NCBI RefSeq assembly: GCF_000722875.1
Contig: NZ_JFHR01000001.1
Location: 186,001-250,000, forward strand
Reading direction: 5' to 3'
Length of the DNA: 64,000 bases
From: Sphingobium chlorophenolicum
Lineage (GTDB): Bacteria; Pseudomonadota; Alphaproteobacteria; Sphingomonadales; Sphingomonadaceae
Below are positions 1 through 64,000 of this stretch, piece after piece. Under the pieces are notes generated by a model, which worked only from the letters and a program-made list of their open reading frames with translations, was not told the DNA's origin and did no database searches. Both the position numbers and the translations under genes were made by a program. Position 1 is the first letter of the stretch, and each line of letters starts with the position of its first letter.

Positions 1-1637
1 CGTTGGTCGATGCGACCCGCGACGACTATACCACCGTGGCGCTCGCACCGACCTCTTCGGCGGCGGCGGAACTCGGGCACAAGGCGGGCATCGAATCCCG
101 CACGCTCGCCTCGCTGCTCGCGAGCGGCGGTTATGGCATTACCGACAGGCATATTCTCGCGCTCGACGAGGCGGGCCAGCTCGGCAACCGCCAGGCGCTG
201 CGCGTGCTGGAGATCAGCCGCGCGACCGGCGCGCGTCTCATATTCCTCGGCGACAATAAGCAGACGGGCGCGATCGAGCAGGGCAAGGCCTATTGGCTGC
301 TCCAGCAACTCGGGCTGCCGACTAGCCAGCTCAAGGAGTCGCGGCGCCACCTGACCGACGCGACGCAGGAGGCCGCGGACATGGCGCGCAAGGGCGACTA
401 TGCCGCGTCGCTCGCCGCGCTGGATCGCGTGACCACCGGCGACACCGCGGAGAACCTCGCCAAGGCGATGGTCGCCGATTGGACCCGGCTCAAACCGGAG
501 ATACGGGGCGAAACCAATATCCTCGTCCTCGACAACGCGACCCGTCTGATCGTCAACAGCCATATCCGCGAAGTCCTGAAACGCGAGGGCACCGTCGCGG
601 CCGAAGACCATCGGCTCGAAGTGCTGACCCCGTCCGGCCTGACCGACCAGGAAAAGCAGATGGCGCGCTTCTACAGCGCGGGCCAGGTGCTCAAGTTCAC
701 GCGCGACAATCCCAGGCTGGGGATCGCACGCGACGCCGACTATCGCGTCGTCGGGGTCGGCCGGAACAATCATGGCCGCCAGGTCGTGCGCCTGGTCGAC
801 GAGCATGGCCGCCAGATCGAATGGCGTCCGGGCCTCGGCAAGGCGGCGCATGTCAATGTGTTCCTGCCTGAGAAGCGCGACCTTGCCCAGGGCGACCGCA
901 TCCAGTGGCGGCTGGTCAACAAGGAACTCGAGGTCAAGAATGCCGAACGCGGCACCGTTCTGGCGCTCGAGGGCAATATCGCGACGATCAGATGGGACCG
1001 CGGCGAGCGCGTCCAGCAGGTCGATCTCTCGGTCCACCGGACCTGGGATCATGGGTATTCGGAAACCGTCTATTCGTCGCAGTCCAAGACCTATGACCGC
1101 GTCTATGCGCTGGCGCCTGTGGAATCCGGCCTCGTCAACGGTCAGAACTATTACACCGCCATCACTCGCGCCGCCTATGGCGTGAAGCTCTGGACCGAGA
1201 GCCAGCAACGTCTCGCGGAAAAGCTCGCCTCGCGATCGGGCGAGAAGACCTCGTCGCTCGAAGGGCTCGGCCGGATCAGGGCCGACAGCCACAAGATGCG
1301 GGGACTTCGCCACAAGGACCGGCACGACCGCTCCCGCGAGGAGAATGCCCGCGAGCGCGCCGCCCGTAATGCCGAGCGGGAGCAGCGCGAGCGGAAACGG
1401 CAGGGCCGCTCCGAACCCCGCCCGAACAGTCTTGCCGAGATCCTCGCCGGCCGCGCGCAGGAGGCTGCCTCGCTGGTCGACCGCTTCCTGCGCGGCACGA
1501 TCGAACGGGACCGTCAGCACGCGCCGGCGGAGCCCGATCGCGCGGGTACGCGCGAGCCTGTCCACCAACCAGAACCCCAATCCCAACCTCAGCCGCAGCA
1601 CGATCATGGCGATCGTGGCGGCGGGCATGACCGATAG
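1..1637 (+). CDS. MobF-type conjugative relaxase/helicase, C-terminal part (cut by window edge)
   Basis: This is the 3' part of a TraI/TrwC-type protein that nicks oriT and unwinds plasmid DNA during conjugation. The reading frame is open from the left edge, so the relaxase domain and first helicase motifs lie outside; the apparent TTG start at position 3 is an artefact of truncation. Visible SF1 (RecD/AAA_30) helicase motifs are a Walker-B-like LDEAGQLG, motif III GDNKQTGAIEQG and motif VI YYTAITRA near residue 388. The last 120 residues are Arg/Glu/Gln-rich and low in complexity, as in many MobF tails. The stop is followed six bases later by the start of the nuclease gene, preceded by GGAG. 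Family assignment is firm; whether the element is a plasmid or an ICE cannot be told. Confidence 0.9.
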   Translation, partial: LVDATRDDYTTVALAPTSSAAAELGHKAGIESRTLASLLASGGYGITDRHILALDEAGQLGNRQALRVLEISRATGARLIFLGDNKQTGAIEQGKAYWLLQQLGLPTSQLKESRRHLTDATQEAADMARKGDYAASLAALDRVTTGDTAENLAKAMVADWTRLKPEIRGETNILVLDNATRLIVNSHIREVLKREGTVAAEDHRLEVLTPSGLTDQEKQMARFYSAGQVLKFTRDNPRLGIARDADYRVVGVGRNNHGRQVVRLVDEHGRQIEWRPGLGKAAHVNVFLPEKRDLAQGDRIQWRLVNKELEVKNAERGTVLALEGNIATIRWDRGERVQQVDLSVHRTWDHGYSETVYSSQSKTYDRVYALAPVESGLVNGQNYYTAITRAAYGVKLWTESQQRLAEKLASRSGEKTSSLEGLGRIRADSHKMRGLRHKDRHDRSREENARERAARNAEREQRERKRQGRSEPRPNSLAEILAGRAQEAASLVDRFLRGTIERDRQHAPAEPDRAGTREPVHQPEPQSQPQPQHDHGDRGGGHDR

Positions 1638-1643
1638 GAGAAG

Positions 1644-2237
1644 ATGATGGAACTTTTGCTGATGGCGATCGCCTGCGCCGCCCTCGTTGCCCTGCTATAC
1701 CGCCATTATCGCGTTCCGATCCGTCATCGCTGGCGACGCCGACAGGCTCGAACGATGTGCGAGCAGCTGCGCGGACCGGATCGCGATCAGCCCGCCGTCT
1801 TGCACTATGCCCGGCTGCGCGCGATGGATCCGCTGGCGTTCGAGGAATTACTGCTCGAAGCCTTCGAGCAGCGCGGGCACCGCGTCATCCGTAATCGCCG
1901 CTATACCGGGGACGGCGGCGTCGACGGGGAGGTCATCATCGATGGCCGGCGCTGGCTGATCCAGGCGAAGCGGTATCGCGATGCGATCAAGCCTGAACAT
2001 GTGCGTGAGTTCGCCATGCTTTGCGCTGCGCGGCGGCGGCGCGGCATGTTCATCCACACCGGTCGCACCGGCGGGATGAGCCGCACGATCTGTTCGAGCG
2101 CCGATGGCATCGAAATCGTCTCCGGGCAGCGATTGCTTGCGCTGCTGACCGGCGCTCCGTTCGAGCCGGATGGTCTGCCGTCTCGCGATCTTCTTCGACG
2201 TGGCCCCTCCGATTTTCGTGATCGGATAGTGCAATGA
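1644..2237 (+). CDS. Membrane-anchored Mrr-like restriction endonuclease domain protein
   Basis: A 197-residue protein with an N-terminal hydrophobic segment (about residues 3-18), a basic stretch, then an Mrr_cat-type PD-(D/E)xK nuclease core. The core reads FEELLLEAFEQRGHRV, then GDGGVDGE (catalytic Asp region) and WLIQAKRY (the QxK motif), around residues 70-115. Such single-TM Mrr-like proteins occur next to conjugation genes in alphaproteobacterial plasmids; their cleavage specificity is unknown, so a role in entry exclusion or defence is only inference. The start is set by TAGGAGAAG just upstream of ATG ATG, and the end overlaps the next start (ATGA), indicating translational coupling. 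Confidence 0.8.
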   Translation: MMELLLMAIACAALVALLYRHYRVPIRHRWRRRQARTMCEQLRGPDRDQPAVLHYARLRAMDPLAFEELLLEAFEQRGHRVIRNRRYTGDGGVDGEVIIDGRRWLIQAKRYRDAIKPEHVREFAMLCAARRRRGMFIHTGRTGGMSRTICSSADGIEIVSGQRLLALLTGAPFEPDGLPSRDLLRRGPSDFRDRIVQ

Positions 2238-2791
2238 GGGCGTGTCGATCAATGATTTTCCAGGCCTCGGTAGCGGGAAGGGCGCTCACCAGTATAGCGA
2301 TCCTGTCCGTCATACTGACGCCGGCTCCTGTGCTGGCGAAGCAAGCTGCACCTGGTGAGGTCGCCGAAATCGCCCGTTGCATCCGCGTCGCCGCGCGGGG
2401 GCGTGCCTGGCTTGAAAAGACGCTTTGGGGCTTGCGGACACAGGAGGCTGGCTGGCTGGGCGCGGAGATCGCGAATACCAACGGCACCCACGATCTCGGG
2501 CCGCTTCAGATCAACAGTAGCTGGGTGCCGAAAATGTCCCGACTGCTCGAACGACCCCAGGAGCAGATCCGTCATTGGCTGCGCTACGATCCCTGTTTTA
2601 ATGTCGAGGCGGCACGCTGGATATTCCTGTCCGGGCTGGAAGCGACCGGAGACTATTGGAAAGCGGTTGGCGTCTATCATAGCCCAACCGAGGCGAGGCA
2701 GGTCGCCTATGCGAAGAAGGTCGCAAGCCACATGCGTCGGCGGTTTGGCCCGGACGTGTTTGCGGCAAGCCGCGGGAACCTGGTGAGGTAG
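2234..2791 (+). CDS. VirB1-like lytic transglycosylase of the conjugation module
   Basis: A 185-residue exported protein with a signal peptide (hydrophobic segment about 14-32, cleavage likely after APVLA). The SLT-like core contains LWGLRTQEAGW with the probable catalytic Glu, followed by GTHDLGPLQIN, the usual second motif of VirB1/TrbN-type transglycosylases. These enzymes open the peptidoglycan for the type IV secretion channel. The gene starts inside the stop of the nuclease gene (ATGA overlap), so the three genes form one operon. Two cysteines (in IARCIRV and YDPCFNV) could form a disulfide in the periplasm. It is the last recognisable conjugation gene in this direction. Confidence 0.85.
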   Translation: MRACRSMIFQASVAGRALTSIAILSVILTPAPVLAKQAAPGEVAEIARCIRVAARGRAWLEKTLWGLRTQEAGWLGAEIANTNGTHDLGPLQINSSWVPKMSRLLERPQEQIRHWLRYDPCFNVEAARWIFLSGLEATGDYWKAVGVYHSPTEARQVAYAKKVASHMRRRFGPDVFAASRGNLVR

Positions 2792-3356
2792 TTTTGGGCG
2801 ATGAATACAAGCGGTTGAATAGCTTTCAACGCTGGACTCCAAGGCTGGGCAGGCAGCCCGTTCGCTGCATCTGCCCTCCGAGGTCATCCCTTTTCAGCGA
2901 ACACTGGGATCGTACCTAAGATCGTGCGCTGGCCACCTGCGCTTTGCAGCTTCCGCCCCAATTCAGCGATGCGTCGTTCGCCGTCCTCTTACGTCAGTGT
3001 ACTCCTTCGATGGGGCTGGCGGACTTGCACAGCTTGGCAGGCTTGGTGGACGGCCTGCGATCTGCTGATCGGTGAAACTGACGACAGGCAGGCAATGGCG
3101 CGATAGGGTGAGTATTACGCCCGCGCCCGCAGTTCGTCGATCATGCATTTGTGTTGCCCATAACCTGCTCTCGATCTTGGGCCATCCGGCCGGAGCTGAT
3201 CCGGTCAATCTGATGATCGAGCCGAAGTCCATCGATACACTCAGGAGCCTTACGTAGTGACGTTGCCAGTCGGCGCGGTGATGGTGACCACAAAAGAGGT
3301 GGCTGGGTGAAACCTTGAGGCGGCCTCTGGCACCTTACGCAAGCTGGAGATGAGCT
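2792..3356. other. 565-bp gap between conjugation module and hypoxia island
   Basis: No convincing intact gene. A minus-strand reading frame between about 2990 and 2884 encodes a protein-like tail (contains RRIAELGRKL and ends VFAEKG) with an in-frame stop immediately upstream, so it may be a decayed gene end. The right part carries the TTACGTAG box (3250-3257) and then the PEP synthase ribosome-binding site GGAGATGAGCT. I see no tRNA, integrase or clear attachment-site repeat. Confidence 0.5.
3250..3257 (+). promoter_or_regulatory. TTACGTAG box upstream of ppsA (candidate FixJ site)
   Basis: TTACGTAG followed by TGAC, ending 99 bases before the ppsA ATG. The same 8-mer occurs upstream of the genes at 15575 and 21351, each followed by YGMC. 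It matches 7 of 8 positions of the GTAMGTAG core described for Sinorhizobium FixJ, and a FixLJ pair is encoded at 18861-21288. Binding is inference. Confidence 0.45.
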
Positions 3357-5738
3357 ATGTCCAAGCCGATGATTTTGTGGTTCGAAGACATCGGTATCGC
3401 TGATGTGCAGGCCGTAGGCGGCAAGAACGCGTCTTTAGGCGAGATGACCGCGGCCCTCGCTCAGAAGGGCGTGAAGGTGCCCTCTGGCTTTGCCACCACT
3501 GCGGACGCTTACAGGGCGTTCATTCACGACAATGAGCTTGCACCCCGCATTACGGAACATCTCTCCGCCTTCCACTCCGGCGGATGCACCCTTCAGGAAG
3601 CGGGGCAGGCTATAAGGAGTCTGTTTCTGGAAGCGGAAATGCCCTCCCATATCGCCGAGGAGATTGTGTCCGCTTATGCGGAACTTGGCCGGCGTACCGG
3701 CACAGAGCGTCCCGCCGTTGCCGTGCGCAGCAGCGCGACCGCCGAAGATCTGCCGGATGCGAGCTTCGCGGGCCAGCAGGAAACCTTCCTCAATGTCCGG
3801 GGCCGGGCCGCACTTCTGGCGGCCTGTCGTCGATGCTTCGCCTCGCTGTTCACCGATCGCGCGATCAGTTACCGCGATGCGAAAGGCTTCGATCATCTCG
3901 AGGTTGCGCTGTCGATCGGCATTCAGCAGATGGTCCGCTCGGACCTGTGCGGATCGGGCGTCATGTTCTCGATCGATACCGAAACTGGCTTTCCAAATGC
4001 TATCGTCATCAGCGCCGCCTGGGGGCTGGGCGAGACCGTCGTCCAGGGGAGCGTAAACCCGGACAGATATGTCGTATTCAAACCGCTTCTCGCGCAGCCG
4101 GGGACCGAACCGATCATCGACAAGGAGTTGGGCGGTAAGGCGTTCCGCATGGTCTATGGGGAAGGCGGAAGCCACCGTACGAGGATCGTCGAGACAACCG
4201 AGCAGGAGCGTCAGAGCTTCGTTCTCGATAACAGCGATATCGTCCAGCTCGCGCGGTGGGCCGTGGCAATCGAGGACCATTACCAGCGTCCCATGGACAT
4301 GGAATGGGCGAAGGACGGCGAGACTGGTGAACTCTACATCGTCCAGGCGCGTCCCGAAACGGTTCAGGCCCAGGCCAGCACTTCGACATTCCGGCATTAC
4401 CGCCTCAAGGAGAAAGGCGACCCGCTATTGACGGGCGCGGCGGTGGGAACAGCCATCGCTGCTGGCAAGGCTTGTGTCATCCGGACCGCCGCCGACATCG
4501 CCCAGTTCCGGGACGGGTCTATTCTCATCACTGAGACGACTGACCCCGATTGGGTTCCGGTCATGAAACGCGCGGCGGGGATCGTGACCAATCATGGCGG
4601 CACCACCAGCCACGCTGCCATCGTCAGCCGCGAACTCGGTGTTCCCGCAATCGTCGGCACCGGAAACGCGACCGAGATCATTGCCGAGAACAGCGAGATC
4701 ACGATCAGCTGCGCTGACGGTGACGTCGGAACAATCTACGCCAGCATACTCGATTTTTCCGTGACGGACGTGGATATCGGCTCCCTGCCGGCCACCCGGA
4801 CGGACATCATGGTCAATATCGCGAACCCGGCGGCGGCATTCCAGTGGTGGCGGCTTCCTGCCCGAGGGGTCGGCCTTGCGCGCATGGAGTTCATCATCAA
4901 CGCGCATATCAAGGTGCATCCGATGGCACTGGTTCACCCGGATCGCGTGAGCGCTGAAGCTCAACGGCAAATACGCGATCTGACCAAGGGGTATTCCGAC
5001 CCATCGGAGTTTTTTGTCGATGTCCTCGCGCGCGGCATCGCGAAGCTTGCAAGTCCCTATTACCCGCACCCCGCCATCGTGCGCCTGAGCGATTTCAAAA
5101 CGAACGAATATGCGCACCTTGTGGGCGGCGACGCCTTCGAGCCGGATGAGGAGAATCCGATGCTCGGCTTCCGCGGCGCCTCGCGCTATTACGATGAACG
5201 GTATCGCGAAGGCTTCGCTCTCGAATGCCGCGCGCTCAAGCGGGTCCGGGAGGAACTGGGCTTCTCGAACGTCATCGTCATGGTCCCCTTCTGCCGCACG
5301 CCGGCCGAGGCGGATCGCGTGCTCGAAGCGATGGCCGAGAACGGTTTGCGCCGCGGGGAGAATGGGCTGCAAATCTACATGATGTGCGAGATACCCTCGA
5401 ACGTCATTCTCGCCGAGCAGTTCGCTACGCGCTTCGACGGATTTTCCATCGGCTCCAACGACCTCACCCAGCTTGTGTTGGGTGTCGACCGCGATTCCGG
5501 GATTCTGGCCAATCTCTTCGATGAAAGAGACGAAGCCGTCACCCGCATGATCTCGGAAGCCATTCGCAAGGCGCACGCGGCGGGCATCAAGATCGGCATA
5601 TGCGGCCAGGGGCCGAGCAACCATCCGGACTTTGCGGCGTTCCTGATTTCGGAGGGTATCGATTCCATGTCGCTCAATCCCGACAGCTTCGTGCGAACGA
5701 TCAAGGCCGTCGCGGAGGCGGAGGGACAATCGGGCTGA
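3357..5738 (+). CDS. ppsA: Phosphoenolpyruvate synthase (pyruvate, water dikinase)
   Basis: A 793-residue enzyme that makes PEP from pyruvate and ATP (releasing AMP and phosphate), the usual length for PpsA. The N-terminal ATP-grasp nucleotide-binding domain starts with GGKNASLGEM. The central swivelling domain has NHGGTTSHAAIVSREL with the phospho-accepting His419, and the C-terminal PEP/pyruvate TIM barrel contains SIGSNDLTQLVLG and the catalytic Cys749 in GICGQGPS; both residues lie where E. coli PpsA has them (421 and 751). GGAGATGAGCT precedes the ATG. A TTACGTAG box lies about 100 bases upstream. In this context it probably redirects pyruvate to PEP under oxygen limitation (inference); with PEP carboxykinase at 48683 the window holds two PEP-node enzymes. 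Confidence 0.95.
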   Translation: MSKPMILWFEDIGIADVQAVGGKNASLGEMTAALAQKGVKVPSGFATTADAYRAFIHDNELAPRITEHLSAFHSGGCTLQEAGQAIRSLFLEAEMPSHIAEEIVSAYAELGRRTGTERPAVAVRSSATAEDLPDASFAGQQETFLNVRGRAALLAACRRCFASLFTDRAISYRDAKGFDHLEVALSIGIQQMVRSDLCGSGVMFSIDTETGFPNAIVISAAWGLGETVVQGSVNPDRYVVFKPLLAQPGTEPIIDKELGGKAFRMVYGEGGSHRTRIVETTEQERQSFVLDNSDIVQLARWAVAIEDHYQRPMDMEWAKDGETGELYIVQARPETVQAQASTSTFRHYRLKEKGDPLLTGAAVGTAIAAGKACVIRTAADIAQFRDGSILITETTDPDWVPVMKRAAGIVTNHGGTTSHAAIVSRELGVPAIVGTGNATEIIAENSEITISCADGDVGTIYASILDFSVTDVDIGSLPATRTDIMVNIANPAAAFQWWRLPARGVGLARMEFIINAHIKVHPMALVHPDRVSAEAQRQIRDLTKGYSDPSEFFVDVLARGIAKLASPYYPHPAIVRLSDFKTNEYAHLVGGDAFEPDEENPMLGFRGASRYYDERYREGFALECRALKRVREELGFSNVIVMVPFCRTPAEADRVLEAMAENGLRRGENGLQIYMMCEIPSNVILAEQFATRFDGFSIGSNDLTQLVLGVDRDSGILANLFDERDEAVTRMISEAIRKAHAAGIKIGICGQGPSNHPDFAAFLISEGIDSMSLNPDSFVRTIKAVAEAEGQSG

Positions 5739-6034
5739 GCGCCGGGTGAAATGACACTGATGCGAGGTACAGGAAATTGCGTCTACCGGTGCTGATCCGC
5801 CTGGGTTCACCCGCATATTGTCGCGCAATCGCGAGCTCGGGAAGGTTACCCGAGAACGTCGTCTGAGTCCGGCGGCATTCGTAAAAGCCCTAATGGCCCC
5901 ATCCTGGAACCGCCGATAGCCTTTGAGTGCTGGCTGGAATCGGGGAACAGGGTCCGGCCAGATGACGTTGATAGCAACAGTCGGAATGAGCGCCGCCGGT
6001 AGCGGGGAGACGGACGGCAACAGGAGGTTTTCCT
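5739..6034. other. 296-bp intergenic region upstream of the first USP gene
   Basis: No gene seen. It contains a small stem-loop with 6-bp arms CTCGGG/CCCGAG at 5836-5854 (7-base loop, no T-run), a possible terminator for ppsA, and ends with the strong ribosome-binding site AGGAGGTTTTCCT of the USP gene. No TTACGTAG box is present. Confidence 0.5.
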
Positions 6035-7048
6035 ATGTCTGCCGTATCTGCCTTTCCATCCTTCTCCCAGCCCCGAATGTCCGCGAAGACATCCGGCGTC
6101 GTCGCGTGCATCGATTGCACCGATCGCAACGCGTGGATCTATCCACACGCTCTTGCTCTGGCTTCAACGCTCGACGTTCCGGTAACGCTGCTTCAGGTCT
6201 TGGACAGAGACGCGTCGCCCGACGCACGGCCTGACCCCATCGAGTGCAATCTTCGTCGCCGCGAGGCCATGCGGGTGCTCGATCGTTGTGCTGCGACGAT
6301 CGAACCGTCCTCATCTCAAACGACCATTGAGCTCGCAGAAGGACCGGCGGCGGAGGAAATCTGCCGGTACGTGCGGGAGTGTGACGAAGGGATGGTCGTG
6401 CTGGGCAGGCGCGGACGAAAGGAAGCCGGCCGCGACGGCGTCGGGGGCACAGTCCACAAGGTGCTGTCCCAGGCACCAGGCCCTGTCCTGCTTGTTCCGG
6501 TGGAAGCGCCCGTCCCGGGTTCGGCCTATCGACGGATCGTGGTGCCGCTCGATGGCTCGCGCTGGGCCGAAAGCGTGCTGCCCCTTGCGGTGCGCCTCGC
6601 GAAGGCAGCCGACGCTGAGCTGCTGCTCGTTCATGTCGTCCCCACGCCCGAAATGATCCAGGCGCGACCCCTGGAAACCGAAGACGAGACGCTGCGCGAA
6701 AACCTGATCGAACGCAACGAGCAGGCCGCGCGCAGCTATCTGGATCGGACCAGGTCCAATCTTTCGGCGATGGGCCTTCGCGCTCGCGCGATTGTCATCC
6801 GTGGCGGCGACGTTCGCGACACGCTTTGCGCGTTGATCGATCGCGAAGCGGCTGATCTCGCGGTGATGTCCGCACGCGGGCACGGGCATCAGCATGTCAG
6901 GGACGTCCCGTACGGAACGGTTGCCTCCTATCTGATGGCCCATTGCAGTGTCCCGATGCTCGTCCTGCCTTCGGCGAGTCGCAAGGCGCAAATGACTTCG
7001 CCTGCCGCCAGCCAGAGCGTGAGATTGCCAACGGCCATTCAGGTCTGA
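6035..7048 (+). CDS. Universal stress protein, tandem UspA domains
   Basis: A 337-residue cytosolic protein with two UspA domains. Domain 1 (about 20-165) ends with VVLGRRGRKEAG and GPVLLVPVE. Domain 2 (about 170-325) starts with YRRIVVPLDGS, has the ATP-loop-like VMSARGHGHQHV and ends with SVPMLVLPS. Tandem USPs are typical of oxygen-limitation regulons and usually act as nucleotide-binding survival factors; the precise role here is unknown. The start is fixed by AGGAGGTTTTCCTATG. The stop is immediately followed by TTG-ATG of the cyclic glucan synthase gene, so the two are likely co-transcribed. Confidence 0.9.
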   Translation: MSAVSAFPSFSQPRMSAKTSGVVACIDCTDRNAWIYPHALALASTLDVPVTLLQVLDRDASPDARPDPIECNLRRREAMRVLDRCAATIEPSSSQTTIELAEGPAAEEICRYVRECDEGMVVLGRRGRKEAGRDGVGGTVHKVLSQAPGPVLLVPVEAPVPGSAYRRIVVPLDGSRWAESVLPLAVRLAKAADAELLLVHVVPTPEMIQARPLETEDETLRENLIERNEQAARSYLDRTRSNLSAMGLRARAIVIRGGDVRDTLCALIDREAADLAVMSARGHGHQHVRDVPYGTVASYLMAHCSVPMLVLPSASRKAQMTSPAASQSVRLPTAIQV

Positions 7049-7051
7049 TTG

Positions 7052-10000
7052 ATGGCCGATTATGAGGAGCGCGATCCGCTCGCCGGGGCGGCGGAGGAGG
7101 TCGCCGACCGTCATCGCCTGACAGGACTGCTCGGCAAGTCGGTGCCGCTGCCCGCATGGGCGCATCTCGAGGAGATGAAGACCTGGCTGAGGCAGGCCCG
7201 ACAGGCGGCCGCCAAGGCCGACAAGCGCGCAGGCGCCGCGGCTGAATGGCTGCTCGACAACGATTATCAGATACAACGCGCCATCCTGCAGATCCGCGAG
7301 GATCTTCCCGGAGAGTTCTACGCGAAACTTCCGGCGATCTCCGGGGACGGGCTCGGTCGCCCTCGCGTGCATCAGCTTGCCCATGCCTTGCTGCAGGCTT
7401 CTCACCTGCAGGTCTCGCTGAATGGCGCGGTGCTGTTCGTAGAGCAATATCAAAAGAAGATGCCGCTCAGCATCGCCGAGACCTGGGCCTTCCCGACCAT
7501 GCTGCGCATAGTCTGCCTGGAATTGCTCATCGGAGGTTTCAGCCACCTCTTCCCGGAGGTCGAGCCGCCCTTTGAGATCGTCGAGACGCCCGACACGGCG
7601 ATGGTTGGTTTTGACGATACGGAATGCGTCGCGCGCGCAATCGCGAACCTTGGCGTGATCGCGACGATTCAATGGAACGACTTCTTCGATCGAACGAGCC
7701 AGGTCGAAGCCATCCTCCGGCGCGACCCGGCAGGCGTCTATCCACATATGGACTTCGATACGCGCGATCGATATCGCCATGCGGTCGAGCAGCTTGCCGA
7801 CCAGTCGGGACTCCCGGAATGGGATGTCGCCGAGCGTGCCTTGCGCCAGTGCTATAGCAGCGACGAAGCGCCATCGGGCCATGTAGGCTTCTGGCTCATC
7901 GATATCGGACGGCCTGCCTTTGCCGACGCGATCGATCCTCGTCCATGGACGCCGGGCTCGATATTGCGACGCGCGCTGCGTTATCCAGGCCTGCTTTATG
8001 CAGCCGCCTTGCTGCTCGCGGGCCTTGCGGGCTTTGCTCTACCCGCAGCCTATCTGGTTTCCACCGGCGCCACCGCCGGATCCTGGCTTCTAGGGATCGC
8101 GCTCACCCTGCTACCCGCATCGATCCTGAGCATCACCTTCGTCAATTGGCTCGTGACCCACATCGTTCGGCCGAACGTACTCCCCAAGCTCGATTTCAAG
8201 GACGGCATCCCCGAAAGTTCGGCGACGGCAGTCGTGATGCCTGTCTTGGTCGCGCGATTGTCGGATATCGCGCCGCTGCTTCGGCGCCTGGAGGCACACC
8301 GCCTTTCCAATCCCGATGCCGCGCTCGAATTCGTGCTGCTCAGCGATTTCGCCGATGCGTCACAGGAAAGTGTCTCGGTCGATGCCGATATCGTTCGCGC
8401 GCTGACCAGCGGGATCGAGGAACTCAACGCGCGCTTTGCCAATGCCAAGGGACATGGGCCGTTCCATTTGCTGCATCGGCCACGACGGTTCAACGCGGCC
8501 CAGGGCTGCTGGATGGGCTGGGAGCGAAAGCGCGGAAAGCTTGAGCAGTTCAACGCCTTCATCCTGAACGGAGATGCGTCCCCCTTCAATGTGACCGTCG
8601 GTAGCATCGAACGGTTGCGGCGATGCCGTTTCGTGATGACGGCCGATGCCGATACCAGGTTGTCGGCCGGCATCGTCCGGCGACTGGTGGGGACGCTATC
8701 TCATCCCCTTAACCGCGCCCACTTCAACGCTGCGACCGGCGCGGTCGAACGAGGATATACGGTTCTTCAGCCGCGCGTTGAGCTGGCGCCGGAAGCGACC
8801 GGCCAATCCTTGTTTTCGCGCCTCTATGGCGGTGACACGACCATCGATATCTATTCGCGCGCCGTATCCGACGTCTATCAGGATCTGCTCGGCACAGGCG
8901 TCTACGTGGGCAAGGGCCTCTATGATGTGGCGGCCTTTCATCGGAGCCTCGAAGGGCGCGTTCCCGAGAATACACTTCTCAGCCATGACCTGTTCGAAGG
9001 ACTGCACGGGCGAGCGGCGCTGGTCAGCGATGCGATCGTTTATGAGAGCTTCCCGACCAGCTATCTCGACTTCACCTGGCGCTGGCACAGATGGGTCCGT
9101 GGGGACTGGCAGATCCTGCCATGGCTCTTTCCCTTCGTGCCCGGCGGCGATGGCCGATGGCTGCGCAACCGGCTCGGCTGGTTCGATCGGCTGAAGATAT
9201 TCGACAATTTGCGGCGCAGCATAATTCCAGCGAGTATTGTGGCGCTGCTGGTGGGTGGATGGTTTCTTCTCCATGGGCAGCCCTGGGTCTGGACCTTGCT
9301 TGCCGTCATCGCGCCCGGTGCATATCTCTTTACGGACCTCGTGACCGGCCTCGCGCAGGGCCGCCGCCGCGGCGTCATGCAGAACCTGCTGCGACGTCTG
9401 GCGGATCACGCGGGTCGCTGGTTTCTCGCTATCGTCTTTCTCGTCAGTGACGCGATGATAGCGCTGCATGCCATTGCCATCACCCTATGGCGTCTCCATT
9501 CGGGCCAAAGAAAGCTCGAATGGACGTCGGCCGCCCACATGGCGACGCGCAACGCGGCGCGACATCCGCGACTGGCGGCATGGCGTGACATGGCCGCCTC
9601 TCCGGTGTTCGCGCTGATCATCGGCGCGGGTCTGTTCCTTGCGGCGCCCGCTTCCCTGCCTGTCGCGGCTCCCCTGCTGCTGCTCTGGTTCATTGCGCCT
9701 GAGATCGCGATCCGGATCAGCCGTCCGATTGAGCCGGCAAAGGACACGCTGTCCGAAAACGATCGAAAGTTCCTGAGACTGATGGCGCGGCGCACCTGGC
9801 TCTTTTTCGAGACCTTTGTGCGCCCCGAGGACAACTGGCTGCCACCCGATAACTATCAGGAGCCGCCCGACGAGGAAATCGCGCACCGAACCTCGCCGAC
9901 CAACATCGGAATGATGATGGTATCGGTCCTCACTGCCTGGCGCCTCGGACATATCGGCCTCAACGAGGTTGCGACACGGCTTCACAACACGCTCGATACG

Positions 10001-13000
10001 TTGGATCGCCTGGACCGCTACCGCGGCCATATTCTCAACTGGTACGAGACGAGAACGCTCGCGGCCCTGGAGCCCCGATATGTTTCGACCGTCGACAGCG
10101 GAAATCTCGCGGTCAGTCTGATCACCGTCGCGCGAGCCCTTCAGGAAGCCAGAAGCTTGCCACCGGTCGCCACGGATTTGTGGCGAGGGTTTGACGACAA
10201 TATCGAGTTGCTCGCCGAAGCGATTGCGACGATCGACCTCGAAGCGGCCTCCGCCGCCGGCTCGATCCTTGAGGCTATGCGGGAAACCGCCCGCAGGATT
10301 GAGGAAGGGAGGCAAGACTGGGCCGAGAGGATCGACGATCTCCTGTCGATCGATCTTCCTCGCCTGCGCGAGCAGATTACCCTGATGGCCGAAAGCGTCG
10401 GCGAGGATGAAATCGCCTCCCTGCGGAATGTCCAAGCCTGGCTGGAGCGGCTCGAACATCATCTGTCCGGCATGCGGCGAGACCTTCGGCTGTTCTCGCC
10501 CTGGTGGGAGACGCTCGCGGCGCATCCGGCAGAGTGTTCGAACGTCGCGGCAAAAGTCGCCGACCTGTTGGCGAACGACCGGCTGCCGTCCACGCACGCG
10601 GGCGCCGCGGCAGCAATTGGCGTCCTCAATGCGGCGAGAGACCAGCTACCGGCGGAAAGCCGGCAATGGGCGCACGATCTCCAGGCGGCGATCGAGGAAG
10701 GCCAGGCGGCCCGGCAAGCGCTTCATGACCGCCTCGATGACCTCTCCAGTCGCGCTAACGCCGCCGCGCACGCCATGGACTTCTCGTTCCTGTTCGATGC
10801 CGGCAGCCGGCTCTTTCATATCGGCTACAATGTGAGCGCCGATCGAATAGATCCGCACCACTACGATCTGCTCGCCAGCGAAGCACGCCTCGCCAGCTTT
10901 TTCGCCATCGCGAAGGGCGACATAGAGCCTCTGCACTGGTTCCATCTCGGGCGGCCCATCACCAAGCAGCACGCAGGCCTGGCGTTGATATCGTGGAACG
11001 GCTCGATGTTCGAATATCTGATGCCGAACATCTTCCTGCAGAGCGATCCCCAAACCCTGCTCGGAATGAGTGACCGGACCGCGATTGCTATCCAGATCGC
11101 ATTCGGGCGGTCACATGATATGCCTTGGGGTATTTCGGAGTCGTCCTTCGCATCGATGGGCGAGGACCGCGTCTACCGATATCACGCATTCGGCGTCCCT
11201 GCGCTCGGCCTCCAGCGAGGTCTGGGGCGCGATCTGGTTATCAGCCCCTATGCGACGGCGCTGGCGCTGACGATCCGGCCCGCGCTGGCGACGCGCAACC
11301 TTCAAACTCTGGCGGATCTTGGCCTCATCGGCCGATACGGATTTTTCGAAGCGGTCGACTTCACGCCCGAGCGGGCGCCTGACGGTGAACGCTTTGCCGT
11401 CGTGCGCTCCTACATGGCTCATCATCATGGCATGAGCCTTGCCGCGCTCGGAAACGCGTTGTGCGATGACATGCTCGTGCGCTGGTTCCACACCGATCCT
11501 CATATCCGCACCGTCGACCTGCTCCTTAACGAAAGGATTCCATGGGAGCTGCCGCCCGAGATCGCGCGGCTTGAGGTTCGTGAGCCACAGCCGGAACCCG
11601 ACGAACTGATTCCGGGCCTTTACGGCTGGGCACCCACTCGGCGCCGTGGGGAGCACGCGTGGCAGATTCTCGGCAATGGCCGGCTTTCGAGCCGCATTCG
11701 GACAGACGGTGCAGGTGGGCTGAGCTGGAACCAGCATGCCCTGACCCGTGGGGACGCAGGTTTCTGGATCTATCTGCACGACCGGGATGCAGATGTTACC
11801 TGGTCGGCAACGGGCGGCCCCTTTTCTCGACCCGAAGACGCGCCGGAGGTGATCTTCCAAGCGCATCAGGTGGAGTTCCACCAGCGCGCCCACGGCTTGT
11901 CGGTCACGACAACGATCAATGTCGCCAATGCCGACGACCTGGAGATCCGGCGTGTCGCTCTTGTCAATGATAGCGATAAGCCCCGGACCATCGAAGTCAC
12001 GGGCTACGCGCAGATCGTTCTGGCTCCGGCCCAGGACGCGGCGCGCCACCCTGCCTTCAGCAAGCTGTTCGTGGGGGCGGAAGCCTTGCCTGGCAATGAC
12101 GGCCTGCTTTTCACGCGGCGGCCGCGCAGTTCGGCGGAACGTCCGCCCGTCCTGCTGACCCGTGTGATCGGGGATGAAGATGGCGTTACCCTGCTCGGTC
12201 TCGAAGCCGATCGCAGCGCTTTCATCGGACGATATGGGTGCCCCAGGCGGCCCGCATTGTTGACCGGGGAACTGCCTGGTGGCCCGCTCGGCTGGACGCT
12301 TGATCCGATCTGCGCGATCAGGATGACGGTGGAACTGCCTCCGCGCGCGCGACGTGAATTCGCCTTCGTCACCATTGCGGCTGGATCCCGGCAATCGGCC
12401 CTCGAACTTGCCGAGCGCTTTACCACCCTGCCGTCACTCGACTGGGCTGTGAGCGATACGGCAAGTGCGGCGGCGCGCGAGATGCACAAGCTGGGCCTGC
12501 AGCCGCACATCGTGCCGCAGGCGCAGGCGTTGCTGTCCACTCTTCTCACCAGAGCGGCAGAGCCGGGATCGGCCGGCGCGCGCACATTTCGGCGCGGGGA
12601 CCTTTGGGCGCTCGGGATATCGGGCGACCATCCTATTTTGATGCTGCGTTCCGGAACCGCGGAGCAGCAGGACCTGCTTCGACAGCTTCTCTCCTTCCAC
12701 AAGCTCATGCGGCAGCGTGGTATGCCGATCGACCTGGTGGTGACGCATGAAGGAACGTCGGGCTATATCGAGCCCGTCCGCGAGCGTCTTCTGGAAGTGC
12801 TGAAGGATGCCGGGCTACAGGATCGCCTTGGCACCCATGCCGGGATACACCTCGTCGGCATCGGTCCATCCGATGGCGAGCGGGCGGCGCTTCTCGATCA
12901 GGTTGCCCGCCTCATCCTTGACGAAGCCGGCGGCAGCCTAGTCGACCAGCTTGCGCGATACGACCAGCCGCCGCATCCGGGCCCGCTGTTCGCGCCGGTC

Positions 13001-15463
13001 GGGGCGAACTCCGGTACAATCATGACGGCGCCCGTACCGCGCCCGGCTGATCTGCAATTCGATAATGGGTGGGGAGGCTTCGATCCGGATACGGGCGACT
13101 ATACTATCTATCTGGAACCCGGTGCGCCGACCCCTGCGCCCTGGGCCAACGTCCTCGCCAACGACGGCTTCGGGACGATCGTGACCGAGGGCGGTCTGGG
13201 CTTCACCTGGGCGATAAACAGTGGTGAAAACCGTCTCACGCCGTGGTTCAACGACCCTGTCGAAGATCCTCAAGGCGAACGCCTTTATCTGCGCGATGAG
13301 GAAAACGCACGGCTCTGGACGCCGACGCCGCTTCCGGCCGGTGGAGACACGGCATGCCGCATCGATCACGGCCCCGACCGTACGTCCTGGCACCGGCATA
13401 GCGAAGGCCTTGAACAGGAGCTCTCCGTCATCGTGCCGACGCACGACACCGTGAAGCTTGTCCGGCTTCGCTTGCGTAATCAGTTGCCGCGTCCGCGCCG
13501 GATCACGGCTACCTACTATGCCGAATGGCTGATGGGCGCTGTGCAAGGAGAACAGGCGCCCCTGCGCCGCTCATTCTATGATCCGATCTCGCACGCGATT
13601 CTCGGCCAAAATCCCTGGACCGACGAATTTGCCGACCGCATCTCCTTTCTTGCTTCGACACTTCCGGTCCACACGCTCACCACCTCACGCTACGATTTTC
13701 ACGGCGATGACGCCGACCCCACCAGTCCCCTCGGACTTCTGAACTGGGATCTTGGTCACCGGCAGCATGCTGCCGGTGACGACTGCTGCGCCGCCCTGCA
13801 GGTCCATCTTGATATCCCGGCTGAAGGAACCGCAGAAGTTTGCTTTGTGCTGGGGCAGGGCGACGACCTGGATCACGCGCGTGACCTTGTCCGTCGCTGG
13901 CAGGACCCATCGGCCTTCGAGACCGCGGCGCGGGAGTGTGCCGGTTTCTGGAAGGACAGGCTGGACGCGGTGCAGGTCAAGACGCCCGATCCCGCCTTTG
14001 ACCTGATGGTCAACCGGTGGCTGCCGCACCAGTCGCTCAGCGCCCGCATCCGCGCTCGCGCGGGCTTTTATCAGGCGAGCGGCGCTTTCGGTTTTCGCGA
14101 CCAGCTGCAGGATGTTCTGGCACAGATCCATGCCGATCCGAATGCAACACGGCAGCATATCCTTGCCGCGGCTGCCCATCAGTTCGAGGAAGGCGACGTG
14201 CTGCATTGGTGGCATCCGCCATTGGATCGCGGCGTCCGCACGCGCTGCTCGGACGATCTGGTCTGGCTACCGTACGCCGTTGCTCATTATGTTGAGGCGA
14301 CCGGAGACAAAACCATCCTGAGCGAGCTGGTTCCTTTTCTGCGGGCGCCCCCGCTCACGGCCGAAGAAACCGATCGCTATGCGCGTTTCGAGGTGAGTGA
14401 CTACACGCAATCCCTGTTCGTTCATTGCGAGCGCGCGCTTTCCCACGCCTACCGCCTCGGGTCTCATGGCCTCCCGCTGATTGGTGCAGGGGACTGGAAT
14501 GACGGCATGGATCGCGTGGGCAACCGGGGGCATGGCGAAAGCATATGGCTCGCCTGGTTTCTCATCGCGACCATCCGAAATTTCACGCGTCATTGTGTGG
14601 ATGCGGACCGGAACGAGTTCCGCGACCATTGGAACGGCCGCGCAGAGACGCTTGCGGCCGCGGTGGAACGGTCGGGGTGGGATGGCGAATGGTATTTGCG
14701 CGCATTCGACGACGACGGCCGTCCATGGGGCGCGTCGGAAGAACAGGAATGCCGCATCGATTCCATCGCGCAGTCGTGGTCCGTATTGTCGGGTGCCGGC
14801 AAGGTCGAGCGTACCCGATCGGCGCTCGCTTCGGCCAGACGATATCTGGTTCGGGATGACGACAGTCTCGTGCGTCTGCTGGATCCGCCCTTTGACCGCA
14901 CGCCGCGTGAGCCGGGTTATATCAAGGCCTATCCGCCGGGAATTCGCGAGAATGGAGGCCAGTATACCCACGCGGCAAGCTGGCTCGCGCTCGCGTTCGC
15001 GCGCACGGGGGATGGTGATGGGGCCAAGGCGCTCTTCGACCGAATCAATCCTATTCAGCATGCCGCGACGGCTCGCAGCGCCGCCCATTATCGAACCGAG
15101 CCTTATGTCGTGGCGGCTGACATTGCCGGCATGGAGCCCCACCTCGGCCGAGGTGGCTGGACCTGGTACACGGGTGCCGCAGCCTGGACATGGCGGTTGG
15201 CGGTAGAGGAGATTCTTGGCGTTCGGCTCGTGGGCGGCGAACTTCAGGTGCGCCCCGTCTTGCCCAGGGACTGGGAGAGCGTCGAATTGACCCTGCGGCG
15301 AGGCCGTGGGTCTATTCATGTGACGATCGAGACGGATGATACTCTGGAGAGCGAAGAACCGGTAATCGAGGTTGAAGGGACGCTCTGGGACGCACGCGGA
15401 ATCCCGTTCCCCGAGAACGATCATACGCGGATAGTCGTCGTGCGGGTTGCGCAGCGAGCCTGA
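7052..15463 (+). CDS. ndvB: Cyclic beta-1,2-glucan synthase (NdvB/ChvB family)
   Basis: A giant inner-membrane protein of 2803 residues, the normal size for this family. It builds a protein-linked beta-1,2-glucan from UDP-glucose, cyclises it and releases cyclic glucan to the periplasm. TM helices lie around 310-365, 725-760 and 780-880. The GT84 glycosyltransferase core contains MTADADTR (about 530), SHDLFEG and the RWHRWVRGDWQ motif (about 685); a glucoamylase-like segment follows (about 920-1500). The C-terminal GH94 phosphorylase-like domain that controls chain length has GDWNDGMDRVG near 2480. ATG at 7052 directly follows a TTG codon touching the USP stop; either could be used. No NdvA-type exporter gene is nearby. 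A perfect 26-bp palindrome is embedded at 13755-13780. Confidence 0.93.
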   Translation: MADYEERDPLAGAAEEVADRHRLTGLLGKSVPLPAWAHLEEMKTWLRQARQAAAKADKRAGAAAEWLLDNDYQIQRAILQIREDLPGEFYAKLPAISGDGLGRPRVHQLAHALLQASHLQVSLNGAVLFVEQYQKKMPLSIAETWAFPTMLRIVCLELLIGGFSHLFPEVEPPFEIVETPDTAMVGFDDTECVARAIANLGVIATIQWNDFFDRTSQVEAILRRDPAGVYPHMDFDTRDRYRHAVEQLADQSGLPEWDVAERALRQCYSSDEAPSGHVGFWLIDIGRPAFADAIDPRPWTPGSILRRALRYPGLLYAAALLLAGLAGFALPAAYLVSTGATAGSWLLGIALTLLPASILSITFVNWLVTHIVRPNVLPKLDFKDGIPESSATAVVMPVLVARLSDIAPLLRRLEAHRLSNPDAALEFVLLSDFADASQESVSVDADIVRALTSGIEELNARFANAKGHGPFHLLHRPRRFNAAQGCWMGWERKRGKLEQFNAFILNGDASPFNVTVGSIERLRRCRFVMTADADTRLSAGIVRRLVGTLSHPLNRAHFNAATGAVERGYTVLQPRVELAPEATGQSLFSRLYGGDTTIDIYSRAVSDVYQDLLGTGVYVGKGLYDVAAFHRSLEGRVPENTLLSHDLFEGLHGRAALVSDAIVYESFPTSYLDFTWRWHRWVRGDWQILPWLFPFVPGGDGRWLRNRLGWFDRLKIFDNLRRSIIPASIVALLVGGWFLLHGQPWVWTLLAVIAPGAYLFTDLVTGLAQGRRRGVMQNLLRRLADHAGRWFLAIVFLVSDAMIALHAIAITLWRLHSGQRKLEWTSAAHMATRNAARHPRLAAWRDMAASPVFALIIGAGLFLAAPASLPVAAPLLLLWFIAPEIAIRISRPIEPAKDTLSENDRKFLRLMARRTWLFFETFVRPEDNWLPPDNYQEPPDEEIAHRTSPTNIGMMMVSVLTAWRLGHIGLNEVATRLHNTLDTLDRLDRYRGHILNWYETRTLAALEPRYVSTVDSGNLAVSLITVARALQEARSLPPVATDLWRGFDDNIELLAEAIATIDLEAASAAGSILEAMRETARRIEEGRQDWAERIDDLLSIDLPRLREQITLMAESVGEDEIASLRNVQAWLERLEHHLSGMRRDLRLFSPWWETLAAHPAECSNVAAKVADLLANDRLPSTHAGAAAAIGVLNAARDQLPAESRQWAHDLQAAIEEGQAARQALHDRLDDLSSRANAAAHAMDFSFLFDAGSRLFHIGYNVSADRIDPHHYDLLASEARLASFFAIAKGDIEPLHWFHLGRPITKQHAGLALISWNGSMFEYLMPNIFLQSDPQTLLGMSDRTAIAIQIAFGRSHDMPWGISESSFASMGEDRVYRYHAFGVPALGLQRGLGRDLVISPYATALALTIRPALATRNLQTLADLGLIGRYGFFEAVDFTPERAPDGERFAVVRSYMAHHHGMSLAALGNALCDDMLVRWFHTDPHIRTVDLLLNERIPWELPPEIARLEVREPQPEPDELIPGLYGWAPTRRRGEHAWQILGNGRLSSRIRTDGAGGLSWNQHALTRGDAGFWIYLHDRDADVTWSATGGPFSRPEDAPEVIFQAHQVEFHQRAHGLSVTTTINVANADDLEIRRVALVNDSDKPRTIEVTGYAQIVLAPAQDAARHPAFSKLFVGAEALPGNDGLLFTRRPRSSAERPPVLLTRVIGDEDGVTLLGLEADRSAFIGRYGCPRRPALLTGELPGGPLGWTLDPICAIRMTVELPPRARREFAFVTIAAGSRQSALELAERFTTLPSLDWAVSDTASAAAREMHKLGLQPHIVPQAQALLSTLLTRAAEPGSAGARTFRRGDLWALGISGDHPILMLRSGTAEQQDLLRQLLSFHKLMRQRGMPIDLVVTHEGTSGYIEPVRERLLEVLKDAGLQDRLGTHAGIHLVGIGPSDGERAALLDQVARLILDEAGGSLVDQLARYDQPPHPGPLFAPVGANSGTIMTAPVPRPADLQFDNGWGGFDPDTGDYTIYLEPGAPTPAPWANVLANDGFGTIVTEGGLGFTWAINSGENRLTPWFNDPVEDPQGERLYLRDEENARLWTPTPLPAGGDTACRIDHGPDRTSWHRHSEGLEQELSVIVPTHDTVKLVRLRLRNQLPRPRRITATYYAEWLMGAVQGEQAPLRRSFYDPISHAILGQNPWTDEFADRISFLASTLPVHTLTTSRYDFHGDDADPTSPLGLLNWDLGHRQHAAGDDCCAALQVHLDIPAEGTAEVCFVLGQGDDLDHARDLVRRWQDPSAFETAARECAGFWKDRLDAVQVKTPDPAFDLMVNRWLPHQSLSARIRARAGFYQASGAFGFRDQLQDVLAQIHADPNATRQHILAAAAHQFEEGDVLHWWHPPLDRGVRTRCSDDLVWLPYAVAHYVEATGDKTILSELVPFLRAPPLTAEETDRYARFEVSDYTQSLFVHCERALSHAYRLGSHGLPLIGAGDWNDGMDRVGNRGHGESIWLAWFLIATIRNFTRHCVDADRNEFRDHWNGRAETLAAAVERSGWDGEWYLRAFDDDGRPWGASEEQECRIDSIAQSWSVLSGAGKVERTRSALASARRYLVRDDDSLVRLLDPPFDRTPREPGYIKAYPPGIRENGGQYTHAASWLALAFARTGDGDGAKALFDRINPIQHAATARSAAHYRTEPYVVAADIAGMEPHLGRGGWTWYTGAAAWTWRLAVEEILGVRLVGGELQVRPVLPRDWESVELTLRRGRGSIHVTIETDDTLESEEPVIEVEGTLWDARGIPFPENDHTRIVVVRVAQRA
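13755..13780. repeat. Perfect 26-bp palindrome inside ndvB
   Basis: Half-site GTCACCGGCAGCA is followed directly by its reverse complement. It lies in coding sequence (residues around LGHRQHAAG). It could form a cruciform or RNA hairpin; no function is known. Confidence 0.6.
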
Positions 15464-15502
15464 AGAGCAATCCAGGACCGGGGCCAACGTGTATCCGGTG
15501 CT

Positions 15503-15510
15503 TTACGTAG
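15503..15510 (+). promoter_or_regulatory. TTACGTAG box upstream of the small coiled-coil gene
   Basis: TTACGTAG followed by CGCC, ending 64 bases before the ATG at 15575. Same 8-mer as at 3250 and 21301; candidate FixJ site by analogy. Confidence 0.45.
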
Positions 15511-15574
15511 CGCCCAGTGCTTCAGGCTCGGCTACAGGAACACTTCTCAACACCTTGTTGCCGGGGAGCGACCG

Positions 15575-15811
15575 ATGAGCACCATTGAAGAACTTAAGGC
15601 TGATCTTGCCAAGCTCCGGGACGAAGCCAAGGTCCAGGTGCATCTGGGCGCGATGGAAGCTCGCGAGGAGTGGGACGAGCTCGAAACCAAATGGCACCAT
15701 TTCGTTGCAGAAGCTCGCCTTCAGGAGAGCGGCGGTAACATCAAGGCCGCGCTCCAGGTGCTCGCTGATGAACTTCGTTCGGCTTACCTGCGTCTGAAGA
15801 AGGCGCTATAA
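15575..15811 (+). CDS. Small charged helical protein of unknown function
   Basis: A 78-residue protein, almost wholly helical in appearance, rich in Glu, Lys and Leu (starts MSTIEELKADLAKLRDEAK; heptad-like leucines suggest a coiled coil). No signal peptide or TM segment. The start is supported by GGGGAGCGACCG before the ATG. It has its own TTACGTAG box 64 bases upstream, so it is probably induced with the hypoxia set. I do not recognise a named family; a role as a stress-induced accessory protein is only a guess. Confidence 0.7.
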   Translation: MSTIEELKADLAKLRDEAKVQVHLGAMEAREEWDELETKWHHFVAEARLQESGGNIKAALQVLADELRSAYLRLKKAL

Positions 15812-15865
15812 ATCTGCACCGAACCCCAAGCCGATTTCGGTACCTACTGTTCTGAAGGAATCTCC

Positions 15866-16192
15866 GTGACTGACACAGCCGCCATAGAAGAGCGCCTGAC
15901 AGAGCGACTGTCGGAACTTCGCGCTCGGCTGACGCGAGTGAATGCGGATCTGGCTGAGCCCCTTAATGCGGACTCATCGGAACAGGCCGTCGAAGTCGAA
16001 GATGATGCGGGTCTGGAAGCCGAGGCAAGCTTGATCGTGCGGGAGGCCGCTTCGATCGATCGTGCCCTGGAGCGAATTGCGAAGGGCACCTATGGCGAAT
16101 GCGTTCGTTGTGGGTCGCAGATTGCACCGGCTCGGCTGGATGCACGGCCGGAGGCAGCATTGTGCATCGATTGCGCGCGCGCCGAACAATGA
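15866..16192 (+). CDS. DksA/TraR family C4 zinc-finger protein
   Basis: A 108-residue protein with an N-terminal coiled coil (about 5-65) and a C-terminal C4 zinc finger, CVRCGSQIAP...CIDCARAEQ (about 78-105). This is the DksA/TraR architecture: such proteins insert into the RNA polymerase secondary channel and modulate promoters together with ppGpp. At 108 residues it is shorter than DksA (about 150) and is a DksA-like paralogue. The acidic tip residues of E. coli DksA are not clearly conserved. GTG is the start, with GGAATC upstream. It lies 54 bases after the small helical-protein gene and may be in one transcript with it. Confidence 0.85.
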   Translation: MTDTAAIEERLTERLSELRARLTRVNADLAEPLNADSSEQAVEVEDDAGLEAEASLIVREAASIDRALERIAKGTYGECVRCGSQIAPARLDARPEAALCIDCARAEQ

Positions 16193-16264
16193 TCGGCATC
16201 GCGACCTCACCGGATGGAGAATCCCTTCGGCTGGGGCGACATGCGCGGCCTGCATCATTCCCCG

Positions 16265-17875
16265 TCACAAATGGCGAACATCCAGGACGTCCATGACTTG
16301 CGTTGCGACCGTCTTGCGGTCATCCGCCGCGTTGACGCGGTGCCAGTCGATCTCACCCAGATCATAGCGAGTCTGCAATTCGACAACGGCGCCGTTGGCG
16401 TCGGAAGCGTCATGTGTCCGGGCGGATACCCTCGCCGTCAGCATATCGGGTGATGCGTCGAGCCATATCCCATCGAACCGCACATCTCGTCGCAGTGCGA
16501 CCTGATGGATCTCCGTGCGCTCTTCAGGCTTCGCATGGACAGCGTCGGCCACCACCGAATGCCCGGCGTAAAGCATGTGTCCCGCCAGCCGTCTCAGCTC
16601 TGTGTAAATCGCTGCGTTCGCGGACAGGGTATATGCGTCTTTGGGAAGCGGCGATTCTGGCGGCACGCCGGCAAGTCGCTTCCGCAGCACATCGGATCTC
16701 AGAATACGCGCGCCTGGAACCTCGCCGAGGGAATGGCCGATCAGTTTCGCTATTGTGGACTTGCCGGATCCGGAAAGCCCGCCAATGGCGACGAGCCGCG
16801 CGGGCACCGGTTCGAGCACTGCGCGCGCCAGCGTCAGATAGGCGCTGGCCTTTTGGGTCAGAGCTTCGTCTGAACCATCGCTCGCCTGTGCGGCCGATGT
16901 ATGGGCGCGAATCCCGGCTCGGATCGAAAGAAACAACGGCACAAGGGCCACGCCGGCATCGTCCTGAGGGGAAATGTCCAGATAGCGATTGAACAGGGCA
17001 TTCGCTTCGCAATGAAGGCCGCGGCCCCATAAATCCATGAGTAGGAACGCAAGGTCGTAAAGGACATCGCCGGTCGCAAGTTCGGGACTGAATTCCAGGC
17101 AGTCGAACAGGACGGGGCTCCCGTCGATCACGGCAATGTTACCCAGATGCAGATCGCCATGGCCATGTCTCACGCGCCCGCTTCGCGCACGTGAATCGAG
17201 CAGATCGGAGTGCTGGGCCAGCAGGGCGACTTGCCTGTCGATCAGGTCTCTCACGAGCCGAGCGGGAAGAATGTCGGGGAATCGAGCCATGCTTCGATCA
17301 TTCCCGGCAATGACGGCTTCCAAACGGCTGCGCCCCGATCCGGACAGGCACGTCTCGGCGCCATCATGAAATGCCTTGATCCGGTCTGCGAGCTGCGTGA
17401 TCAGCACATCGGTCAGGCCACCTTGGGTTGCCACATGATCGAGCAAGGCGTCATCGGGAAAGCGGCGCATCTCCAGAAGCCAATCGACAGGTTCTCCGTC
17501 GCCATCGAGGTTCAGGCAGCCCGCCGAATTCTTGGATACCGGGCGAACCGCCAGGTAGAGTTCCGGCGCGGTCCTGCGATTAAGCCGTAGCTCCGCTTCC
17601 AGGGCGGCGCGGCGTCTATCGGCGGTTGAAAAATCCAGATAGTCGAACTGGACGGCACGCTTGAGCTTCCATGCGCGATCGCCGACGAGGAATAGACGCG
17701 CCGCATGCGTGTCGATCCGACGCATGGGCTCTCCAGAGCCGAAGGCTCGTCCCTCGAGAAGGGTTATGACGTCGGCTTGCGGGTCTGCGTGGTGCCGAGG
17801 TCCCGTCGAAGCCTCCGGCAAACTGCTATGCCTGCCCGATTTCGATCTTCCGACTCCGCGCTGGCGCATTTTCAT
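16265..17875 (-). CDS. Bifunctional aminoglycoside-phosphotransferase-like / AAA ATP-binding protein
   Basis: A 536-residue two-domain protein. The N-terminal half resembles APH/choline-kinase-type phosphotransferases (HGDLHLGNIAVIDG with catalytic Asp, then LFDCLEF). The C-terminal half is a P-loop kinase of the AAA_33/gluconate-kinase type with GGLSGSGKST near residue 368. The fusion is widespread in proteobacteria, often near USPs and Hsp20, but its substrate is unknown; aminoglycoside resistance should not be assumed. The 5' end overlaps the hsp20 stop by about 50 bases, implying co-transcription. The conserved part begins near VITLLEGRAFG (residue 36), so the exact start is uncertain. 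Confidence 0.82.
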   Translation of the reverse strand: MKMRQRGVGRSKSGRHSSLPEASTGPRHHADPQADVITLLEGRAFGSGEPMRRIDTHAARLFLVGDRAWKLKRAVQFDYLDFSTADRRRAALEAELRLNRRTAPELYLAVRPVSKNSAGCLNLDGDGEPVDWLLEMRRFPDDALLDHVATQGGLTDVLITQLADRIKAFHDGAETCLSGSGRSRLEAVIAGNDRSMARFPDILPARLVRDLIDRQVALLAQHSDLLDSRARSGRVRHGHGDLHLGNIAVIDGSPVLFDCLEFSPELATGDVLYDLAFLLMDLWGRGLHCEANALFNRYLDISPQDDAGVALVPLFLSIRAGIRAHTSAAQASDGSDEALTQKASAYLTLARAVLEPVPARLVAIGGLSGSGKSTIAKLIGHSLGEVPGARILRSDVLRKRLAGVPPESPLPKDAYTLSANAAIYTELRRLAGHMLYAGHSVVADAVHAKPEERTEIHQVALRRDVRFDGIWLDASPDMLTARVSARTHDASDANGAVVELQTRYDLGEIDWHRVNAADDRKTVATQVMDVLDVRHL

Positions 17876-18320
17876 CCTTGGTCAGTGTGACGGTGAGGAC
17901 ACCATCCTTGAATGCAGCGGTGATCGCGTTCGGGTCAACGTCGCTGGGCAAGGATACCTGGCGCCGGAAGGAGCCATATCGCCGTTCGCTGAATACATAG
18001 CCCTTGTCCTTGCGTTCGGTCTCCTCCTTCTTTTCGCCGGCTATCGTCAGGAGACCGTCAGCGACGCTGATATCGATATCATCATCGGACAGGCCAGGGA
18101 GCTCGGCGGTGAGGCGATAGGCCTTGTCCTCATCGACAAGTTCAACAGCCGGAACTGGCGCGATTGAAGATCGATTGCCGACACCGAACAGACTGGCGGC
18201 GGGGCGGCCAAAATCTTCGAAGAGGCGGTCAATCTCCGTGCGAAGCCAATCAACCGGATGATCGAGAATTGGGCTGATCGGATTGGCCTTGGACGTGGTC
18301 GCTGGAACCTGATCATTCAT
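17826..18320 (-). CDS. Hsp20/alpha-crystallin small heat shock protein
   Basis: A 164-residue ATP-independent chaperone that holds unfolding proteins. The alpha-crystallin domain spans about 55-150: it opens with PAVELVDEDKAYRLTAELPG, contains ISVADGLLTIAGEK and ends with the signature AAFKDGVLTVTLTK, followed by a C-terminal tail. The N-terminal arm has the common WLRTEIDRLFEDF segment. AGGAGGTCCGCC precedes the ATG. Hsp20 is a standard member of oxygen-limitation and dormancy regulons (for example HspX of mycobacteria). Its 3' end overlaps the kinase/ATPase gene. The divergent region to its right (18321-18764) holds a 22-bp palindrome and leads to fixL. Confidence 0.93.
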   Translation of the reverse strand: MNDQVPATTSKANPISPILDHPVDWLRTEIDRLFEDFGRPAASLFGVGNRSSIAPVPAVELVDEDKAYRLTAELPGLSDDDIDISVADGLLTIAGEKKEETERKDKGYVFSERRYGSFRRQVSLPSDVDPNAITAAFKDGVLTVTLTKDENAPARSRKIEIGQA

Positions 18321-18424
18321 GGCGGACCTCCTGCGAAATGAATGCTCGAGGTCCGGATTGGGCGGGGGGGGATGGCCGATGAATCAGGCCAACAGCGATC
18401 CGGCCCTCGAGCGAGGAGGAGGCT

Positions 18425-18523
18425 ATGCGGTTGCCTGGGTGGGCTCTATCCGGAAAGTTACTGAGGGGCGTTTGGGGCGCTCACCATCTCACAATGGACC
18501 CGCGGGTCCATTGGTTCAGGTAG
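18425..18523 (+). CDS. Possible 32-residue leader peptide upstream of fixL
   Basis: ATG six bases after a near-perfect Shine-Dalgarno (GCGAGGAGGAGGCT); reads MRLPGWALSGKLLRG and ends HWFR before TAG. The 22-bp palindrome occupies its last third. No similarity is recognised. The strong translation signal in otherwise non-coding DNA is the only support, and the SD-like purine run could be chance. Confidence 0.25.
   Translation: MRLPGWALSGKLLRGVWGAHHLTMDPRVHWFR
18492..18513. promoter_or_regulatory. Perfect 22-bp palindrome between hsp20 and fixL
   Basis: Half-site CAATGGACCCG followed directly by its reverse complement. With no spacer and no T-run it looks more like a dimeric operator than a terminator. 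It lies 172 bases upstream of hsp20 and about 270-350 upstream of fixL. The bound protein is unknown. Confidence 0.5.
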
Positions 18524-18860
18524 CAGCGCGCAAGTCGCACGGATGATGACAATCCGAAGAGCCCGGCCTAAAGAACGCCGACGGTTTGAAGCTCGTGGAT
18601 GCGACGGTCTGGACATGTTTCCAGCGCTGAACTCCAAAGCAAGTAACATCATCGTTGAGATGGTTGCCAATTTTAATGGATCGCACGAGGCGCTGTTGAT
18701 AGGCTTGAGACAGAAAGGGGTATCAGCGCTTGCTGCTTCCTTCTGACGACGAAGAGGCAGAGTCATCATTAAAACCGCTCCGCGATCCGGGAAATTCCTC
18801 CATTCATGGCAAGCGGGTGCCATTGCGCCACTGGTTGACCGTTCGATCCATGCCCGGCTT

Positions 18861-20684
18861 TTGACCGCGTCCCTTGCGGGACTGGCTATCGCCGTCATCG
18901 CGGTGGTCACACGATGGCAGCTTGGCCGGCAGATCGACGAGAGCGTTCATTATTTCGTCTCTCTCGGCGTGGCCGGTATGGTGCTCGTGGCGCTCAGGCC
19001 GGATATCGTGGTGTTGGCGGGCGTCACGCTCGTTACCCTTACGACGCTCGCAATCGTTGACGGTTGGCCGACCGTGGCAGAACAGTGGGTTGCCCTGTTC
19101 CTGTTTCTCGCCGCCATGGCTCTGCTTTGGCGGAATCACCATCGTACTCTCTCACGCGCTCGCGATCTCGCGGACGGGACGAGGATGCTGGCCGCAGAAC
19201 TGAACCTGCTCATCGATGGGGCGGAAGATTATGCGATCTATATGCTCGATGCTGAAGGACGGGTCACGATCTGGAACGGGGGCGCCGAGCGTCTGAAAGG
19301 CTGGACAGAGGCCGAGATGGCCGGCCAGCTTACAGATCGGTTTTATCCGGCCGATGTCGTCGCCAGCGGCAAGCCGACGTCCTTGCTTGCCGAAGCACAA
19401 CACCGTGGCAAGATCGAGATCGACGAGTGGCAGATTCGTAAGGATGGCAGTGAGTTTCTGGCTCACATTTCCATCACCGCGTTGAAAAAACCCGACGGAT
19501 CGTTGGGCGGTTTCGCGACAATTGTCCACGACATCACCGACCAGCGAGCAACGCTGAGCTCTCTTCGCAACAGTGAAGCGCATCTTCGTTCGATTTTGTC
19601 GACGGTCCCCGATGCAATGATCGTCATCGATGAAGGCGGCACGATGGTGTCGTTCAGCACGGCGGCCGAGCGTTTGTTCGGTTACACTCAGGAGGAAGTC
19701 CTGGGTTCCAATGTCAGCATGTTGATGCCCTCGCCTTATCGCGAACGCCATGACGGTTTTCTCGAGCGCTATCTGCGTACAGGAGAGAGGCGCATCATCG
19801 GGATCGGACGCGTGGTTTTTGCACTGCGAAAGGATGGGACGACCTTCCCGATGGAGTTGTCGGTTGGAGAAGCGGCCGGCGAGAGCCAGCGGCTGTTCAC
19901 CGGCTTCATTCGCGATCTGACGGATCGCCAAAGGACACAGGAGCGGCTAGAGCAGCTTCAATCCGAACTGATCCACGTCGCGCGCGTCAGCGCGATGGGG
20001 ACGATGGCGTCGACGCTCGCCCATGAGCTGAATCAGCCGATCACCGCCGTAGCCAACTATCTCGAAGCGGTCCGGGACCTGCTCGACCAGCCAGATCCCG
20101 ATGATCTGCCCGACATCCGGGAGGCGCTGACAGACGCCGCGGGGGAAGCGATGCGCGCGGGTCATATCGTGCGCCGTTTGCGTGATTTCGTTGCCAGGGG
20201 GGAGGTCGAGAAGACTGTCGAGAACTTGCCCAACCTCATTAACGAAGCGGCTGCCTTCGGCCTGATGGGCGCGGGCGAGAAATCGATCGAAACCCGCATG
20301 GACATCGATCACGAAGCTGCGACGGTCCTCGTCGATAAGGTCCAGATCCAGCAGGTCCTCGTGAACTTGATCCGCAATGCGGTCGAGGCCATGAATGCGC
20401 GCGCCAGGCCTGTGCTCACCATCCGCACCGGTCCCGACCAGGCGGGTTTTGTGCGTGTCACGGTGTCCGATACCGGCACGGGAATGGCCCCCGAGGTCGC
20501 TGCCCAGCTCTTCAAGGCCTTTGTCAGCACCAAGTCGGACGGCATGGGGTTGGGTCTCTCGATTTGTCGAACGATTGTCGAAGCCAATGGCGGGCGCATC
20601 TGGATGGAGCCTGCGGAAGGGGGCGGCACGCAATTCCATTTCACACTGGTCAGGGCAGATAGGGAGCAATCTTATGGAGGATAA
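18861..20684 (+). CDS. fixL: FixL-type heme oxygen-sensor histidine kinase
   Basis: A membrane sensor kinase of 607 residues counted from the TTG at 18861. Four hydrophobic segments (about 2-100), a PAS domain (about 115-225), a second PAS (about 240-355), a HisKA dimerisation domain with [11 protein letters not shown] (phospho-acceptor His388) and a HATPase with [23 protein letters not shown] and [10 protein letters not shown]. The second PAS carries RERHD (His297) and RRIIGIGR (Arg317), with the same 20-residue spacing as heme ligand His200 and Arg220 of Bradyrhizobium FixL, so it should bind heme and respond to O2. The start is doubtful: TTG has no ribosome-binding site, and the frame stays open and protein-like up to ATC/ATT at 18765/18768, which follow AGAGG. 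The 3' end overlaps fixJ by 11 bases. Confidence 0.93.
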
Positions 20685-21288
20685 GCGGATCGTCCACATC
20701 GTCGACGATGAAGATGCAATCCGTCGATCTGCCGGTTTCATGCTCAAGAAATCAGGTTTCTCGGTCGAAACCTGGTCCTCCGGTGTTGAATTTCTGAAAG
20801 ACGTGAGGAACGCGGCCGAGGGCTGCATTCTCCTCGATGTGCGTATGCCTCAGATGGATGGGCTCGAAGTCCAAAAGGAATTGAACGAACGCGGTATCGC
20901 GATGCCCGTCATCATCCTGACCGGGCATGGCGATGTGTCGATCGCTGTAAGCGCGATGAAGGCCGGCGCAGTCGACTTCATCGAGAAACCGTTCGAGAAG
21001 GCGGTGTTGCTCGCGGCTATTGAAAGTGCCTTCGAACGGCTTGCCGACGTTGAAGGCAGGGCAACCCGCGCCGCCGACGCAACGATCCGCATCGCCGCTC
21101 TGTCCGGGCGCGAACAGGATGTGCTCAAGGGGCTTGCGCGAGGACTGCCAAACAAGACGATCGCTTATGATCTTGGGATTTCGCCGCGCACCGTAGAGGT
21201 GCATCGCGCCAACCTCATGACCAAGCTGGGCGTTCGCAGCCTGTCGGAGGCGCTCCGTATCGCGTTTTCCGCGGGGATCACGGGCTGA
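20674..21288 (+). CDS. fixJ: FixJ-type two-component response regulator
   Basis: A 204-residue transcription factor with an N-terminal receiver domain ([11 protein letters not shown] acidic pocket, phospho-acceptor Asp55 in [19 protein letters not shown] and FIEKPF) and a C-terminal LuxR/FixJ helix-turn-helix ([15 protein letters not shown]...[18 protein letters not shown]). Phosphorylated by FixL at low O2, FixJ activates target promoters; in rhizobia these are fixK and nifA, neither of which is in this window. The start is set by AGGGAG and the overlap with the end of fixL. Candidate binding sites are the TTACGTAG boxes at 3250, 15503 and 21301. Confidence 0.95.
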
Positions 21289-21300
21289 GGATCGGGACAC

Positions 21301-21308
21301 TTACGTAG
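21301..21308 (+). promoter_or_regulatory. TTACGTAG box between fixJ and the receiver gene
   Basis: TTACGTAG followed by CGAC, 12 bases after the fixJ stop and 42 bases before the receiver-gene ATG. It gives the downstream genes a possible FixJ-dependent promoter of their own. Confidence 0.45.
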
Positions 21309-21350
21309 CGACCCGGGGATCGTTTCCTGACATCGTCCGAGGGACCAGCA

Positions 21351-21782
21351 ATGCCGCTGGGCCGATGGTGTGAGATGTCAGGCGAGAATATTGCGGCCCC
21401 GTTGCGGGAACGCCCGCGTCTTCTTCTGGTCGAGGATGACGCCGGTGTTCGCCGTTCACTGCAGCTTCTCTTTCGTGCGCAGGGTTTTGACGTCCGGGCC
21501 TATGCGGCTGGTGCGGCGCTTCTGGACGATCCGTTATCGGGGGATGCCTGCTGCTTCGTTGCTGATTTTCGATTGGAGCAGAGCGATGGCATCGAGGTGC
21601 TTTGCCGCCTGCGCGAACGTGGCTGGCCGGGTCCAGCCATACTCATCACCGCGTTCCCATCGGCCGAACTGACCGAGCGTGCCTTGGCGCAGGGGTTCGC
21701 CCAGGTTCTGGAAAAGCCCCTGCGGGAACATGCGCTGACTGGCGCGCTTGCCAGGCTGACGGGCGTGGGAAAGCGCATTTGA
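21351..21782 (+). CDS. Single-domain response regulator, possible FixT-like feedback protein
   Basis: A 143-residue stand-alone receiver domain: LLLVEDDAGVRRS acidic pocket, Asp72 in FVADFRLEQSDG, LITAFPS (Thr switch) and VLEKPL (Lys). There is no output domain. Starting at 21351 (GAGGGA upstream) it has four cysteines (Cys7, Cys67, Cys68, Cys85); a start at 21375 would lose the first. Single-domain receivers beside FixLJ can inhibit FixL, as FixT does in Caulobacter and Sinorhizobium, and Caulobacter FixT uses a cysteine-bound iron-sulfur cluster. That parallel is inference. The gene follows fixJ and has its own TTACGTAG box. Confidence 0.85.
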   Translation: MPLGRWCEMSGENIAAPLRERPRLLLVEDDAGVRRSLQLLFRAQGFDVRAYAAGAALLDDPLSGDACCFVADFRLEQSDGIEVLCRLRERGWPGPAILITAFPSAELTERALAQGFAQVLEKPLREHALTGALARLTGVGKRI

Positions 21783-21829
21783 AACGACGCTCGACCAAAA
21801 GGGAGTGCGCAGCATAACAGGAGAAACGT

Positions 21830-22240
21830 GTGACAGCAGCGGAACAGAAACAGCAGGCGCCCTATGATCTGGTTGGAGGGGCCGTCGTCGTCCGGAATAT
21901 CGTAGACCGCTTCTATGATCTGATGGATCAGGAGGACGCCTATCGGGAGTTGCGTGCGCTACACGCCCCGGAGTTGGGGCCGATGCGCGTTTCGCTTGCC
22001 GGTTTTCTCAACGCATGGCTGGGCGGACCGCGAGATTGGTTTGATGATCACCCTGGCGTTTGCATGATGTCGGCCCATGCGCGCCTGCCGATCACTGGTG
22101 AGACAGCGGATCAGTGGTGTGACGCGATGCGCCGCGCCATCGCTGATTCGACGGTAGATCCTGCCCTGGGCGTCAAGATGGCCGAAGCCTTGTCGAACAT
22201 GGCGCAGGGCATGGCGGCGCGTGCCGCGTCGGCAGCGTGA
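21830..22240 (+). CDS. Truncated hemoglobin, group II-like
   Basis: A 136-residue globin of the truncated (2-on-2) type. Recognisable segments are YDLVGGAVVVRNIVDRFYDLM (helices A-B), FLNAWLGGP and the heme-binding MMSAHARLPI, where His83 is the probable proximal ligand. These proteins bind O2 or NO at high affinity and commonly detoxify NO or peroxide under microaerobic conditions. The start is GTG with AGGAG seven bases upstream. It lies 47 bases after the receiver gene and 31 before the dehydrogenase gene, consistent with one fixJ-linked operon. The family resembles YjbI/trHbO; the subgroup is not certain. Confidence 0.85.
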   Translation: MTAAEQKQQAPYDLVGGAVVVRNIVDRFYDLMDQEDAYRELRALHAPELGPMRVSLAGFLNAWLGGPRDWFDDHPGVCMMSAHARLPITGETADQWCDAMRRAIADSTVDPALGVKMAEALSNMAQGMAARAASAA

Positions 22241-22271
22241 CCCCGCGGCGCGAACAGGCGAAGAAATCACT

Positions 22272-23279
22272 ATGACCGAGATGTTCGCGATGCAGCTCGA
22301 AGCGGTCGGCACGCCGCTGCGGCTCGTTGCGCGACAGGTTCCAACGCCTGGTCGAGGCGAGCTTCTCATCGAGGTCGCTGCTTGCGGCGTCTGCCGAACC
22401 GATCTGCATATCGTCGATGGGGAGATCGAATCCCGCCTCCCCATCGTTCCCGGGCACGAAATTGTCGGCATCGTTGTTGCGGCGGGGGAAGGGGTCGCCG
22501 ATGTCGCGATCGGTGATCGCGTCGGCGTTCCCTGGCTCGGACATAGCTGCGGCCATTGCGACTATTGCCGAACAGGTCATGAAAATCTGTGCGATAGTCC
22601 CGCATTCACGGGATGCACCCGGGATGGCGGTTATGCGACCCATACGGTTGCGGACGCTCGCTTCTGCTTCAGGATACCCGACGCCTTTTCCAATGAAGAA
22701 GCCGCGCCCTTGCTGTGCGCCGGGCTGATCGGCTGGCGGTCCCTGCGCGCTGCGGGGGAGGGAACGCGGATCGGTCTCTACGGATTTGGCGCCGCCGCGC
22801 ATATCATCGCCCAGATTGCGCTGTGGCAGGGCCGGGCGGTTTATGCCTTTACCAGGGCGGGAGACGACGAGGGACAGGCTTTTGCGCGATCACTCGGCTG
22901 CGCCTGGGCCGGATCATCGGAGGATGACCCGCCCGTGGAACTCGATGCGGCGATCCTCTTTGCCCCCGTCGGTGATCTTGTTCCGCGCGCGCTGCGTGCA
23001 GTCCACAAGGGAGGCAGGGTGATCTGCGCAGGGATCCACATGAGCGACATTCCGTCGTTCCCCTATGCTGACCTCTGGGGTGAGCGAACCATTGCATCGG
23101 TGGCTAATCTGACCCGCGAAGACGGCACAAGCTTTTTCGAGATCGCGCAGAAAGCCAACGTCAAATCCGTGACGACGGTCTTTCCGCTGGCTCAAGCCAA
23201 TGTCGCGCTTGAGCGGTTGCGCAGTGGCGCCGTTGTTGGAGCGGCCGTCCTGGTGCCATCGAACTACGCGAAGGCTTGA
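22272..23279 (+). CDS. Zinc-dependent alcohol dehydrogenase
   Basis: A 335-residue medium-chain dehydrogenase/reductase, AdhP/AdhA-like. Catalytic zinc ligands are in ACGVCRTDLH and PGHEIVG; the structural zinc site is HSCGHCDYCRTGHENLC; the Rossmann motif is GLYGFGAAAHI. It would interconvert primary alcohols and aldehydes with NAD(P)(H). In a microaerobic set its likely role is reoxidising NADH, but the substrate is unknown. An earlier in-frame ATG (22221) overlaps the hemoglobin gene; the ATG at 22272 after GAAGAAAT fits the family N-terminus better. Confidence 0.88.
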   Translation: MTEMFAMQLEAVGTPLRLVARQVPTPGRGELLIEVAACGVCRTDLHIVDGEIESRLPIVPGHEIVGIVVAAGEGVADVAIGDRVGVPWLGHSCGHCDYCRTGHENLCDSPAFTGCTRDGGYATHTVADARFCFRIPDAFSNEEAAPLLCAGLIGWRSLRAAGEGTRIGLYGFGAAAHIIAQIALWQGRAVYAFTRAGDDEGQAFARSLGCAWAGSSEDDPPVELDAAILFAPVGDLVPRALRAVHKGGRVICAGIHMSDIPSFPYADLWGERTIASVANLTREDGTSFFEIAQKANVKSVTTVFPLAQANVALERLRSGAVVGAAVLVPSNYAKA

Positions 23280-23352
23280 GTATGCACTCGCCGCGAAGCG
23301 CCCTCTTCACGGCCCCAGGGGCGAGTGCGCGTCACGCGGTGCCTCTGTAAAG

Positions 23353-23360
23353 TTACGGAG
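23353..23360 (+). promoter_or_regulatory. Near-match box TTACGGAG upstream of USP gene
   Basis: TTACGGAG followed by TGCG, 34 bases before the USP ATG at 23395. One mismatch to the TTACGTAG word. Weak candidate FixJ site. Confidence 0.3.
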
Positions 23361-23394
23361 TGCGGTCATCAATGGCCGGGGCCATGATGCGATC

Positions 23395-24228
23395 ATGAGC
23401 AGCATTTCACAGATCAAACATGTGCTCGTCGTCGTGGACGGTGCAGAGCATTCCCTGACCGCCGTTGATCAGGCGCTTGCCTATGCCGGTATGCATGAAG
23501 CGGCGCTTACGATCGTCGTCGTGACCGAAAATCTCGCATTCGCCGCGGCGGCTGATGCGATGGCTTTCGCGCAGGCCATCACGGTATCCGAGGACCAGCG
23601 CGACGAACATCTGGCGGCCGTTCGCGAACGAACCAGGAATACCGCGATCGAAGTAGAGGTTCACTCGGTGTTCGAGGCCAGCGGGCTGATACCCGGTCTC
23701 GTGAAGGCTGAAGGCCAGTACGCGGATATCGCGCTGATTCCGGGTGTCGGGCGCTGGCAAAGGGATGGCTTGAGGCGCCGTATCTCCGAGGCGCTTCTGT
23801 TTACGGGCGTGCCGACGGTCATTTTGCCGGCCTCCTGGAATCCTGGTCCCATCGATCACGCCGTATTGGGCTGGAACGCATCACTTGAATCGTTCCGCGC
23901 CGCGAGGGCGCTTCTCAATCTGGCCGAACCCGATGCCCGTATCGACGTTGCGATTGTCGATGATCCGGGTGTCGAATCCGGGGAGCACCGGGGCGGTGTC
24001 CAGATCGCCCGCCTTTTCGCGCGACATGGCCATAGCGGCGGCGTTTGTCCGATCAGCTCATCCGGTAAGGATACGTCGGCTGTCCTTCAGAATTACGCAG
24101 TGGAGCAGAAAGCCGATGTGCTCGTGATCGGTGGCTATGGGCGTTCGCGCGCACTCGAGTTCGTGCTTGGCGGCGTGACGCGGGAACTGATCGATCATCA
24201 GCGCCTGCCGATCGTTTTCGTACACTGA
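23395..24228 (+). CDS. Universal stress protein, tandem-domain
   Basis: A 277-residue USP. The first domain starts KHVLVVVDGAEHSLTAVDQAL; the second ends with a nucleotide-loop-like VIGGYGRSRALEFVLGGVTRELI and LPIVFVH. This C-terminal pattern (GGYGRSRxxEFVLGGVT) is the one shared with the USP at 27835 (GAYGHSRLREMILGGVT), so the two are paralogues. The frame is open upstream to 23200, but that overlaps the dehydrogenase; ATG at 23395 is the first start after its stop. It lies between two alcohol dehydrogenase genes. Confidence 0.88.
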   Translation: MSSISQIKHVLVVVDGAEHSLTAVDQALAYAGMHEAALTIVVVTENLAFAAAADAMAFAQAITVSEDQRDEHLAAVRERTRNTAIEVEVHSVFEASGLIPGLVKAEGQYADIALIPGVGRWQRDGLRRRISEALLFTGVPTVILPASWNPGPIDHAVLGWNASLESFRAARALLNLAEPDARIDVAIVDDPGVESGEHRGGVQIARLFARHGHSGGVCPISSSGKDTSAVLQNYAVEQKADVLVIGGYGRSRALEFVLGGVTRELIDHQRLPIVFVH

Positions 24229-24264
24229 CTGGCGAACCCGTCTAACGGTTGAACGGAGGAGATC

Positions 24265-25302
24265 ATGAAAGCTCTCGTTTATCATGGCCCCGGCGAGAAG
24301 AGTCTCGAGGATCGCCCGAGGCCGGCCTTGCAGGCACCCGGCGATGCGATCGTGCGGATCACGAAGACCACCATTTGCGGCACCGACCTGCACATCCTGA
24401 AGGGGGATGTGCCGACGTGCGAGCCGGGCAGGATCCTCGGACATGAGGGTGTCGGGATCGTGGAGGAGGTCGGAACCGCGGTTGGAGCCTTCAAGCCCGG
24501 AGATCATGTCCTGATCTCCTGCATCACCTCTTGTGCCCGGTGTGAATATTGCCGGCGCGGCATGTATTCGCATTGCGTCGAGGGCGGCTGGATATTGGGC
24601 AACAGGATCGATGGCACGCAAGCCGAATTCGTGCGCATCCCCCATGCCGACAACAGCCTTCACGCGATCCCGCCGGGGGCCGATGAGGATGCCCTCGTCA
24701 TGCTGAGCGACATTCTTCCGACGGGCTATGAGTGCGGCGTCCTGAACGGGAAGGTTGCACCGGGCAGCAGCGTCGCGATCGTCGGCGCTGGACCGATCGG
24801 CCTGGCGACCCTGCTGACTGCGCAATTTTATGCACCGGCCCGGATCATCATGATCGATCTCGACGACAATCGCCTCGCCGTCGCGCGCAAGTTCGGCGCG
24901 ACGGACACGTTCAACAGCGGACGTGATCCGGTCGTGAGCCTGGTTCGAGAGCTCACCGACGGCAAGGGGGTCGATACGGCTATCGAAGCAGTCGGGATCC
25001 CTGCGACATTCGCGTTATGCGAAGAACTGGTCGCGCCCGGCGGGGTAATTGCCAATGTCGGTGTCCACGGCGCCAAGGTCGACCTCCATCTGGAGGAACT
25101 CTGGTCGCGCAACATCACCATCACCACCCGGCTCGTCGACACCGTCAGCACGCCGATGCTCCTGAAGACGGTCGAGGCCAAGCGCCTGCGGCCCGAACAG
25201 CTCGTCACCCATCGTTTCGTGTTGTCGGACATATTGGAGGCGTATGAGACGTTCGCGCGCGCAGCCGATACTCATGCCTTGAAGGTGGTGATCGACACGT
25301 GA
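24265..25302 (+). CDS. Zinc-dependent alcohol dehydrogenase (second)
   Basis: A 345-residue medium-chain dehydrogenase with catalytic zinc motifs TTICGTDLHILKG and GHEGVGIV, structural zinc cysteines in CARCEYCRRGMYSHC and an NAD-binding VAIVGAGPIGLATL. It resembles the group annotated as zinc-dependent alcohol or isopropanol dehydrogenases common in microaerobic islands; the substrate is unknown. CGGAGGAGATC precedes the ATG. The stop overlaps the next gene's GTG start (GTGA), so the dehydrogenase, phosphorylase and PRPP synthetase genes are translationally coupled. Confidence 0.9.
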   Translation: MKALVYHGPGEKSLEDRPRPALQAPGDAIVRITKTTICGTDLHILKGDVPTCEPGRILGHEGVGIVEEVGTAVGAFKPGDHVLISCITSCARCEYCRRGMYSHCVEGGWILGNRIDGTQAEFVRIPHADNSLHAIPPGADEDALVMLSDILPTGYECGVLNGKVAPGSSVAIVGAGPIGLATLLTAQFYAPARIIMIDLDDNRLAVARKFGATDTFNSGRDPVVSLVRELTDGKGVDTAIEAVGIPATFALCEELVAPGGVIANVGVHGAKVDLHLEELWSRNITITTRLVDTVSTPMLLKTVEAKRLRPEQLVTHRFVLSDILEAYETFARAADTHALKVVIDT

Positions 25303-26870
25303 TCGGGGTTTCCAGCGATATTCCGGGCGATGCGCAGCAATTCCATCCGAATATAGGGAGTTCCGAACCGGCGGAACCATCGTTCGCGCGCGCGCGCCGG
25401 CTGCGCCTTCACACGCATCATGAGCTGGTCGCGATCATGCGGACCGACAGCCCGGTGTGCCATGCCGAGGGCCTTGCCGCGCACACCCAGGTCTATATCC
25501 GCAACGGCAGCCAGCCGATCGCGGCCACGCTCTATCAGGTGGAGGGCGACTTCCTGGCCGGCGACGAGATCGGTCTGTCCGAAGCGGCCTGGGTCGCGCT
25601 TGGCGTGGAGGAGGGAACCGTTGTCCAGGTCGGTCATGCGCCGCCCCTCGAATCGATCGCCTGCGTCCGCCAGCGCATCTACGGACACAGGCTGAACGGG
25701 GCCGCGCTGACCAGCATCGTCGGTGACGTGGTGGCGGGCCGCTATGCCGATGTGCACCTCGCCGCCTTCCTCACGGCTACCGCCACGCTTCCCTTCGACG
25801 AGGACGAGACCTACCATCTCACCAGGGCGATGGTCGAGGCCGGCGACCGTTTGCGCTGGCCGAGCGAGATCGTCGTCGACAAGCATTGCGTTGGCGGTCT
25901 GCCGGGCAACCGCACGAGCCCGATCGTCGTCGCCATCGCTGCCGCCTGCGGTCTGACCATGCCCAAGACGTCGTCGCGGGCGATCACGTCCCCGGCGGGA
26001 ACGGCCGATACCATGGAGACGCTCACCCGGGTCGATCTCGACCTTGGCGCCATGCAGCGCGTGGTGGCGGTCGAGGGCGGCTGCCTCGCCTGGGGCGGCG
26101 CGGTCTGCCTCAGTCCCGCCGATGACATCTTCATCGGCGTGGAACGCGCGCTCGACATCGATACGGAGGGGCAGCTCATCGCCTCCGTTCTGTCGAAGAA
26201 GATAGCGGCGGGCGCGACCCATGTGGTGCTCGACATTCCGATCGGGCCGACCGCCAAGGTGCGCAGCGTCGCGGCGGCCGAACGGCTGGAAGCCACGCTT
26301 GGCGCCGTCGCCGCCCGTTTTGGCCTTGTTATCCGCTGTGTCCAGACCGATGGCACCCAGCCCGTCGGCCGGGCGATCGGGCCCGCCCTGGAGGCGCGCG
26401 ACGTGCTGGCGGTGCTGACAGGCGATGCCGATGCTCCGCCGGGCCTTCGGGACCGCGCCTGCACGCTCGCCGGCGTGGTGCTCGAACTCGGGAAGGTCGC
26501 GGAAGAAGGCCAGGGACGCGCGCGCGCCGAACGCACATTGGCCGACGGCAGCGCCTGGGACAGGTTCCAAAGGATATGCCAGGCCCAGGGCGGCATGCGC
26601 ACCCCGCCCACGGCCAGGCTCACCCATCCGATCCTGGCGGCGCATAGCGGCCGCGTCACCCATATCGACAATCGCCGGATAGCGCGCCTTGCGAAGCTGG
26701 CGGGCGCGCCCGACTCGCCGGCCGCGGGCATGCTTCTTCATGTTCGCCTGGGCGACGACGTTATCGCTGGCCAGCCTTTGCTGACCCTCCACGCCCAGTC
26801 GCAGGGTGAAATGGCTTATGCGCTGACCTACGCCGCCGCCAATGCCGACATGCTTGCGATCGTGCCATGA
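25299..26870 (+). CDS. AMP phosphorylase / thymidine phosphorylase family (long form)
   Basis: A 523-residue nucleoside/nucleotide phosphorylase. The core DKHCVGGLPGNRTSPIVVAI then LTMPKTSSRAITSPAGTADT matches the archaeal-type AMP phosphorylase form rather than E. coli DeoA (DKHSTGGVGDK type). The extra N-terminal domain (about 1-110) is also a feature of the AMP-phosphorylase subfamily. AMP phosphorylases convert NMP plus phosphate to base plus ribose 1,5-bisphosphate; true specificity here is undetermined. The start is GTG, overlapping the dehydrogenase stop; the stop overlaps the PRPP synthetase start. No R15P isomerase or RuBisCO is encoded in the window. Confidence 0.88.
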   Translation: MIGVSSDIPGDAQQFHPNIGSSEPAEPSFARARRLRLHTHHELVAIMRTDSPVCHAEGLAAHTQVYIRNGSQPIAATLYQVEGDFLAGDEIGLSEAAWVALGVEEGTVVQVGHAPPLESIACVRQRIYGHRLNGAALTSIVGDVVAGRYADVHLAAFLTATATLPFDEDETYHLTRAMVEAGDRLRWPSEIVVDKHCVGGLPGNRTSPIVVAIAAACGLTMPKTSSRAITSPAGTADTMETLTRVDLDLGAMQRVVAVEGGCLAWGGAVCLSPADDIFIGVERALDIDTEGQLIASVLSKKIAAGATHVVLDIPIGPTAKVRSVAAAERLEATLGAVAARFGLVIRCVQTDGTQPVGRAIGPALEARDVLAVLTGDADAPPGLRDRACTLAGVVLELGKVAEEGQGRARAERTLADGSAWDRFQRICQAQGGMRTPPTARLTHPILAAHSGRVTHIDNRRIARLAKLAGAPDSPAAGMLLHVRLGDDVIAGQPLLTLHAQSQGEMAYALTYAAANADMLAIVP

Positions 26871-27784
26871 CGGCGATGCTGTTTTCCATGCCCGGGAACG
26901 AACGGCTGGCCGCATCCATCGCGGAACATACCGGGTGGGCGACAGGCACGCTCGAGGTTCGCCGGTTTCCCGATCAGGAGAGCTATGTCCGGCTCCGCTC
27001 CGGGGTGTCGGGATCAGCCGTGGCCGTCATATGCACGCTCGCGCGGCCCGACGACCAGATCATGCGGCTGCTCTTTGCTGCAAGGCTGCTGCGCGAGAGC
27101 GGGGCGCGGTCGGTCCATCTCGTGGCGCCTTATCTTGCCTATATGCGACAGGATCGGCGGTTCAAGGATGGCGAAGCGCTGACGTCCCGCCAGTTCGCCC
27201 AGCTCCTTTCATCCGAGTTCGATGGGCTCGTGACCGTCGATCCGCATCTCCACCGCTACGCGGATCTGGGGGAGATCTATTCGATGGAGACGGCTTCGCT
27301 CGCGGCATCTCCGCTTCTGGCGGACTGGGTCCGGGCCAATGTCGATGCACCGCTCATCATAGGACCCGACAGCGAGAGCGAGCAGTGGGCGGGCGCAATC
27401 GCCAGGCTTATCGGAGCGCCCCATGCGGTCTTCGCGAAATCGCGGCGCGGTGATCGGGACGTCCTTATCGCGGCCTCGGACCTGGGGGCATGGAAAGGCC
27501 GCACGCCGATCCTCGTCGATGACGTGATTTCGTCGGGACACACCCTTGCCAACGCCGCGCACGAGATCATCGACCAGGGCTTCCCTCCGCCGATCTGCCT
27601 GGCTGTTCACGGCCTCTTCGCGGCTGGTGCCGAGGCTTTGCTCAGGGAAGTCGGCTGCCGCATGGTTACGACCGAAAGTATCTCGCATGCCAGTAACGCG
27701 ATCACTCTTGGCGCACTGCTTGGCGATGCGCTGGCCCGGCAGATGGAAGGGGGCGCCGGTCGGCTACGTATAACACCCGAATGA
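26867..27784 (+). CDS. prs: Ribose-phosphate pyrophosphokinase (PRPP synthetase)
   Basis: A 305-residue enzyme converting ribose 5-phosphate and ATP to PRPP and AMP. Features: RRFPDQESYVRL (ATP-binding region), YLAYMRQDRRFKDGE, VDPHLHR (catalytic/metal-binding His), FAKSRRGDRDV (flexible loop) and the PRPP loop ILVDDVISSGHTL. It is slightly shorter than the housekeeping enzyme (about 315) and is probably a second copy. ATGA overlap with the phosphorylase gene indicates tight coupling: PRPP synthetase makes AMP, and the upstream enzyme may consume AMP. A CTACGTAT word lies in its last codons. Confidence 0.9.
   Translation: MTAMLFSMPGNERLAASIAEHTGWATGTLEVRRFPDQESYVRLRSGVSGSAVAVICTLARPDDQIMRLLFAARLLRESGARSVHLVAPYLAYMRQDRRFKDGEALTSRQFAQLLSSEFDGLVTVDPHLHRYADLGEIYSMETASLAASPLLADWVRANVDAPLIIGPDSESEQWAGAIARLIGAPHAVFAKSRRGDRDVLIAASDLGAWKGRTPILVDDVISSGHTLANAAHEIIDQGFPPPICLAVHGLFAAGAEALLREVGCRMVTTESISHASNAITLGALLGDALARQMEGGAGRLRITPE
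27764..27771 (-). promoter_or_regulatory. Near-match box (ATACGTAG on minus strand) upstream of USP gene
   Basis: One mismatch to TTACGTAG, in opposite orientation, within the 3' end of prs and 63 bases before the USP ATG at 27835. Weak candidate. Confidence 0.2.
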
Positions 27785-27834
27785 ATCCCATCACGGCGCT
27801 GGGTAGCAGGAATAGCTCAAAGCTGGAGGGACAT

Positions 27835-28656
27835 ATGGCTATCAAGGACATTCTCGCCGTCGTCGATACCGGAGACAAGGACGAGCGGTTTTTGCGCGAT
27901 GCGCTTGCCTTTGCCGAGTTCCACGACGCCAGCCTTGCCATCGTCGTGCTGTCGGCTCTCCCCGCGAGCGACTATGCCCTGACGGTTGCACTGCCTTATG
28001 TACTTCTTCCCGATTATACTGAAGCGGTGGAGGCGAAGCAGCAGCGGATCGCGATGCTCGCCCGCTCCACGAACGTAGAGGTGAGGACGATTTCGGACCA
28101 GCCGGCGGTGATCTTCGCCAAGACCGCGGTCTATGCCCGTTATGCCGACCTCGTCCTGTTCGGTCCTTCGGACAATTACGACCATCCGCCAATTCGACGT
28201 GATACGCTTGAGCGTTGCCTGTTCGCATCTGGGCGTCCCGTTCTGATCCTGCCCACCGGCTATAAACCGGCCGCCATCGATCACTTGGCGATCGGCTGGA
28301 ATGCGACCCGCGAGGCGACGCACGCGCTGCGCGACGCGACCATGTTCGCGGCGCCTGGGGCAAGGATCGATATACTCATCCTCGATGCGAAGCCGACGGT
28401 CCAGGGCCACGGTTCCGAACCGGGAGCCGATGTCGCCCACCATCTCGCCCGGCATGGCTTTACGTCGACCGTAGTTCCCATCCAGGGCGGTGACGTGTCG
28501 GATGCGGAGGCGCTGGTCGAAGCGGCTCACCGGCGTGGCGCCGGGATGCTCGCGCTTGGCGCTTATGGCCACTCTCGCCTGCGCGAGATGATCCTGGGCG
28601 GCGTCACGCGCGACCTGCTCACTGGCGCGCCGCTGCCGCTGCTGTTTGCGCATTGA
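27835..28656 (+). CDS. Universal stress protein, tandem-domain
   Basis: A 273-residue USP starting IKDILAVVDTGDKDERFLRDAL and ending with LALGAYGHSRLREMILGGVT and LPLLFAH. Its domain layout matches the USP at 23395. The start is chosen because TGGAGGGACAT lies directly before the ATG; the earlier in-frame ATG (27781) overlaps the prs stop. It lies 50 bases after prs and is followed by a 120-base gap to the cation ATPase gene. Confidence 0.9.
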   Translation: MAIKDILAVVDTGDKDERFLRDALAFAEFHDASLAIVVLSALPASDYALTVALPYVLLPDYTEAVEAKQQRIAMLARSTNVEVRTISDQPAVIFAKTAVYARYADLVLFGPSDNYDHPPIRRDTLERCLFASGRPVLILPTGYKPAAIDHLAIGWNATREATHALRDATMFAAPGARIDILILDAKPTVQGHGSEPGADVAHHLARHGFTSTVVPIQGGDVSDAEALVEAAHRRGAGMLALGAYGHSRLREMILGGVTRDLLTGAPLPLLFAH

Positions 28657-28776
28657 AGCCCATTCAATCGGCGGCACGCAAGCGCGGAACCGCGGGCCGG
28701 GAATGAAACCGGTCCGCACGGTCTTCGCTCCGCATGCTCAACACGAGATGGTTTGATGTAATACGAAAGAGATTTG

Positions 28777-31482
28777 ATGTCAGGACCCATGGAAACTTCC
28801 GAAGTGCGCTGGCATATGCTGTCAACCAGCGAAGTTGCCACGGCACTCGACGTCGGTTGTGCGGGTCTCTCTTCTCCGGAGGTGGATCGGCAATCGGCCC
28901 GCTTTGGGCCGAACGCGCTACCCCGGTCGGCGCGTCGCAATGTGTTCCTTAGGTTCCTCGCGCAATTCCATAACACGTTGATCTATGTGCTTCTTGCCGG
29001 GGCATTGGCCGCAGCGCTGCTCGATCACATGATCGACGCGGTGGTCATCGTCGCCGTCGTGATCGTGAATGCGGTGATCGGGCATATCCAGGAAGGAAAG
29101 GCTGAACAGGCGCTTGAGGCCATCCAGCAGATGATCGCGCCCAAGGCCAGCGTGGTGCGTGACGGCGTGAGGCAAACGATTCCCGTCCGCGAGATCGTGC
29201 CCGGCGATCTCGTGATGATCGAGGCCGGTGATCGCGTTCCCGCCGATCTCAGGCTTCTCCATGCGCGGCGAATGCTTATCGACGAGGCGCTGCTGACGGG
29301 CGAATCGGTGGCTGCCGAAAAGCAGGAAGCGGTGCTGCCCGAGCAGACCGATTTGGCGGATCGGCGTAATATGGCCTTTTCGGGCACGATGGTTGCGGCT
29401 GGGCACGCAAGCGGGCTCGCTGTTGCCACCGGATCTCGCACGCAGATCGGACGGATCAGTTCGCTTATCCAGTCGGTCGAACAACTGGCAACCCCGCTGC
29501 TGAAGCAGATCGACGGTTTTGCCCGGCGCTTCACCTGGTTCGTACTCGCGGGGGGGCTTGCGCTGTTCGCCTTTGCCGTTCTGGCGCGGAATTACGATTG
29601 GATCGACGCGCTGATCGCCGTGGTCGCGCTCGCCGTGGGGATCGTGCCGGAAGGGCTGCCGGCGGTCATCACGATTACTCTCGCGATCGGCGTGCGGCGG
29701 ATGGCGGGGCGCAACGCCGTCATCCGAAAGCTCCCGGCCGTCGAAACGCTCGGCGCGACCTCGGTGATATGCACCGACAAGACCGGCACGCTCACACGCA
29801 ACGAAATGACGGCCCGCCGCGTCATCACCGAGCGGCATACGATGATCGCGAGCGGATCCGGCTATGTTCCCGATGGTCAAATCCGGATCGTCGGGTCCGG
29901 GGACCAGGCAGAGGCTATGGCCGATGCGATGCCACTGATCCGCTGCGGGCTGCTGTGCAACGATGCCGCGCTGCGCAAGGTCGGTGCGGAATGGCGTGTC
30001 GAGGGCGATCCGATGGAGGGGGCCCTCTTCGCCCTGGCAATGAAGGCGGCCATCGATCCGGAGCAGGAGCGGGCGGAATGGGAGCGGCTCGACGAGATTC
30101 CCTTCGACGCCGCGCATCGGTTCATGGCGACGCTCTGCCGGGGTTCCAACGGCACGCGCTTGCTGTTCGTGAAGGGCGCGCCCGAAGCGCTCTTGGCGAT
30201 GACCGCGCCCGACAATTGTTCCTATTGGGAGAGTTCCATCGCTACCGCCGGAAGCGATGGCGAGCGCGTTCTCGCCTTCGGCGCGAAGGAAATGCCTGCC
30301 GGCAGCGAACGGATCTCGTTCGAAGATCTCTCGACTGGCGTGTGCCTCCTGGGCCTTGTCGGCTTCATCGATCCGCCTCGTGCGGAGGTCAAGGACGCCA
30401 TCGCCGAATGCCGGTCCGCCGGAATCGGCGTCAAGATGATCACTGGCGATCATGCGGCGACGGCGCTGGCGATCGCCCGGCAACTCGACCTTGCCGACGA
30501 CCCGCGCGTGCTGACCGGGCTGGAACTGGAAAAGCTTCCGGACACCGAACTGGAGCAAGCGGTCGCGGATGTCTCGGTCTTTGCCCGGACCAGCCCGGAA
30601 CATAAATTGCGGATCGTCCGTGCGCTGCAGGCTCAGGGAAAGATCGTCGCGATGACGGGGGACGGCGTGAACGACGCGCCGTCCCTCAAGCAGGCCGACG
30701 TCGGGGTCGCCATGGGCATCAAGGGCACCGAAGCGTCGAAAGAAGCGGCTTCCATGGTGCTGCTCGACGATAATTTTGCCTCGATCGTCAGCGCCGTTCG
30801 CGAAGGCCGAACGGTCTACGACAACATTCGCAAGGTCATTTCCTGGGAAATCCCTACGAACGGCGGTGAAACACTGGCGGTCGTATTGGCGATCCTGCTG
30901 GGCTTCGCGCTGCCGATGACGGCGACGCAGATCCTCTGGGTGAACCTCGTCCTCGCCGCCACGCTCGGCCTCGTGCTGGCGTTCGAGCCCACGGAACCCG
31001 GTGCGATGTTGCGCCGGCCACGGGAGCGCGGCGCGCCGTTGCTTTCGCCGTTCCTGCTTTGGCGTGTCCTTCTCGTCTCTGTGCTGTTCGCGGCCGTCAC
31101 TCTCGGAATCTTTTTCCATGTTCTGGCGCAAGGCCGGAGCCTGGAGATGGCGCGCACCATGGTCGTCAACATGTTCATCATCGCGGAGATCTTCTACCTC
31201 TTCAACGTCCGCTATCTCCACATGACGTCCCTGACATGGCGCGGCGCGATCGGTACTCCCGCCGTGTTGATCGCGATCGGCGTTCTCGTCATCGGCCAGG
31301 CGCTCTTCACCTATGCGCCGTTCATGAACGCGATTTTCCACTCGCAGCCGCTGGGCTTCGCGGACTGGGTGTTGCTGGTGGCGTGCGGCATGCTTCTCAT
31401 GCTGTCGCTGGAGGTGGAGAAGCATGTGATGCGGCGACTGGGCTGGTTTAGCGAACTTAATAATCAGGAGGACATGCCATGA
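28777..31482 (+). CDS. P-type (P2) cation-transporting ATPase, CtpF-like
   Basis: A 901-residue inner-membrane pump. Order: N-terminal cation-ATPase domain, M1-M2 (about 65-105), actuator domain with LLTGESVAAEK, M3-M4 with PEGLPAVIT, phosphorylation motif ICTDKTGTLTRNE (Asp334), MTGDGVNDAPSLKQADVG hinge and six C-terminal TM helices. PEGLPAVIT suggests Ca2+ or a similar divalent ion. M6 reads NLVLAATLGLVLAFEPTEPG, lacking the Asp of the SERCA site and resembling mycobacterial CtpF (from memory), so the ion is uncertain. A TTG precedes the ATG. The stop overlaps the USP start (ATGA), and the USP overlaps a Ca2+/Na+ antiporter gene. Confidence 0.9.
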   Translation: MSGPMETSEVRWHMLSTSEVATALDVGCAGLSSPEVDRQSARFGPNALPRSARRNVFLRFLAQFHNTLIYVLLAGALAAALLDHMIDAVVIVAVVIVNAVIGHIQEGKAEQALEAIQQMIAPKASVVRDGVRQTIPVREIVPGDLVMIEAGDRVPADLRLLHARRMLIDEALLTGESVAAEKQEAVLPEQTDLADRRNMAFSGTMVAAGHASGLAVATGSRTQIGRISSLIQSVEQLATPLLKQIDGFARRFTWFVLAGGLALFAFAVLARNYDWIDALIAVVALAVGIVPEGLPAVITITLAIGVRRMAGRNAVIRKLPAVETLGATSVICTDKTGTLTRNEMTARRVITERHTMIASGSGYVPDGQIRIVGSGDQAEAMADAMPLIRCGLLCNDAALRKVGAEWRVEGDPMEGALFALAMKAAIDPEQERAEWERLDEIPFDAAHRFMATLCRGSNGTRLLFVKGAPEALLAMTAPDNCSYWESSIATAGSDGERVLAFGAKEMPAGSERISFEDLSTGVCLLGLVGFIDPPRAEVKDAIAECRSAGIGVKMITGDHAATALAIARQLDLADDPRVLTGLELEKLPDTELEQAVADVSVFARTSPEHKLRIVRALQAQGKIVAMTGDGVNDAPSLKQADVGVAMGIKGTEASKEAASMVLLDDNFASIVSAVREGRTVYDNIRKVISWEIPTNGGETLAVVLAILLGFALPMTATQILWVNLVLAATLGLVLAFEPTEPGAMLRRPRERGAPLLSPFLLWRVLLVSVLFAAVTLGIFFHVLAQGRSLEMARTMVVNMFIIAEIFYLFNVRYLHMTSLTWRGAIGTPAVLIAIGVLVIGQALFTYAPFMNAIFHSQPLGFADWVLLVACGMLLMLSLEVEKHVMRRLGWFSELNNQEDMP

Positions 31483-32390
31483 CGCGTGACGGTTTCCCTA
31501 AATGCATCGCGCTCGCGACCGACCTCAGCCATCGTTGCGACCGCGCCTTCGATCGCGCCCTGCTGGTAGCCCAGGCATGGCGGGCGGAGCTTATGGTCAT
31601 CCACGCGCTGAACCCGCCGGAAGACGGGATGCTGTCCGTCCGACTCGGCGATCTGCCGTCCTGGCGTCGGCCTCTCGAAGACCCGGTGCGGGCGGCGCGC
31701 CATCGCATCTACCACGACCTTGTTCGCGAGGCGCCGCCAATCGACATTTCGGTCCACGTCGAAACCGGCTCGCCGGCACCGGTCGTCCTCGATATCGCCG
31801 GAAAGGGCGAGGCGGGCCTGATCGTCACCGGCGTGGCTCGCGATGGGCCGCTGGCCCGGATGCTGCTCGGCGATACCGTGGACCGGCTGATCCGCAAGGC
31901 GCCCGTTCCGATCCTGATCGTACGCGACCGCGCTTTCGAGCCTTACCGCGCCATGGTGGTCGCGACAGATTTCTCCGCGCCCGCCCGGATCGCTCTGGAG
32001 ACCGCCGTCCGCTTTTTTCCCGATGCGGCTATCTCCCTTTTCCACGCCTACGATGTGCCCTTCGCGGGCTATCTCGGCCGATCGGAAATCGAACGGCAAT
32101 TCGAGGGTTATGGCGAGGCTGCGGCCGACAAGTTCCTTGCCGAAGCGGGACTGTCTGATGTGGCGGCCCGGAACGTCACGCGCATGATCGAGCACGGGGT
32201 TCCCGAAGCGCTGCTTCGCGACCGTGCGGAAAATGCCGCACGTCACCTGACGGTCGTTGGAACCCATGGCGGTGGCCTCGTCTATGAGGCTATGATCGGC
32301 AGTACGGCGCGCAAGATCCTTGATGCGGTCCCGGGCGATGTCCTCCTCGTACCCGATCCCGCCAGGCGCAAGGTGAACCCGGCCGGATGA
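31479..32390 (+). CDS. Universal stress protein between two ion transporters
   Basis: A 303-residue tandem USP. Domain 1 begins KCIALATDLSHRCDRAFDRAL and has VTGVARDGPLARMLLGDTVDRL and PILIVRD. Domain 2 begins YRAMVVATDFSAPARIAL and has VVGTHGGGLVYEAMIGSTARKIL and DVLLVPD, both with the G-x9-G-S/T type nucleotide loop. It is joined by 4-base ATGA overlaps to the ATPase gene upstream and the antiporter gene downstream, so it is made in step with both. This suggests it may regulate, or be regulated together with, the transporters. Confidence 0.9.
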   Translation: MTRDGFPKCIALATDLSHRCDRAFDRALLVAQAWRAELMVIHALNPPEDGMLSVRLGDLPSWRRPLEDPVRAARHRIYHDLVREAPPIDISVHVETGSPAPVVLDIAGKGEAGLIVTGVARDGPLARMLLGDTVDRLIRKAPVPILIVRDRAFEPYRAMVVATDFSAPARIALETAVRFFPDAAISLFHAYDVPFAGYLGRSEIERQFEGYGEAAADKFLAEAGLSDVAARNVTRMIEHGVPEALLRDRAENAARHLTVVGTHGGGLVYEAMIGSTARKILDAVPGDVLLVPDPARRKVNPAG

Positions 32391-33355
32391 CGCTGGCGAT
32401 CGTTTCCAGCCTCATGGGGCTCGCCGCCCTGATCGCTGGTGCGGAGTGGCTGGTGAGGGGAGGCTCGGCGCTGGCCGCGCGGCTGGGCGTTTCGCCGCTG
32501 CTCATCGGCCTCACGATCGTGGCGCTGGGAACGAGCACGCCCGAACTCGCCGTCGGGATCGAGGCGGCGCTCCAGGGAAACGGCTCGCTCGCGGTTGGCA
32601 ACATCGCCGGCACCAACACCGTCAACATCCTCCTTATCCTCGGCCTCAGCGCGATGCTGCAACCACTTGCCATTCGGATGCAGACGCTGCGTCTGGAACT
32701 GCCTGTCATCGTCATCGCGTCGGCCGCGCTACTCGTCTTTGCCTGGGACGGTGTGCTCTCGCGCCTTGAGGGGCTGTTTTTGATCACGATGGGAATGGCC
32801 TTCACGCTGACCGTCATTCGCGTCGCCCGGCGGGAAAGCATCACGGTGAAGCTGGAGTTCGCGCGGGAATTCGCGGCGCCGCGCTTTTCCCGCCGCCACG
32901 GTTTCTCCGCAATGGCGATGCTGGCCATCGGCCTCGTCGTGATCGTCGTGGGCGCCAACTGGCTGGTGGATGGTGCGGTCGCGCTTGCCCGGTTGTGGAA
33001 CGTATCGGACGCCTTTATCGGACTGACGATCGTTGCGATCGGTACTTCCGCTCCTGAACTCGTTACGACGATCATTTCGACGATTCGTGGCGAGCGCGAC
33101 ATCGCGATCGGCAATCTGATCGGCAGCAGCGTTTACAATATTCTGGTGATTCTCGGCGCGGCCTGCCTGTTTCCGTCGAACGGGATCGAGGTCAGCGCGC
33201 AACTGATCCGGGTCGACATCCCGGTCATGTTGGGGGTCGCGCTGGCCTGCATTCCCGTATTCATCAGCGGACGCCAAATTTCGCGGTTCGAGGGTGGAAT
33301 GTTTGTGAGTGCCTACTTGCTATATCTTGCCTATTTGATCAATGATCGGATTTAA
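32387..33355 (+). CDS. Calcium/sodium antiporter (CaCA family, YrbG-like)
   Basis: A 322-residue inner-membrane exchanger with about ten TM helices in two inverted halves. The alpha-repeats are ALGTSTPELAVGIEAAL with GNIAGTNTVNI, and AIGTSAPELVTTIIST with GNLIGSSVYNI; the acidic residues and GN(L/I)xGxNxxN motifs form the ion site. Length and repeats fit YrbG-type K+-independent Na+/Ca2+ exchangers. The start overlaps the USP stop (ATGA). Together with the P2 ATPase this makes a cation-export operon, plausibly controlling cytoplasmic Ca2+; the ion is inferred from family. Confidence 0.92.
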   Translation: MTLAIVSSLMGLAALIAGAEWLVRGGSALAARLGVSPLLIGLTIVALGTSTPELAVGIEAALQGNGSLAVGNIAGTNTVNILLILGLSAMLQPLAIRMQTLRLELPVIVIASAALLVFAWDGVLSRLEGLFLITMGMAFTLTVIRVARRESITVKLEFAREFAAPRFSRRHGFSAMAMLAIGLVVIVVGANWLVDGAVALARLWNVSDAFIGLTIVAIGTSAPELVTTIISTIRGERDIAIGNLIGSSVYNILVILGAACLFPSNGIEVSAQLIRVDIPVMLGVALACIPVFISGRQISRFEGGMFVSAYLLYLAYLINDRI

Positions 33356-33559
33356 CCGATAAGGAAAGCGCGAGGGCATCTTTTGACAACGCCGCGATTT
33401 TCCCGCCTTTCGTCTATTATCCAGTGATTTTGGGTCGCAGGCGGTGGCTGCTGCTGTCAGGTTGCTAACGCGGGTCTTTCGATCCCGGTAGAACTTCGCA
33501 CCCTTTCGATCGGAGCCTTCGCATTCGTGGACCCGCGATAGCGTAACGATTAGGGAAAT

Positions 33560-33587
33560 CCCGGATAGACCCGAGCCCATCCGGGTC
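33560..33587 (+). promoter_or_regulatory. Alternative hairpins in the pfkB leader
   Basis: Arms CCCGGAT (33560-33566) and ATCCGGG (33579-33585) form one stem; GACCCG (33568-33573) and CGGGTC (33582-33587) form an overlapping, mutually exclusive stem. They end only a few bases before the first possible pfkB start (33593) and could influence translation. Confidence 0.3.
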
Positions 33588-33592
33588 CCTCA

Positions 33593-34534
33593 ATGGCGGC
33601 CATGATGAACATCGCGACCCTCACCCTGAACCCGACGATCGACGTCGCCTATGAAGTCGATCATGTCTACCACACCCGTAAAATGCGGACGAAGACAGAA
33701 TTCTATTCGCCGGGTGGCGGGGGAATCAACGTGGCCCGTGTCTATGTCCGGCTCGGCGGGAACGCGCGGAGCTACTATCTTTCGGGCGGTGCAACCGGCC
33801 ACGCGCTCGATGGTCTGCTCGACCTGCACCAGCTGGTGCGCAACCGTATCCCGATCAAGGGGCATACCAGGGTGGCCACCGCAGTGCTCGAGCGCGAAAG
33901 CGGGAAGGAATATCGCCTCGTTCCGTCCGGACCGATGGTCGAACCTGCAGAATGGCGGCAGTGCCTCAATCAGCTCCAGACGGCACAATGTGACTATCTG
34001 GTCGCGAGCGGTTCGCTCTCACCCGGCATTCCGGATGATTTCTATGGCCAGGTCGTCGCGATGATGACGGAACGCAATATACCGGTCGTGCTCGACAGTT
34101 CAGGCGCTGGCCTGCGCGGAGGCCTTGAGCAAGGCGGCGTCTTCCTCGTCAAGCCCAGCATTGGCGAGTTGCGCCAGTTCACCGGTCGGGATCTTCCCGA
34201 CACGGAGTCGGTGGGACGGGCGGCCATGCAGATCGTCGGGGGCGGTCATGCGCAATATGTGGCGGTGACGATGGGGCACGAGGGCGCTCTCCTTGCCTCG
34301 GCCGAGCGCCAACTCCTGCTTCCCGCAGTGGACATCGAGGTCAGAAGCGCGGTCGGCGCGGGCGACAGTTTCCTTTCGGCGATGGTCTTTGCTATCTCCT
34401 CAGGCTGGGAGATCGAAGAAGCGTTCCGCTTCGGCATCGCGGCAGGCGCGGCGGCCGTGATGAATCCGGGGCACGATCTTGCGCGACCCGAAGACATCCG
34501 GCGGCTCTATTCGCAGGTCCGTGCAGCCTCCTGA
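33593..34534 (+). CDS. pfkB: PfkB-family sugar-phosphate kinase (1-phosphofructokinase/Pfk-2-like)
   Basis: A 313-residue ribokinase-fold kinase. It starts with ATLTLNPTIDVAYEV, has the substrate motif SPGGGGINVARV, the PfkB signature 2 region with catalytic Asp in SAVGAGDSFLSAM, and ATP-binding VTMGHEGALLA. The pattern is that of the hexose-phosphate kinase branch (FruK/Pfk-2), most likely phosphorylating fructose 6-phosphate or fructose 1-phosphate. There is no fru PTS nearby. Possible starts are ATG 33593, 33602 or 33605; none has a good ribosome-binding site and the last fits the family best. PfkB is also a member of the mycobacterial DosR regulon. Confidence 0.88.
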   Translation: MAAMMNIATLTLNPTIDVAYEVDHVYHTRKMRTKTEFYSPGGGGINVARVYVRLGGNARSYYLSGGATGHALDGLLDLHQLVRNRIPIKGHTRVATAVLERESGKEYRLVPSGPMVEPAEWRQCLNQLQTAQCDYLVASGSLSPGIPDDFYGQVVAMMTERNIPVVLDSSGAGLRGGLEQGGVFLVKPSIGELRQFTGRDLPDTESVGRAAMQIVGGGHAQYVAVTMGHEGALLASAERQLLLPAVDIEVRSAVGAGDSFLSAMVFAISSGWEIEEAFRFGIAAGAAAVMNPGHDLARPEDIRRLYSQVRAAS

Positions 34535-34586
34535 ACCTTGCGTTGAACTTGAGCGTACTCCACCGACCAGTTCATGATCGTGGTTC

Positions 34587-34609
34587 CCGGTCGCGAAATT
34601 CGCGACCGG
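34587..34609. terminator. Stem-loop between convergent pfkB and AhpD-like genes
   Basis: Perfect 9-bp arms CCGGTCGCG/CGCGACCGG with a 5-base loop AAATT, located between two convergent stops. There is no long T-run, so it is a bidirectional terminator candidate rather than a proven one. Confidence 0.55.
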
Positions 34610-34658
34610 TTCGGCGCACTGCCGGTCAAGTGTTCGGCTGTTTCGATTTCACGGCGTA

Positions 34659-35012
34659 TTATTGTTTCGCTTGATCGGAGAACTGATCGAAGGCCTCGAC
34701 CGCCTGCGCGGCATACATGAGGCTGGGGCCAGCGCCCATGTAGAGCGCCATGCCCATCGTCTCCATCACTTCATCGCGCGTGGCGCCATGCTTGACGGCG
34801 GCCTTCGAATGGAAGGCAACGCAGCCGTCGCAGCGGATGGCGACCGAGATGGCAAGAGCGATCAGTTCCTTGGTCTTGGCATCGAGCGCCCCGGCCTTGG
34901 TGGCCGCAGTCGCCATGGCGGAAAAGGCCTGCATCACGTCGGGCGTGCCGAGCCGCACTTCCTTGATGGCGCCATTCAGCTCGGTCGCCATTTTCGGCCA
35001 GTCCTTGTGCAT
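34659..35012 (-). CDS. AhpD-like carboxymuconolactone decarboxylase family protein
   Basis: A 117-residue helical protein with the CMD/AhpD core LIALAISVAIRCDGCVAFHSKAA carrying a CxxC and His. In AhpD proteins this motif gives thiol-disulfide peroxidase-linked activity; true decarboxylases lack the CxxC. Reading ends TTG-rich on the minus strand before pfkB. GGAGACG precedes the ATG. It is the last gene of the minus-strand group behind tolC, which links it to thiol or sulfide stress rather than to aromatic degradation. Confidence 0.88.
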   Translation of the reverse strand: MHKDWPKMATELNGAIKEVRLGTPDVMQAFSAMATAATKAGALDAKTKELIALAISVAIRCDGCVAFHSKAAVKHGATRDEVMETMGMALYMGAGPSLMYAAQAVEAFDQFSDQAKQ

Positions 35013-35029
35013 ATCGTCTCCTGTAAAGT

Positions 35030-36295
35030 TCAGCGTCCGAGAAGGGCAAGCAGTCGGTAAGCCGCGACGATGCGATCGCTTCGCGCGCGAGCTTCGCTGA
35101 CCGCTGCGGCGGTTGCCTCGCGTTCGGCATCGAGCAGATCGAGCTGGGGCTTCATCCCCACGCGAACCTCGTGGCGCACGCTGTCGCGCGCCTGTCCGGC
35201 GGCAAGGGCTTGCTGGGAAGCAGCCGCTTCGACCAGGGCGGCCGAGCGCACCCCGGAAAAGGCGCTGATCGTCTGTTCATCGACGGCGGCGCGTGCGGCG
35301 CGCATACGCGCATCGGCGGCCCTGACCGCACTATCGGATTCGGTAATCTTGGCTGAGACTCGCCCGCCCGCGAATATCTGCCAGCGCGCCCGCACGCCGA
35401 CCGTGGCGGCATCGGAGCGATAATCGGGAAAGAACTGGTCACGCACCGTCGAACCTTCGGCGAAGGCGCCGATCGTGGGCAGGCGTTCGGCCCGCGCGCC
35501 CCGCGCGCCGGCCTGGGCGGCATCCAATGCCGCTTCGGCTTGCGCCAGCGCCGGGTTGTTCCCGCGGGCGCTGTCGAGCGCTTCATCGAGCGAGGCAGGC
35601 AGGACCGGACTTGCCGGAATGGGCTGGAGATCCTGCGGGGCAAGGCCAGTGAGGTTGGTGAATCGCGCATCGGCCGAGATGGCAAAGCCGCGCGCGCCTT
35701 CAAGGGCTGCCTGTGCTTCGGCAAGGCGCGCCGCCGCCTGCGCAACATCGGTGCTGGGGCTTTCGCCTGCCTTGAAGCGGAGCCGGGCCTGGCGCTGGAT
35801 CTCCTCCATCTGGCCGACCATCTGTTCATAGAGCGCTATCATTCGGTGCGTGGTCAGCACGTCGCCATAGGCTTGGACCGTCGCGACAACGATCTGGCTG
35901 CGGGTCATCGTTTCACCGGCGCGTGCTGCTTCGCTGCCCGCTTTCGCCTGTGCGATCCCGGCGCTGACCCTGCCGCCCATAAAGAGGGGCTGTTCGATAG
36001 TGAGCTGCGCCGCGCGCGGCGTGACGTTGGCCGCCGGAAGCCCGAAGAAACCCTGCGGATCGAGTCGTCCATAGCCGATCGTCCCGCTCAGCGTCGCGGT
36101 TGGCAGACCCTGGCCGCGTGCTTCCCTGATCCGGGCGTCGGCCGCATCGGCATCGGCCCCCGCCGCCTCGATTTCCGGCGCGTGGTTCACGGCGGCCGCA
36201 ATGGCTTCTTCAAGCGTCGTTGCCTGCGCGGGCATGGCGACACTCGCCAGCAGGCCGGCGAGCAGGGGGAGGGGGATCGTCCGCCTGAGCGTCAT
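35030..36295 (-). CDS. TolC-family outer-membrane efflux protein
   Basis: A 421-residue outer-membrane channel with a signal peptide (MTLRRTIPLPLLAGLLAS, cleavage after PAQA) and two OEP repeats rich in long Ala/Glu/Gln helices. It starts at 36295, where the ATG overlaps the DUF2892 stop; an upstream frame extension is out of context. TolC proteins form the exit duct of tripartite pumps; the RND adaptor and pump genes are on the opposite strand (38278-42530), and the three gene products probably work together. At 421 residues it is close to family length. Confidence 0.88.
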   Translation of the reverse strand: MTLRRTIPLPLLAGLLASVAMPAQATTLEEAIAAAVNHAPEIEAAGADADAADARIREARGQGLPTATLSGTIGYGRLDPQGFFGLPAANVTPRAAQLTIEQPLFMGGRVSAGIAQAKAGSEAARAGETMTRSQIVVATVQAYGDVLTTHRMIALYEQMVGQMEEIQRQARLRFKAGESPSTDVAQAAARLAEAQAALEGARGFAISADARFTNLTGLAPQDLQPIPASPVLPASLDEALDSARGNNPALAQAEAALDAAQAGARGARAERLPTIGAFAEGSTVRDQFFPDYRSDAATVGVRARWQIFAGGRVSAKITESDSAVRAADARMRAARAAVDEQTISAFSGVRSAALVEAAASQQALAAGQARDSVRHEVRVGMKPQLDLLDAEREATAAAVSEARARSDRIVAAYRLLALLGR

Positions 36296-36495
36296 TTGAA
36301 GGCGGTTCCCGGACGGACGCCGAACGCCTTGAACACCATCGCAGCCGGGCAGAAACCAGTGAAGCTTGCCTGAAGCATATTGAGGCCGGCAAAGGCGGTG
36401 AGCGCGATCCACCAGGGATGCACGGTCAGCGACAGGACGACGCCGAGCAGTACGACACAACCGGCGAACGCCATCACGGCACGATCGAGAGTCAT
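36292..36495 (-). CDS. DUF2892 (YgaP-type) small membrane protein
   Basis: A 67-residue inner-membrane protein with two TM helices (about 6-24 and 28-48) and the characteristic GFCPAAMVFKAFGV end of the DUF2892/YgaP-C family. In E. coli YgaP this domain is fused to a rhodanese; here the rhodanese is a separate gene at 37900. DUF2892 is a common neighbour of sulfide-oxidation and BigR operons. The stop overlaps the tolC start (ATGA). Confidence 0.85.
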   Translation of the reverse strand: MTLDRAVMAFAGCVVLLGVVLSLTVHPWWIALTAFAGLNMLQASFTGFCPAAMVFKAFGVRPGTAFK

Positions 36496-36535
36496 CAGTC
36501 TCACTCCTTCGCTTGGGAAACCAGAAGCCGGGGCA

Positions 36536-37816
36536 TCAGAAACGCAGCTTGCGGATGCCCATCGCGTGCATGGCGAGCTTTTCGTAGAAGGGCTCGCTCT
36601 CGCCCTTGCGGACCTTGCGCAGGAAATATTTCTCAAAGCCGACCTTGGCCAGATGGACCCATTTGCCGCTGGACGACCAGTTGACGTTGCGCGGCGGGAT
36701 CTGCGGCTGGGCGACGAAGGCGACGCCTCCGTCGCCAAAATCGGCGAGACACACCGCGTTCCACGTCGCTTCCGCCGTCGGCTCCTGGCCGTCGAGAACC
36801 AGCGAGAGATTGGCGGCGATCGCCGTGACCATGGATTCGATCATGAAACCGGTCTTGGGCACGCCCACCGGAACCGGCGTCGGGCCGGTCGGCGGGATGG
36901 CGACACAGACACCGAGCGCGAATATCTCGGGGAAGGCCGGATTGCGCTGGTGCTTGTCGACGATGATGAAGCCGCGCGGATTGGCCAGCCCTTCGATATT
37001 GCTGACCGCGGGGACGCCCCGGAACGCAGGGAGCATCATCGAGAAGCCGAAGGGCAGGTCGTGCGTCTTCTTCACCGCGCCGTCCTCGCCGACTTCCTCG
37101 ACGTGCATGACGCCGGGCTCGACCTTGGTGACGCGGGCGTTGGTGATCCATTTGATGTGGCGATCACGCAGCTCGCTCTCGAGCAGCGACTTGGTATCGC
37201 CGACGCCGTCGAGCCCAAGGTGGCCGATATAGGGTTCGGGCGTCACATAGATCATCGGCACCTTGTCGCGGATCTTGCGCTTGCGCAGTTCGGTGTCGAG
37301 GATCATCGCGAATTCGTAGGCCGGGCCGTAGCAGGACGCGCCCTGCACCGCGCCGACGACGATCGGGCCGGGATTTTGTGCAAAGGCATCGAACGCATCG
37401 GCGGCGGCTGAGGCGTGGGGCGTCTGGCAGATGGAGAGGGTATGGCCGCCATGCGGACCCAGCCCCTCGATCTCGTCGAACGCGAGTTCCGGGCCGGTAG
37501 CGATTACAAGATAATCGTAATTGATGGATGAGCCGTCATTGAGTTCGAGTCGCTTTTCGCCGGCATGCAGCCGCTTCGCGCCGACCGAGGTGAAGCCGAT
37601 CTTCTTTTTGGCGAACACGGGAGGGAGGTGGACCTGGATGGCTTCAGGCTCGCGCCAGCGCACGGCGACCCAGGGATTGGACGGGATGAAGTTGTAGGTA
37701 TCGCTATCGGATACCGTCATCACGTCGGCGCGGTCTTTGACGGCAGCCTTGATCTCATAGGAGGCGATCGTGCCTCCCAGACCCGCGCCCAGCACCACGA
37801 TCAAAGGCTTGCCCAT
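36536..37816 (-). CDS. sqr: Sulfide:quinone oxidoreductase
   Basis: A 426-residue FAD enzyme oxidising sulfide to persulfide/polysulfide and passing electrons to quinone. The N-terminal dinucleotide motif is VVLGAGLGGTIASYE; the second FAD motif is FALGVCVAIPPTG. Cysteines at 130, 162 and 356 have nearly the spacing (32 and 194) of the three catalytic cysteines of Acidithiobacillus SQR (128/160/356), supporting true SQR activity rather than NDH-2. The C-terminus is amphipathic (KWVHLAKVGFEKYFL), fitting a monotopic membrane protein. The start at MGKPL is preceded by AAGGATCGCAG; an ATG five codons earlier is possible. It diverges from the rhodanese gene. Confidence 0.92.
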   Translation of the reverse strand: MGKPLIVVLGAGLGGTIASYEIKAAVKDRADVMTVSDSDTYNFIPSNPWVAVRWREPEAIQVHLPPVFAKKKIGFTSVGAKRLHAGEKRLELNDGSSINYDYLVIATGPELAFDEIEGLGPHGGHTLSICQTPHASAAADAFDAFAQNPGPIVVGAVQGASCYGPAYEFAMILDTELRKRKIRDKVPMIYVTPEPYIGHLGLDGVGDTKSLLESELRDRHIKWITNARVTKVEPGVMHVEEVGEDGAVKKTHDLPFGFSMMLPAFRGVPAVSNIEGLANPRGFIIVDKHQRNPAFPEIFALGVCVAIPPTGPTPVPVGVPKTGFMIESMVTAIAANLSLVLDGQEPTAEATWNAVCLADFGDGGVAFVAQPQIPPRNVNWSSSGKWVHLAKVGFEKYFLRKVRKGESEPFYEKLAMHAMGIRKLRF

Positions 37817-37866
37817 CTGCGATCCTTCCATGTCTCAATGGCATTGACGAATATCATCATTACACG

Positions 37867-37880
37867 TTATATGCAAATAA
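37867..37880. promoter_or_regulatory. AT-rich palindrome between sqr and rhodanese genes
   Basis: TTATATGCAAATAA is an inverted repeat (six of seven positions pair) in the 83-bp divergent region. Position and composition fit an ArsR/BigR-type operator; the candidate repressor gene lies at 42527. Binding is inference. Confidence 0.4.
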
Positions 37881-37899
37881 CAAAGTTGAGGAAGCTGCC

Positions 37900-38238
37900 A
37901 TGTTCGGATTCAAGAAACGTGATGCCCACCGTGAGATCGGCCCCGCCGAGCTGGACGCCATGCTGAAGGGCGGCAAGGCGCTCCTGATCGACGTGCGCGA
38001 GACAGGCGAGTTCGCCGCCGGCCACATACTGGGCGCAATAAACATGCCACTGTCGGGCTTTTCACCTCGTAACATCCCTGATCCCAAGGGCCGGACTGTC
38101 GTGCTGCAATGCGCGGGCGGAAAGCGCTCGGGCCAGGCACTCGATCAATGCGCGGCGGCGCAGAGCGCGATCGACACCCACCTCGCTGGCGGGATCGGTG
38201 CGTGGAAAGACGCCGGCTTCCCGGTCGTTGGTGATTGA
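37900..38238 (+). CDS. Rhodanese-like sulfurtransferase
   Basis: A 112-residue single-domain rhodanese with the CH2A-type LLIDVRETGEFAAGHILGAINMPL and the active-site loop VLQCAGGKRSGQAL (catalytic Cys near residue 70). No signal peptide, so it is cytoplasmic. It would transfer sulfane sulfur, probably from SQR-made persulfide to a thiol acceptor such as glutathione. GAGGAAGCTGCC precedes the ATG. It is divergent from sqr and starts the run rhodanese-RND-ArsR. Confidence 0.92.
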   Translation: MFGFKKRDAHREIGPAELDAMLKGGKALLIDVRETGEFAAGHILGAINMPLSGFSPRNIPDPKGRTVVLQCAGGKRSGQALDQCAAAQSAIDTHLAGGIGAWKDAGFPVVGD

Positions 38239-38277
38239 GAGCCTGAAAGAGAACCAAAAAAGAGGGGTATCGGCGGC

Positions 38278-39327
38278 ATGATGAGCGGCAGGGGCAAGTG
38301 GCTCTGGTTGGCGGGCGCCGCGCTGGCGCTGTCGGCATGCGGGAGCAAGCCGGAGCAGGAGCAGGCGGCGGCGACGCTACCCGCCGGGGAAACTCTGCGG
38401 CTCGCCGCAACCGAAATCCCGGACATGAAGGTAGTCGGCGCGGAGATCGCCACGCGCGACCAGGCCGAAGTGCTCGCCCGCATCCCCGGCATCCTCACGT
38501 CGCTTTCCGTCCGTGCCGGCGACACGGTGCAAAAGGGCCAGCGGATCGGCATGATCGTCGATTCGCGGCTCGGCTATGAGACAAGCGCCTATGGCGCCCA
38601 GACCGCCGCCGCCCAGGCCGAAGCCGCGCGGACCAATGCCGATCTCGCCCGCATTCGCGATCTCTATGGCCAAGGCGTCTATGCCAAGGCGCGCCTGGAT
38701 CAGGCCGTTGCGGCCGCGCGCGCGGCCGATGCGCAGGTTGCTGCCGCTCGGGCGCAGCAGGGCGCAAGCGTCAGCGTCGCGGGGCAGGGGGCGGTGATCG
38801 CCCCGGCGAGCGGTCGGGTGCTTCGCGCCGATATTCCCGCCGGATCACCGGTGGCGCCGGGCATGTCGATCGCGACGGTTACCGCGGGGCCGCCGGTGCT
38901 GCGGTTGATGCTGCCGGAGTCGGTTGCCGGACAGGTCCATCCCGGTGCGCGCGTGATCGTCAATGAAGCGGATATGCCGTCCGGGCAGCGCGAAGGCAGT
39001 GTGGCGCAGGTCTATCCCGCGATCACTGGCGGCCAGGTCCGCGTCGATGCGACTTTGCCTGGGCTTTCCACCCAATTCATCGGCCGCCGCGTGAGCGCGT
39101 CGGTCGAGATCGGCACGCGCAAGGCGCTGGTCGTGCCGCGCTCCTTCATCACCACGCGCTATGGCATGGATCAGGTGCAGATCGTCGCGGAAGGCAAGCG
39201 GCTCAGCATGGTGCCGGTCCAGATCGCGCCGACGGCCGATCCCGCCCTGGTCGAGATATTGAGCGGTGCGGCCGCCGGCGACGTGCTGTTCGCCCCCGGT
39301 AAGCCGGCCAAGGCTCCGCGGCCATGA
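38278..39327 (+). CDS. RND efflux periplasmic adaptor (membrane fusion) lipoprotein
   Basis: A 349-residue HlyD/AcrA-family adaptor with a lipobox (LALSACGS) after an N-terminal hydrophobic segment. Order: lipoyl half-motif (ILTSLSVRAGDTVQKGQRIG), helical hairpin rich in Ala/Gln (about 95-160), second lipoyl half (APASGRVLRADIPAGSPV), beta-barrel and membrane-proximal domains. It connects the RND pump to TolC. GAGGGG lies upstream; two adjacent ATGs are possible starts. The stop overlaps the pump gene start (ATGA). Confidence 0.92.
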   Translation: MMSGRGKWLWLAGAALALSACGSKPEQEQAAATLPAGETLRLAATEIPDMKVVGAEIATRDQAEVLARIPGILTSLSVRAGDTVQKGQRIGMIVDSRLGYETSAYGAQTAAAQAEAARTNADLARIRDLYGQGVYAKARLDQAVAAARAADAQVAAARAQQGASVSVAGQGAVIAPASGRVLRADIPAGSPVAPGMSIATVTAGPPVLRLMLPESVAGQVHPGARVIVNEADMPSGQREGSVAQVYPAITGGQVRVDATLPGLSTQFIGRRVSASVEIGTRKALVVPRSFITTRYGMDQVQIVAEGKRLSMVPVQIAPTADPALVEILSGAAAGDVLFAPGKPAKAPRP

Positions 39328-42300
39328 ATCTCGGTGTTTCCGGTCGCCTCACCAGGGCCACTATCGCTTCCCCCCTGACGCCGCTGTTTCTGCTGGCGGC
39401 GATCGCTGTCGGTCTGCTGGCTCTTCTTTCCATCCCAAGGGAGGAGGAACCGCAGATCAGCGTGCCGATGGTGGACATTCAGGTGATGGCGCCCGGCCTG
39501 TCCGCCGCCGATGCGACCGAGCTGGTGGGCATTCCGCTCGAAACCATCGTCAAGAGCGTCGACGGGGTGGAGCATGTCTATACCCAGGCGCAGGACGATG
39601 GCGTAATGGTGACGGCGCGCTTCCTCGTCGGGTCGAACCCGGAGGATGCAGCGATCCGCATCGAGGAGAAGCTGCGCGCCAATTGGGATCGTAAGCCGGT
39701 CGGCATCCCCGATCCCAAGGTGACGGTGCGCGGCATTAACGACGTTCCCGCTGTCGTCCTGACCCTTGCCCCCAAGCCCGGCGCGGCAGGGCAGTGGAAC
39801 GATGCCAGCCTCTACGAACTCGCCGCGAAGCTGCGCACCGAGATCGCCAAGGTCGACAATGTCGGGATCAGCTTCCTCGTCGGTGGCCGCCCCGAGGAAA
39901 TCCGCATTGCGCCCGATCCGGCCAGGCTCCGCCAGTATGGCGTGCCGCTGGGGAGCGTGATCGAGGCCGCGAGCCAGGCCAATCGGTCCTTTCCGCTGGG
40001 TAATATCCGCGAGGACGGCAAGGCGGTCGGCGTCACGGCGGGCCGCACCCTGTCATCGGCGCAGGAGGTCGGACTTCTGACCGTGCGCTCTGCCTCCGGC
40101 TCGCCCGTCTATCTGCGCGACGTTGCCAGCGTAACGCAGGGGCCGCGCGAGGATCAGGCGCGGGCGTGGCGCTGGGCGAAGGAGGAAAACGGCAAGTGGC
40201 ATAGCGCCCCCGCCGTCAGCATCGCCTTCGCCAAGCGCGCCGGCGCCAATGCCGTGGTGGTGTCCGATGCGATCCTCGAGCGCGTCGAGAGCCTGAAAGG
40301 CAAGCTCATCCCCGATGACGTCACGGTCGCCGTCACCCGCAACTATGGCGAGACGGCGAACGAGAAGGCCAACGAGCTGCTGTTCCATCTGGCGCTGGCG
40401 ACCGTCTCCATCGTCGTGCTGATCGGCTTCGCGATCGGGTGGCGCGAGGCGGGCGTGACCGCCGTGGTCATTCCGACGACGATCCTGCTGACCATGTTCG
40501 CCTCGAACCTCATGGGCTACACCATCAACCGCGTCAGCCTGTTCGCGCTGATCTTCTCGATCGGCATCCTCGTCGACGACGCGATCGTCATGATCGAGAA
40601 TATCGCGCGCCATTGGGCGATGGACGATGACCGCAACCGTACCCAGGCCGCGATCGAGGCGGTGGCGGAGGTCGGCAATCCCACGGTGGTCGCGACATTG
40701 ACCGTGGTTGCGGCGCTGCTGCCGATGCTGTTCGTTTCCGGCCTGATGGGCCCCTACATGGCTCCCATCCCGGTCAATGCGTCGGCGGCGATGATCTTTT
40801 CCTTCTTCGTCGCCGTGGTCATTGCGCCGTGGCTGATGATCCGTTTTGCCCGCAAGACGCTCGGCTCTGGCCACGGCCATGACGAGAGCGGCGGCAAGCT
40901 GGGGCAGCTCTATGCCCGTGTCGCGCATCGCGTCATCGATACGAAGAAGTCCGCCCGCAATTTCCTGATCGCGGTGGGCGTGGCGACACTGGTCGCCTGC
41001 TCGATGTTCTATTTCAAGGCCGTTACCGTGAAGCTGCTGCCCTTCGACAACAAGTCGGAGGTTCAGGTCGTGGTCGATATGCCCGAAGGCACCGCGCTCG
41101 AAAACACGGGCCGCGTGCTGGAAGATGTTGCCGGCGTGGTGCGAGGCTTGCCCGAAGCGACGGCGATGGAGGCCTATGTCGGCACATCGGCGCCGTTCAA
41201 CTTCAACGGCCTTGTCCGCCATTATTTCCTGCGCTCGCAGCCCGAGCAGGGCGATGTGATGGTGACGCTGCTGCCCAAGGGGGATCGCAGCCGGTCCAGC
41301 CATCAGATTGCGCTCGACCTGCGCCAGCGGCTGAAGGCGCTGCGCTTGCCCAATGGCGCATCTATCAAGGTGGTCGAGACGCCTCCAGGACCGCCCGTCC
41401 TCGCGACCCTGCTGGCCGAGGTCTATGGCCCCGACGAAGTCACGCGCCAGAAGACAGCGTCCGAGCTGGAAAAGATCTTCAAGTCCGTCCCCTTCATCGT
41501 CGACGTGGACAACAGCTTCGGCGAGGCGCGCCCGAAGCTCCGCCTCGACGTGCAGCGCGACCGGCTCGATTATTACGGCCTTTCCCAGCGGCAGGTCGCC
41601 GACAGCATCGGTATGCTCATGGGGAGCCAGACTGTCGGCTACGCGCCGCGCGGCGATGGCCGCAGCCCACTACCGATTACAATCGCGCTGGAACAGAAGG
41701 ACCGCAGCTGGACGCAAGCCTTGTCGAGTATGCCTGTCGCACAGACGCCGGGCGGCCAGCTCATCGACCTTGGCGCGGTGGTCGAAGCGCGCACCGAGAC
41801 GGGGAGTCCTGCGATCTTCCGCCGTGACGGTCGATATGCCGACATGGTCACGGCCGAGCTGGCCGGAGCCTATGAAGCGCCGATCTACGGCATGATCGAA
41901 GTGAACCGCGCGGTCGATGCCTATGACTGGGCGGCCAAGGGCCTCCAGAAGCCGGAAATCCGTCTCAACGGTCAGCCCGAGGATGAGAGCGTGCCGTCCC
42001 TGCTCTGGGATGGCGAATGGGAGATCACCTGGGTCACGTTCCGCGACATGGGCGGCGCCTTCATGGTCGCGCTGCTGGCGATCTACATCATCGTCGTCGC
42101 GCAGTTCAAAAGCTTCCGCCTGCCGCTCGTGATCCTGACGCCGGTGCCGCTCACGCTGGTCGGGATCGTCATTGGCCACATGCTGTTCCGTGCACCGTTT
42201 ACGGCAACCTCGATGATAGGGTTCATCGCGCTCGCCGGTATCATCGTGCGCAACTCGATCCTGCTGGTCGACTTCATCCGCCATTCGGCCACGCCGGACA

Positions 42301-42530
42301 AATCGCTGCGCGACGTGCTGCTGGAAGCCGGCACGATCCGGTTCAAGCCGATCGTTCTCACGGCCGCCGCGGCGATGATTGGCGCGGCCGTGATCCTGAC
42401 CGATCCGATCTTTCAGGGTTTGGCGATCTCGCTGCTGTTCGGCCTTGCGTCCTCGACGCTGCTGACCGTGCTGGTTATTCCGGCCATTTACATCGTGCTT
42501 CGAGATGATGGGAAACCCGCGACCAGATGA
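39324..42530 (+). CDS. RND-family inner-membrane efflux transporter (HAE1-like)
   Basis: A 1068-residue proton-driven pump with twelve expected TM helices and two large periplasmic loops. It begins with an N-terminal TM (TPLFLLAAIAVGLLALLSIP) and REEEPQISVPMV, has TM4 GILVDDAIVMIENIARHW with the paired Asp used for proton relay, and FIALAGIIVRNSILLVDF in TM10. The sequence type (PREEEPQI) is that of the SwrC/CusA-distant HAE1 group often found with sqr and rhodanese genes. Substrate unknown; context suggests sulfur or electrophile stress. Start and end overlap neighbours (ATGA at both). Confidence 0.92.
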   Translation: MNLGVSGRLTRATIASPLTPLFLLAAIAVGLLALLSIPREEEPQISVPMVDIQVMAPGLSAADATELVGIPLETIVKSVDGVEHVYTQAQDDGVMVTARFLVGSNPEDAAIRIEEKLRANWDRKPVGIPDPKVTVRGINDVPAVVLTLAPKPGAAGQWNDASLYELAAKLRTEIAKVDNVGISFLVGGRPEEIRIAPDPARLRQYGVPLGSVIEAASQANRSFPLGNIREDGKAVGVTAGRTLSSAQEVGLLTVRSASGSPVYLRDVASVTQGPREDQARAWRWAKEENGKWHSAPAVSIAFAKRAGANAVVVSDAILERVESLKGKLIPDDVTVAVTRNYGETANEKANELLFHLALATVSIVVLIGFAIGWREAGVTAVVIPTTILLTMFASNLMGYTINRVSLFALIFSIGILVDDAIVMIENIARHWAMDDDRNRTQAAIEAVAEVGNPTVVATLTVVAALLPMLFVSGLMGPYMAPIPVNASAAMIFSFFVAVVIAPWLMIRFARKTLGSGHGHDESGGKLGQLYARVAHRVIDTKKSARNFLIAVGVATLVACSMFYFKAVTVKLLPFDNKSEVQVVVDMPEGTALENTGRVLEDVAGVVRGLPEATAMEAYVGTSAPFNFNGLVRHYFLRSQPEQGDVMVTLLPKGDRSRSSHQIALDLRQRLKALRLPNGASIKVVETPPGPPVLATLLAEVYGPDEVTRQKTASELEKIFKSVPFIVDVDNSFGEARPKLRLDVQRDRLDYYGLSQRQVADSIGMLMGSQTVGYAPRGDGRSPLPITIALEQKDRSWTQALSSMPVAQTPGGQLIDLGAVVEARTETGSPAIFRRDGRYADMVTAELAGAYEAPIYGMIEVNRAVDAYDWAAKGLQKPEIRLNGQPEDESVPSLLWDGEWEITWVTFRDMGGAFMVALLAIYIIVVAQFKSFRLPLVILTPVPLTLVGIVIGHMLFRAPFTATSMIGFIALAGIIVRNSILLVDFIRHSATPDKSLRDVLLEAGTIRFKPIVLTAAAAMIGAAVILTDPIFQGLAISLLFGLASSTLLTVLVIPAIYIVLRDDGKPATR

Positions 42531-42850
42531 TGCCGCTTGAGACGCCCCTTGCACAACTCGCCGAGCACGCCGCCCATGCGGCGAGCGTGCTGAAGCTGCT
42601 GGCCAATGAACAGCGTCTGCTGATCCTGTGCCGGCTGACCCAGGGCGAATTCTCCGTCGGGGAGATGGTGGAGTTGTGCGGGCAATCGCAATCCAGCGTG
42701 TCCCAGCATCTGGGGAAATTGCGAGAAGGGGGTCTGGTCAAGACCCGGCGCGAGGCGACGACGATCTACTACAGCCTTGCTGACAGCGACGTCCGCAAGT
42801 TGATCGACATGCTCTGCGATCGCTTCGGTCCCGGTGCTGGACAATCCTGA
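42527..42850 (+). CDS. ArsR-family repressor, BigR/SqrR-like
   Basis: A 107-residue winged-helix regulator: VLKLLANEQRLLILCRLTQGEFSVGEM, then the recognition helix QSSVSQHLGKLREGGLV and the wing RREATTIYYSLAD. It has cysteines at 35 and 97, placed in helix 2 and the C-terminal helix like the dithiol pair of the persulfide sensors BigR and SqrR, while lacking the ELCVC metal motif of true ArsR. It likely derepresses the sqr/rhodanese/RND genes when persulfide forms. The start overlaps the pump stop (ATGA). Confidence 0.88.
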   Translation: MMPLETPLAQLAEHAAHAASVLKLLANEQRLLILCRLTQGEFSVGEMVELCGQSQSSVSQHLGKLREGGLVKTRREATTIYYSLADSDVRKLIDMLCDRFGPGAGQS

Positions 42851-42858
42851 GAAATCCG

Positions 42859-43485
42859 ATGCGACGCGCCGTCCTTCCGCTCCTGTCCATGGTCTCTCTC
42901 GGGGCTTGCGCCTCGAATGAGCCGCCGTCGGATCCGGCGGTGATGGTGCAGGAGGCACAAGCGCGCTCCGATATCCTGGCCGACCGCTTCCAGAAGGAAT
43001 TATTGAGCGCGCTGACCGCCGCGATGGCGGCGGATGGTCCGCAAGGCGCGATCAGCGTCTGTTCGAGCATAGCGCCCGCGCTCGCCGCGCAGATCTCCGA
43101 GGAAAGCGGAGCGACCGTCCGGCGCACGGCGCTGCGCACGCGTAATCCCGCTGCCAGTCCTGACGCTACCGAACGCCGCGTCATGGAGAGCTGGGCCGCC
43201 GCGCCGTTTGGCGTCGACGGCAAGCCCAGGCGCTGGTCGGCGTATGAGGGCGGGCAATATCGCTATATGCGCGCCATACCGACCATGCCCATGTGCCTCG
43301 CTTGCCATGGCGAGAATGTCGCCCCGGAGGTGATGGCGGCGATCCGCGCGCATTATCCCGCAGATCAGGCGACGGGTTTTGCTTCCGGCCAGCTTCGGGG
43401 CGCCTTTTCGATCCGGTGGGAGGAGGCAGCCCTGGCGCGTGCGATCAAAGGCGGGGAGGGCGCGCAGCGAGGTCTGCACCCATGA
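42859..43485 (+). CDS. Tll0287-like (DUF3365) heme-binding lipoprotein
   Basis: A 208-residue exported protein with a lipobox (SLGACAS) and a C-terminal CLACH motif, a single heme c site. The fold around VCSSIAPALAAQISEES...GATVRRTALRTRNPAA is typical of the Tll0287-like/DUF3365 family, which resembles a PAS-like redox or gas-sensing domain in the periplasm. It follows the ArsR gene by only 8 bases, so is likely the last gene of the operon. It may pass or sense electrons in the periplasm; the partner is unknown. Confidence 0.85.
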   Translation: MRRAVLPLLSMVSLGACASNEPPSDPAVMVQEAQARSDILADRFQKELLSALTAAMAADGPQGAISVCSSIAPALAAQISEESGATVRRTALRTRNPAASPDATERRVMESWAAAPFGVDGKPRRWSAYEGGQYRYMRAIPTMPMCLACHGENVAPEVMAAIRAHYPADQATGFASGQLRGAFSIRWEEAALARAIKGGEGAQRGLHP

Positions 43486-43581
43486 CGATCTTGCGCGCGC
43501 TTGCGCTGGCCCGATTTTACAGCGCTGCGGCAGCTGTCGCCTACCGCTCAGCGGCGCCGTGATCGCCAGAGTGCTTTGCCA

Positions 43582-44130
43582 TCAGGTTCGGCCCGGCAGC
43601 ATTCGGCGCAAGGTATCATCCTTGACGATGTAATGATGGAAGAGAGCGGCAAGGGCGTGAAAGCCGATCAGGAAATATCCGATGGTCCCGACTGTCTCGT
43701 GCCAATCCTTCATCTGTCCCGCCAGGGCTTTGCTCTGGCCGACAAGAGCCGGCAGTTCCAGACCGAAGAATGGAATCGGCTTGCCCGACGCACTCAGGAT
43801 CACCCAGCCCGCCAAGGGCATCGCCAGCATGAACGCGTAGAGTGCGAGATGCGTCGCATTGGCTAAAAGCGTCTGCCATGACGGCGGTTCCGGCGTGATC
43901 GGGGGGGTGCGCTGGCTGAGGCGTGCCAGCAGGCGGATGATCGCCAGCGCCAGAACGGTGAGTCCGAGTATGAAATGCCAGGTTTTCAGCCCCTCGCGGA
44001 TGTCGGTTCCCTTGGGATAGTTCTCCCGCAGGAGAATGGTAGCGTAAACGACCGAGATCAGCAGCACCATGAGCCAGTGCAGAGTGATCGACAGGGAAGA
44101 GAAGCGGTTACGGATATCGGTTGTACTCAT
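43582..44130 (-). CDS. Cytochrome b561
   Basis: A 182-residue inner-membrane diheme protein with four TM helices. Heme-ligand histidines are seen in LSITLHWLMVLL, LKTWHFILGLTVLA, HLALYAFMLAMPLAG and FHALAALFHHYIV. These proteins move electrons between quinol and acceptors, sometimes relieving superoxide. The start at 44130 is chosen because GGGAGGTTCGCC lies just before it; an ATG eight codons earlier has no ribosome-binding site. An FNR/FixK-type box lies 51 bases upstream. Confidence 0.9.
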   Translation of the reverse strand: MSTTDIRNRFSSLSITLHWLMVLLISVVYATILLRENYPKGTDIREGLKTWHFILGLTVLALAIIRLLARLSQRTPPITPEPPSWQTLLANATHLALYAFMLAMPLAGWVILSASGKPIPFFGLELPALVGQSKALAGQMKDWHETVGTIGYFLIGFHALAALFHHYIVKDDTLRRMLPGRT

Positions 44131-44180
44131 GGCGAACCTCCCATCAATTTTCATATTGCCAGCGAGATGAGAAAAATGCC

Positions 44181-44194
44181 TTGATCCTTCTCAA
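44181..44194. promoter_or_regulatory. FNR/FixK-type box upstream of cytochrome b561
   Basis: TTGATCCTTCTCAA matches the TTGAT-N4-ATCAA anaerobox at nine of ten defined positions. It lies 51 bases before the b561 start, in a typical position for activation. No FNR/FixK gene is in the window. Confidence 0.45.
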
Positions 44195-44226
44195 GAAGCT
44201 TTGCGCCGAACAACCGCAATAACCGG

Positions 44227-44532
44227 TCAGCTGCGCTTGCGGACAAATTCCGCACGAAGCACCAAACCTTTGATGCCTTCATACCGGCAGTCGATTTCCT
44301 GCGGGTCATCCGTGAGGCGGATCGACTTTATCAGCGTTCCCCGCCTCAGAGTCTGGCCGGCGCCCTTGACGACCAGATCCTTGATCAACGTGACCTGGTC
44401 GCCGTCGGCAAGCAGGTTGCCCACGGCATCGCGGACTTCGATCCGGTCCGCGGTGGCGCGCCGTTCCTTCAGTTCGGATGCAGCCATCCATTCACCGGAT
44501 TCTTCATCGTAGACATATTCATCTTCGCTCAT
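44227..44532 (-). CDS. PhnA-domain protein (YjdM-like), N-terminal zinc ribbon lost
   Basis: A 101-residue cytosolic protein. The C-terminal PhnA domain is clear: VRDAVGNLLADGDQVTLIKD, GTLIKSIRLTDDPQEIDC, GIKGLVLRAEFVRKRS. The usual N-terminal CxxC...CxxC zinc ribbon is replaced by an acidic stretch (EDEYVYDEESGEWMAASE) without cysteines. The family name 'alkylphosphonate utilisation' is historical; the function is not established. ATGGAGAACTCC before the ATG sets the start at 44532. Confidence 0.85.
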   Translation of the reverse strand: MSEDEYVYDEESGEWMAASELKERRATADRIEVRDAVGNLLADGDQVTLIKDLVVKGAGQTLRRGTLIKSIRLTDDPQEIDCRYEGIKGLVLRAEFVRKRS

Positions 44533-44560
44533 GGAGTTCTCCATCGGTCAGGAATGTGCG

Positions 44561-45253
44561 TCAGGCACCGAACAGATCGCGTTCAATCAGCCAGGCGCGC
44601 ATTGCCAGCAATGCGGCGACGAGGGCAGCCACGGCAAAGGCTCTGGCGTCGAGCGTGATCCACGCAACAGCGCCTGCAAGCCCGCCAATAAGGAAGACCA
44701 GCCAAAAGGATGCATGCAAGCCAAGCTGGCGATAGTTCGCGTGATGCCGTCCGCCGGCCAATGCCTCCCCGAACCGCACGACCTGCGTGGAGGGCGAAAT
44801 AGCCTCCTGCAGGTCGGGATCATCCCTCTCAAAAGTGCAATGAGCACTACCCATGGCCATCGCGATCAGCACGGCCGGGATGATCGCCAGATGCGAGAGG
44901 AATGTCAGATAGGCGGCGGCCAACGCGATTGCGGTACAAACGAGCGCGATTGTGCGCCGGTACCGGCCTAGCCAGTGCGTAATCAAGGTCGTGAGGACCA
45001 CACCCCCCACGAAGCTGAAGATCATTCCGCCCACAAATTTCGTGATACCAAAGCCACCGGGAAGGCTCGTGCCCAGAACAGTGGCGTTGGCCTCGGGCGA
45101 GGCAAGGAAGACGTGCCCGAATGCCAGAAAGCCGGCTGCATTGATCGCGCCGGCAAGGGCCGCCAGCATGGCGGCCAGTTGGACCAGCGCGCGCTGCGCT
45201 CTGCCGATATCCAGGGAGCTGGGCCGTCTGCCTGTCCGATCCGGTTCGCTCAT
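44561..45253 (-). CDS. YoaK/DUF1275 family membrane protein
   Basis: A 230-residue inner-membrane protein with about six TM helices. Family features include LAGAINAAGFLAFGHVFLAS near the N-terminus (the DUF1275 usual start is AGxxDAxGFL, here with Asn for Asp) and GSAHCTFERDDP in the middle. It resembles a small transporter, function unknown. It lies 28 bases from the PhnA-domain gene and 9 bases after the thiolase stop, so is probably co-transcribed with the thiolase gene. Confidence 0.82.
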   Translation of the reverse strand: MSEPDRTGRRPSSLDIGRAQRALVQLAAMLAALAGAINAAGFLAFGHVFLASPEANATVLGTSLPGGFGITKFVGGMIFSFVGGVVLTTLITHWLGRYRRTIALVCTAIALAAAYLTFLSHLAIIPAVLIAMAMGSAHCTFERDDPDLQEAISPSTQVVRFGEALAGGRHHANYRQLGLHASFWLVFLIGGLAGAVAWITLDARAFAVAALVAALLAMRAWLIERDLFGA

Positions 45254-45262
45254 GCTCGCCTC

Positions 45263-46459
45263 TTACGCATCCTGGCTCGGCAATCGCTCGATCACGAGTG
45301 CAATGCCTTGTCCGCCGCCAATGCACATGGTCACAAGCCCGTAGCGGCCGCCAATACGCTCGAGCTCGTAAAGCGCCTTGATGGTGATGATGGCGCCGGT
45401 TGCCCCGACGGGATGCCCAAGTCCAATGCCGCTGCCATTGGGATTGACCTTCTCGGGCGGGAAATCGAGCAGTTTGGCGACCGCGCAAGCCTGCGCGGCA
45501 AAAGCCTCGTTCGCCTCGATCACGTCGATGTCGTCAAGCGATAGTCCGGCCCGCTTGAGGGCGATGGGCACGGCTTCGACGGGACCGAGCCCCATCACTT
45601 CGGGGGCAACACCGGCATGTCCCCAGCTTACAACCCTGGCGCGGGGTGTCAGGCCGTGTCTCTCGGCGGCGGCGGCGGAAGCCAGCACCAGAGCCGCGCC
45701 AGCGTCGTTGATGCCGCTGGCGTTGCCCGCCGTTACGGTCCCGCCATCCTTGCGGAAGATGGGCGTGAGTGCGCCGAGGCCTTCGCTGGAAACGTCGGTG
45801 CGCACATGCTCGTCGGCCTCGAACATAAAGGTGCCGCTACGGCCCTTGACCTCGACGGAAACGATCTGCTCGCGAAAACGGTCTTCCTGCTGTGCTCTTG
45901 CTGCCCGGCGATGGCTTTCGGCCGCCAGCGCGTCCTGCTCGGCCCGGGTGATGCCATGACGTTCGGCAACGTTCTCGGCAGTGACCCCCATGTGACCTGC
46001 ACCGAACGGATCGCTCAGCGTCGCGTTCATCGCGTCGATCATCATTTCATCGCCCATCCTGCGCCCCCAGCGCAGGCCCTTGAGAACGTGTGGGGATTGG
46101 CTCATGCTCTCGACACCGCCAGCAACGGCGATGTCACACTCGGCCAATGCGATCATTTGGGCGGCGGAAATAATCGCCTGCACACTCGATCCGCAAAGGC
46201 GGTTCAGGGTGAGCGCCGGGGTCCGATCGGGAATCCCCGCCGCGATAGCGGCAATTCGCGAGACATATGCATCGCTGGGTTCGCTTTGAATGACCTGGCC
46301 AAGGACAACATGCTCGACATGGCCTGGTTCGATTCCGGCCCGCTTGATGGCTTCGGCAATGACGATGCGGCCAAGCTCCCACGGCGCGACGTCCTTAAGG
46401 CTGCCTCCAAAATCCCCGATAGCGGTGCGCACACCCGACAGGATCACGACGTCGTTCAA
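45263..46459 (-). CDS. Acetyl-CoA C-acetyltransferase (thiolase)
   Basis: A 398-residue thiolase II. The nucleophile is Cys89 in LNRLCGSSVQA, the same number as in the Zoogloea enzyme. Other active-site blocks are NEAFAAQA, GHPVGATGA and the second Cys in MCIGGGQGIALV. It condenses or cleaves acetyl/acyl-CoA, typically for PHB synthesis or beta-oxidation. The start is TTG at 46459 after GGAAGGAAAT; the frame is open further upstream but overlaps the transporter gene and does not look like thiolase. No phaB or phaC lies nearby. Confidence 0.92.
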   Translation of the reverse strand: MNDVVILSGVRTAIGDFGGSLKDVAPWELGRIVIAEAIKRAGIEPGHVEHVVLGQVIQSEPSDAYVSRIAAIAAGIPDRTPALTLNRLCGSSVQAIISAAQMIALAECDIAVAGGVESMSQSPHVLKGLRWGRRMGDEMMIDAMNATLSDPFGAGHMGVTAENVAERHGITRAEQDALAAESHRRAARAQQEDRFREQIVSVEVKGRSGTFMFEADEHVRTDVSSEGLGALTPIFRKDGGTVTAGNASGINDAGAALVLASAAAAERHGLTPRARVVSWGHAGVAPEVMGLGPVEAVPIALKRAGLSLDDIDVIEANEAFAAQACAVAKLLDFPPEKVNPNGSGIGLGHPVGATGAIITIKALYELERIGGRYGLVTMCIGGGQGIALVIERLPSQDA

Positions 46460-46511
46460 ATTTCCTTCCTTTCGACAATATGTTCGCCCGAACCGCAGCA
46501 GGGTGCGCCGA

Positions 46512-48188
46512 TCAGTGCGGCTGAGTTTTGGGCGCTTCGAGCAAGCTGACCGCGAGCGACTGGGCGCTGGCGAAGTCCGCGGCATAGAAAAGCTTGTCCG
46601 AACCAGCTTCCAGGTGAACGCGCGCAAGCATCGACTTCGGTTGCGGCTGCACGCCGGACAACACGACCGTTGCGCCGGCGACGCGCGCTTGTTCGATGAA
46701 CTGTTCGAGCGCCTGGACGCCGCTTGCATCGAGCAGGGGAACGAGCCGCATGCGCAGGATGATGACTTTGGGCGACTGACCGACGCGGCGCAGCGTATCG
46801 AGCAGTTCGCCTGCTACGCCGAAGAAGAACGGGCCGGTGATCCGGAACACCTCGACACCCTCCGGCAACGCGTCGCGCTGGTGAACGTCTTCGGAATCGA
46901 GATCGATGTCCTGCCGGCCGCTGCTGTCGACCTCGACAGCCTCGCTCATGCGGGCCATGAAGAGGAGCGAGGCCAGAGTTACGCCGACGCCGATTGCGAC
47001 GGTGAGATCCACCAGTACCGTCAGGCCGAATGTCAGTAGCAGCACGGCCCGGTCGCTGTTGGGCATGTGCAGCAAGGCAATGAACCGCTCATATTCACTC
47101 ATGCCCCAGGCGACCATGAACAGGATCGCGGCAAGCGCGGCCATGGGTACGAATGCCATCAGGTCCGTGGCGAACAGGATGAACAGAAGAAGGAACACGG
47201 CATGCATGATTCCGGCAACCGGGGTTCTGGCCCCGGAGCGGATATTGGTGGCGGTACGCGCAATCGCGCCCGTCGCGGGTAGCCCACCGAACAGGGCGGA
47301 TCCGATATTGGCGACGCCCTGGCCGATCAATTCCTGGTTGGAGCGATGCCGCGTTCCGGCCATGCCATCGGCGACGACGGCCGACAGCAGGGCTTCGATG
47401 CCGGCGAGAAATGCAATGGTGAATGCCGAAGGCATCACCGCATTGATCTTGGCGAAGGTGAATTCCGGCAGGGACGGCATCGGCAGGCCGGAAGGAATGT
47501 CCGGGAAGCGGGAGCCGATAGTGTCGACCGGGAGCTTGAGCAGAGCGACGGCGAGGGAACTTACCACGACCGCGATCAGGAACCCGGGCAGTCTGGGCGC
47601 GAGTTTGCGCAGCACGATGATGGTCGCAAGTGCTCCGACCCCGACGCCTAGAGTTGCCCAACTGGTGCTCGGCAGAGCGGCGAGATAGGACTGCCATTTG
47701 GGCAGGAACTCAGCCGGGACCTCGGTCATCGAGAGCCCGAGGAAGTCCTTCACCTGACTCGAGGCAATGATAACGGCGATCCCCGCGGTGAATCCGGTGA
47801 CGACCGGATGGGGGATGAATTTGATCATCTGCCCGAGGCGAAACGCACCGGCGGCAATGAGGATGATGCCTGCCAGGAGCGTCGCGATCAGCAGCCCATC
47901 ATAGCCGTGCTGGGCGATAACATTGAAAATGACGACGACAAAGGCGCCCGTGGGTCCGCCGACCTGGACCCGCGATCCGCCGAGCGCGGAAATCAGGAAC
48001 CCCGCCACCACGGCCGTGACAAGCCCCTTGTCGGGAGAAGCGCCGCTGGCGATGCCCAGGGCCATGGCAAGAGGCAGCGCGACGATCGCGACCGTCAGGC
48101 CCGCTATGGCGTCGGCGCGGAAGGTCTGAGCGGTGTACCCTTCGCGCAAGGTCGTGATGAGCTTGGGCGTATAGGCTTTCGCGCTCAC
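46512..48188 (-). CDS. SulP-family anion transporter with STAS domain
   Basis: A 558-residue inner-membrane transporter: twelve or more hydrophobic segments (about 25-420) starting with the signature DAIAGLTVAIVALPLAMALGIAS, and a cytoplasmic STAS domain (about 450-545; GVEVFRITGPFFFGVA, VIILRMRLVPLLDASG). The family carries sulfate, bicarbonate or dicarboxylates; the substrate cannot be read from sequence. GTG is the start, overlapping the XRE-gene stop (GTGA). A thiolase gene follows. Confidence 0.9.
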   Translation of the reverse strand: MSAKAYTPKLITTLREGYTAQTFRADAIAGLTVAIVALPLAMALGIASGASPDKGLVTAVVAGFLISALGGSRVQVGGPTGAFVVVIFNVIAQHGYDGLLIATLLAGIILIAAGAFRLGQMIKFIPHPVVTGFTAGIAVIIASSQVKDFLGLSMTEVPAEFLPKWQSYLAALPSTSWATLGVGVGALATIIVLRKLAPRLPGFLIAVVVSSLAVALLKLPVDTIGSRFPDIPSGLPMPSLPEFTFAKINAVMPSAFTIAFLAGIEALLSAVVADGMAGTRHRSNQELIGQGVANIGSALFGGLPATGAIARTATNIRSGARTPVAGIMHAVFLLLFILFATDLMAFVPMAALAAILFMVAWGMSEYERFIALLHMPNSDRAVLLLTFGLTVLVDLTVAIGVGVTLASLLFMARMSEAVEVDSSGRQDIDLDSEDVHQRDALPEGVEVFRITGPFFFGVAGELLDTLRRVGQSPKVIILRMRLVPLLDASGVQALEQFIEQARVAGATVVLSGVQPQPKSMLARVHLEAGSDKLFYAADFASAQSLAVSLLEAPKTQPH

Positions 48189-48499
48189 CTGACCGGTTCC
48201 TCCGCCTTGTCATAGAGAAGCGACTGCCCCTGGCCGCCGGACTTTCCCGCGGTCGTTTCGCGCAGACGCACACCGCGGCCCACGCCCGTGCTGGGCGCAT
48301 TCTCGCCCAGCAGTTCGATGCCTGCGCCTTCCAGCGCGGTGATCACCTTGACCAGCGTGTCGACCACACCGCGCACTTGGCCATCGGATGATTCCATGCG
48401 CTGGATGGTCGGCAGGGAGAGGCCGGCCAGCGCGGCGAGCTGGCGTTGATCAAGTCCGAGGAGGGCGCGCGCGGCGCGCATTTGCTGCGACGTGATCAT
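48185..48499 (-). CDS. XRE-family transcriptional regulator
   Basis: A 104-residue protein with one HTH_3 domain (about 3-58: MRAARALLGLDQRQLAALAGLSLPTIQRMES). The remainder is short, polar and shows no known sensor domain. It is translationally coupled to the SulP transporter (GTGA) and probably controls it and itself; the inverted repeat 11 bases upstream of its ATG is a likely operator. Confidence 0.88.
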   Translation of the reverse strand: MITSQQMRAARALLGLDQRQLAALAGLSLPTIQRMESSDGQVRGVVDTLVKVITALEGAGIELLGENAPSTGVGRGVRLRETTAGKSGGQGQSLLYDKAEEPVR

Positions 48500-48509
48500 G
48501 TTGGCTCCA

Positions 48510-48526
48510 TGATGTTTAATACATCA
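48510..48526. promoter_or_regulatory. Inverted repeat upstream of the XRE gene
   Basis: Arms TGATG/CATCA separated by 7 bases (TTTAATA) in an AT-rich patch 11 bases before the start. Fits an autoregulatory operator overlapping the promoter. Confidence 0.4.
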
Positions 48527-48682
48527 AATATCACTCTTAACAAATTAGGAGGGAGTTGTATATGTGCATTGTACCGGATAATCGATCACACGCGCTTTGT
48601 CGGGGTGAGGTATTTCCGCGTCTGAGAAAGCCGATGGTCTTGAGGGCTGCGACCTTCGAGCCTCCAGATCGGAGATGAGCAA

Positions 48683-50477
<1,795 letters not shown>

Positions 50478-50485
<8 letters not shown>

Positions 50486-50969
50486 CCTCATCCGGTTCCC
50501 CTTTGACAAGTTTCACGAAAAGCCAGAATCCATGCCCGCTCATGAACAGGGATCGGTAACCGGCAAGCTTGTCTTGCCGGTCACAGGTTGGGCCGCGATC
50601 CTGCGCGGGTTGCGCGGGCGATGCCCCCGGTGCGGCGAGGCGCGCCTGTTCATGCGGTTCCTGAAACCGATCCCTCATTGCCCGCAATGCGGCCAGGACT
50701 GGACGCATCAGCAAGCTGATGATTTCCCGGCCTATGTCTCGATCTTCGTGACGGGGCATCTGATGGCGCCGCTCATTATCGCCGTGACCAGTCGCGCGGA
50801 AATGTCCGTGCCGATGTTGATGGCGATCCTGCTTCCGTTGGCGTTGCTCCTGATGGTCGGGCTGCTTCAGCCCGCCAAGGGAGCCATCATTGCCTTGCAG
50901 TGGTGGTTCGGCATGCATGGGTTTCGCAGGGAACGCCCGGGAGCAATTCCGGACGACGCCGATACATGA
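50478..50969 (+). CDS. DUF983 zinc-ribbon membrane protein
   Basis: A 163-residue protein with a cytosolic zinc ribbon ([24 protein letters not shown]) and two TM helices (about 90-108 and 112-132), the standard DUF983 layout. Function unknown; homologues often lie near cytochrome oxidase genes. ATG 50478 overlaps the pckA stop by 8 bases; a second ATG at 50532 is equally possible. Confidence 0.85.
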
Positions 50970-51072
50970 TCTTCAGCTTCGGCCGTGGCCAGTCTCGAGA
51001 TTGACCAGGGTATGAGGCTGTCGGGCCGATGCGCGACTTCTCAAATTCAACTTTTTGCCGGAGAACTTTGTC

Positions 51073-52248
51073 TTGCCTCAGAGCAAAGTCCTGACGCGTT
51101 ACGTGAACGCCATTTCAACGGGTCAGCTGCGCCCTGACGACGCCCAGCGGCAGGTCGCTCTGCGTTTCGGCAAGGCGGTTGCGGAATTGGAAGCACAGGC
51201 GCGCCGTCAGGGCCTCCTGTCGCGTTTCGTCAGGCGCAAACCCGATCCCGTGCGGGGAGTCTATCTCTGGGGAGGGGTCGGCCGCGGCAAATCGATGCTG
51301 ATGGATCTCTTCTTCGACTGCGTCGAGATCGCCGGGAAACGGCGCGTCCACTTCCACGAGTTCATGCAGGAGGTGCATGACCGGCTACGCTCCGAACGCG
51401 CCAAGGAGACCGGCGATCCGATATTGCCGGTCGCCGATGCCATCGCGGCCGAAGCGCGGCTGATCGCCTTCGACGAAATGATCGTAACCAATTCGGCTGA
51501 CGCGATGATCCTGTCGAGGCTGTTTACCCGGATCATCGGACATGGCGTTACCGTGGTCGCTACATCCAACCGGCCGCCTCAGGACCTCTACAAGAACGGC
51601 CTCAACCGCGAACATTTTCTGCCATTCATCGCGCTCCTCAAGGATCGGCTCGATGTGCTCACCCTGGATGGGCCGACTGACTATCGCATGCAGCGCCTTG
51701 GAGGGTTCCAGACCTGGCACGTGCCCAATGGCGATGCGGCGACGGAAGCCCTGAGCCGGGCGTTCTTCCGGTTGACCGATTTTCCGGTCGAGGACCGGGA
51801 GCATGTTCCCTCCGAAACACTGGCAATCAAGGGCGGACGAGAACTGTTCGTGCCCAAGTCGCTGAAAGGCGTGGCCGTCTTCTCATTCAAGCGGCTATGC
51901 GGCGAACCGCGCGGCATTCCCGATTATCTTGCATTGGCCTACCGCTATCACACCGTGATCCTGGTCGGGATCCCCGTTCTCGACGCAAACCGGAAATCGG
52001 AAGCGGCGCGATTCAAGACACTGATCGACGCCTTCTATGAAAATGGCGTCAAGCTGCTGGCTTCCGCCGATCGCGAACCCGACGCGCTGTATTGCGCGGC
52101 AGACGACGCCTTCGAGTTCGAGCGGACGATCTCGCGCCTCAACGAAATGGGATCGCAGGACTATCTCGCCCGCGGTCATGGAGTGAGCGACGAGGTCGCG
52201 CTCGCCGAGGTTCAGCGTCCATCGAGAACACAAAGGCTTATGGAATGA
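51073..52248 (+). CDS. zapE: ZapE-like AFG1-family AAA ATPase
   Basis: A 391-residue ATPase of the AFG1/ZapE family. Walker A GVYLWGGVGRGKSMLMD, Walker B LIAFDEM, sensor ATSNRPPQDLYKNGLNR and arginine motif FSFKRLCGEPRG are all present. ZapE destabilises FtsZ filaments, especially under low oxygen or high temperature in E. coli. The start is unclear: no ATG; TTG at 51073 has GGAG nine bases upstream, TTG at 51055 has none. A chromosomal copy may exist elsewhere. Confidence 0.88.
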   Translation: MPQSKVLTRYVNAISTGQLRPDDAQRQVALRFGKAVAELEAQARRQGLLSRFVRRKPDPVRGVYLWGGVGRGKSMLMDLFFDCVEIAGKRRVHFHEFMQEVHDRLRSERAKETGDPILPVADAIAAEARLIAFDEMIVTNSADAMILSRLFTRIIGHGVTVVATSNRPPQDLYKNGLNREHFLPFIALLKDRLDVLTLDGPTDYRMQRLGGFQTWHVPNGDAATEALSRAFFRLTDFPVEDREHVPSETLAIKGGRELFVPKSLKGVAVFSFKRLCGEPRGIPDYLALAYRYHTVILVGIPVLDANRKSEAARFKTLIDAFYENGVKLLASADREPDALYCAADDAFEFERTISRLNEMGSQDYLARGHGVSDEVALAEVQRPSRTQRLME

Positions 52249-52379
52249 TTCCGAAACCGGATCTCAAGCCGGCAGTCCGAAACAGCGATGTCTATCTGAA
52301 CAGACGTGATGTGTGCCTCGCCGAGGCGAAGGAAATGTACGAGAAAGCGCAGCTGTTCGAGGAACGCCAAAGGCGCTGA
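52245..52379 (+). CDS. 44-residue protein coupled to zapE
   Basis: ATGA overlap with the zapE stop; reads MIPKPDLKPAVRNSDVY, then a charged helix LAEAKEMYEKAQLFEERQRR. Too short for family assignment. The overlap and protein-like helix favour a real gene; no homology is recognised. Confidence 0.45.
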   Translation: MIPKPDLKPAVRNSDVYLNRRDVCLAEAKEMYEKAQLFEERQRR

Positions 52380-52481
52380 CGCCGACAGGTCATGCCTCGC
52401 GCCCTCTGTCGATGCCATCCACCGTCGATTACGGATCCCAAAAGCAGCCTGTGCCTGAGTGATCGCGATTGAGGGAGGCCG

Positions 52482-52898
52482 TCACGAACGGCGATCGCGT
52501 TCCCGCTCCAGGCATTGCCTGAAAGCTGGAAGGTGGCGCTCGCGCGAGGCGGCCTGCAGGTTTTCCATCACCTGGCGCGCCGCGGGGTCGTCGACCATCG
52601 GGATCAGCCGGTCGTAAAGCGCGATATTCTCGATCTCGCCCTGGACCGCGCTTTCGCAAGCCTGCGCGAGAGAAGCTGGTGCCGCCACTTTCCCCGTCCA
52701 TGGATCGGGCGGTACGTCGATGCCCAGCCGGGCAAGCTGGCGCTCAAGTGCGGCGGCATGGCGCTGTTCGGCCTCTATGATGTTGGAAAAGGGCCGGACA
52801 GGGCCGAACTTTTCGATCACGGCGGCATAGGTCGCCTCCGCCTTCCGCTCGTCTTCGAGCGCATCGAGGAGGATGTTTGCCAGCTTTGACGTAGCCAA
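52482..52898 (-). CDS. Ferritin-like domain protein
   Basis: A 138-residue four-helix protein with diiron-type motifs EDERKAEATY (first helix), EAEQRHAAALERQL (ExxH), ESAVQGEIENIALYDRL and ASRERHLPAF (ExxH-like). This is the rubrerythrin/DUF2202-like ferritin layout without a rubredoxin domain. It may store iron or reduce peroxide. It lies 85 bases downstream of dps, after a GC-rich stem-loop, and is probably transcribed by readthrough from the cyd-dps operon. Confidence 0.8.
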   Translation of the reverse strand: MATSKLANILLDALEDERKAEATYAAVIEKFGPVRPFSNIIEAEQRHAAALERQLARLGIDVPPDPWTGKVAAPASLAQACESAVQGEIENIALYDRLIPMVDDPAARQVMENLQAASRERHLPAFRQCLERERDRRS

Positions 52899-52932
52899 GG
52901 TCTCGTCCTTTCAATGGCGGCAGTTCGCTAAC

Positions 52933-52967
52933 GGCCCCGGCCTCGCAGAGATTGCGCGGCCGGGGCC
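52933..52967 (-). terminator. GC-rich stem-loop after dps
   Basis: Perfect 10-bp arms GGCCCCGGCC/GGCCGGGGCC around a 15-base loop, 17 bases past the dps stop. There is no T-run in the transcript direction, so it may be a Rho-assisted or partial terminator, or an mRNA 3'-end stabiliser. Confidence 0.5.
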
Positions 52968-52983
52968 AGTCGTTGAGCGTGTC

Positions 52984-53463
52984 TTACTCTTCGAGCAGGG
53001 CGCGCAGCATCCATGCGGCCTGCTCATGCACGCCGATCCGTTGGGTGAGCAGGTCCGCGGTCGGCTCGTCGCTCGCCTTCTCGACCAGAGGGAACAGCGT
53101 GCGCGCCGTGCGGGCGGCCGCTTCATGCCCCTTGGCGAGGATGTCGACCATGTCGAGCGCCTTCGGCGGCACTTCCGGCGCGTCGGGCAGGGAACTGAGT
53201 TTGGCGAACTGCGCGTAGGAACCGGGTGCGGGCTGTCCGAGCGAGCGGATGCGTTCGGCGATCGGGTCGATCGCGTTCCACAACTCGGTATATTGCGTCA
53301 TGAACATGGCATGGAGGCTGTTGAACATCGGCCCGGTCACGTTCCAGTGAAAGTTGTGCGAGGTCAGATAGAGAGTGTAGGTGTCCGCCAGGAGGCGGCT
53401 CAGGCCTTCGCAAATCGCAACCCGATCTTCCTCGCCGATTCCAATATTCACTTGTCTGGTCAT
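52984..53463 (-). CDS. dps: Dps-family DNA-binding ferritin
   Basis: A 159-residue Dps protein forming a 12-mer that oxidises Fe2+ with peroxide and protects DNA. The ferroxidase site is visible in TSHNFHWNVTGPMFNSLH and LWNAIDPIAERIRSLG. It has a short N-terminus without a long Lys-rich tail, so DNA binding may be weak. GAGAAGACC precedes the ATG. It follows the tlpA stop by 22 bases and is the fifth gene of the cydA operon. Confidence 0.93.
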   Translation of the reverse strand: MTRQVNIGIGEEDRVAICEGLSRLLADTYTLYLTSHNFHWNVTGPMFNSLHAMFMTQYTELWNAIDPIAERIRSLGQPAPGSYAQFAKLSSLPDAPEVPPKALDMVDILAKGHEAAARTARTLFPLVEKASDEPTADLLTQRIGVHEQAAWMLRALLEE

Positions 53464-53485
53464 GGTCTTCTCCTTGATCGAAACT

Positions 53486-54274
53486 CTACTTCAGATCGCG
53501 TAGTCCCGCGAGCAGGGCGGCCCGCGAGATTTCACCGACATGGAGCGCACGGATCACGCCTTTGCTGTCGACGAACAGCGTCGCGGGAAGCCCGGCCGAG
53601 CCGGTCGCGGCAGCTATGCGCAGGTCGCGGTCGAGATGGACGTGCGCCGCTTCAAGGCGCTTGCTGTCCAGCCACGCACGTACGTTGTCTGCATCCTCGC
53701 CCTGATTGACAAGCAGGATCGGCACGGCCGAGTGTGCCGCTTCTACGACCATCATCGGCATTTCACGCTGGCACGGCGGGCACCAGGTTGCCCAGAGATT
53801 GACGACGAACGGCTTGCCCCGGCGATCGTCGAGCAGGCTCGTTCCGCTGTCCAGCGACTGGAGAACGATTCCTTGCGGTAGAGGTCGCTGCGCCGAGGCA
53901 AGGGCCGCTGCCGTGGCGCCGGATGTGACCGCGACGCAGCCCGCGAAGACGAGTGTCAAAGGTGCTAGGGCGCGAGATCGCCGTAGTGACACGCCCAGCA
54001 CGATTGCGGCAGTCACCAGACCGGGGAGCGGCGAGAAACCTCCTTGCCAGACATAGAGGATGGTTGCGGGTTCGATGGCGAAGGCATGCCAGTTCTGCGC
54101 CACAAAACCCGCGCGAGCTGCAACGAGGCCAGCGAGCAATGCCCGCCACGCGGCCGTATCGCAATCCACGCCGCGACGGCGGCCTATCCAGTTCGCCGCC
54201 GCCAGGAAGGCGATGATCCCGAGAATCGCGAACAGCCGTTCCAACGCGAGCGCGAGAGGGCCGATGGCAATCAT
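53486..54274 (-). CDS. TlpA-type thiol:disulfide oxidoreductase with N-terminal membrane domain
   Basis: A 262-residue protein: N-terminal hydrophobic region (about 1-125) with four TM helices resembling part of an Lgt-like fold (RAGFVAQNWHAF, GGFSPLPGL), then a periplasmic thioredoxin domain (about 135-262) with VVNLWATWCPPCQREMP and the cis-Pro LPATLFVD. It likely reduces or oxidises periplasmic disulfides for cytochrome assembly. It lies 12 bases after cydX in the cydABX operon and may cooperate with CydDC, which exports thiols. Confidence 0.88.
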   Translation of the reverse strand: MIAIGPLALALERLFAILGIIAFLAAANWIGRRRGVDCDTAAWRALLAGLVAARAGFVAQNWHAFAIEPATILYVWQGGFSPLPGLVTAAIVLGVSLRRSRALAPLTLVFAGCVAVTSGATAAALASAQRPLPQGIVLQSLDSGTSLLDDRRGKPFVVNLWATWCPPCQREMPMMVVEAAHSAVPILLVNQGEDADNVRAWLDSKRLEAAHVHLDRDLRIAAATGSAGLPATLFVDSKGVIRALHVGEISRAALLAGLRDLK

Positions 54275-54286
54275 GATCCGTCGCGG

Positions 54287-54397
54287 TCAGGCCGCAATGT
54301 CCTCATCGGGATCGGCGTGGAATTCATGCCACATGCCGTTGAGGATACCGAACCCGACGGCGAGGCCCACGCCCAGAATCCAACTGAAATACCACAT
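54287..54397 (-). CDS. cydX: Cytochrome bd small subunit CydX
   Basis: A 36-residue single-TM protein starting MWYFSWILGVGLAVGFG, nearly the E. coli CydX start (MWYFAWILG), with an acidic C-terminus (DPDEDIAA). CydX stabilises the heme-containing bd oxidase. AGGACGACTTTCC precedes the ATG. It lies 14 bases after cydB. Confidence 0.95.
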   Translation of the reverse strand: MWYFSWILGVGLAVGFGILNGMWHEFHADPDEDIAA

Positions 54398-54411
54398 GGA
54401 AAGTCGTCCTT

Positions 54412-55560
54412 TCAGTAATAGTCGGGGTTGGTGTCGACATCGCGCAGCGTGATGCGGCCGAACAGGACCTTGTAGACCCAGGCGGTGTAGAGCAGGATGA
54501 TCGGCAGGAAGATCACCGTCACGGCCAGCATGATGAACAAAGTCACATGGCTGGACGAGGCGTTCCAGACCGTCAGGCTCGAGGCCGGGTCGATCGAACT
54601 GGGCAGGATGAACGGGAACATCGAGAGGCCCACGGTCGCGATGATGCCGATCGCGCCGATCGATGAGCCGCCAAAGGCCAGAACCTCGCGGCCCTTGCGG
54701 ATGCCGATCCACGCCAGCAGCGGCCCCGCGAAGCCGAGGATCGGGGCGATCAGCATCCAGGGATGGGCGCCATAATTGTTGAGCCAGGCCCCCGGCGCCG
54801 CGACCGTTCCCGACAGCAGCGGATTGGACGGGCCGAGCGGATCGGCCGCATGGGTCAGGCGGAAGCCCATGCCCATTTTCGCGACCATGACCCCGCCCAG
54901 CGCGAACAGCAGGATCGACGCGACCGCCGCGACCTTGCCGAAGGCGCGCGCGCGGTCATGCACGACGCCGCGTTCGATCTTGATCGCAAGCCAGCTCGCG
55001 CCGTGCAGCACGATCATGGCGACCGAGAGCAGCCCGGCGACCAGCGAGAACGGATGGAACAGGCCGAGCAGGCTGCCCTCGTAGAAGGAGCGCAGATCGC
55101 TATCGAGCCGGAAGGGGATGCCGGTCAGGACATTGCCGACCGCGACGCCGAACACCAGCGCAGGCACGAACCCGCCGACGAACAGCGCCCAATCCCAGCG
55201 CGAGCGCCATGTGGCATCGGGCTTCTTCGAGCGGTATTTGAAGCCCACGGGCCGCAGGATGAGCGCGGCGAGGACGAGGAACATGGCCAGATAGAAGCCC
55301 GAGAAGCTGACCGCATAGACGAACGGCCAGGCCGCGAAGATCGCGCCGCCGCCGAGGATGAACCAGACCTGGTTGCCTTCCCAGGTCGCGCCGATCGAGT
55401 TGATGACGAGACGCCGTTCGGCGTCGGTCTTCGCGACGAAGGGCAGCAGCGCGGCGGTGCCGAGGTCGAAGCCGTCGGTGAGAGTGAAGCCGATCAGGAG
55501 GACGCCCATCAGCAGCCACCAGATCAGCCGGAGCGTTTCATAGTCGATGGGAGGTGCCAT
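54412..55560 (-). CDS. cydB: Cytochrome bd ubiquinol oxidase subunit II
   Basis: A 382-residue membrane subunit with eight or nine TM helices: LTDGFDLGTAALLPF near the N-terminus (conserved acidic residue in TM1), NSIGATWEGNQVWFI, and the C-terminal MLAVTVIFLPIILLYTAWVY. It supports heme binding by CydA. Length matches the family. It starts 12 bases after the cydA stop in the operon cydA-cydB-cydX-tlpA-dps. Confidence 0.96.
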   Translation of the reverse strand: MAPPIDYETLRLIWWLLMGVLLIGFTLTDGFDLGTAALLPFVAKTDAERRLVINSIGATWEGNQVWFILGGGAIFAAWPFVYAVSFSGFYLAMFLVLAALILRPVGFKYRSKKPDATWRSRWDWALFVGGFVPALVFGVAVGNVLTGIPFRLDSDLRSFYEGSLLGLFHPFSLVAGLLSVAMIVLHGASWLAIKIERGVVHDRARAFGKVAAVASILLFALGGVMVAKMGMGFRLTHAADPLGPSNPLLSGTVAAPGAWLNNYGAHPWMLIAPILGFAGPLLAWIGIRKGREVLAFGGSSIGAIGIIATVGLSMFPFILPSSIDPASSLTVWNASSSHVTLFIMLAVTVIFLPIILLYTAWVYKVLFGRITLRDVDTNPDYY

Positions 55561-55572
55561 GACCTGTTCTCC

Positions 55573-57159
55573 TTATTCGGCAGGGATGGGCGCGTAGCCG
55601 CTGTGGGTTTCGGGGGATGGCGCCGGAGGCCGATGCTGGTCCGGTCCCTTGCGGATTGCCGCCAGCATCAGCCGCACTTCGATGACGGCGAGCGCGCCAT
55701 AGATCACCGTGAACCCGATGATCGTCGTCCAGAGCTGCGCGACGGTCAGGCTCGAGGCGGCAAGGAACGTCGGCAGAACGCCATCGATCGCCCAGGGCTG
55801 GCGGCCGATCTCGGCCAGGATCCAGCCAAATTCGATGGCGATCCACGGCAGCGGGATGACCCAGACCGCCGCGCGCAGGAAGGTGCGGCAGAAGCGGCTG
55901 TCGCAGTTCAGCTTGCGGATCGAAGCCATCCAGAAGGCGGCGCCGAAGAAGGCGATGAAGAAGAAGCCGAGGCCGGCCATCACCCGGAACACCCAGAACA
56001 TCACCGGGACATTGGGCACGGTCGACCATGCGGCCTTTTCGATGTCCTGGGGCGTGGCTTGCCGCGGATCGGCGACGAAGCGTTTCAGCAGCAGGGCATA
56101 GCCAAGATCGGCCTTGGCTTCCTCGAATGCCTCGCGCGCGACCATGTCCTTCTGGTCCACCTTCAGCTTTTCCACCGCATCATAGGCCTTGATGCCGTTC
56201 TCGATGCGGTCCTGCGCCCTGGCGACCAGTTCGAAGATGCCGGAGACTTCGCCCGTCAGGCTGCGCGTGGAGATGAGACCGAGCACATAGGGGATCTTGA
56301 CCTCGAAATAGGTCTCGCGGTCGGCGACGCTGGGAAAGCCGACAACGGCAATGCCCGCGGGCGCGGGCTCAGTGTGCCACATGGCCTCGAGCGCGGCGAG
56401 CTTCATCTTCTGGTTATCGGTCAGCGCGTAGCCGCTTTCGTCGCCGAGCACGACGACCGACAGCGACGAGGCAAGGCCGAAGGCGGCGGCGACCGTGAAG
56501 CTGCGCCGCGCGACCGCGACCCACTTGCCCTTGAGCAGATACCAGGCCGAGACGCCCAGCACGAAAACGGAGGCGCAGACATAGCCCGCGCTCACCGTAT
56601 GGACGAACTTCGCCTGCGCGACCGGATTGAACAGCACCGCCATGAAGTCGGAGACTTCCATCCGCATCGTTTCGGGATTGAAGCGCGATCCCACCGGATT
56701 CTGCATCCAGCCATTGGCGACGAGGATCCACAGCGCCGATAGGTTCGAGCCGAGAGCCACCATGAAGGTGGTGAGCAGATGCCCGACCCTGGACAGCTTG
56801 TCCCATCCGAAGAACATGAGGCCCACGAACGTCGCTTCGAGGAAGAAGGCCATCAGCCCTTCGATGGCGAGCGGCGCGCCGAAGATGTCGCCGACATAAT
56901 GCGAATAGTAGGACCAGTTGGTGCCGAACTGGAATTCCATGGTAATGCCGGTAGCGACGCCCAGCACGAAGTTGATACCGAACAGCTTGCCCCAGAAGCG
57001 CGTGACGGTGCGCCAGATCTCACGGCCCGTCATCACATAGATGCTCTCCATGATGACGAGGATGAAGGAGAGGCCGAGCGTCAGGGGGACGAACAGGAAA
57101 TGGTAGAGAGCCGTCAGGGCGAATTGGAGGCGTGAAAGCTCGATCACAGCCATGTCCAT
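55573..57159 (-). CDS. cydA: Cytochrome bd ubiquinol oxidase subunit I
   Basis: A 528-residue quinol oxidase subunit with high O2 affinity. Heme ligands: His20 in LTALYHFLFVPL (heme b595) and the His in KFVHTVSAGYV (heme b558); the Q-loop region contains ALTDNQKMKLAALEAMW; the family GRQPW motif is in EIGRQPWAI. AAGGAGTCTTGCC precedes the ATG. The promoter must lie in the 90-bp divergent region shared with cydD. Cytochrome bd serves respiration at low oxygen and under sulfide or NO stress, which fits the SQR and trHb genes in the window. Confidence 0.97.
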   Translation of the reverse strand: MDMAVIELSRLQFALTALYHFLFVPLTLGLSFILVIMESIYVMTGREIWRTVTRFWGKLFGINFVLGVATGITMEFQFGTNWSYYSHYVGDIFGAPLAIEGLMAFFLEATFVGLMFFGWDKLSRVGHLLTTFMVALGSNLSALWILVANGWMQNPVGSRFNPETMRMEVSDFMAVLFNPVAQAKFVHTVSAGYVCASVFVLGVSAWYLLKGKWVAVARRSFTVAAAFGLASSLSVVVLGDESGYALTDNQKMKLAALEAMWHTEPAPAGIAVVGFPSVADRETYFEVKIPYVLGLISTRSLTGEVSGIFELVARAQDRIENGIKAYDAVEKLKVDQKDMVAREAFEEAKADLGYALLLKRFVADPRQATPQDIEKAAWSTVPNVPVMFWVFRVMAGLGFFFIAFFGAAFWMASIRKLNCDSRFCRTFLRAAVWVIPLPWIAIEFGWILAEIGRQPWAIDGVLPTFLAASSLTVAQLWTTIIGFTVIYGALAVIEVRLMLAAIRKGPDQHRPPAPSPETHSGYAPIPAE

Positions 57160-57231
57160 GGCAAGACTCCTTGCGTTCCGGCCCGGCTTCCATGGGTGTC
57201 CTGAGTCGGTTGAAAAGATTATGATTATTCG

Positions 57232-57248
57232 TTACTCGTAATTGAGTA
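57232..57248. promoter_or_regulatory. Inverted repeats in the cydA-cydD divergent region
   Basis: TTACTCGTAA (TTAC/GTAA arms, 57232-57241) overlaps TACTC-N6-GAGTA (57233-57248), ending one base before the cydD ATG. Likely operator or promoter elements of the divergent cyd genes. The TTAC half recalls the TTACGTAG word, but the match is weak. Confidence 0.35.
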
Positions 57249-57249
57249 T

Positions 57250-58833
57250 ATGAGCAACCCGTTAGATAGACAGGCTGCGGCCCTTTTCTGGATCGGCGAC
57301 AGCGGCGCGGCGATCCTCATGGCGGCGGCGCTGGCCGGAGCCGTGGCATCAATGGAGCAAGGGGCGGGGCAGGGCCATCTTGCGCTTGCCGCGGGCGGAC
57401 TGATAGCCGCCGCCCTGCTTCGCGCCGGGATGCAGATCGGTGCGACCAACGCCGGCGAAGCGGCTGCTATGCGCGTCAAGACGAACTGGCGCCAGCGGGT
57501 GTATCCAGGCATTCTCGTCGCCGCGCCGGGGGATCGCCGGATGCTGGGCGAGGCGGTCGCCGATGCCGTCGACCGGATCGAGGACCTGGGCGGCTTCCAT
57601 GCCCGCTTCCTGCCGCTGCGCCGCGCCGCGGTCCTGTCCCCGCTCATAATCGCGATTGCTGCCGTATTTGGGAGCTGGGTCGCCGGCGTGATCATGCTCG
57701 CGACGCTGATTCCCTTTGCCATGGGCATGGCGCTCGCAGGAACGGCGGCCGCGCGGGCCGCCGCGCGCCAGCTCGATGCGCTGAGTCGCCTGTCGGGCCT
57801 GTTCGTCGACCGGGTGCGCGCGCTCCCGGTGATCGTCGCCTTCGCCGCGCAGGACCGTATCGGCCGCCACCTTGCCGACGCTACCCGCGAGGTCGCCGCG
57901 CGCACGATCGATGTGCTCAAGGTCGCCTTCGTGTCGAGCGCGATCATCGAGTTCTTCGCGGCGCTGTCGGTGGCGCTGGTCGCGCTCTATTGCGGCTTCA
58001 ACCTGCTCGGCATCCTGCCCTTTCCGGCTCCCGAAAAGCTGACCCTGGGCCAAGCCCTGTTTGTTCTTGTCCTCGCGCCGGAATTCTATCTTCCCATGCG
58101 CCGCCTTGCCGCCGCCTATCACGACAAGCAGGTCGGGGAGGCTGCGGTGGAACGCCTTGAAGCGCTCGCGCCCGCTTCTCCGCCCGCGCCGAAACCCGCG
58201 ATCGAAGGGCCGCCAGCGCTGCGCTTTGACGGCGTGGTGATCGACTATGGCGAGACGGCCATCGGTCCCTTCACGCTGGATATCCCGGCGGGCACCAGCC
58301 TTGCCCTGCGCGGAAGCACCGGGGTCGGCAAATCGAGCCTGCTCCATGCGCTGCTGGGGCTGGCCCCCATTGGTGGGGGACGGATTCTGGTTGACGGCCG
58401 GGATGCGGCCGAGGTTGCGCTTCCCGGCCATGTCGGCTGGGCGGGCCAGACGGTTGCGTTCGTCCCGGGCACGCTGGCCGACAATATCCGTCTTGCGCGT
58501 CCCGATGCCGACGATGCGGCAGTCGAAGCCGTGGCCCATCTGGCAGGCCTTGGGCCGATGATCGAAGCGCGCGGACAGGGATTGGCCTTGCCGCTCGATC
58601 ATCGCGGGTCGGGCCTGTCCGGTGGGGAACGCCGGCGCGTCGGCATCGCGCGCGTGTTGCTCAAGGACGCGCCGCTCTGGCTGCTCGACGAACCGACCGC
58701 GGATCTCGACGCGGGATCGGCGGCCGACATCGCCGGGATACTGGCGTCCGCCGCAAAGGGCCGCACGGTCCTGATAGTGACGCACAGCGCCGAGCTGGCC
58801 GCGATCGCCACCAAAGAAATGGTGCTTTCATGA
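57250..58833 (+). CDS. cydD: Thiol-reductant ABC exporter subunit CydD
   Basis: A 527-residue half-transporter: TM domain (about 15-290) and nucleotide-binding domain with Walker A RGSTGVGKSSLLHAL, signature LSGGERRRVGIARVLL and Walker B WLLDEPTADLD. CydDC exports glutathione and cysteine and is needed for cytochrome bd assembly. It is shorter than E. coli CydD (588). There is no clear ribosome-binding site before ATG 57250; a leaderless transcript is possible. CydD versus CydC is assigned from gene order only. Confidence 0.88.
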   Translation: MSNPLDRQAAALFWIGDSGAAILMAAALAGAVASMEQGAGQGHLALAAGGLIAAALLRAGMQIGATNAGEAAAMRVKTNWRQRVYPGILVAAPGDRRMLGEAVADAVDRIEDLGGFHARFLPLRRAAVLSPLIIAIAAVFGSWVAGVIMLATLIPFAMGMALAGTAAARAAARQLDALSRLSGLFVDRVRALPVIVAFAAQDRIGRHLADATREVAARTIDVLKVAFVSSAIIEFFAALSVALVALYCGFNLLGILPFPAPEKLTLGQALFVLVLAPEFYLPMRRLAAAYHDKQVGEAAVERLEALAPASPPAPKPAIEGPPALRFDGVVIDYGETAIGPFTLDIPAGTSLALRGSTGVGKSSLLHALLGLAPIGGGRILVDGRDAAEVALPGHVGWAGQTVAFVPGTLADNIRLARPDADDAAVEAVAHLAGLGPMIEARGQGLALPLDHRGSGLSGGERRRVGIARVLLKDAPLWLLDEPTADLDAGSAADIAGILASAAKGRTVLIVTHSAELAAIATKEMVLS

Positions 58834-60446
58834 GCCGCGCGGATATGGACCTGCTGCTCGCTGAAGCTATCGGCCCCGAACGCCGCGCCTTCCGAATCGC
58901 GGGCTTGCTTGCCTCCGCTGCGACAATCGCCGCGGTCCTGCTGCTGGGCCTGTCTGGATGGTTCATCACCGGCGCGGCACTGGCCGGGCTGGGCGGCGTG
59001 TTGGCCGCGCAGGGTTTCAACTACCTGGTGCCGAGCGCGATGATCAGGCTGCTCGCGATCGTAAGGACGACGGCGCGTTACGGCGAACGGCTCTATGGCC
59101 ACCGCGCGGCCTTGATGGCGCTCGCCGCGGTTCGCGCGCGCCTGTTCGACCGCATCCTGTCGGTGCGCGACGTGCGGGCCGTATCGGCGGGCGATGCCGT
59201 GACGCGGCTCGTGCAGGACATCGGCGCGCTGGAGGACAATCTGGTCCGTAAGCCGGCATTGCCCGCCGCGTTCGCCGGCGCTGCCATCGGCCTTGCCCTT
59301 GCGTGGCTGGCCAGCCCCTGGACGAGCCTTGCCTTGCTGGCGTTGCTTGCCGGTCTTGTCCTCTGGGCGCATCTGGCGACCCCCCGCCTGCTGGCGAGCG
59401 CCGCGACCGATATGGCGGAGGCGCTGGCGCGGCTCAAGGCGAGCATGGTGGACTATGCCGCCGCTTCGCCCGAAATCCTTGCCTACGATCTCGCTCCGGC
59501 GATCGGGCGAAGCCTCGCGGTCGAGACGGCCGAGTTGGACAGCGCGCGACCTCGGTTCGCGCGCGGCGAAGCGATCATCGATGCGGGCCTCGTGTTGGGT
59601 GGGGGCATCGCCATGGGCGCGATGCTGATCTTCTCCCATGCCTCCCTGCCGGTGACGGTCCTTGCCGTGCTGGCGGCGGCGGGCGCGATCGAAGCGCTTT
59701 CCGGCTATGTGCGCGGGGTGTCGCGCGGCGCGCTGGTCGCGGCCGCCCTCTCGCGATTGGAGGGCATGGCGGGTCAACCGTCTGCGCCTGTCCGAAAGGC
59801 GACGGCATCCATGGCGCCCGCGCGGACCATTGCCTTTGACCGGGACGGCATGAATATCCGGATCATGGCGGGCGAGCGCTTGGGGATTTCAGGCAAATCC
59901 GGCAGCGGCAAGACCAGCCTTCTGGAAACGCTCGCTGGTATTCGGCCCGCTGGCGAGCATTGCGGCATTGCTCTTGATGACCAGCTTCTTGCTTCCCTGC
60001 CGTCCGAGGACGTGCGAGCGGCATTCGCGCTCTCGCCCCAGGATGCCCAGCTCCTGTCGGGAACCATCCGCGACAATTTGCGTGTGGCGCGCCCCGGCCT
60101 CAGCGACGAACGGCTTTGGGCGGCGCTGGAAGTCGCCTGCCTCGCTGTCGATATTCGCGCGATGCCGCATGGGCTTGACCAATGGGTCGGCGACGGCGGA
60201 GCGCGGTTGTCGGGCGGCCAGCGCAAGCGGTTGTCGATCGCCCGCGCCTTGCTTGCCGGCAGGCCGTGGCTGCTGCTCGACGAGCCGAGCGAGGGGTTGG
60301 ACATGGCGACGGAGGCGCGGCTTGCGGGCCACCTCGACGCGTGGCTTCGCGAGACAGGGACCGGAGTCGTGGTGGTGAGTCATCGACCGATTTTCTTGAG
60401 TCTCGTCGGCAAGGGTCGAACAATCAACTTGAAGGATCGCCGCTAA
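58830..60446 (+). CDS. cydC: Thiol-reductant ABC exporter subunit CydC
   Basis: A 538-residue half-transporter coupled to cydD by an ATGA overlap. TM domain (about 25-290), Walker A GISGKSGSGKTSLLETL, signature LSGGQRKRLSIARALL, Walker B WLLLDEPSEGLD and H-loop VVVSHRPIF. It forms the heterodimer with CydD. After its stop there is a short gap with a GATTTG/CAAATC inverted repeat before the MgtC gene. Confidence 0.88.
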   Translation: MSRADMDLLLAEAIGPERRAFRIAGLLASAATIAAVLLLGLSGWFITGAALAGLGGVLAAQGFNYLVPSAMIRLLAIVRTTARYGERLYGHRAALMALAAVRARLFDRILSVRDVRAVSAGDAVTRLVQDIGALEDNLVRKPALPAAFAGAAIGLALAWLASPWTSLALLALLAGLVLWAHLATPRLLASAATDMAEALARLKASMVDYAAASPEILAYDLAPAIGRSLAVETAELDSARPRFARGEAIIDAGLVLGGGIAMGAMLIFSHASLPVTVLAVLAAAGAIEALSGYVRGVSRGALVAAALSRLEGMAGQPSAPVRKATASMAPARTIAFDRDGMNIRIMAGERLGISGKSGSGKTSLLETLAGIRPAGEHCGIALDDQLLASLPSEDVRAAFALSPQDAQLLSGTIRDNLRVARPGLSDERLWAALEVACLAVDIRAMPHGLDQWVGDGGARLSGGQRKRLSIARALLAGRPWLLLDEPSEGLDMATEARLAGHLDAWLRETGTGVVVVSHRPIFLSLVGKGRTINLKDRR

Positions 60447-60593
60447 TATAGGGATATCTGTAGCTGGCCTGGGGGCGGATCGATTTGGCGCGCGTAATCA
60501 AATCCATTCAATCCACGTCGCGCATAAGGAGGAGCCTATCTGCCGCGTTCATACTACCGTTCCCGATCGATTACCTTGCCGTGGAGTGATCAT

Positions 60594-61856
60594 TTGATAT
60601 CGCTTGATATGGAACTGCTTCGTTCGCTTGCTGCGGCGCTCGCGGTAGGCGTGCTGATCGGTATCGAGCGAGGCTGGCGGCAGCGCGAGGCAGCGGATGG
60701 CAGCCGGGTCAGCGGTTTGCGCACCTTTGGCCTGCTCGGTCTTGCCGGCGGCCTTGCCAGCCATATGCCCGAAAGCCTTGCGGCGGTAATCGGGCTGGCG
60801 GTCACTGCCAGCCTGGTTCTTGGATATCGCAGCGAACAAGCCCGCACGGCCAGCCTGTCCATCACCAATACGTTGGTCGGCATTATCACCTTCGCCTTGG
60901 GATATATGGCCGGGCAGGGCCTGGTGAGCGAGACGCTGGCCGTCGCGGCGGTAACCACCTTGATCCTGACGCTCAGGCAGCAATCCCACGCCATGCTCAA
61001 AGGGATGAGCCACAAGGAGGTCGAATCGATCGCCACGTTCGCGATCGTCGCGTTGGTCATCCTGCCGCTGCTGCCGGATGCGAGCTACGGCCCCTTTGAG
61101 GCCTGGAACCCGCGGCAAATCTGGATGGTCGTCGTCGTCGTGCTCGGACTCTCCTTCGCCGGCTATGTCGCCAGTCGTCGGCTCGGCGCGGACAAGGGGG
61201 TCATGATAACCGCTTTGTTCGGGGCATTGGTATCGTCCACGGCGGTCACTGTTGCCTATGCCCGGCGTTTGCGCGCCAATGATGGTCCGCAAGGCCCCTT
61301 GATTGCTGGTATTGCGCTCGCCTCGCTCGTGATGTTCGCGCGCGTCCAGATACTCTCTTTTACCCTCATCCCCTACGCCAGCACATCGCTCGCGCTTGCA
61401 ATGGTTCCGGCTTTCGTCGTCGGCGGTCTGACAACCCTTCTGGCGCTACGCTCCAAGGTGGATGGTGATGGCGCCAGCGAGGTGAAGCTGGGCAATCCGC
61501 TGGATTTCGGGCCGGCGCTTCTGCTGGCGGGCGCGGTTGCGTTGATTGCTGTCCCGGCACGTTGGGCGCTCGCGCGGTTCGGCGATCAGGGCATTGTCGT
61601 TGTGCTTGGCCTTACGGGCATGTGGGATGTGGACGCAGCCGTACTCACGCTCGCGGGGCTGCCTGAGGATATGCTGAAACCCGACACGGCCGGACTGGTG
61701 CTTGCGGTGCCCGTGCTCGCCAACACGATGTGGAAGGCTGTACTCACGCTGGTACTGGCAGGGCCATCAAAGCAAGGCTGGAAGGCGTCCGGCCCACTCT
61801 TCGCATCAGTTCTGGCATCTGCTGCCGGTATCGCCGCGCTCATGGTGTTTCGCTAG
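60594..61856 (+). CDS. MgtC/SapB plus DUF4010 membrane protein
   Basis: A membrane protein of 420 residues from TTG 60594. N-terminal MgtC-type domain (LAVGVLIGIERGWRQRE, RTFGLLGLAGG) and C-terminal DUF4010 (MITALFGALVSSTAVTVAYA, TMWKAVLTLVLAGPS), with about eleven TM helices. The family is of unknown function. The start is problematic: TTG 60594 has GGAG seven bases upstream, ATG 60609 has none, and a near-perfect AAGGAGGAG (60526-60534) sits five bases before an in-frame CTG at 60540 with no stop between. Confidence 0.85.
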   Translation: MISLDMELLRSLAAALAVGVLIGIERGWRQREAADGSRVSGLRTFGLLGLAGGLASHMPESLAAVIGLAVTASLVLGYRSEQARTASLSITNTLVGIITFALGYMAGQGLVSETLAVAAVTTLILTLRQQSHAMLKGMSHKEVESIATFAIVALVILPLLPDASYGPFEAWNPRQIWMVVVVVLGLSFAGYVASRRLGADKGVMITALFGALVSSTAVTVAYARRLRANDGPQGPLIAGIALASLVMFARVQILSFTLIPYASTSLALAMVPAFVVGGLTTLLALRSKVDGDGASEVKLGNPLDFGPALLLAGAVALIAVPARWALARFGDQGIVVVLGLTGMWDVDAAVLTLAGLPEDMLKPDTAGLVLAVPVLANTMWKAVLTLVLAGPSKQGWKASGPLFASVLASAAGIAALMVFR

Positions 61857-61982
61857 GAGCGATGAGCGGGCAGCTCGTGACTGGTTCGAAGCTGGTTCAG
61901 GTCCATTCCTGAGCGGGGATGCGCGCTTTCGTTGCTGGCCGTGAATTTGTGGCGACGCAGAGCCATGGCCGGCTATTGTCGT

Positions 61983-62011
61983 AAGGGCCGAACGCGCGGC
62001 ATCCGGCCCTT
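61983..62011. terminator. Stem-loop between convergent MgtC and DUF465 genes
   Basis: Perfect 8-bp arms AAGGGCCG/CGGCCCTT with a 13-base loop, between two convergent stops. Suits bidirectional termination; T-runs are short. Confidence 0.55.
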
Positions 62012-62018
62012 GGGCAGA

Positions 62019-62261
62019 TCAGGCGGCCTGCGACAGGGCTTCGGCGATCTGATCCTTGATCGCGAGGCGGCGCTTGCGAAGTTCGGTCTCGTGATCTTGC
62101 GAGGTCGGTTCGATATTGGTTTCAGCCACGTGGATTTCGTCATTCACGACATCATAATCGAGAAGAAGCTGCGCGAAGCGAGAGTCCGAAGCCTTCAAGG
62201 CGTGAATCTTGTCCATCTGACCGGGGAATTCCTCGCTCAGGGTGTGGGGGGTATTCGACAT
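62019..62261 (-). CDS. YdcH/DUF465 family protein
   Basis: An 80-residue helical protein with the family pattern HTLSEEFPGQMDKIHALKASDSRF, DYDVVNDEIHVAE and ELRKRRLAIKDQIAEAL. It is cytosolic, with no known function. AAAGGAGTAATT precedes the ATG. It lies between the MgtC gene and the metallo-beta-lactamase gene, transcribed away from the latter's stop. Confidence 0.9.
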   Translation of the reverse strand: MSNTPHTLSEEFPGQMDKIHALKASDSRFAQLLLDYDVVNDEIHVAETNIEPTSQDHETELRKRRLAIKDQIAEALSQAA

Positions 62262-62352
62262 AATTACTCCTTTGATGAAACTATGATATATAGCGAATTC
62301 GCGGGTGGCCGCACCCGTTTATGTCTGGGGCTGGTCACTTTGTTTTCGCCGA

Positions 62353-63954
62353 TCAGCTCGATCGGCTCTTACGATGCTCGCGATAGGCCTGATAGGAATG
62401 CAGAATCTCGGCCATGCGGGCGAGTGCCTCGCGCCGGCCCGACGCGCTCTCGATATTCTGCAGTTCTTTTTTCAGATGGGTCGAAAAATCCGCATAGTCA
62501 TTCTGCCAATCGCGGCCGACAGCCTCCTGTAGTTCCGGCTTTCCGGTCTTCAGGCGCTTGGACGGGGCGCGTGACGGCAGTGAATAGGTTTCCCCGATCT
62601 TCGGCGTGACAATCGATGCCGCGGCATCGTCCGCCTGCATCAGGCGGCGGAACGTCTCGATCGAGCCCTCTTCGCCGTGTCCCAGGAACAGGCTGCCATC
62701 GATCGGCTTCCGCGCCCTTATCCAGCGCTGCAGATCCTTCTGGTCGGCATGCGCCGAATAAGTGTCGATCCGCCGGATCTGCGCGCGCACCGCGACGTCC
62801 TGCCCCCAGATGCGCACGCGGTTCGCGCCATCGAGGATTGTCCGGCCAAGGGTGCCTGCGGCCTGGAAACCGACGAACAGGATCGTCGATTCACGGCGGC
62901 CGAGATTGTACCGCAGATGGTGACGGATGCGTCCCGCTTCGCACATGCCGGATGCCGCCATGATGATGGCTCCGGACATGTCGTTGAGCCGCATCGATTC
63001 CATCGTGCTGGCAGTGTAGTGGAACGAGGGGTGACGGAAGATTTCACCCGAGCCCATGTCTTCGAGTTCCCCGGCATGTTTGGCGAACACCTCTGTCGCG
63101 CGGGTCGCAAGTGGCGAATCGATGAACACCTGCGGATGCGCCAGGCGTCCGGTGTTGATCAGGGTCGCGATATCGAGGAGCAATTCCTGGGTGCGTTCGA
63201 GCGCGAAAACGGGAATGACGAGGTTGCCGCCGCGCGTAAGCGCTGCATTGATCTCGGCTTCCAGCAAAGTCCGGCGCTGCTCGATCGTCACGTCCTCGCG
63301 GACGCGGTCGCCATAGGTGCTCTCGCAGAACACATGATCGAGTCCTGCCGGACCCTCGGGATCGGCATGAAAGGCCTTGTGGTCTGGACCCAGGTCGCCG
63401 GAGAAGAGCAAGTGCACGCCACCGACCTCGATCTCCACGGATGTGGAACCCAGGATATGGCCCGCATTCCACAAGCGCGCCCGAAAACCGGCGGCAGGTG
63501 CGAACCAGTCGTGCAGCGCTACTGTCTCGACCTGTTCATAGGCCGCTTTGGAATCCGCTTCGGTATAGATCGGTTCGATCGGCTCCTCGTCCCGGCGATC
63601 CTGCCGTCGATTGCGGCGCTCCGCATCGCCCTCCTGAATTCGTCCGGCGTCGGGCAGCATGTAATACAGAAGGTCGCGGGTTTGCGGTGTCGCGAAGATC
63701 GGCCCGCGATACCCTTCCGCCGTGAGCCTGGGCAGCAGGCCGCTATGGTCGATATGCGCGTGCGTCAGGACAACGGCGTCGATCTTGCGCACGTCGAACG
63801 CGAAGGGGTCGCGATTGAGTGTTTCCAGCGTCCGGGATCCCTGGAACAAGCCGCAATCTATGAGGATCGTCTTTCCGCCATGGCGTAGTTCCATGCAGGA
63901 ACCAGTGACTGTGCCGGCAGCGCCGTGGAAGGTTATGGTGGGTACGCTACTCAT
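62353..63954 (-). CDS. Beta-CASP metallo-beta-lactamase (RNA-processing-like hydrolase)
   Basis: A 533-residue MBL protein of the CPSF73/YSH1-like group. Metal motifs: LTHAHIDHSG, GHILGSTS, FSGDLG; beta-CASP motifs: PVFALERTQELL (motif A region), FIDSPLATRATEVF, ASGMCEAGRIRHHL (motif B) and DTYSAHADQKDL (motif C His). Such proteins cleave RNA in archaea and eukaryotes; bacterial ones of this type are uncharacterised. ATG 63954 is preferred (GAGAGG upstream, family N-terminus MSSVPTITFHGAAGTVTGSC); an ATG four codons earlier is possible. Confidence 0.88.
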   Translation of the reverse strand: MSSVPTITFHGAAGTVTGSCMELRHGGKTILIDCGLFQGSRTLETLNRDPFAFDVRKIDAVVLTHAHIDHSGLLPRLTAEGYRGPIFATPQTRDLLYYMLPDAGRIQEGDAERRNRRQDRRDEEPIEPIYTEADSKAAYEQVETVALHDWFAPAAGFRARLWNAGHILGSTSVEIEVGGVHLLFSGDLGPDHKAFHADPEGPAGLDHVFCESTYGDRVREDVTIEQRRTLLEAEINAALTRGGNLVIPVFALERTQELLLDIATLINTGRLAHPQVFIDSPLATRATEVFAKHAGELEDMGSGEIFRHPSFHYTASTMESMRLNDMSGAIIMAASGMCEAGRIRHHLRYNLGRRESTILFVGFQAAGTLGRTILDGANRVRIWGQDVAVRAQIRRIDTYSAHADQKDLQRWIRARKPIDGSLFLGHGEEGSIETFRRLMQADDAAASIVTPKIGETYSLPSRAPSKRLKTGKPELQEAVGRDWQNDYADFSTHLKKELQNIESASGRREALARMAEILHSYQAYREHRKSRSS

Positions 63955-64000
63955 CGGTCCTCTCATTCTCTCGCCGGCGGTCCAATAGGCTGGTTATGCG

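What the first reader, a model, noticed from the sequence alone, without database searches (positions are those of the whole stretch)
3250..34534. FixLJ-centred island with the gene content of a DosR-type dormancy regulon
Seen: heme-PAS FixL (His297/Arg317), LuxR-type FixJ, Hsp20, trHb, four tandem USPs in this stretch, PfkB kinase, P2-type ATPase with a CtpF-like M6, two alcohol dehydrogenases, PEP synthase. Known: the mycobacterial DosR regulon combines heme sensor kinases, a LuxR-type regulator, HspX, PfkB, CtpF and many USPs. Inference: a proteobacterial FixLJ system has assembled an analogous hypoxia-survival regulon, possibly on a mobile element given the conjugation genes at the left edge.
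Basis: partly seen in the sequence, partly recalled or inferred. Interest (0 to 1): 0.75.

Follow-up and report, generated by a model that had tools for sequence, protein, structure and literature searches.

The report
Mobile low-oxygen survival gene island
A stretch of bacterial DNA that has recently moved between related species carries an oxygen sensor together with stress and metabolism genes that it probably switches on when oxygen runs low, so a whole low-oxygen response may travel in one piece.

Summary
The gene content is real: haem-PAS FixL (H297/R317), FixJ, a receiver-only protein, truncated globin, Hsp20, four USP genes, two ADHs, an AMP-phosphorylase/PRPP-synthase-like pair, a Ca2+-ATPase-like P2 pump, Ca/Na antiporter, PfkB and PEP synthase. 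By sensor domain and DNA box it is not DosR. The closest published thing is the Burkholderia lxa locus, whose students already drew the DosR comparison.

(1) The island lies on a large conjugative element integrated at tRNA genes; 74.8 kb is 99.995% identical to another species whose matching chromosome pieces are about 80% identical, so it moved recently. The element also carries cytochrome bd oxidase. (2) TTACGTAG, close to published FixJ sites (GTACGTAG, GTAMGTAG), occurs five times in the 4.58-Mb genome; three of these lie between genes of this cluster. Its core TACGTA lies between fixJ and the receiver gene in 43 of 64 loci. No Crp/Fnr-type gene and no exact FNR box was found on the element.

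Best reading: a mobile, self-contained FixLJ hypoxia module that FixJ drives directly. Regulation and function are predicted, not shown. Sub-modules also occur without fixLJ, and the full set beside fixLJ is rare.

The parts
3..1637 (+). C-terminal part of the TrwC-type relaxase/helicase (TraI-like) of the conjugative element; the frame is open from -1371
   Evidence: AAA_30; TrwC relaxase domain in the part before the window
3250..3257 (+). FixJ-like box TTACGTAG, 100 nt before ppsA
3357..5738 (+). ppsA, PEP synthase
   Evidence: Pfam and NCBIfam above cut-off
6035..7048 (+). usp1, two Usp domains
7049..15463 (+). cyclic beta-glucan-synthase-like protein (GH94, glucoamylase and glycosyltransferase domains)
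   Evidence: name by inference
15503..15510 (+). FixJ-like box TTACGTAG before a 78-codon ORF (15575-15811) and the DksA-like gene
15866..16192 (+). DksA-like zinc-finger protein
16265..17875 (-). APH/AAA_33 kinase-like protein
17826..18320 (-). hsp20
18861..20684 (+). fixL, membrane/PAS-PAS(haem)-HisKA-HATPase; start codon uncertain (open frame 645 aa)
20674..21288 (+). fixJ, receiver plus LuxR-type HTH
21301..21308 (+). FixJ-like box TTACGTAG, the best conserved one, 42 nt before the receiver gene
21351..21782 (+). receiver-only protein, possibly a FixT-like feedback protein (inference)
   Evidence: a receiver gene in 50 of 80 FixL loci
21830..22240 (+). truncated globin
22272..23279 (+). 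adh1, zinc ADH (adh_fam_2)
23395..24228 (+). usp2
24265..25302 (+). adh2, zinc ADH
25437..26870 (+). archaeal-type AMP/thymidine-phosphorylase-like enzyme (frame open from 25299)
26867..27784 (+). PRPP-synthase-like protein
27764..27770 (-). FixJ-like core (TACGTAG on the minus strand) in the last codons of the PRPP gene, 64 nt before usp3; counterparts before usp3 in L074 and L103
   Evidence: not among the top 30 of the second matrix
27835..28656 (+). usp3
28777..31482 (+). P2-type cation ATPase, Ca2+-ATPase-like
31479..32390 (+). usp4, two Usp domains
32387..33355 (+). Na/Ca exchanger-type antiporter
33593..34534 (+). pfkB-family hexose kinase
57250..60446 (+). two ABC-transporter genes, CydDC-like by position beside cydAB (inference)

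Best explanation
A self-contained low-oxygen survival module on a conjugative element of a sphingomonad, very probably Sphingobium. When oxygen falls, FixL loses haem-bound O2, autophosphorylates and passes the phosphate to FixJ (inferred from the known family). FixJ then binds TACGTAG boxes before ppsA, the DksA-like unit, the run receiver-globin-ADH-USP-ADH-AMPpase-PRPP, and usp3-ATPase-usp4-antiporter, and switches them on directly, without a FixK relay on the element (inferred from box positions and from the lack of Crp/Fnr-type genes and exact FNR boxes there). The receiver-only protein behind the most conserved box probably damps FixL, as FixT does elsewhere (inferred). The products would handle O2 or NO (globin), regenerate NAD (ADHs), recycle nucleotide and PEP, protect proteins (Hsp20, USPs) and, with cytochrome bd on the same element, support respiration at low O2 (inferred). 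The element carries sensor and output together between species (shown by sequence).
For: FixL haem-PAS residues and fold family; full-length FixJ. TTACGTAG: 5 places in the genome, 3 intergenic in the cluster; 3 in the window against 0.11 expected; one of only two 8-mers found in three or more of the 15 cluster gaps, binomial p 2.3e-7 over 404 kb. TACGTAG: 23 places in the genome, 4 in this cluster and 1 before the receiver gene of the second fixLJ; the other 18 lie inside ORFs. TACGTA in 43 of 64 fixJ-receiver gaps; 81 TACGTAG places in 1.85 Mb of FixL loci against 1 in 0.54 Mb of flank controls. Published FixJ words GTAMGTAG and GTACGTAG (PMC4999443, PMC13327599, passages). No PF13545 match on the element, no exact FNR box there. 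Neighbour enrichment: USP 28 of 80 against 1 of 27, ADH 21 of 80 against 0 of 27. Element, recent transfer. Same set on plasmid pDB-2.
Against: No expression or binding data. The word was first noticed by eye, so the tests are after the fact. hsp20, fixL, usp1, pfkB and cyd have no exact box. The usp3 site lies in coding sequence and is not in the top 30 of the second matrix. 21 of 64 fixJ-receiver gaps lack TACGTA. The ppsA box has no TACGTAG counterpart before ppsA in pDB-2. The C2 site overlaps a mechanical ORF. Sub-modules occur without fixLJ; hsp20, pfkB and ppsA are rare beside FixL (5, 2 and 0 of 80). Controls come from four genomes and 3 of the 27 stretches overlap an element end.
Confidence: 0.66

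Rival explanations
1. The set does respond to low oxygen, but the host's own Crp/Fnr-type regulators drive it, and FixLJ tunes only the receiver gene or the host regulator.
For: Two strong Crp/Fnr-type HTH genes elsewhere in the genome. In S. granuli TFA a USP gene is Fnr-controlled (PMC7713065, passages). Two Paraburkholderia adh2-USP relatives hold 2 and 3 exact FNR boxes. FixJ's known conserved target is fixK (PMC4999443, passages and section 22).
Against: No exact FNR box on the element; near-matches in the window are at chance (14 against 15.4); FixJ-like words sit before several effectors.
Confidence: 0.14
2. The neighbours are an accessory mix gathered on mobile DNA; FixLJ controls only itself and the receiver gene.
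For: Sub-modules occur apart; 14 of 34 AMPpase places have no FixL within 30 kb; in G008 the effector half is missing.
Against: USP and ADH are enriched beside FixL; TTACGTAG before ppsA and the DksA-like unit as well as the receiver gene; the set recurs on pDB-2.
Confidence: 0.13
3. It is mainly a metal or general stress island, with the FixL homologue sensing something other than O2.
For: RND-efflux-like and ArsR-like genes follow at 38-43 kb; AMPpase-PRPP pairs sit among metal genes on other plasmids.
Against: FixL keeps the haem-PAS residues of known O2 sensors; globin and cytochrome bd are on the same element.
Confidence: 0.07

Closest known systems
lxa (low-oxygen-activated) locus of Burkholderia cenocepacia, BCAM0275-0323 (PMC6127331, passages)
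   Same: Many USPs, alpha-crystallin-type Hsp, phosphofructokinase, electron-transfer and metabolic genes in one locus tied to low-oxygen survival; the DosR analogy was drawn there.
   Different: In the passages seen, regulation is ascribed to an Anr/FixK-type protein, with fixLJ homologues elsewhere (BCAL2210/2211). Here fixLJ is inside the cluster, with FixJ-like words and no exact FNR box on the element. No sequence comparison with lxa was run.
FixLJ-FixK cascades of rhizobia and Caulobacter
   Same: Haem-PAS FixL, FixJ, a receiver-only gene, FixJ-type DNA word.
   Different: No Crp/Fnr-type gene on the element; candidate boxes directly before effectors; on a conjugative element. Described conserved FixJ targets are few (PMC4999443 section 22).
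DosR regulon of mycobacteria
   Same: Content: haem sensor kinase, LuxR-type regulator, Hsp20, USPs, PfkB, P2 ATPase (comparison largely recalled).
   Different: PAS and not GAF sensor; no DosR-box enrichment; different operator.
Conjugative plasmids Sphingopyxis pDB-2 and Sphingomonas MM-1 pISP1
   Same: fixL-fixJ-receiver-globin with the box; pDB-2 also holds the ADH, USP, AMPpase, PRPP, ATPase, antiporter, PfkB and ppsA genes and an ndvB-like gene; pISP1 holds hsp20 and the APH-like gene.
   Different: Plasmids, not tRNA-integrated; order rearranged; no hsp20 hit in the pDB-2 stretch and no metabolic part in the pISP1 stretch read.

Membership tests
FixLJ two-component system | Haem-PAS with the FixL His and Arg, HisKA and HATPase domains | tested here: met
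   haem binding itself not testable; NCBIfam rhizobial FixL score 532, below its cut-off of 850
FixLJ two-component system | Adjacent FixJ with receiver and LuxR-type HTH | tested here: met
   NCBIfam FixJ 250.2, just under its cut-off of 255
FixLJ two-component system | FixJ-type binding word at target promoters | tested here: met
   As sequence only: TTACGTAG at 3 gaps, 7 of 8 letters of published GTACGTAG; binding not tested
FixLJ-FixK cascade | fixK gene as FixJ target | tested here: inconclusive
   No PF13545 match on the element; the two strong matches elsewhere in the genome were not studied
DosR regulon | GAF-domain haem kinases DosS/DosT | tested here: not met
   Pfam finds PAS, HisKA and HATPase only; DosS/DosT domain make-up is recalled
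DosR regulon | DosR box | tested here: not met
   11 matches against 24.6 expected at up to 3 mismatches; consensus recalled
lxa locus | Orthologous gene content and order | not tested
   No lxa sequence was fetched
lxa locus | Up-regulation at low O2 | not testable with these tools
   Needs expression data
FixT feedback inhibitor | Receiver-only protein that inhibits FixL autophosphorylation | not testable with these tools
   Only its position and receiver domain are known; no FixT sequence was compared
Integrative and conjugative element | Integrase beside a tRNA, relaxase, transfer genes | tested here: met
Integrative and conjugative element | Flanking direct repeats (att sites) | tested here: inconclusive
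   Found in 3 of 4 copies (G019, G011, G008); not found in the window's own copy

The most novel reading that the evidence does not exclude
Conjugative elements and plasmids of sphingomonads carry a complete low-oxygen regulon in one package: sensor, regulator, feedback receiver and effectors, with FixJ wired straight to the effectors through TACGTAG boxes and no FixK relay. Related effectors in Burkholderiales carry FNR boxes, so the same output has been plugged into different oxygen regulators.
Probability: 0.48. Interest if true: 0.68.

Novelty: new variant of a known kind. Interest (0 to 1): 0.55.

Why it matters
Low-oxygen survival is usually treated as a chromosomal trait run by a host-wide cascade. 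Here sensor, candidate operators and effectors sit on one element that recently crossed species borders. If FixJ acts directly on these genes, the FixJ regulon is much larger than the fixK-centred one described for rhizobia and Caulobacter, and the question of how aerobic bacteria gain anoxic survival can be tested by removing one gene or one 8-bp box. Sphingomonads are also studied as pollutant degraders in soils that can turn anoxic (recalled).

Tried and rejected
Rejected: DosR membership; control through exact FNR boxes (near-matches at chance; one TTGA-N6-TCAA in the window at 44181) or through a Crp/Fnr-type gene on the element; 'tandem' USPs.

Weak or led nowhere: the S. granuli TFA anoxia papers (PMC7713065, PMC6472365; passages) gave no passage on this gene set; 'FixL' has no occurrence in PMC6472365. 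Two papers holding FixLJ, universal stress, Hsp20 and alcohol dehydrogenase (PMC2908626, PMC6515984) were seen only in a listing and not read. PMC9104464 and PMC7078487 were seen as passages. No left att repeat was found in the window's own copy. Matrix hits without the core word (64054, 82648 and others) were not pursued. Degenerate sites seen by eye before usp1 (5839) and hsp20 (18451) are unproven. Box-like words also occur away from FixL: one in Paraburkholderia L228, two in Variovorax L231, one in Novosphingobium L029. Exact FNR boxes also occur in L230 (1), L231 (2) and L233 (1). Paraburkholderia and Sinorhizobium records carry no usable annotation. Structure prediction and fold search were not used.
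Full report
WHAT IS THERE. The window is part of a 4.58-Mb genome. The stretch 3357-34534 holds ppsA, usp1, a 2804-aa glucan-synthase-like gene, a DksA-like gene, an APH/AAA kinase-like gene, hsp20, fixL, fixJ, a receiver-only gene, a truncated globin, adh1, usp2, adh2, an AMP-phosphorylase-like gene, a PRPP-synthase-like gene, usp3, a P2-type ATPase, usp4, a Ca/Na antiporter and pfkB. From the receiver gene to the antiporter, 11 genes run in one direction with gaps of -4 to 134 nt, so one or a few operons are likely (inference). FixL's second PAS aligns with solved FixL haem PAS domains and keeps H297 and R317, invariant in 12 of 12 aligned sequences. FixJ aligns nearly end to end with a solved FixJ. 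The roles of these residues are recalled.

THE ISLAND IS ON A CONJUGATIVE ELEMENT. FixL is 100% identical (rounded) over 607 aa in the own genome and in G019, G011 and G008, three other genomes of the genus; the G008 score is slightly lower. Own and G011 DNA is 99.995% identical over 74,806 bp (window 5964 to 80,769); own and G019 is 99.66% over 111.7 kb (-12,855 to 98,840). Matching pieces of at least 1 kb outside the element are 75.9-84.8% identical. The element is mosaic: against G019 the left part (-41.7 to -14.0 kb) is 85.6-92.0% and the right part (98.8 to 134 kb) 93.8-97.1% identical. Homology ends at tRNA genes: tRNA-Glu in the own genome (137,094-137,168) with a tyrosine integrase beside it (135,553-136,884), tRNA-Lys in G019 and G011, tRNA-Glu in G008. 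Direct repeats of the tRNA end lie at the left ends in G019, G011 and G008, giving sizes of 191.9, 194.4 and 137.6 kb; the own copy shows none. Transfer and maintenance genes: TrwC relaxase, TraD-type coupling protein, TrbI/TraB, TraK, TraV, TraF, TraG_N, ParB; one further ORF tested had no Pfam match. This is the F-type set; two related plasmids are typed MPF_F. G008's copy shares 5.8-25.85 kb of the window and resumes at 80.6 kb, with only a fragment of the AMPpase gene. Coordinates of G019 and G008 contigs coincide with Sphingobium amiense and Sphingobium sp. TKS records, so the genus is very probably Sphingobium (inference).

A FIXJ-LIKE BOX. Reading the gaps by eye I saw TTACGTAG. It occurs at 3250, 15503 and 21301 and nowhere else in 404 kb of own DNA; the whole genome has 5 places, against 99 strand hits for the reversed word; the window has 3 against 0.11 expected. 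The genome avoids the word, so its real rarity should be used: of 2235 distinct 8-mers in the 15 cluster gaps (2461 bp), only two occur in three or more gaps; this one has binomial p 2.3e-7 over the 404 kb, the other 1.4e-3. The 7-mer TACGTAG has 29 strand hits, 23 places; 4 are in the cluster and 1 lies before the receiver gene of a second fixLJ on contig C2. The other 18 fall inside an ORF of at least 80 codons, three of them short (82, 87, 147 aa); by the same mechanical rule the C2 site also overlaps an ORF. The fourth cluster site (27764-27770) is in the last codons of the PRPP gene, 64 nt before usp3; sites before usp3 also occur in Sphingopyxis pDB-2 and in G025.

CONSERVATION. Of 102 loci examined (80 named, 20 from the genus, pDB-2, the window), 64 have a receiver gene after fixJ. 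In these 64 gaps TACGTA occurs in 43, TTACGTAG in 17 and GTAGCGAC in 22; 21 lack TACGTA. Some loci are near-duplicates. In 100 FixL loci, TACGTAG has 81 places in 1.85 Mb, 44 wholly intergenic; 27 stretches flanking the element have 1 in 0.54 Mb. Those controls come from four genomes, and three overlap an element end. Published FixJ sequences: GTAGTTTCCC and GTAMGTAG by SELEX and the S. meliloti fixK site TAAGTAATTTCCCTTA (PMC4999443, passages); R. palustris FixJ binds a fixK promoter that holds GTACGTAG (PMC13327599, passages). Two matrices built from other loci rank 21301 first and 15503 and 3250 second and third, in one order or the other, in 404 kb; their training sites were chosen for the core, so this is partly circular, and the usp3 site is fourth in one and outside the top 30 in the other. 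On pISP1 a box lies about 200 nt before hsp20; in the window only a degenerate version is seen there (18451).

NO FIXK RELAY ON THE ELEMENT. None of 8 PF13545 matches lies on the element; two strong ones are elsewhere in the genome. The genome's three exact FNR boxes are elsewhere; near-matches in the window are at chance. Two Paraburkholderia stretches with an adh2 relative and USP relatives hold 2 and 3 exact FNR boxes; one of them also has one CTACGTA word. This hints that related effectors are plugged into different oxygen regulators.

HOW GENERAL. Within 10 kb of FixL in 80 named loci (some cut by contig ends): fixJ 78, receiver 50, USP 28 (controls 1 of 27, p 9e-4), ADH 21 (0 of 27, p 1.5e-3), ATPase 11 (0 of 27, p 0.06), APH/AAA 5, hsp20 5, AMPpase 2, pfkB 2, DksA 2, globin 1, PRPP 1, ppsA 0 (controls 1 of 27). 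Hits counted go down to 22% identity for USP and 23% for ATPase in the 62 loci printed. AMPpase has a FixL (E up to 1e-60) within 30 kb in 20 of 34 places in 61 genomes: 20 of 27 in the genus, some misses on short contigs, and 0 of 7 in other genera; one of the 20 is the G008 fragment. USP and ADH neighbours are a real trend. Among the loci I read, only this element and pDB-2 hold nearly the full set. AMPpase-PRPP pairs stand without an annotated fixLJ among metal genes on Paracoccus, Variovorax and Phenylobacterium plasmids. The genome has a second, smaller fixLJ-receiver-AMPpase-PRPP group on contig C2.

COMPARISON. The DosR analogy holds for content and fails for membership. It is in print for the lxa locus (PMC6127331, passages). 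Against FixLJ systems the new points are boxes directly before effectors, no Crp/Fnr-type gene on the element, and packaging on a conjugative element. A comparative study found conserved FixJ sites before four genes in Rhizobiales and only fixK in Caulobacterales (PMC4999443 section 22). Searches on FixLJ with Sphingopyxis, FixJ with integrative elements and hypoxia, Sphingomonas with FixJ, and Sphingobium with FixL and plasmid listed no paper that by title or abstract start reports this; only an open-licence library was searched.

SHOWN AND INFERRED. Shown by computation: gene content, element, recent transfer, rarity and placement of the word, its conservation in the fixJ-receiver gap. Inferred: O2 sensing, FixJ binding, activation rather than repression, a FixT-like role of the receiver, and benefit under anoxia.

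Noticed in passing
   Followed up: partly
25437-27784: An archaeal-type AMP/thymidine phosphorylase paired with a PRPP-synthase-like gene recurs on plasmids of several proteobacterial groups, often near metal genes; its metabolic role is unexplained.
   Followed up: partly
7049-15463: A very large glucan-synthase-like gene starts right after usp1; relatives sit beside a USP gene on two plasmids (L029, L074). Link to low oxygen unexplained.
   Followed up: no
G000 contig C2, 152052-167900: A second fixLJ-receiver group with AMPpase and PRPP relatives in the same genome, with CTACGTAG before the receiver gene; cross-talk with the first is possible.
   Followed up: partly
G000, whole genome: TACGTAG is strongly avoided: 29 strand hits against 449 for the reversed word.
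   Followed up: no
L227 19863 and 22426; L228 19853, 19920 and 23086: Paraburkholderia relatives of adh2 with neighbouring USPs carry exact FNR boxes.
   Followed up: partly
L232 (Sphingomonas MM-1 pISP1): The plasmid with linC, a lindane-breakdown gene, also carries hsp20-fixLJ-receiver-globin with two boxes.
   Followed up: partly
38278-42850: RND-efflux-like pair and an ArsR-like regulator follow the island.
   Followed up: no
1644-2237: Mrr-type restriction endonuclease-like protein between the relaxase and the island.
   Followed up: no
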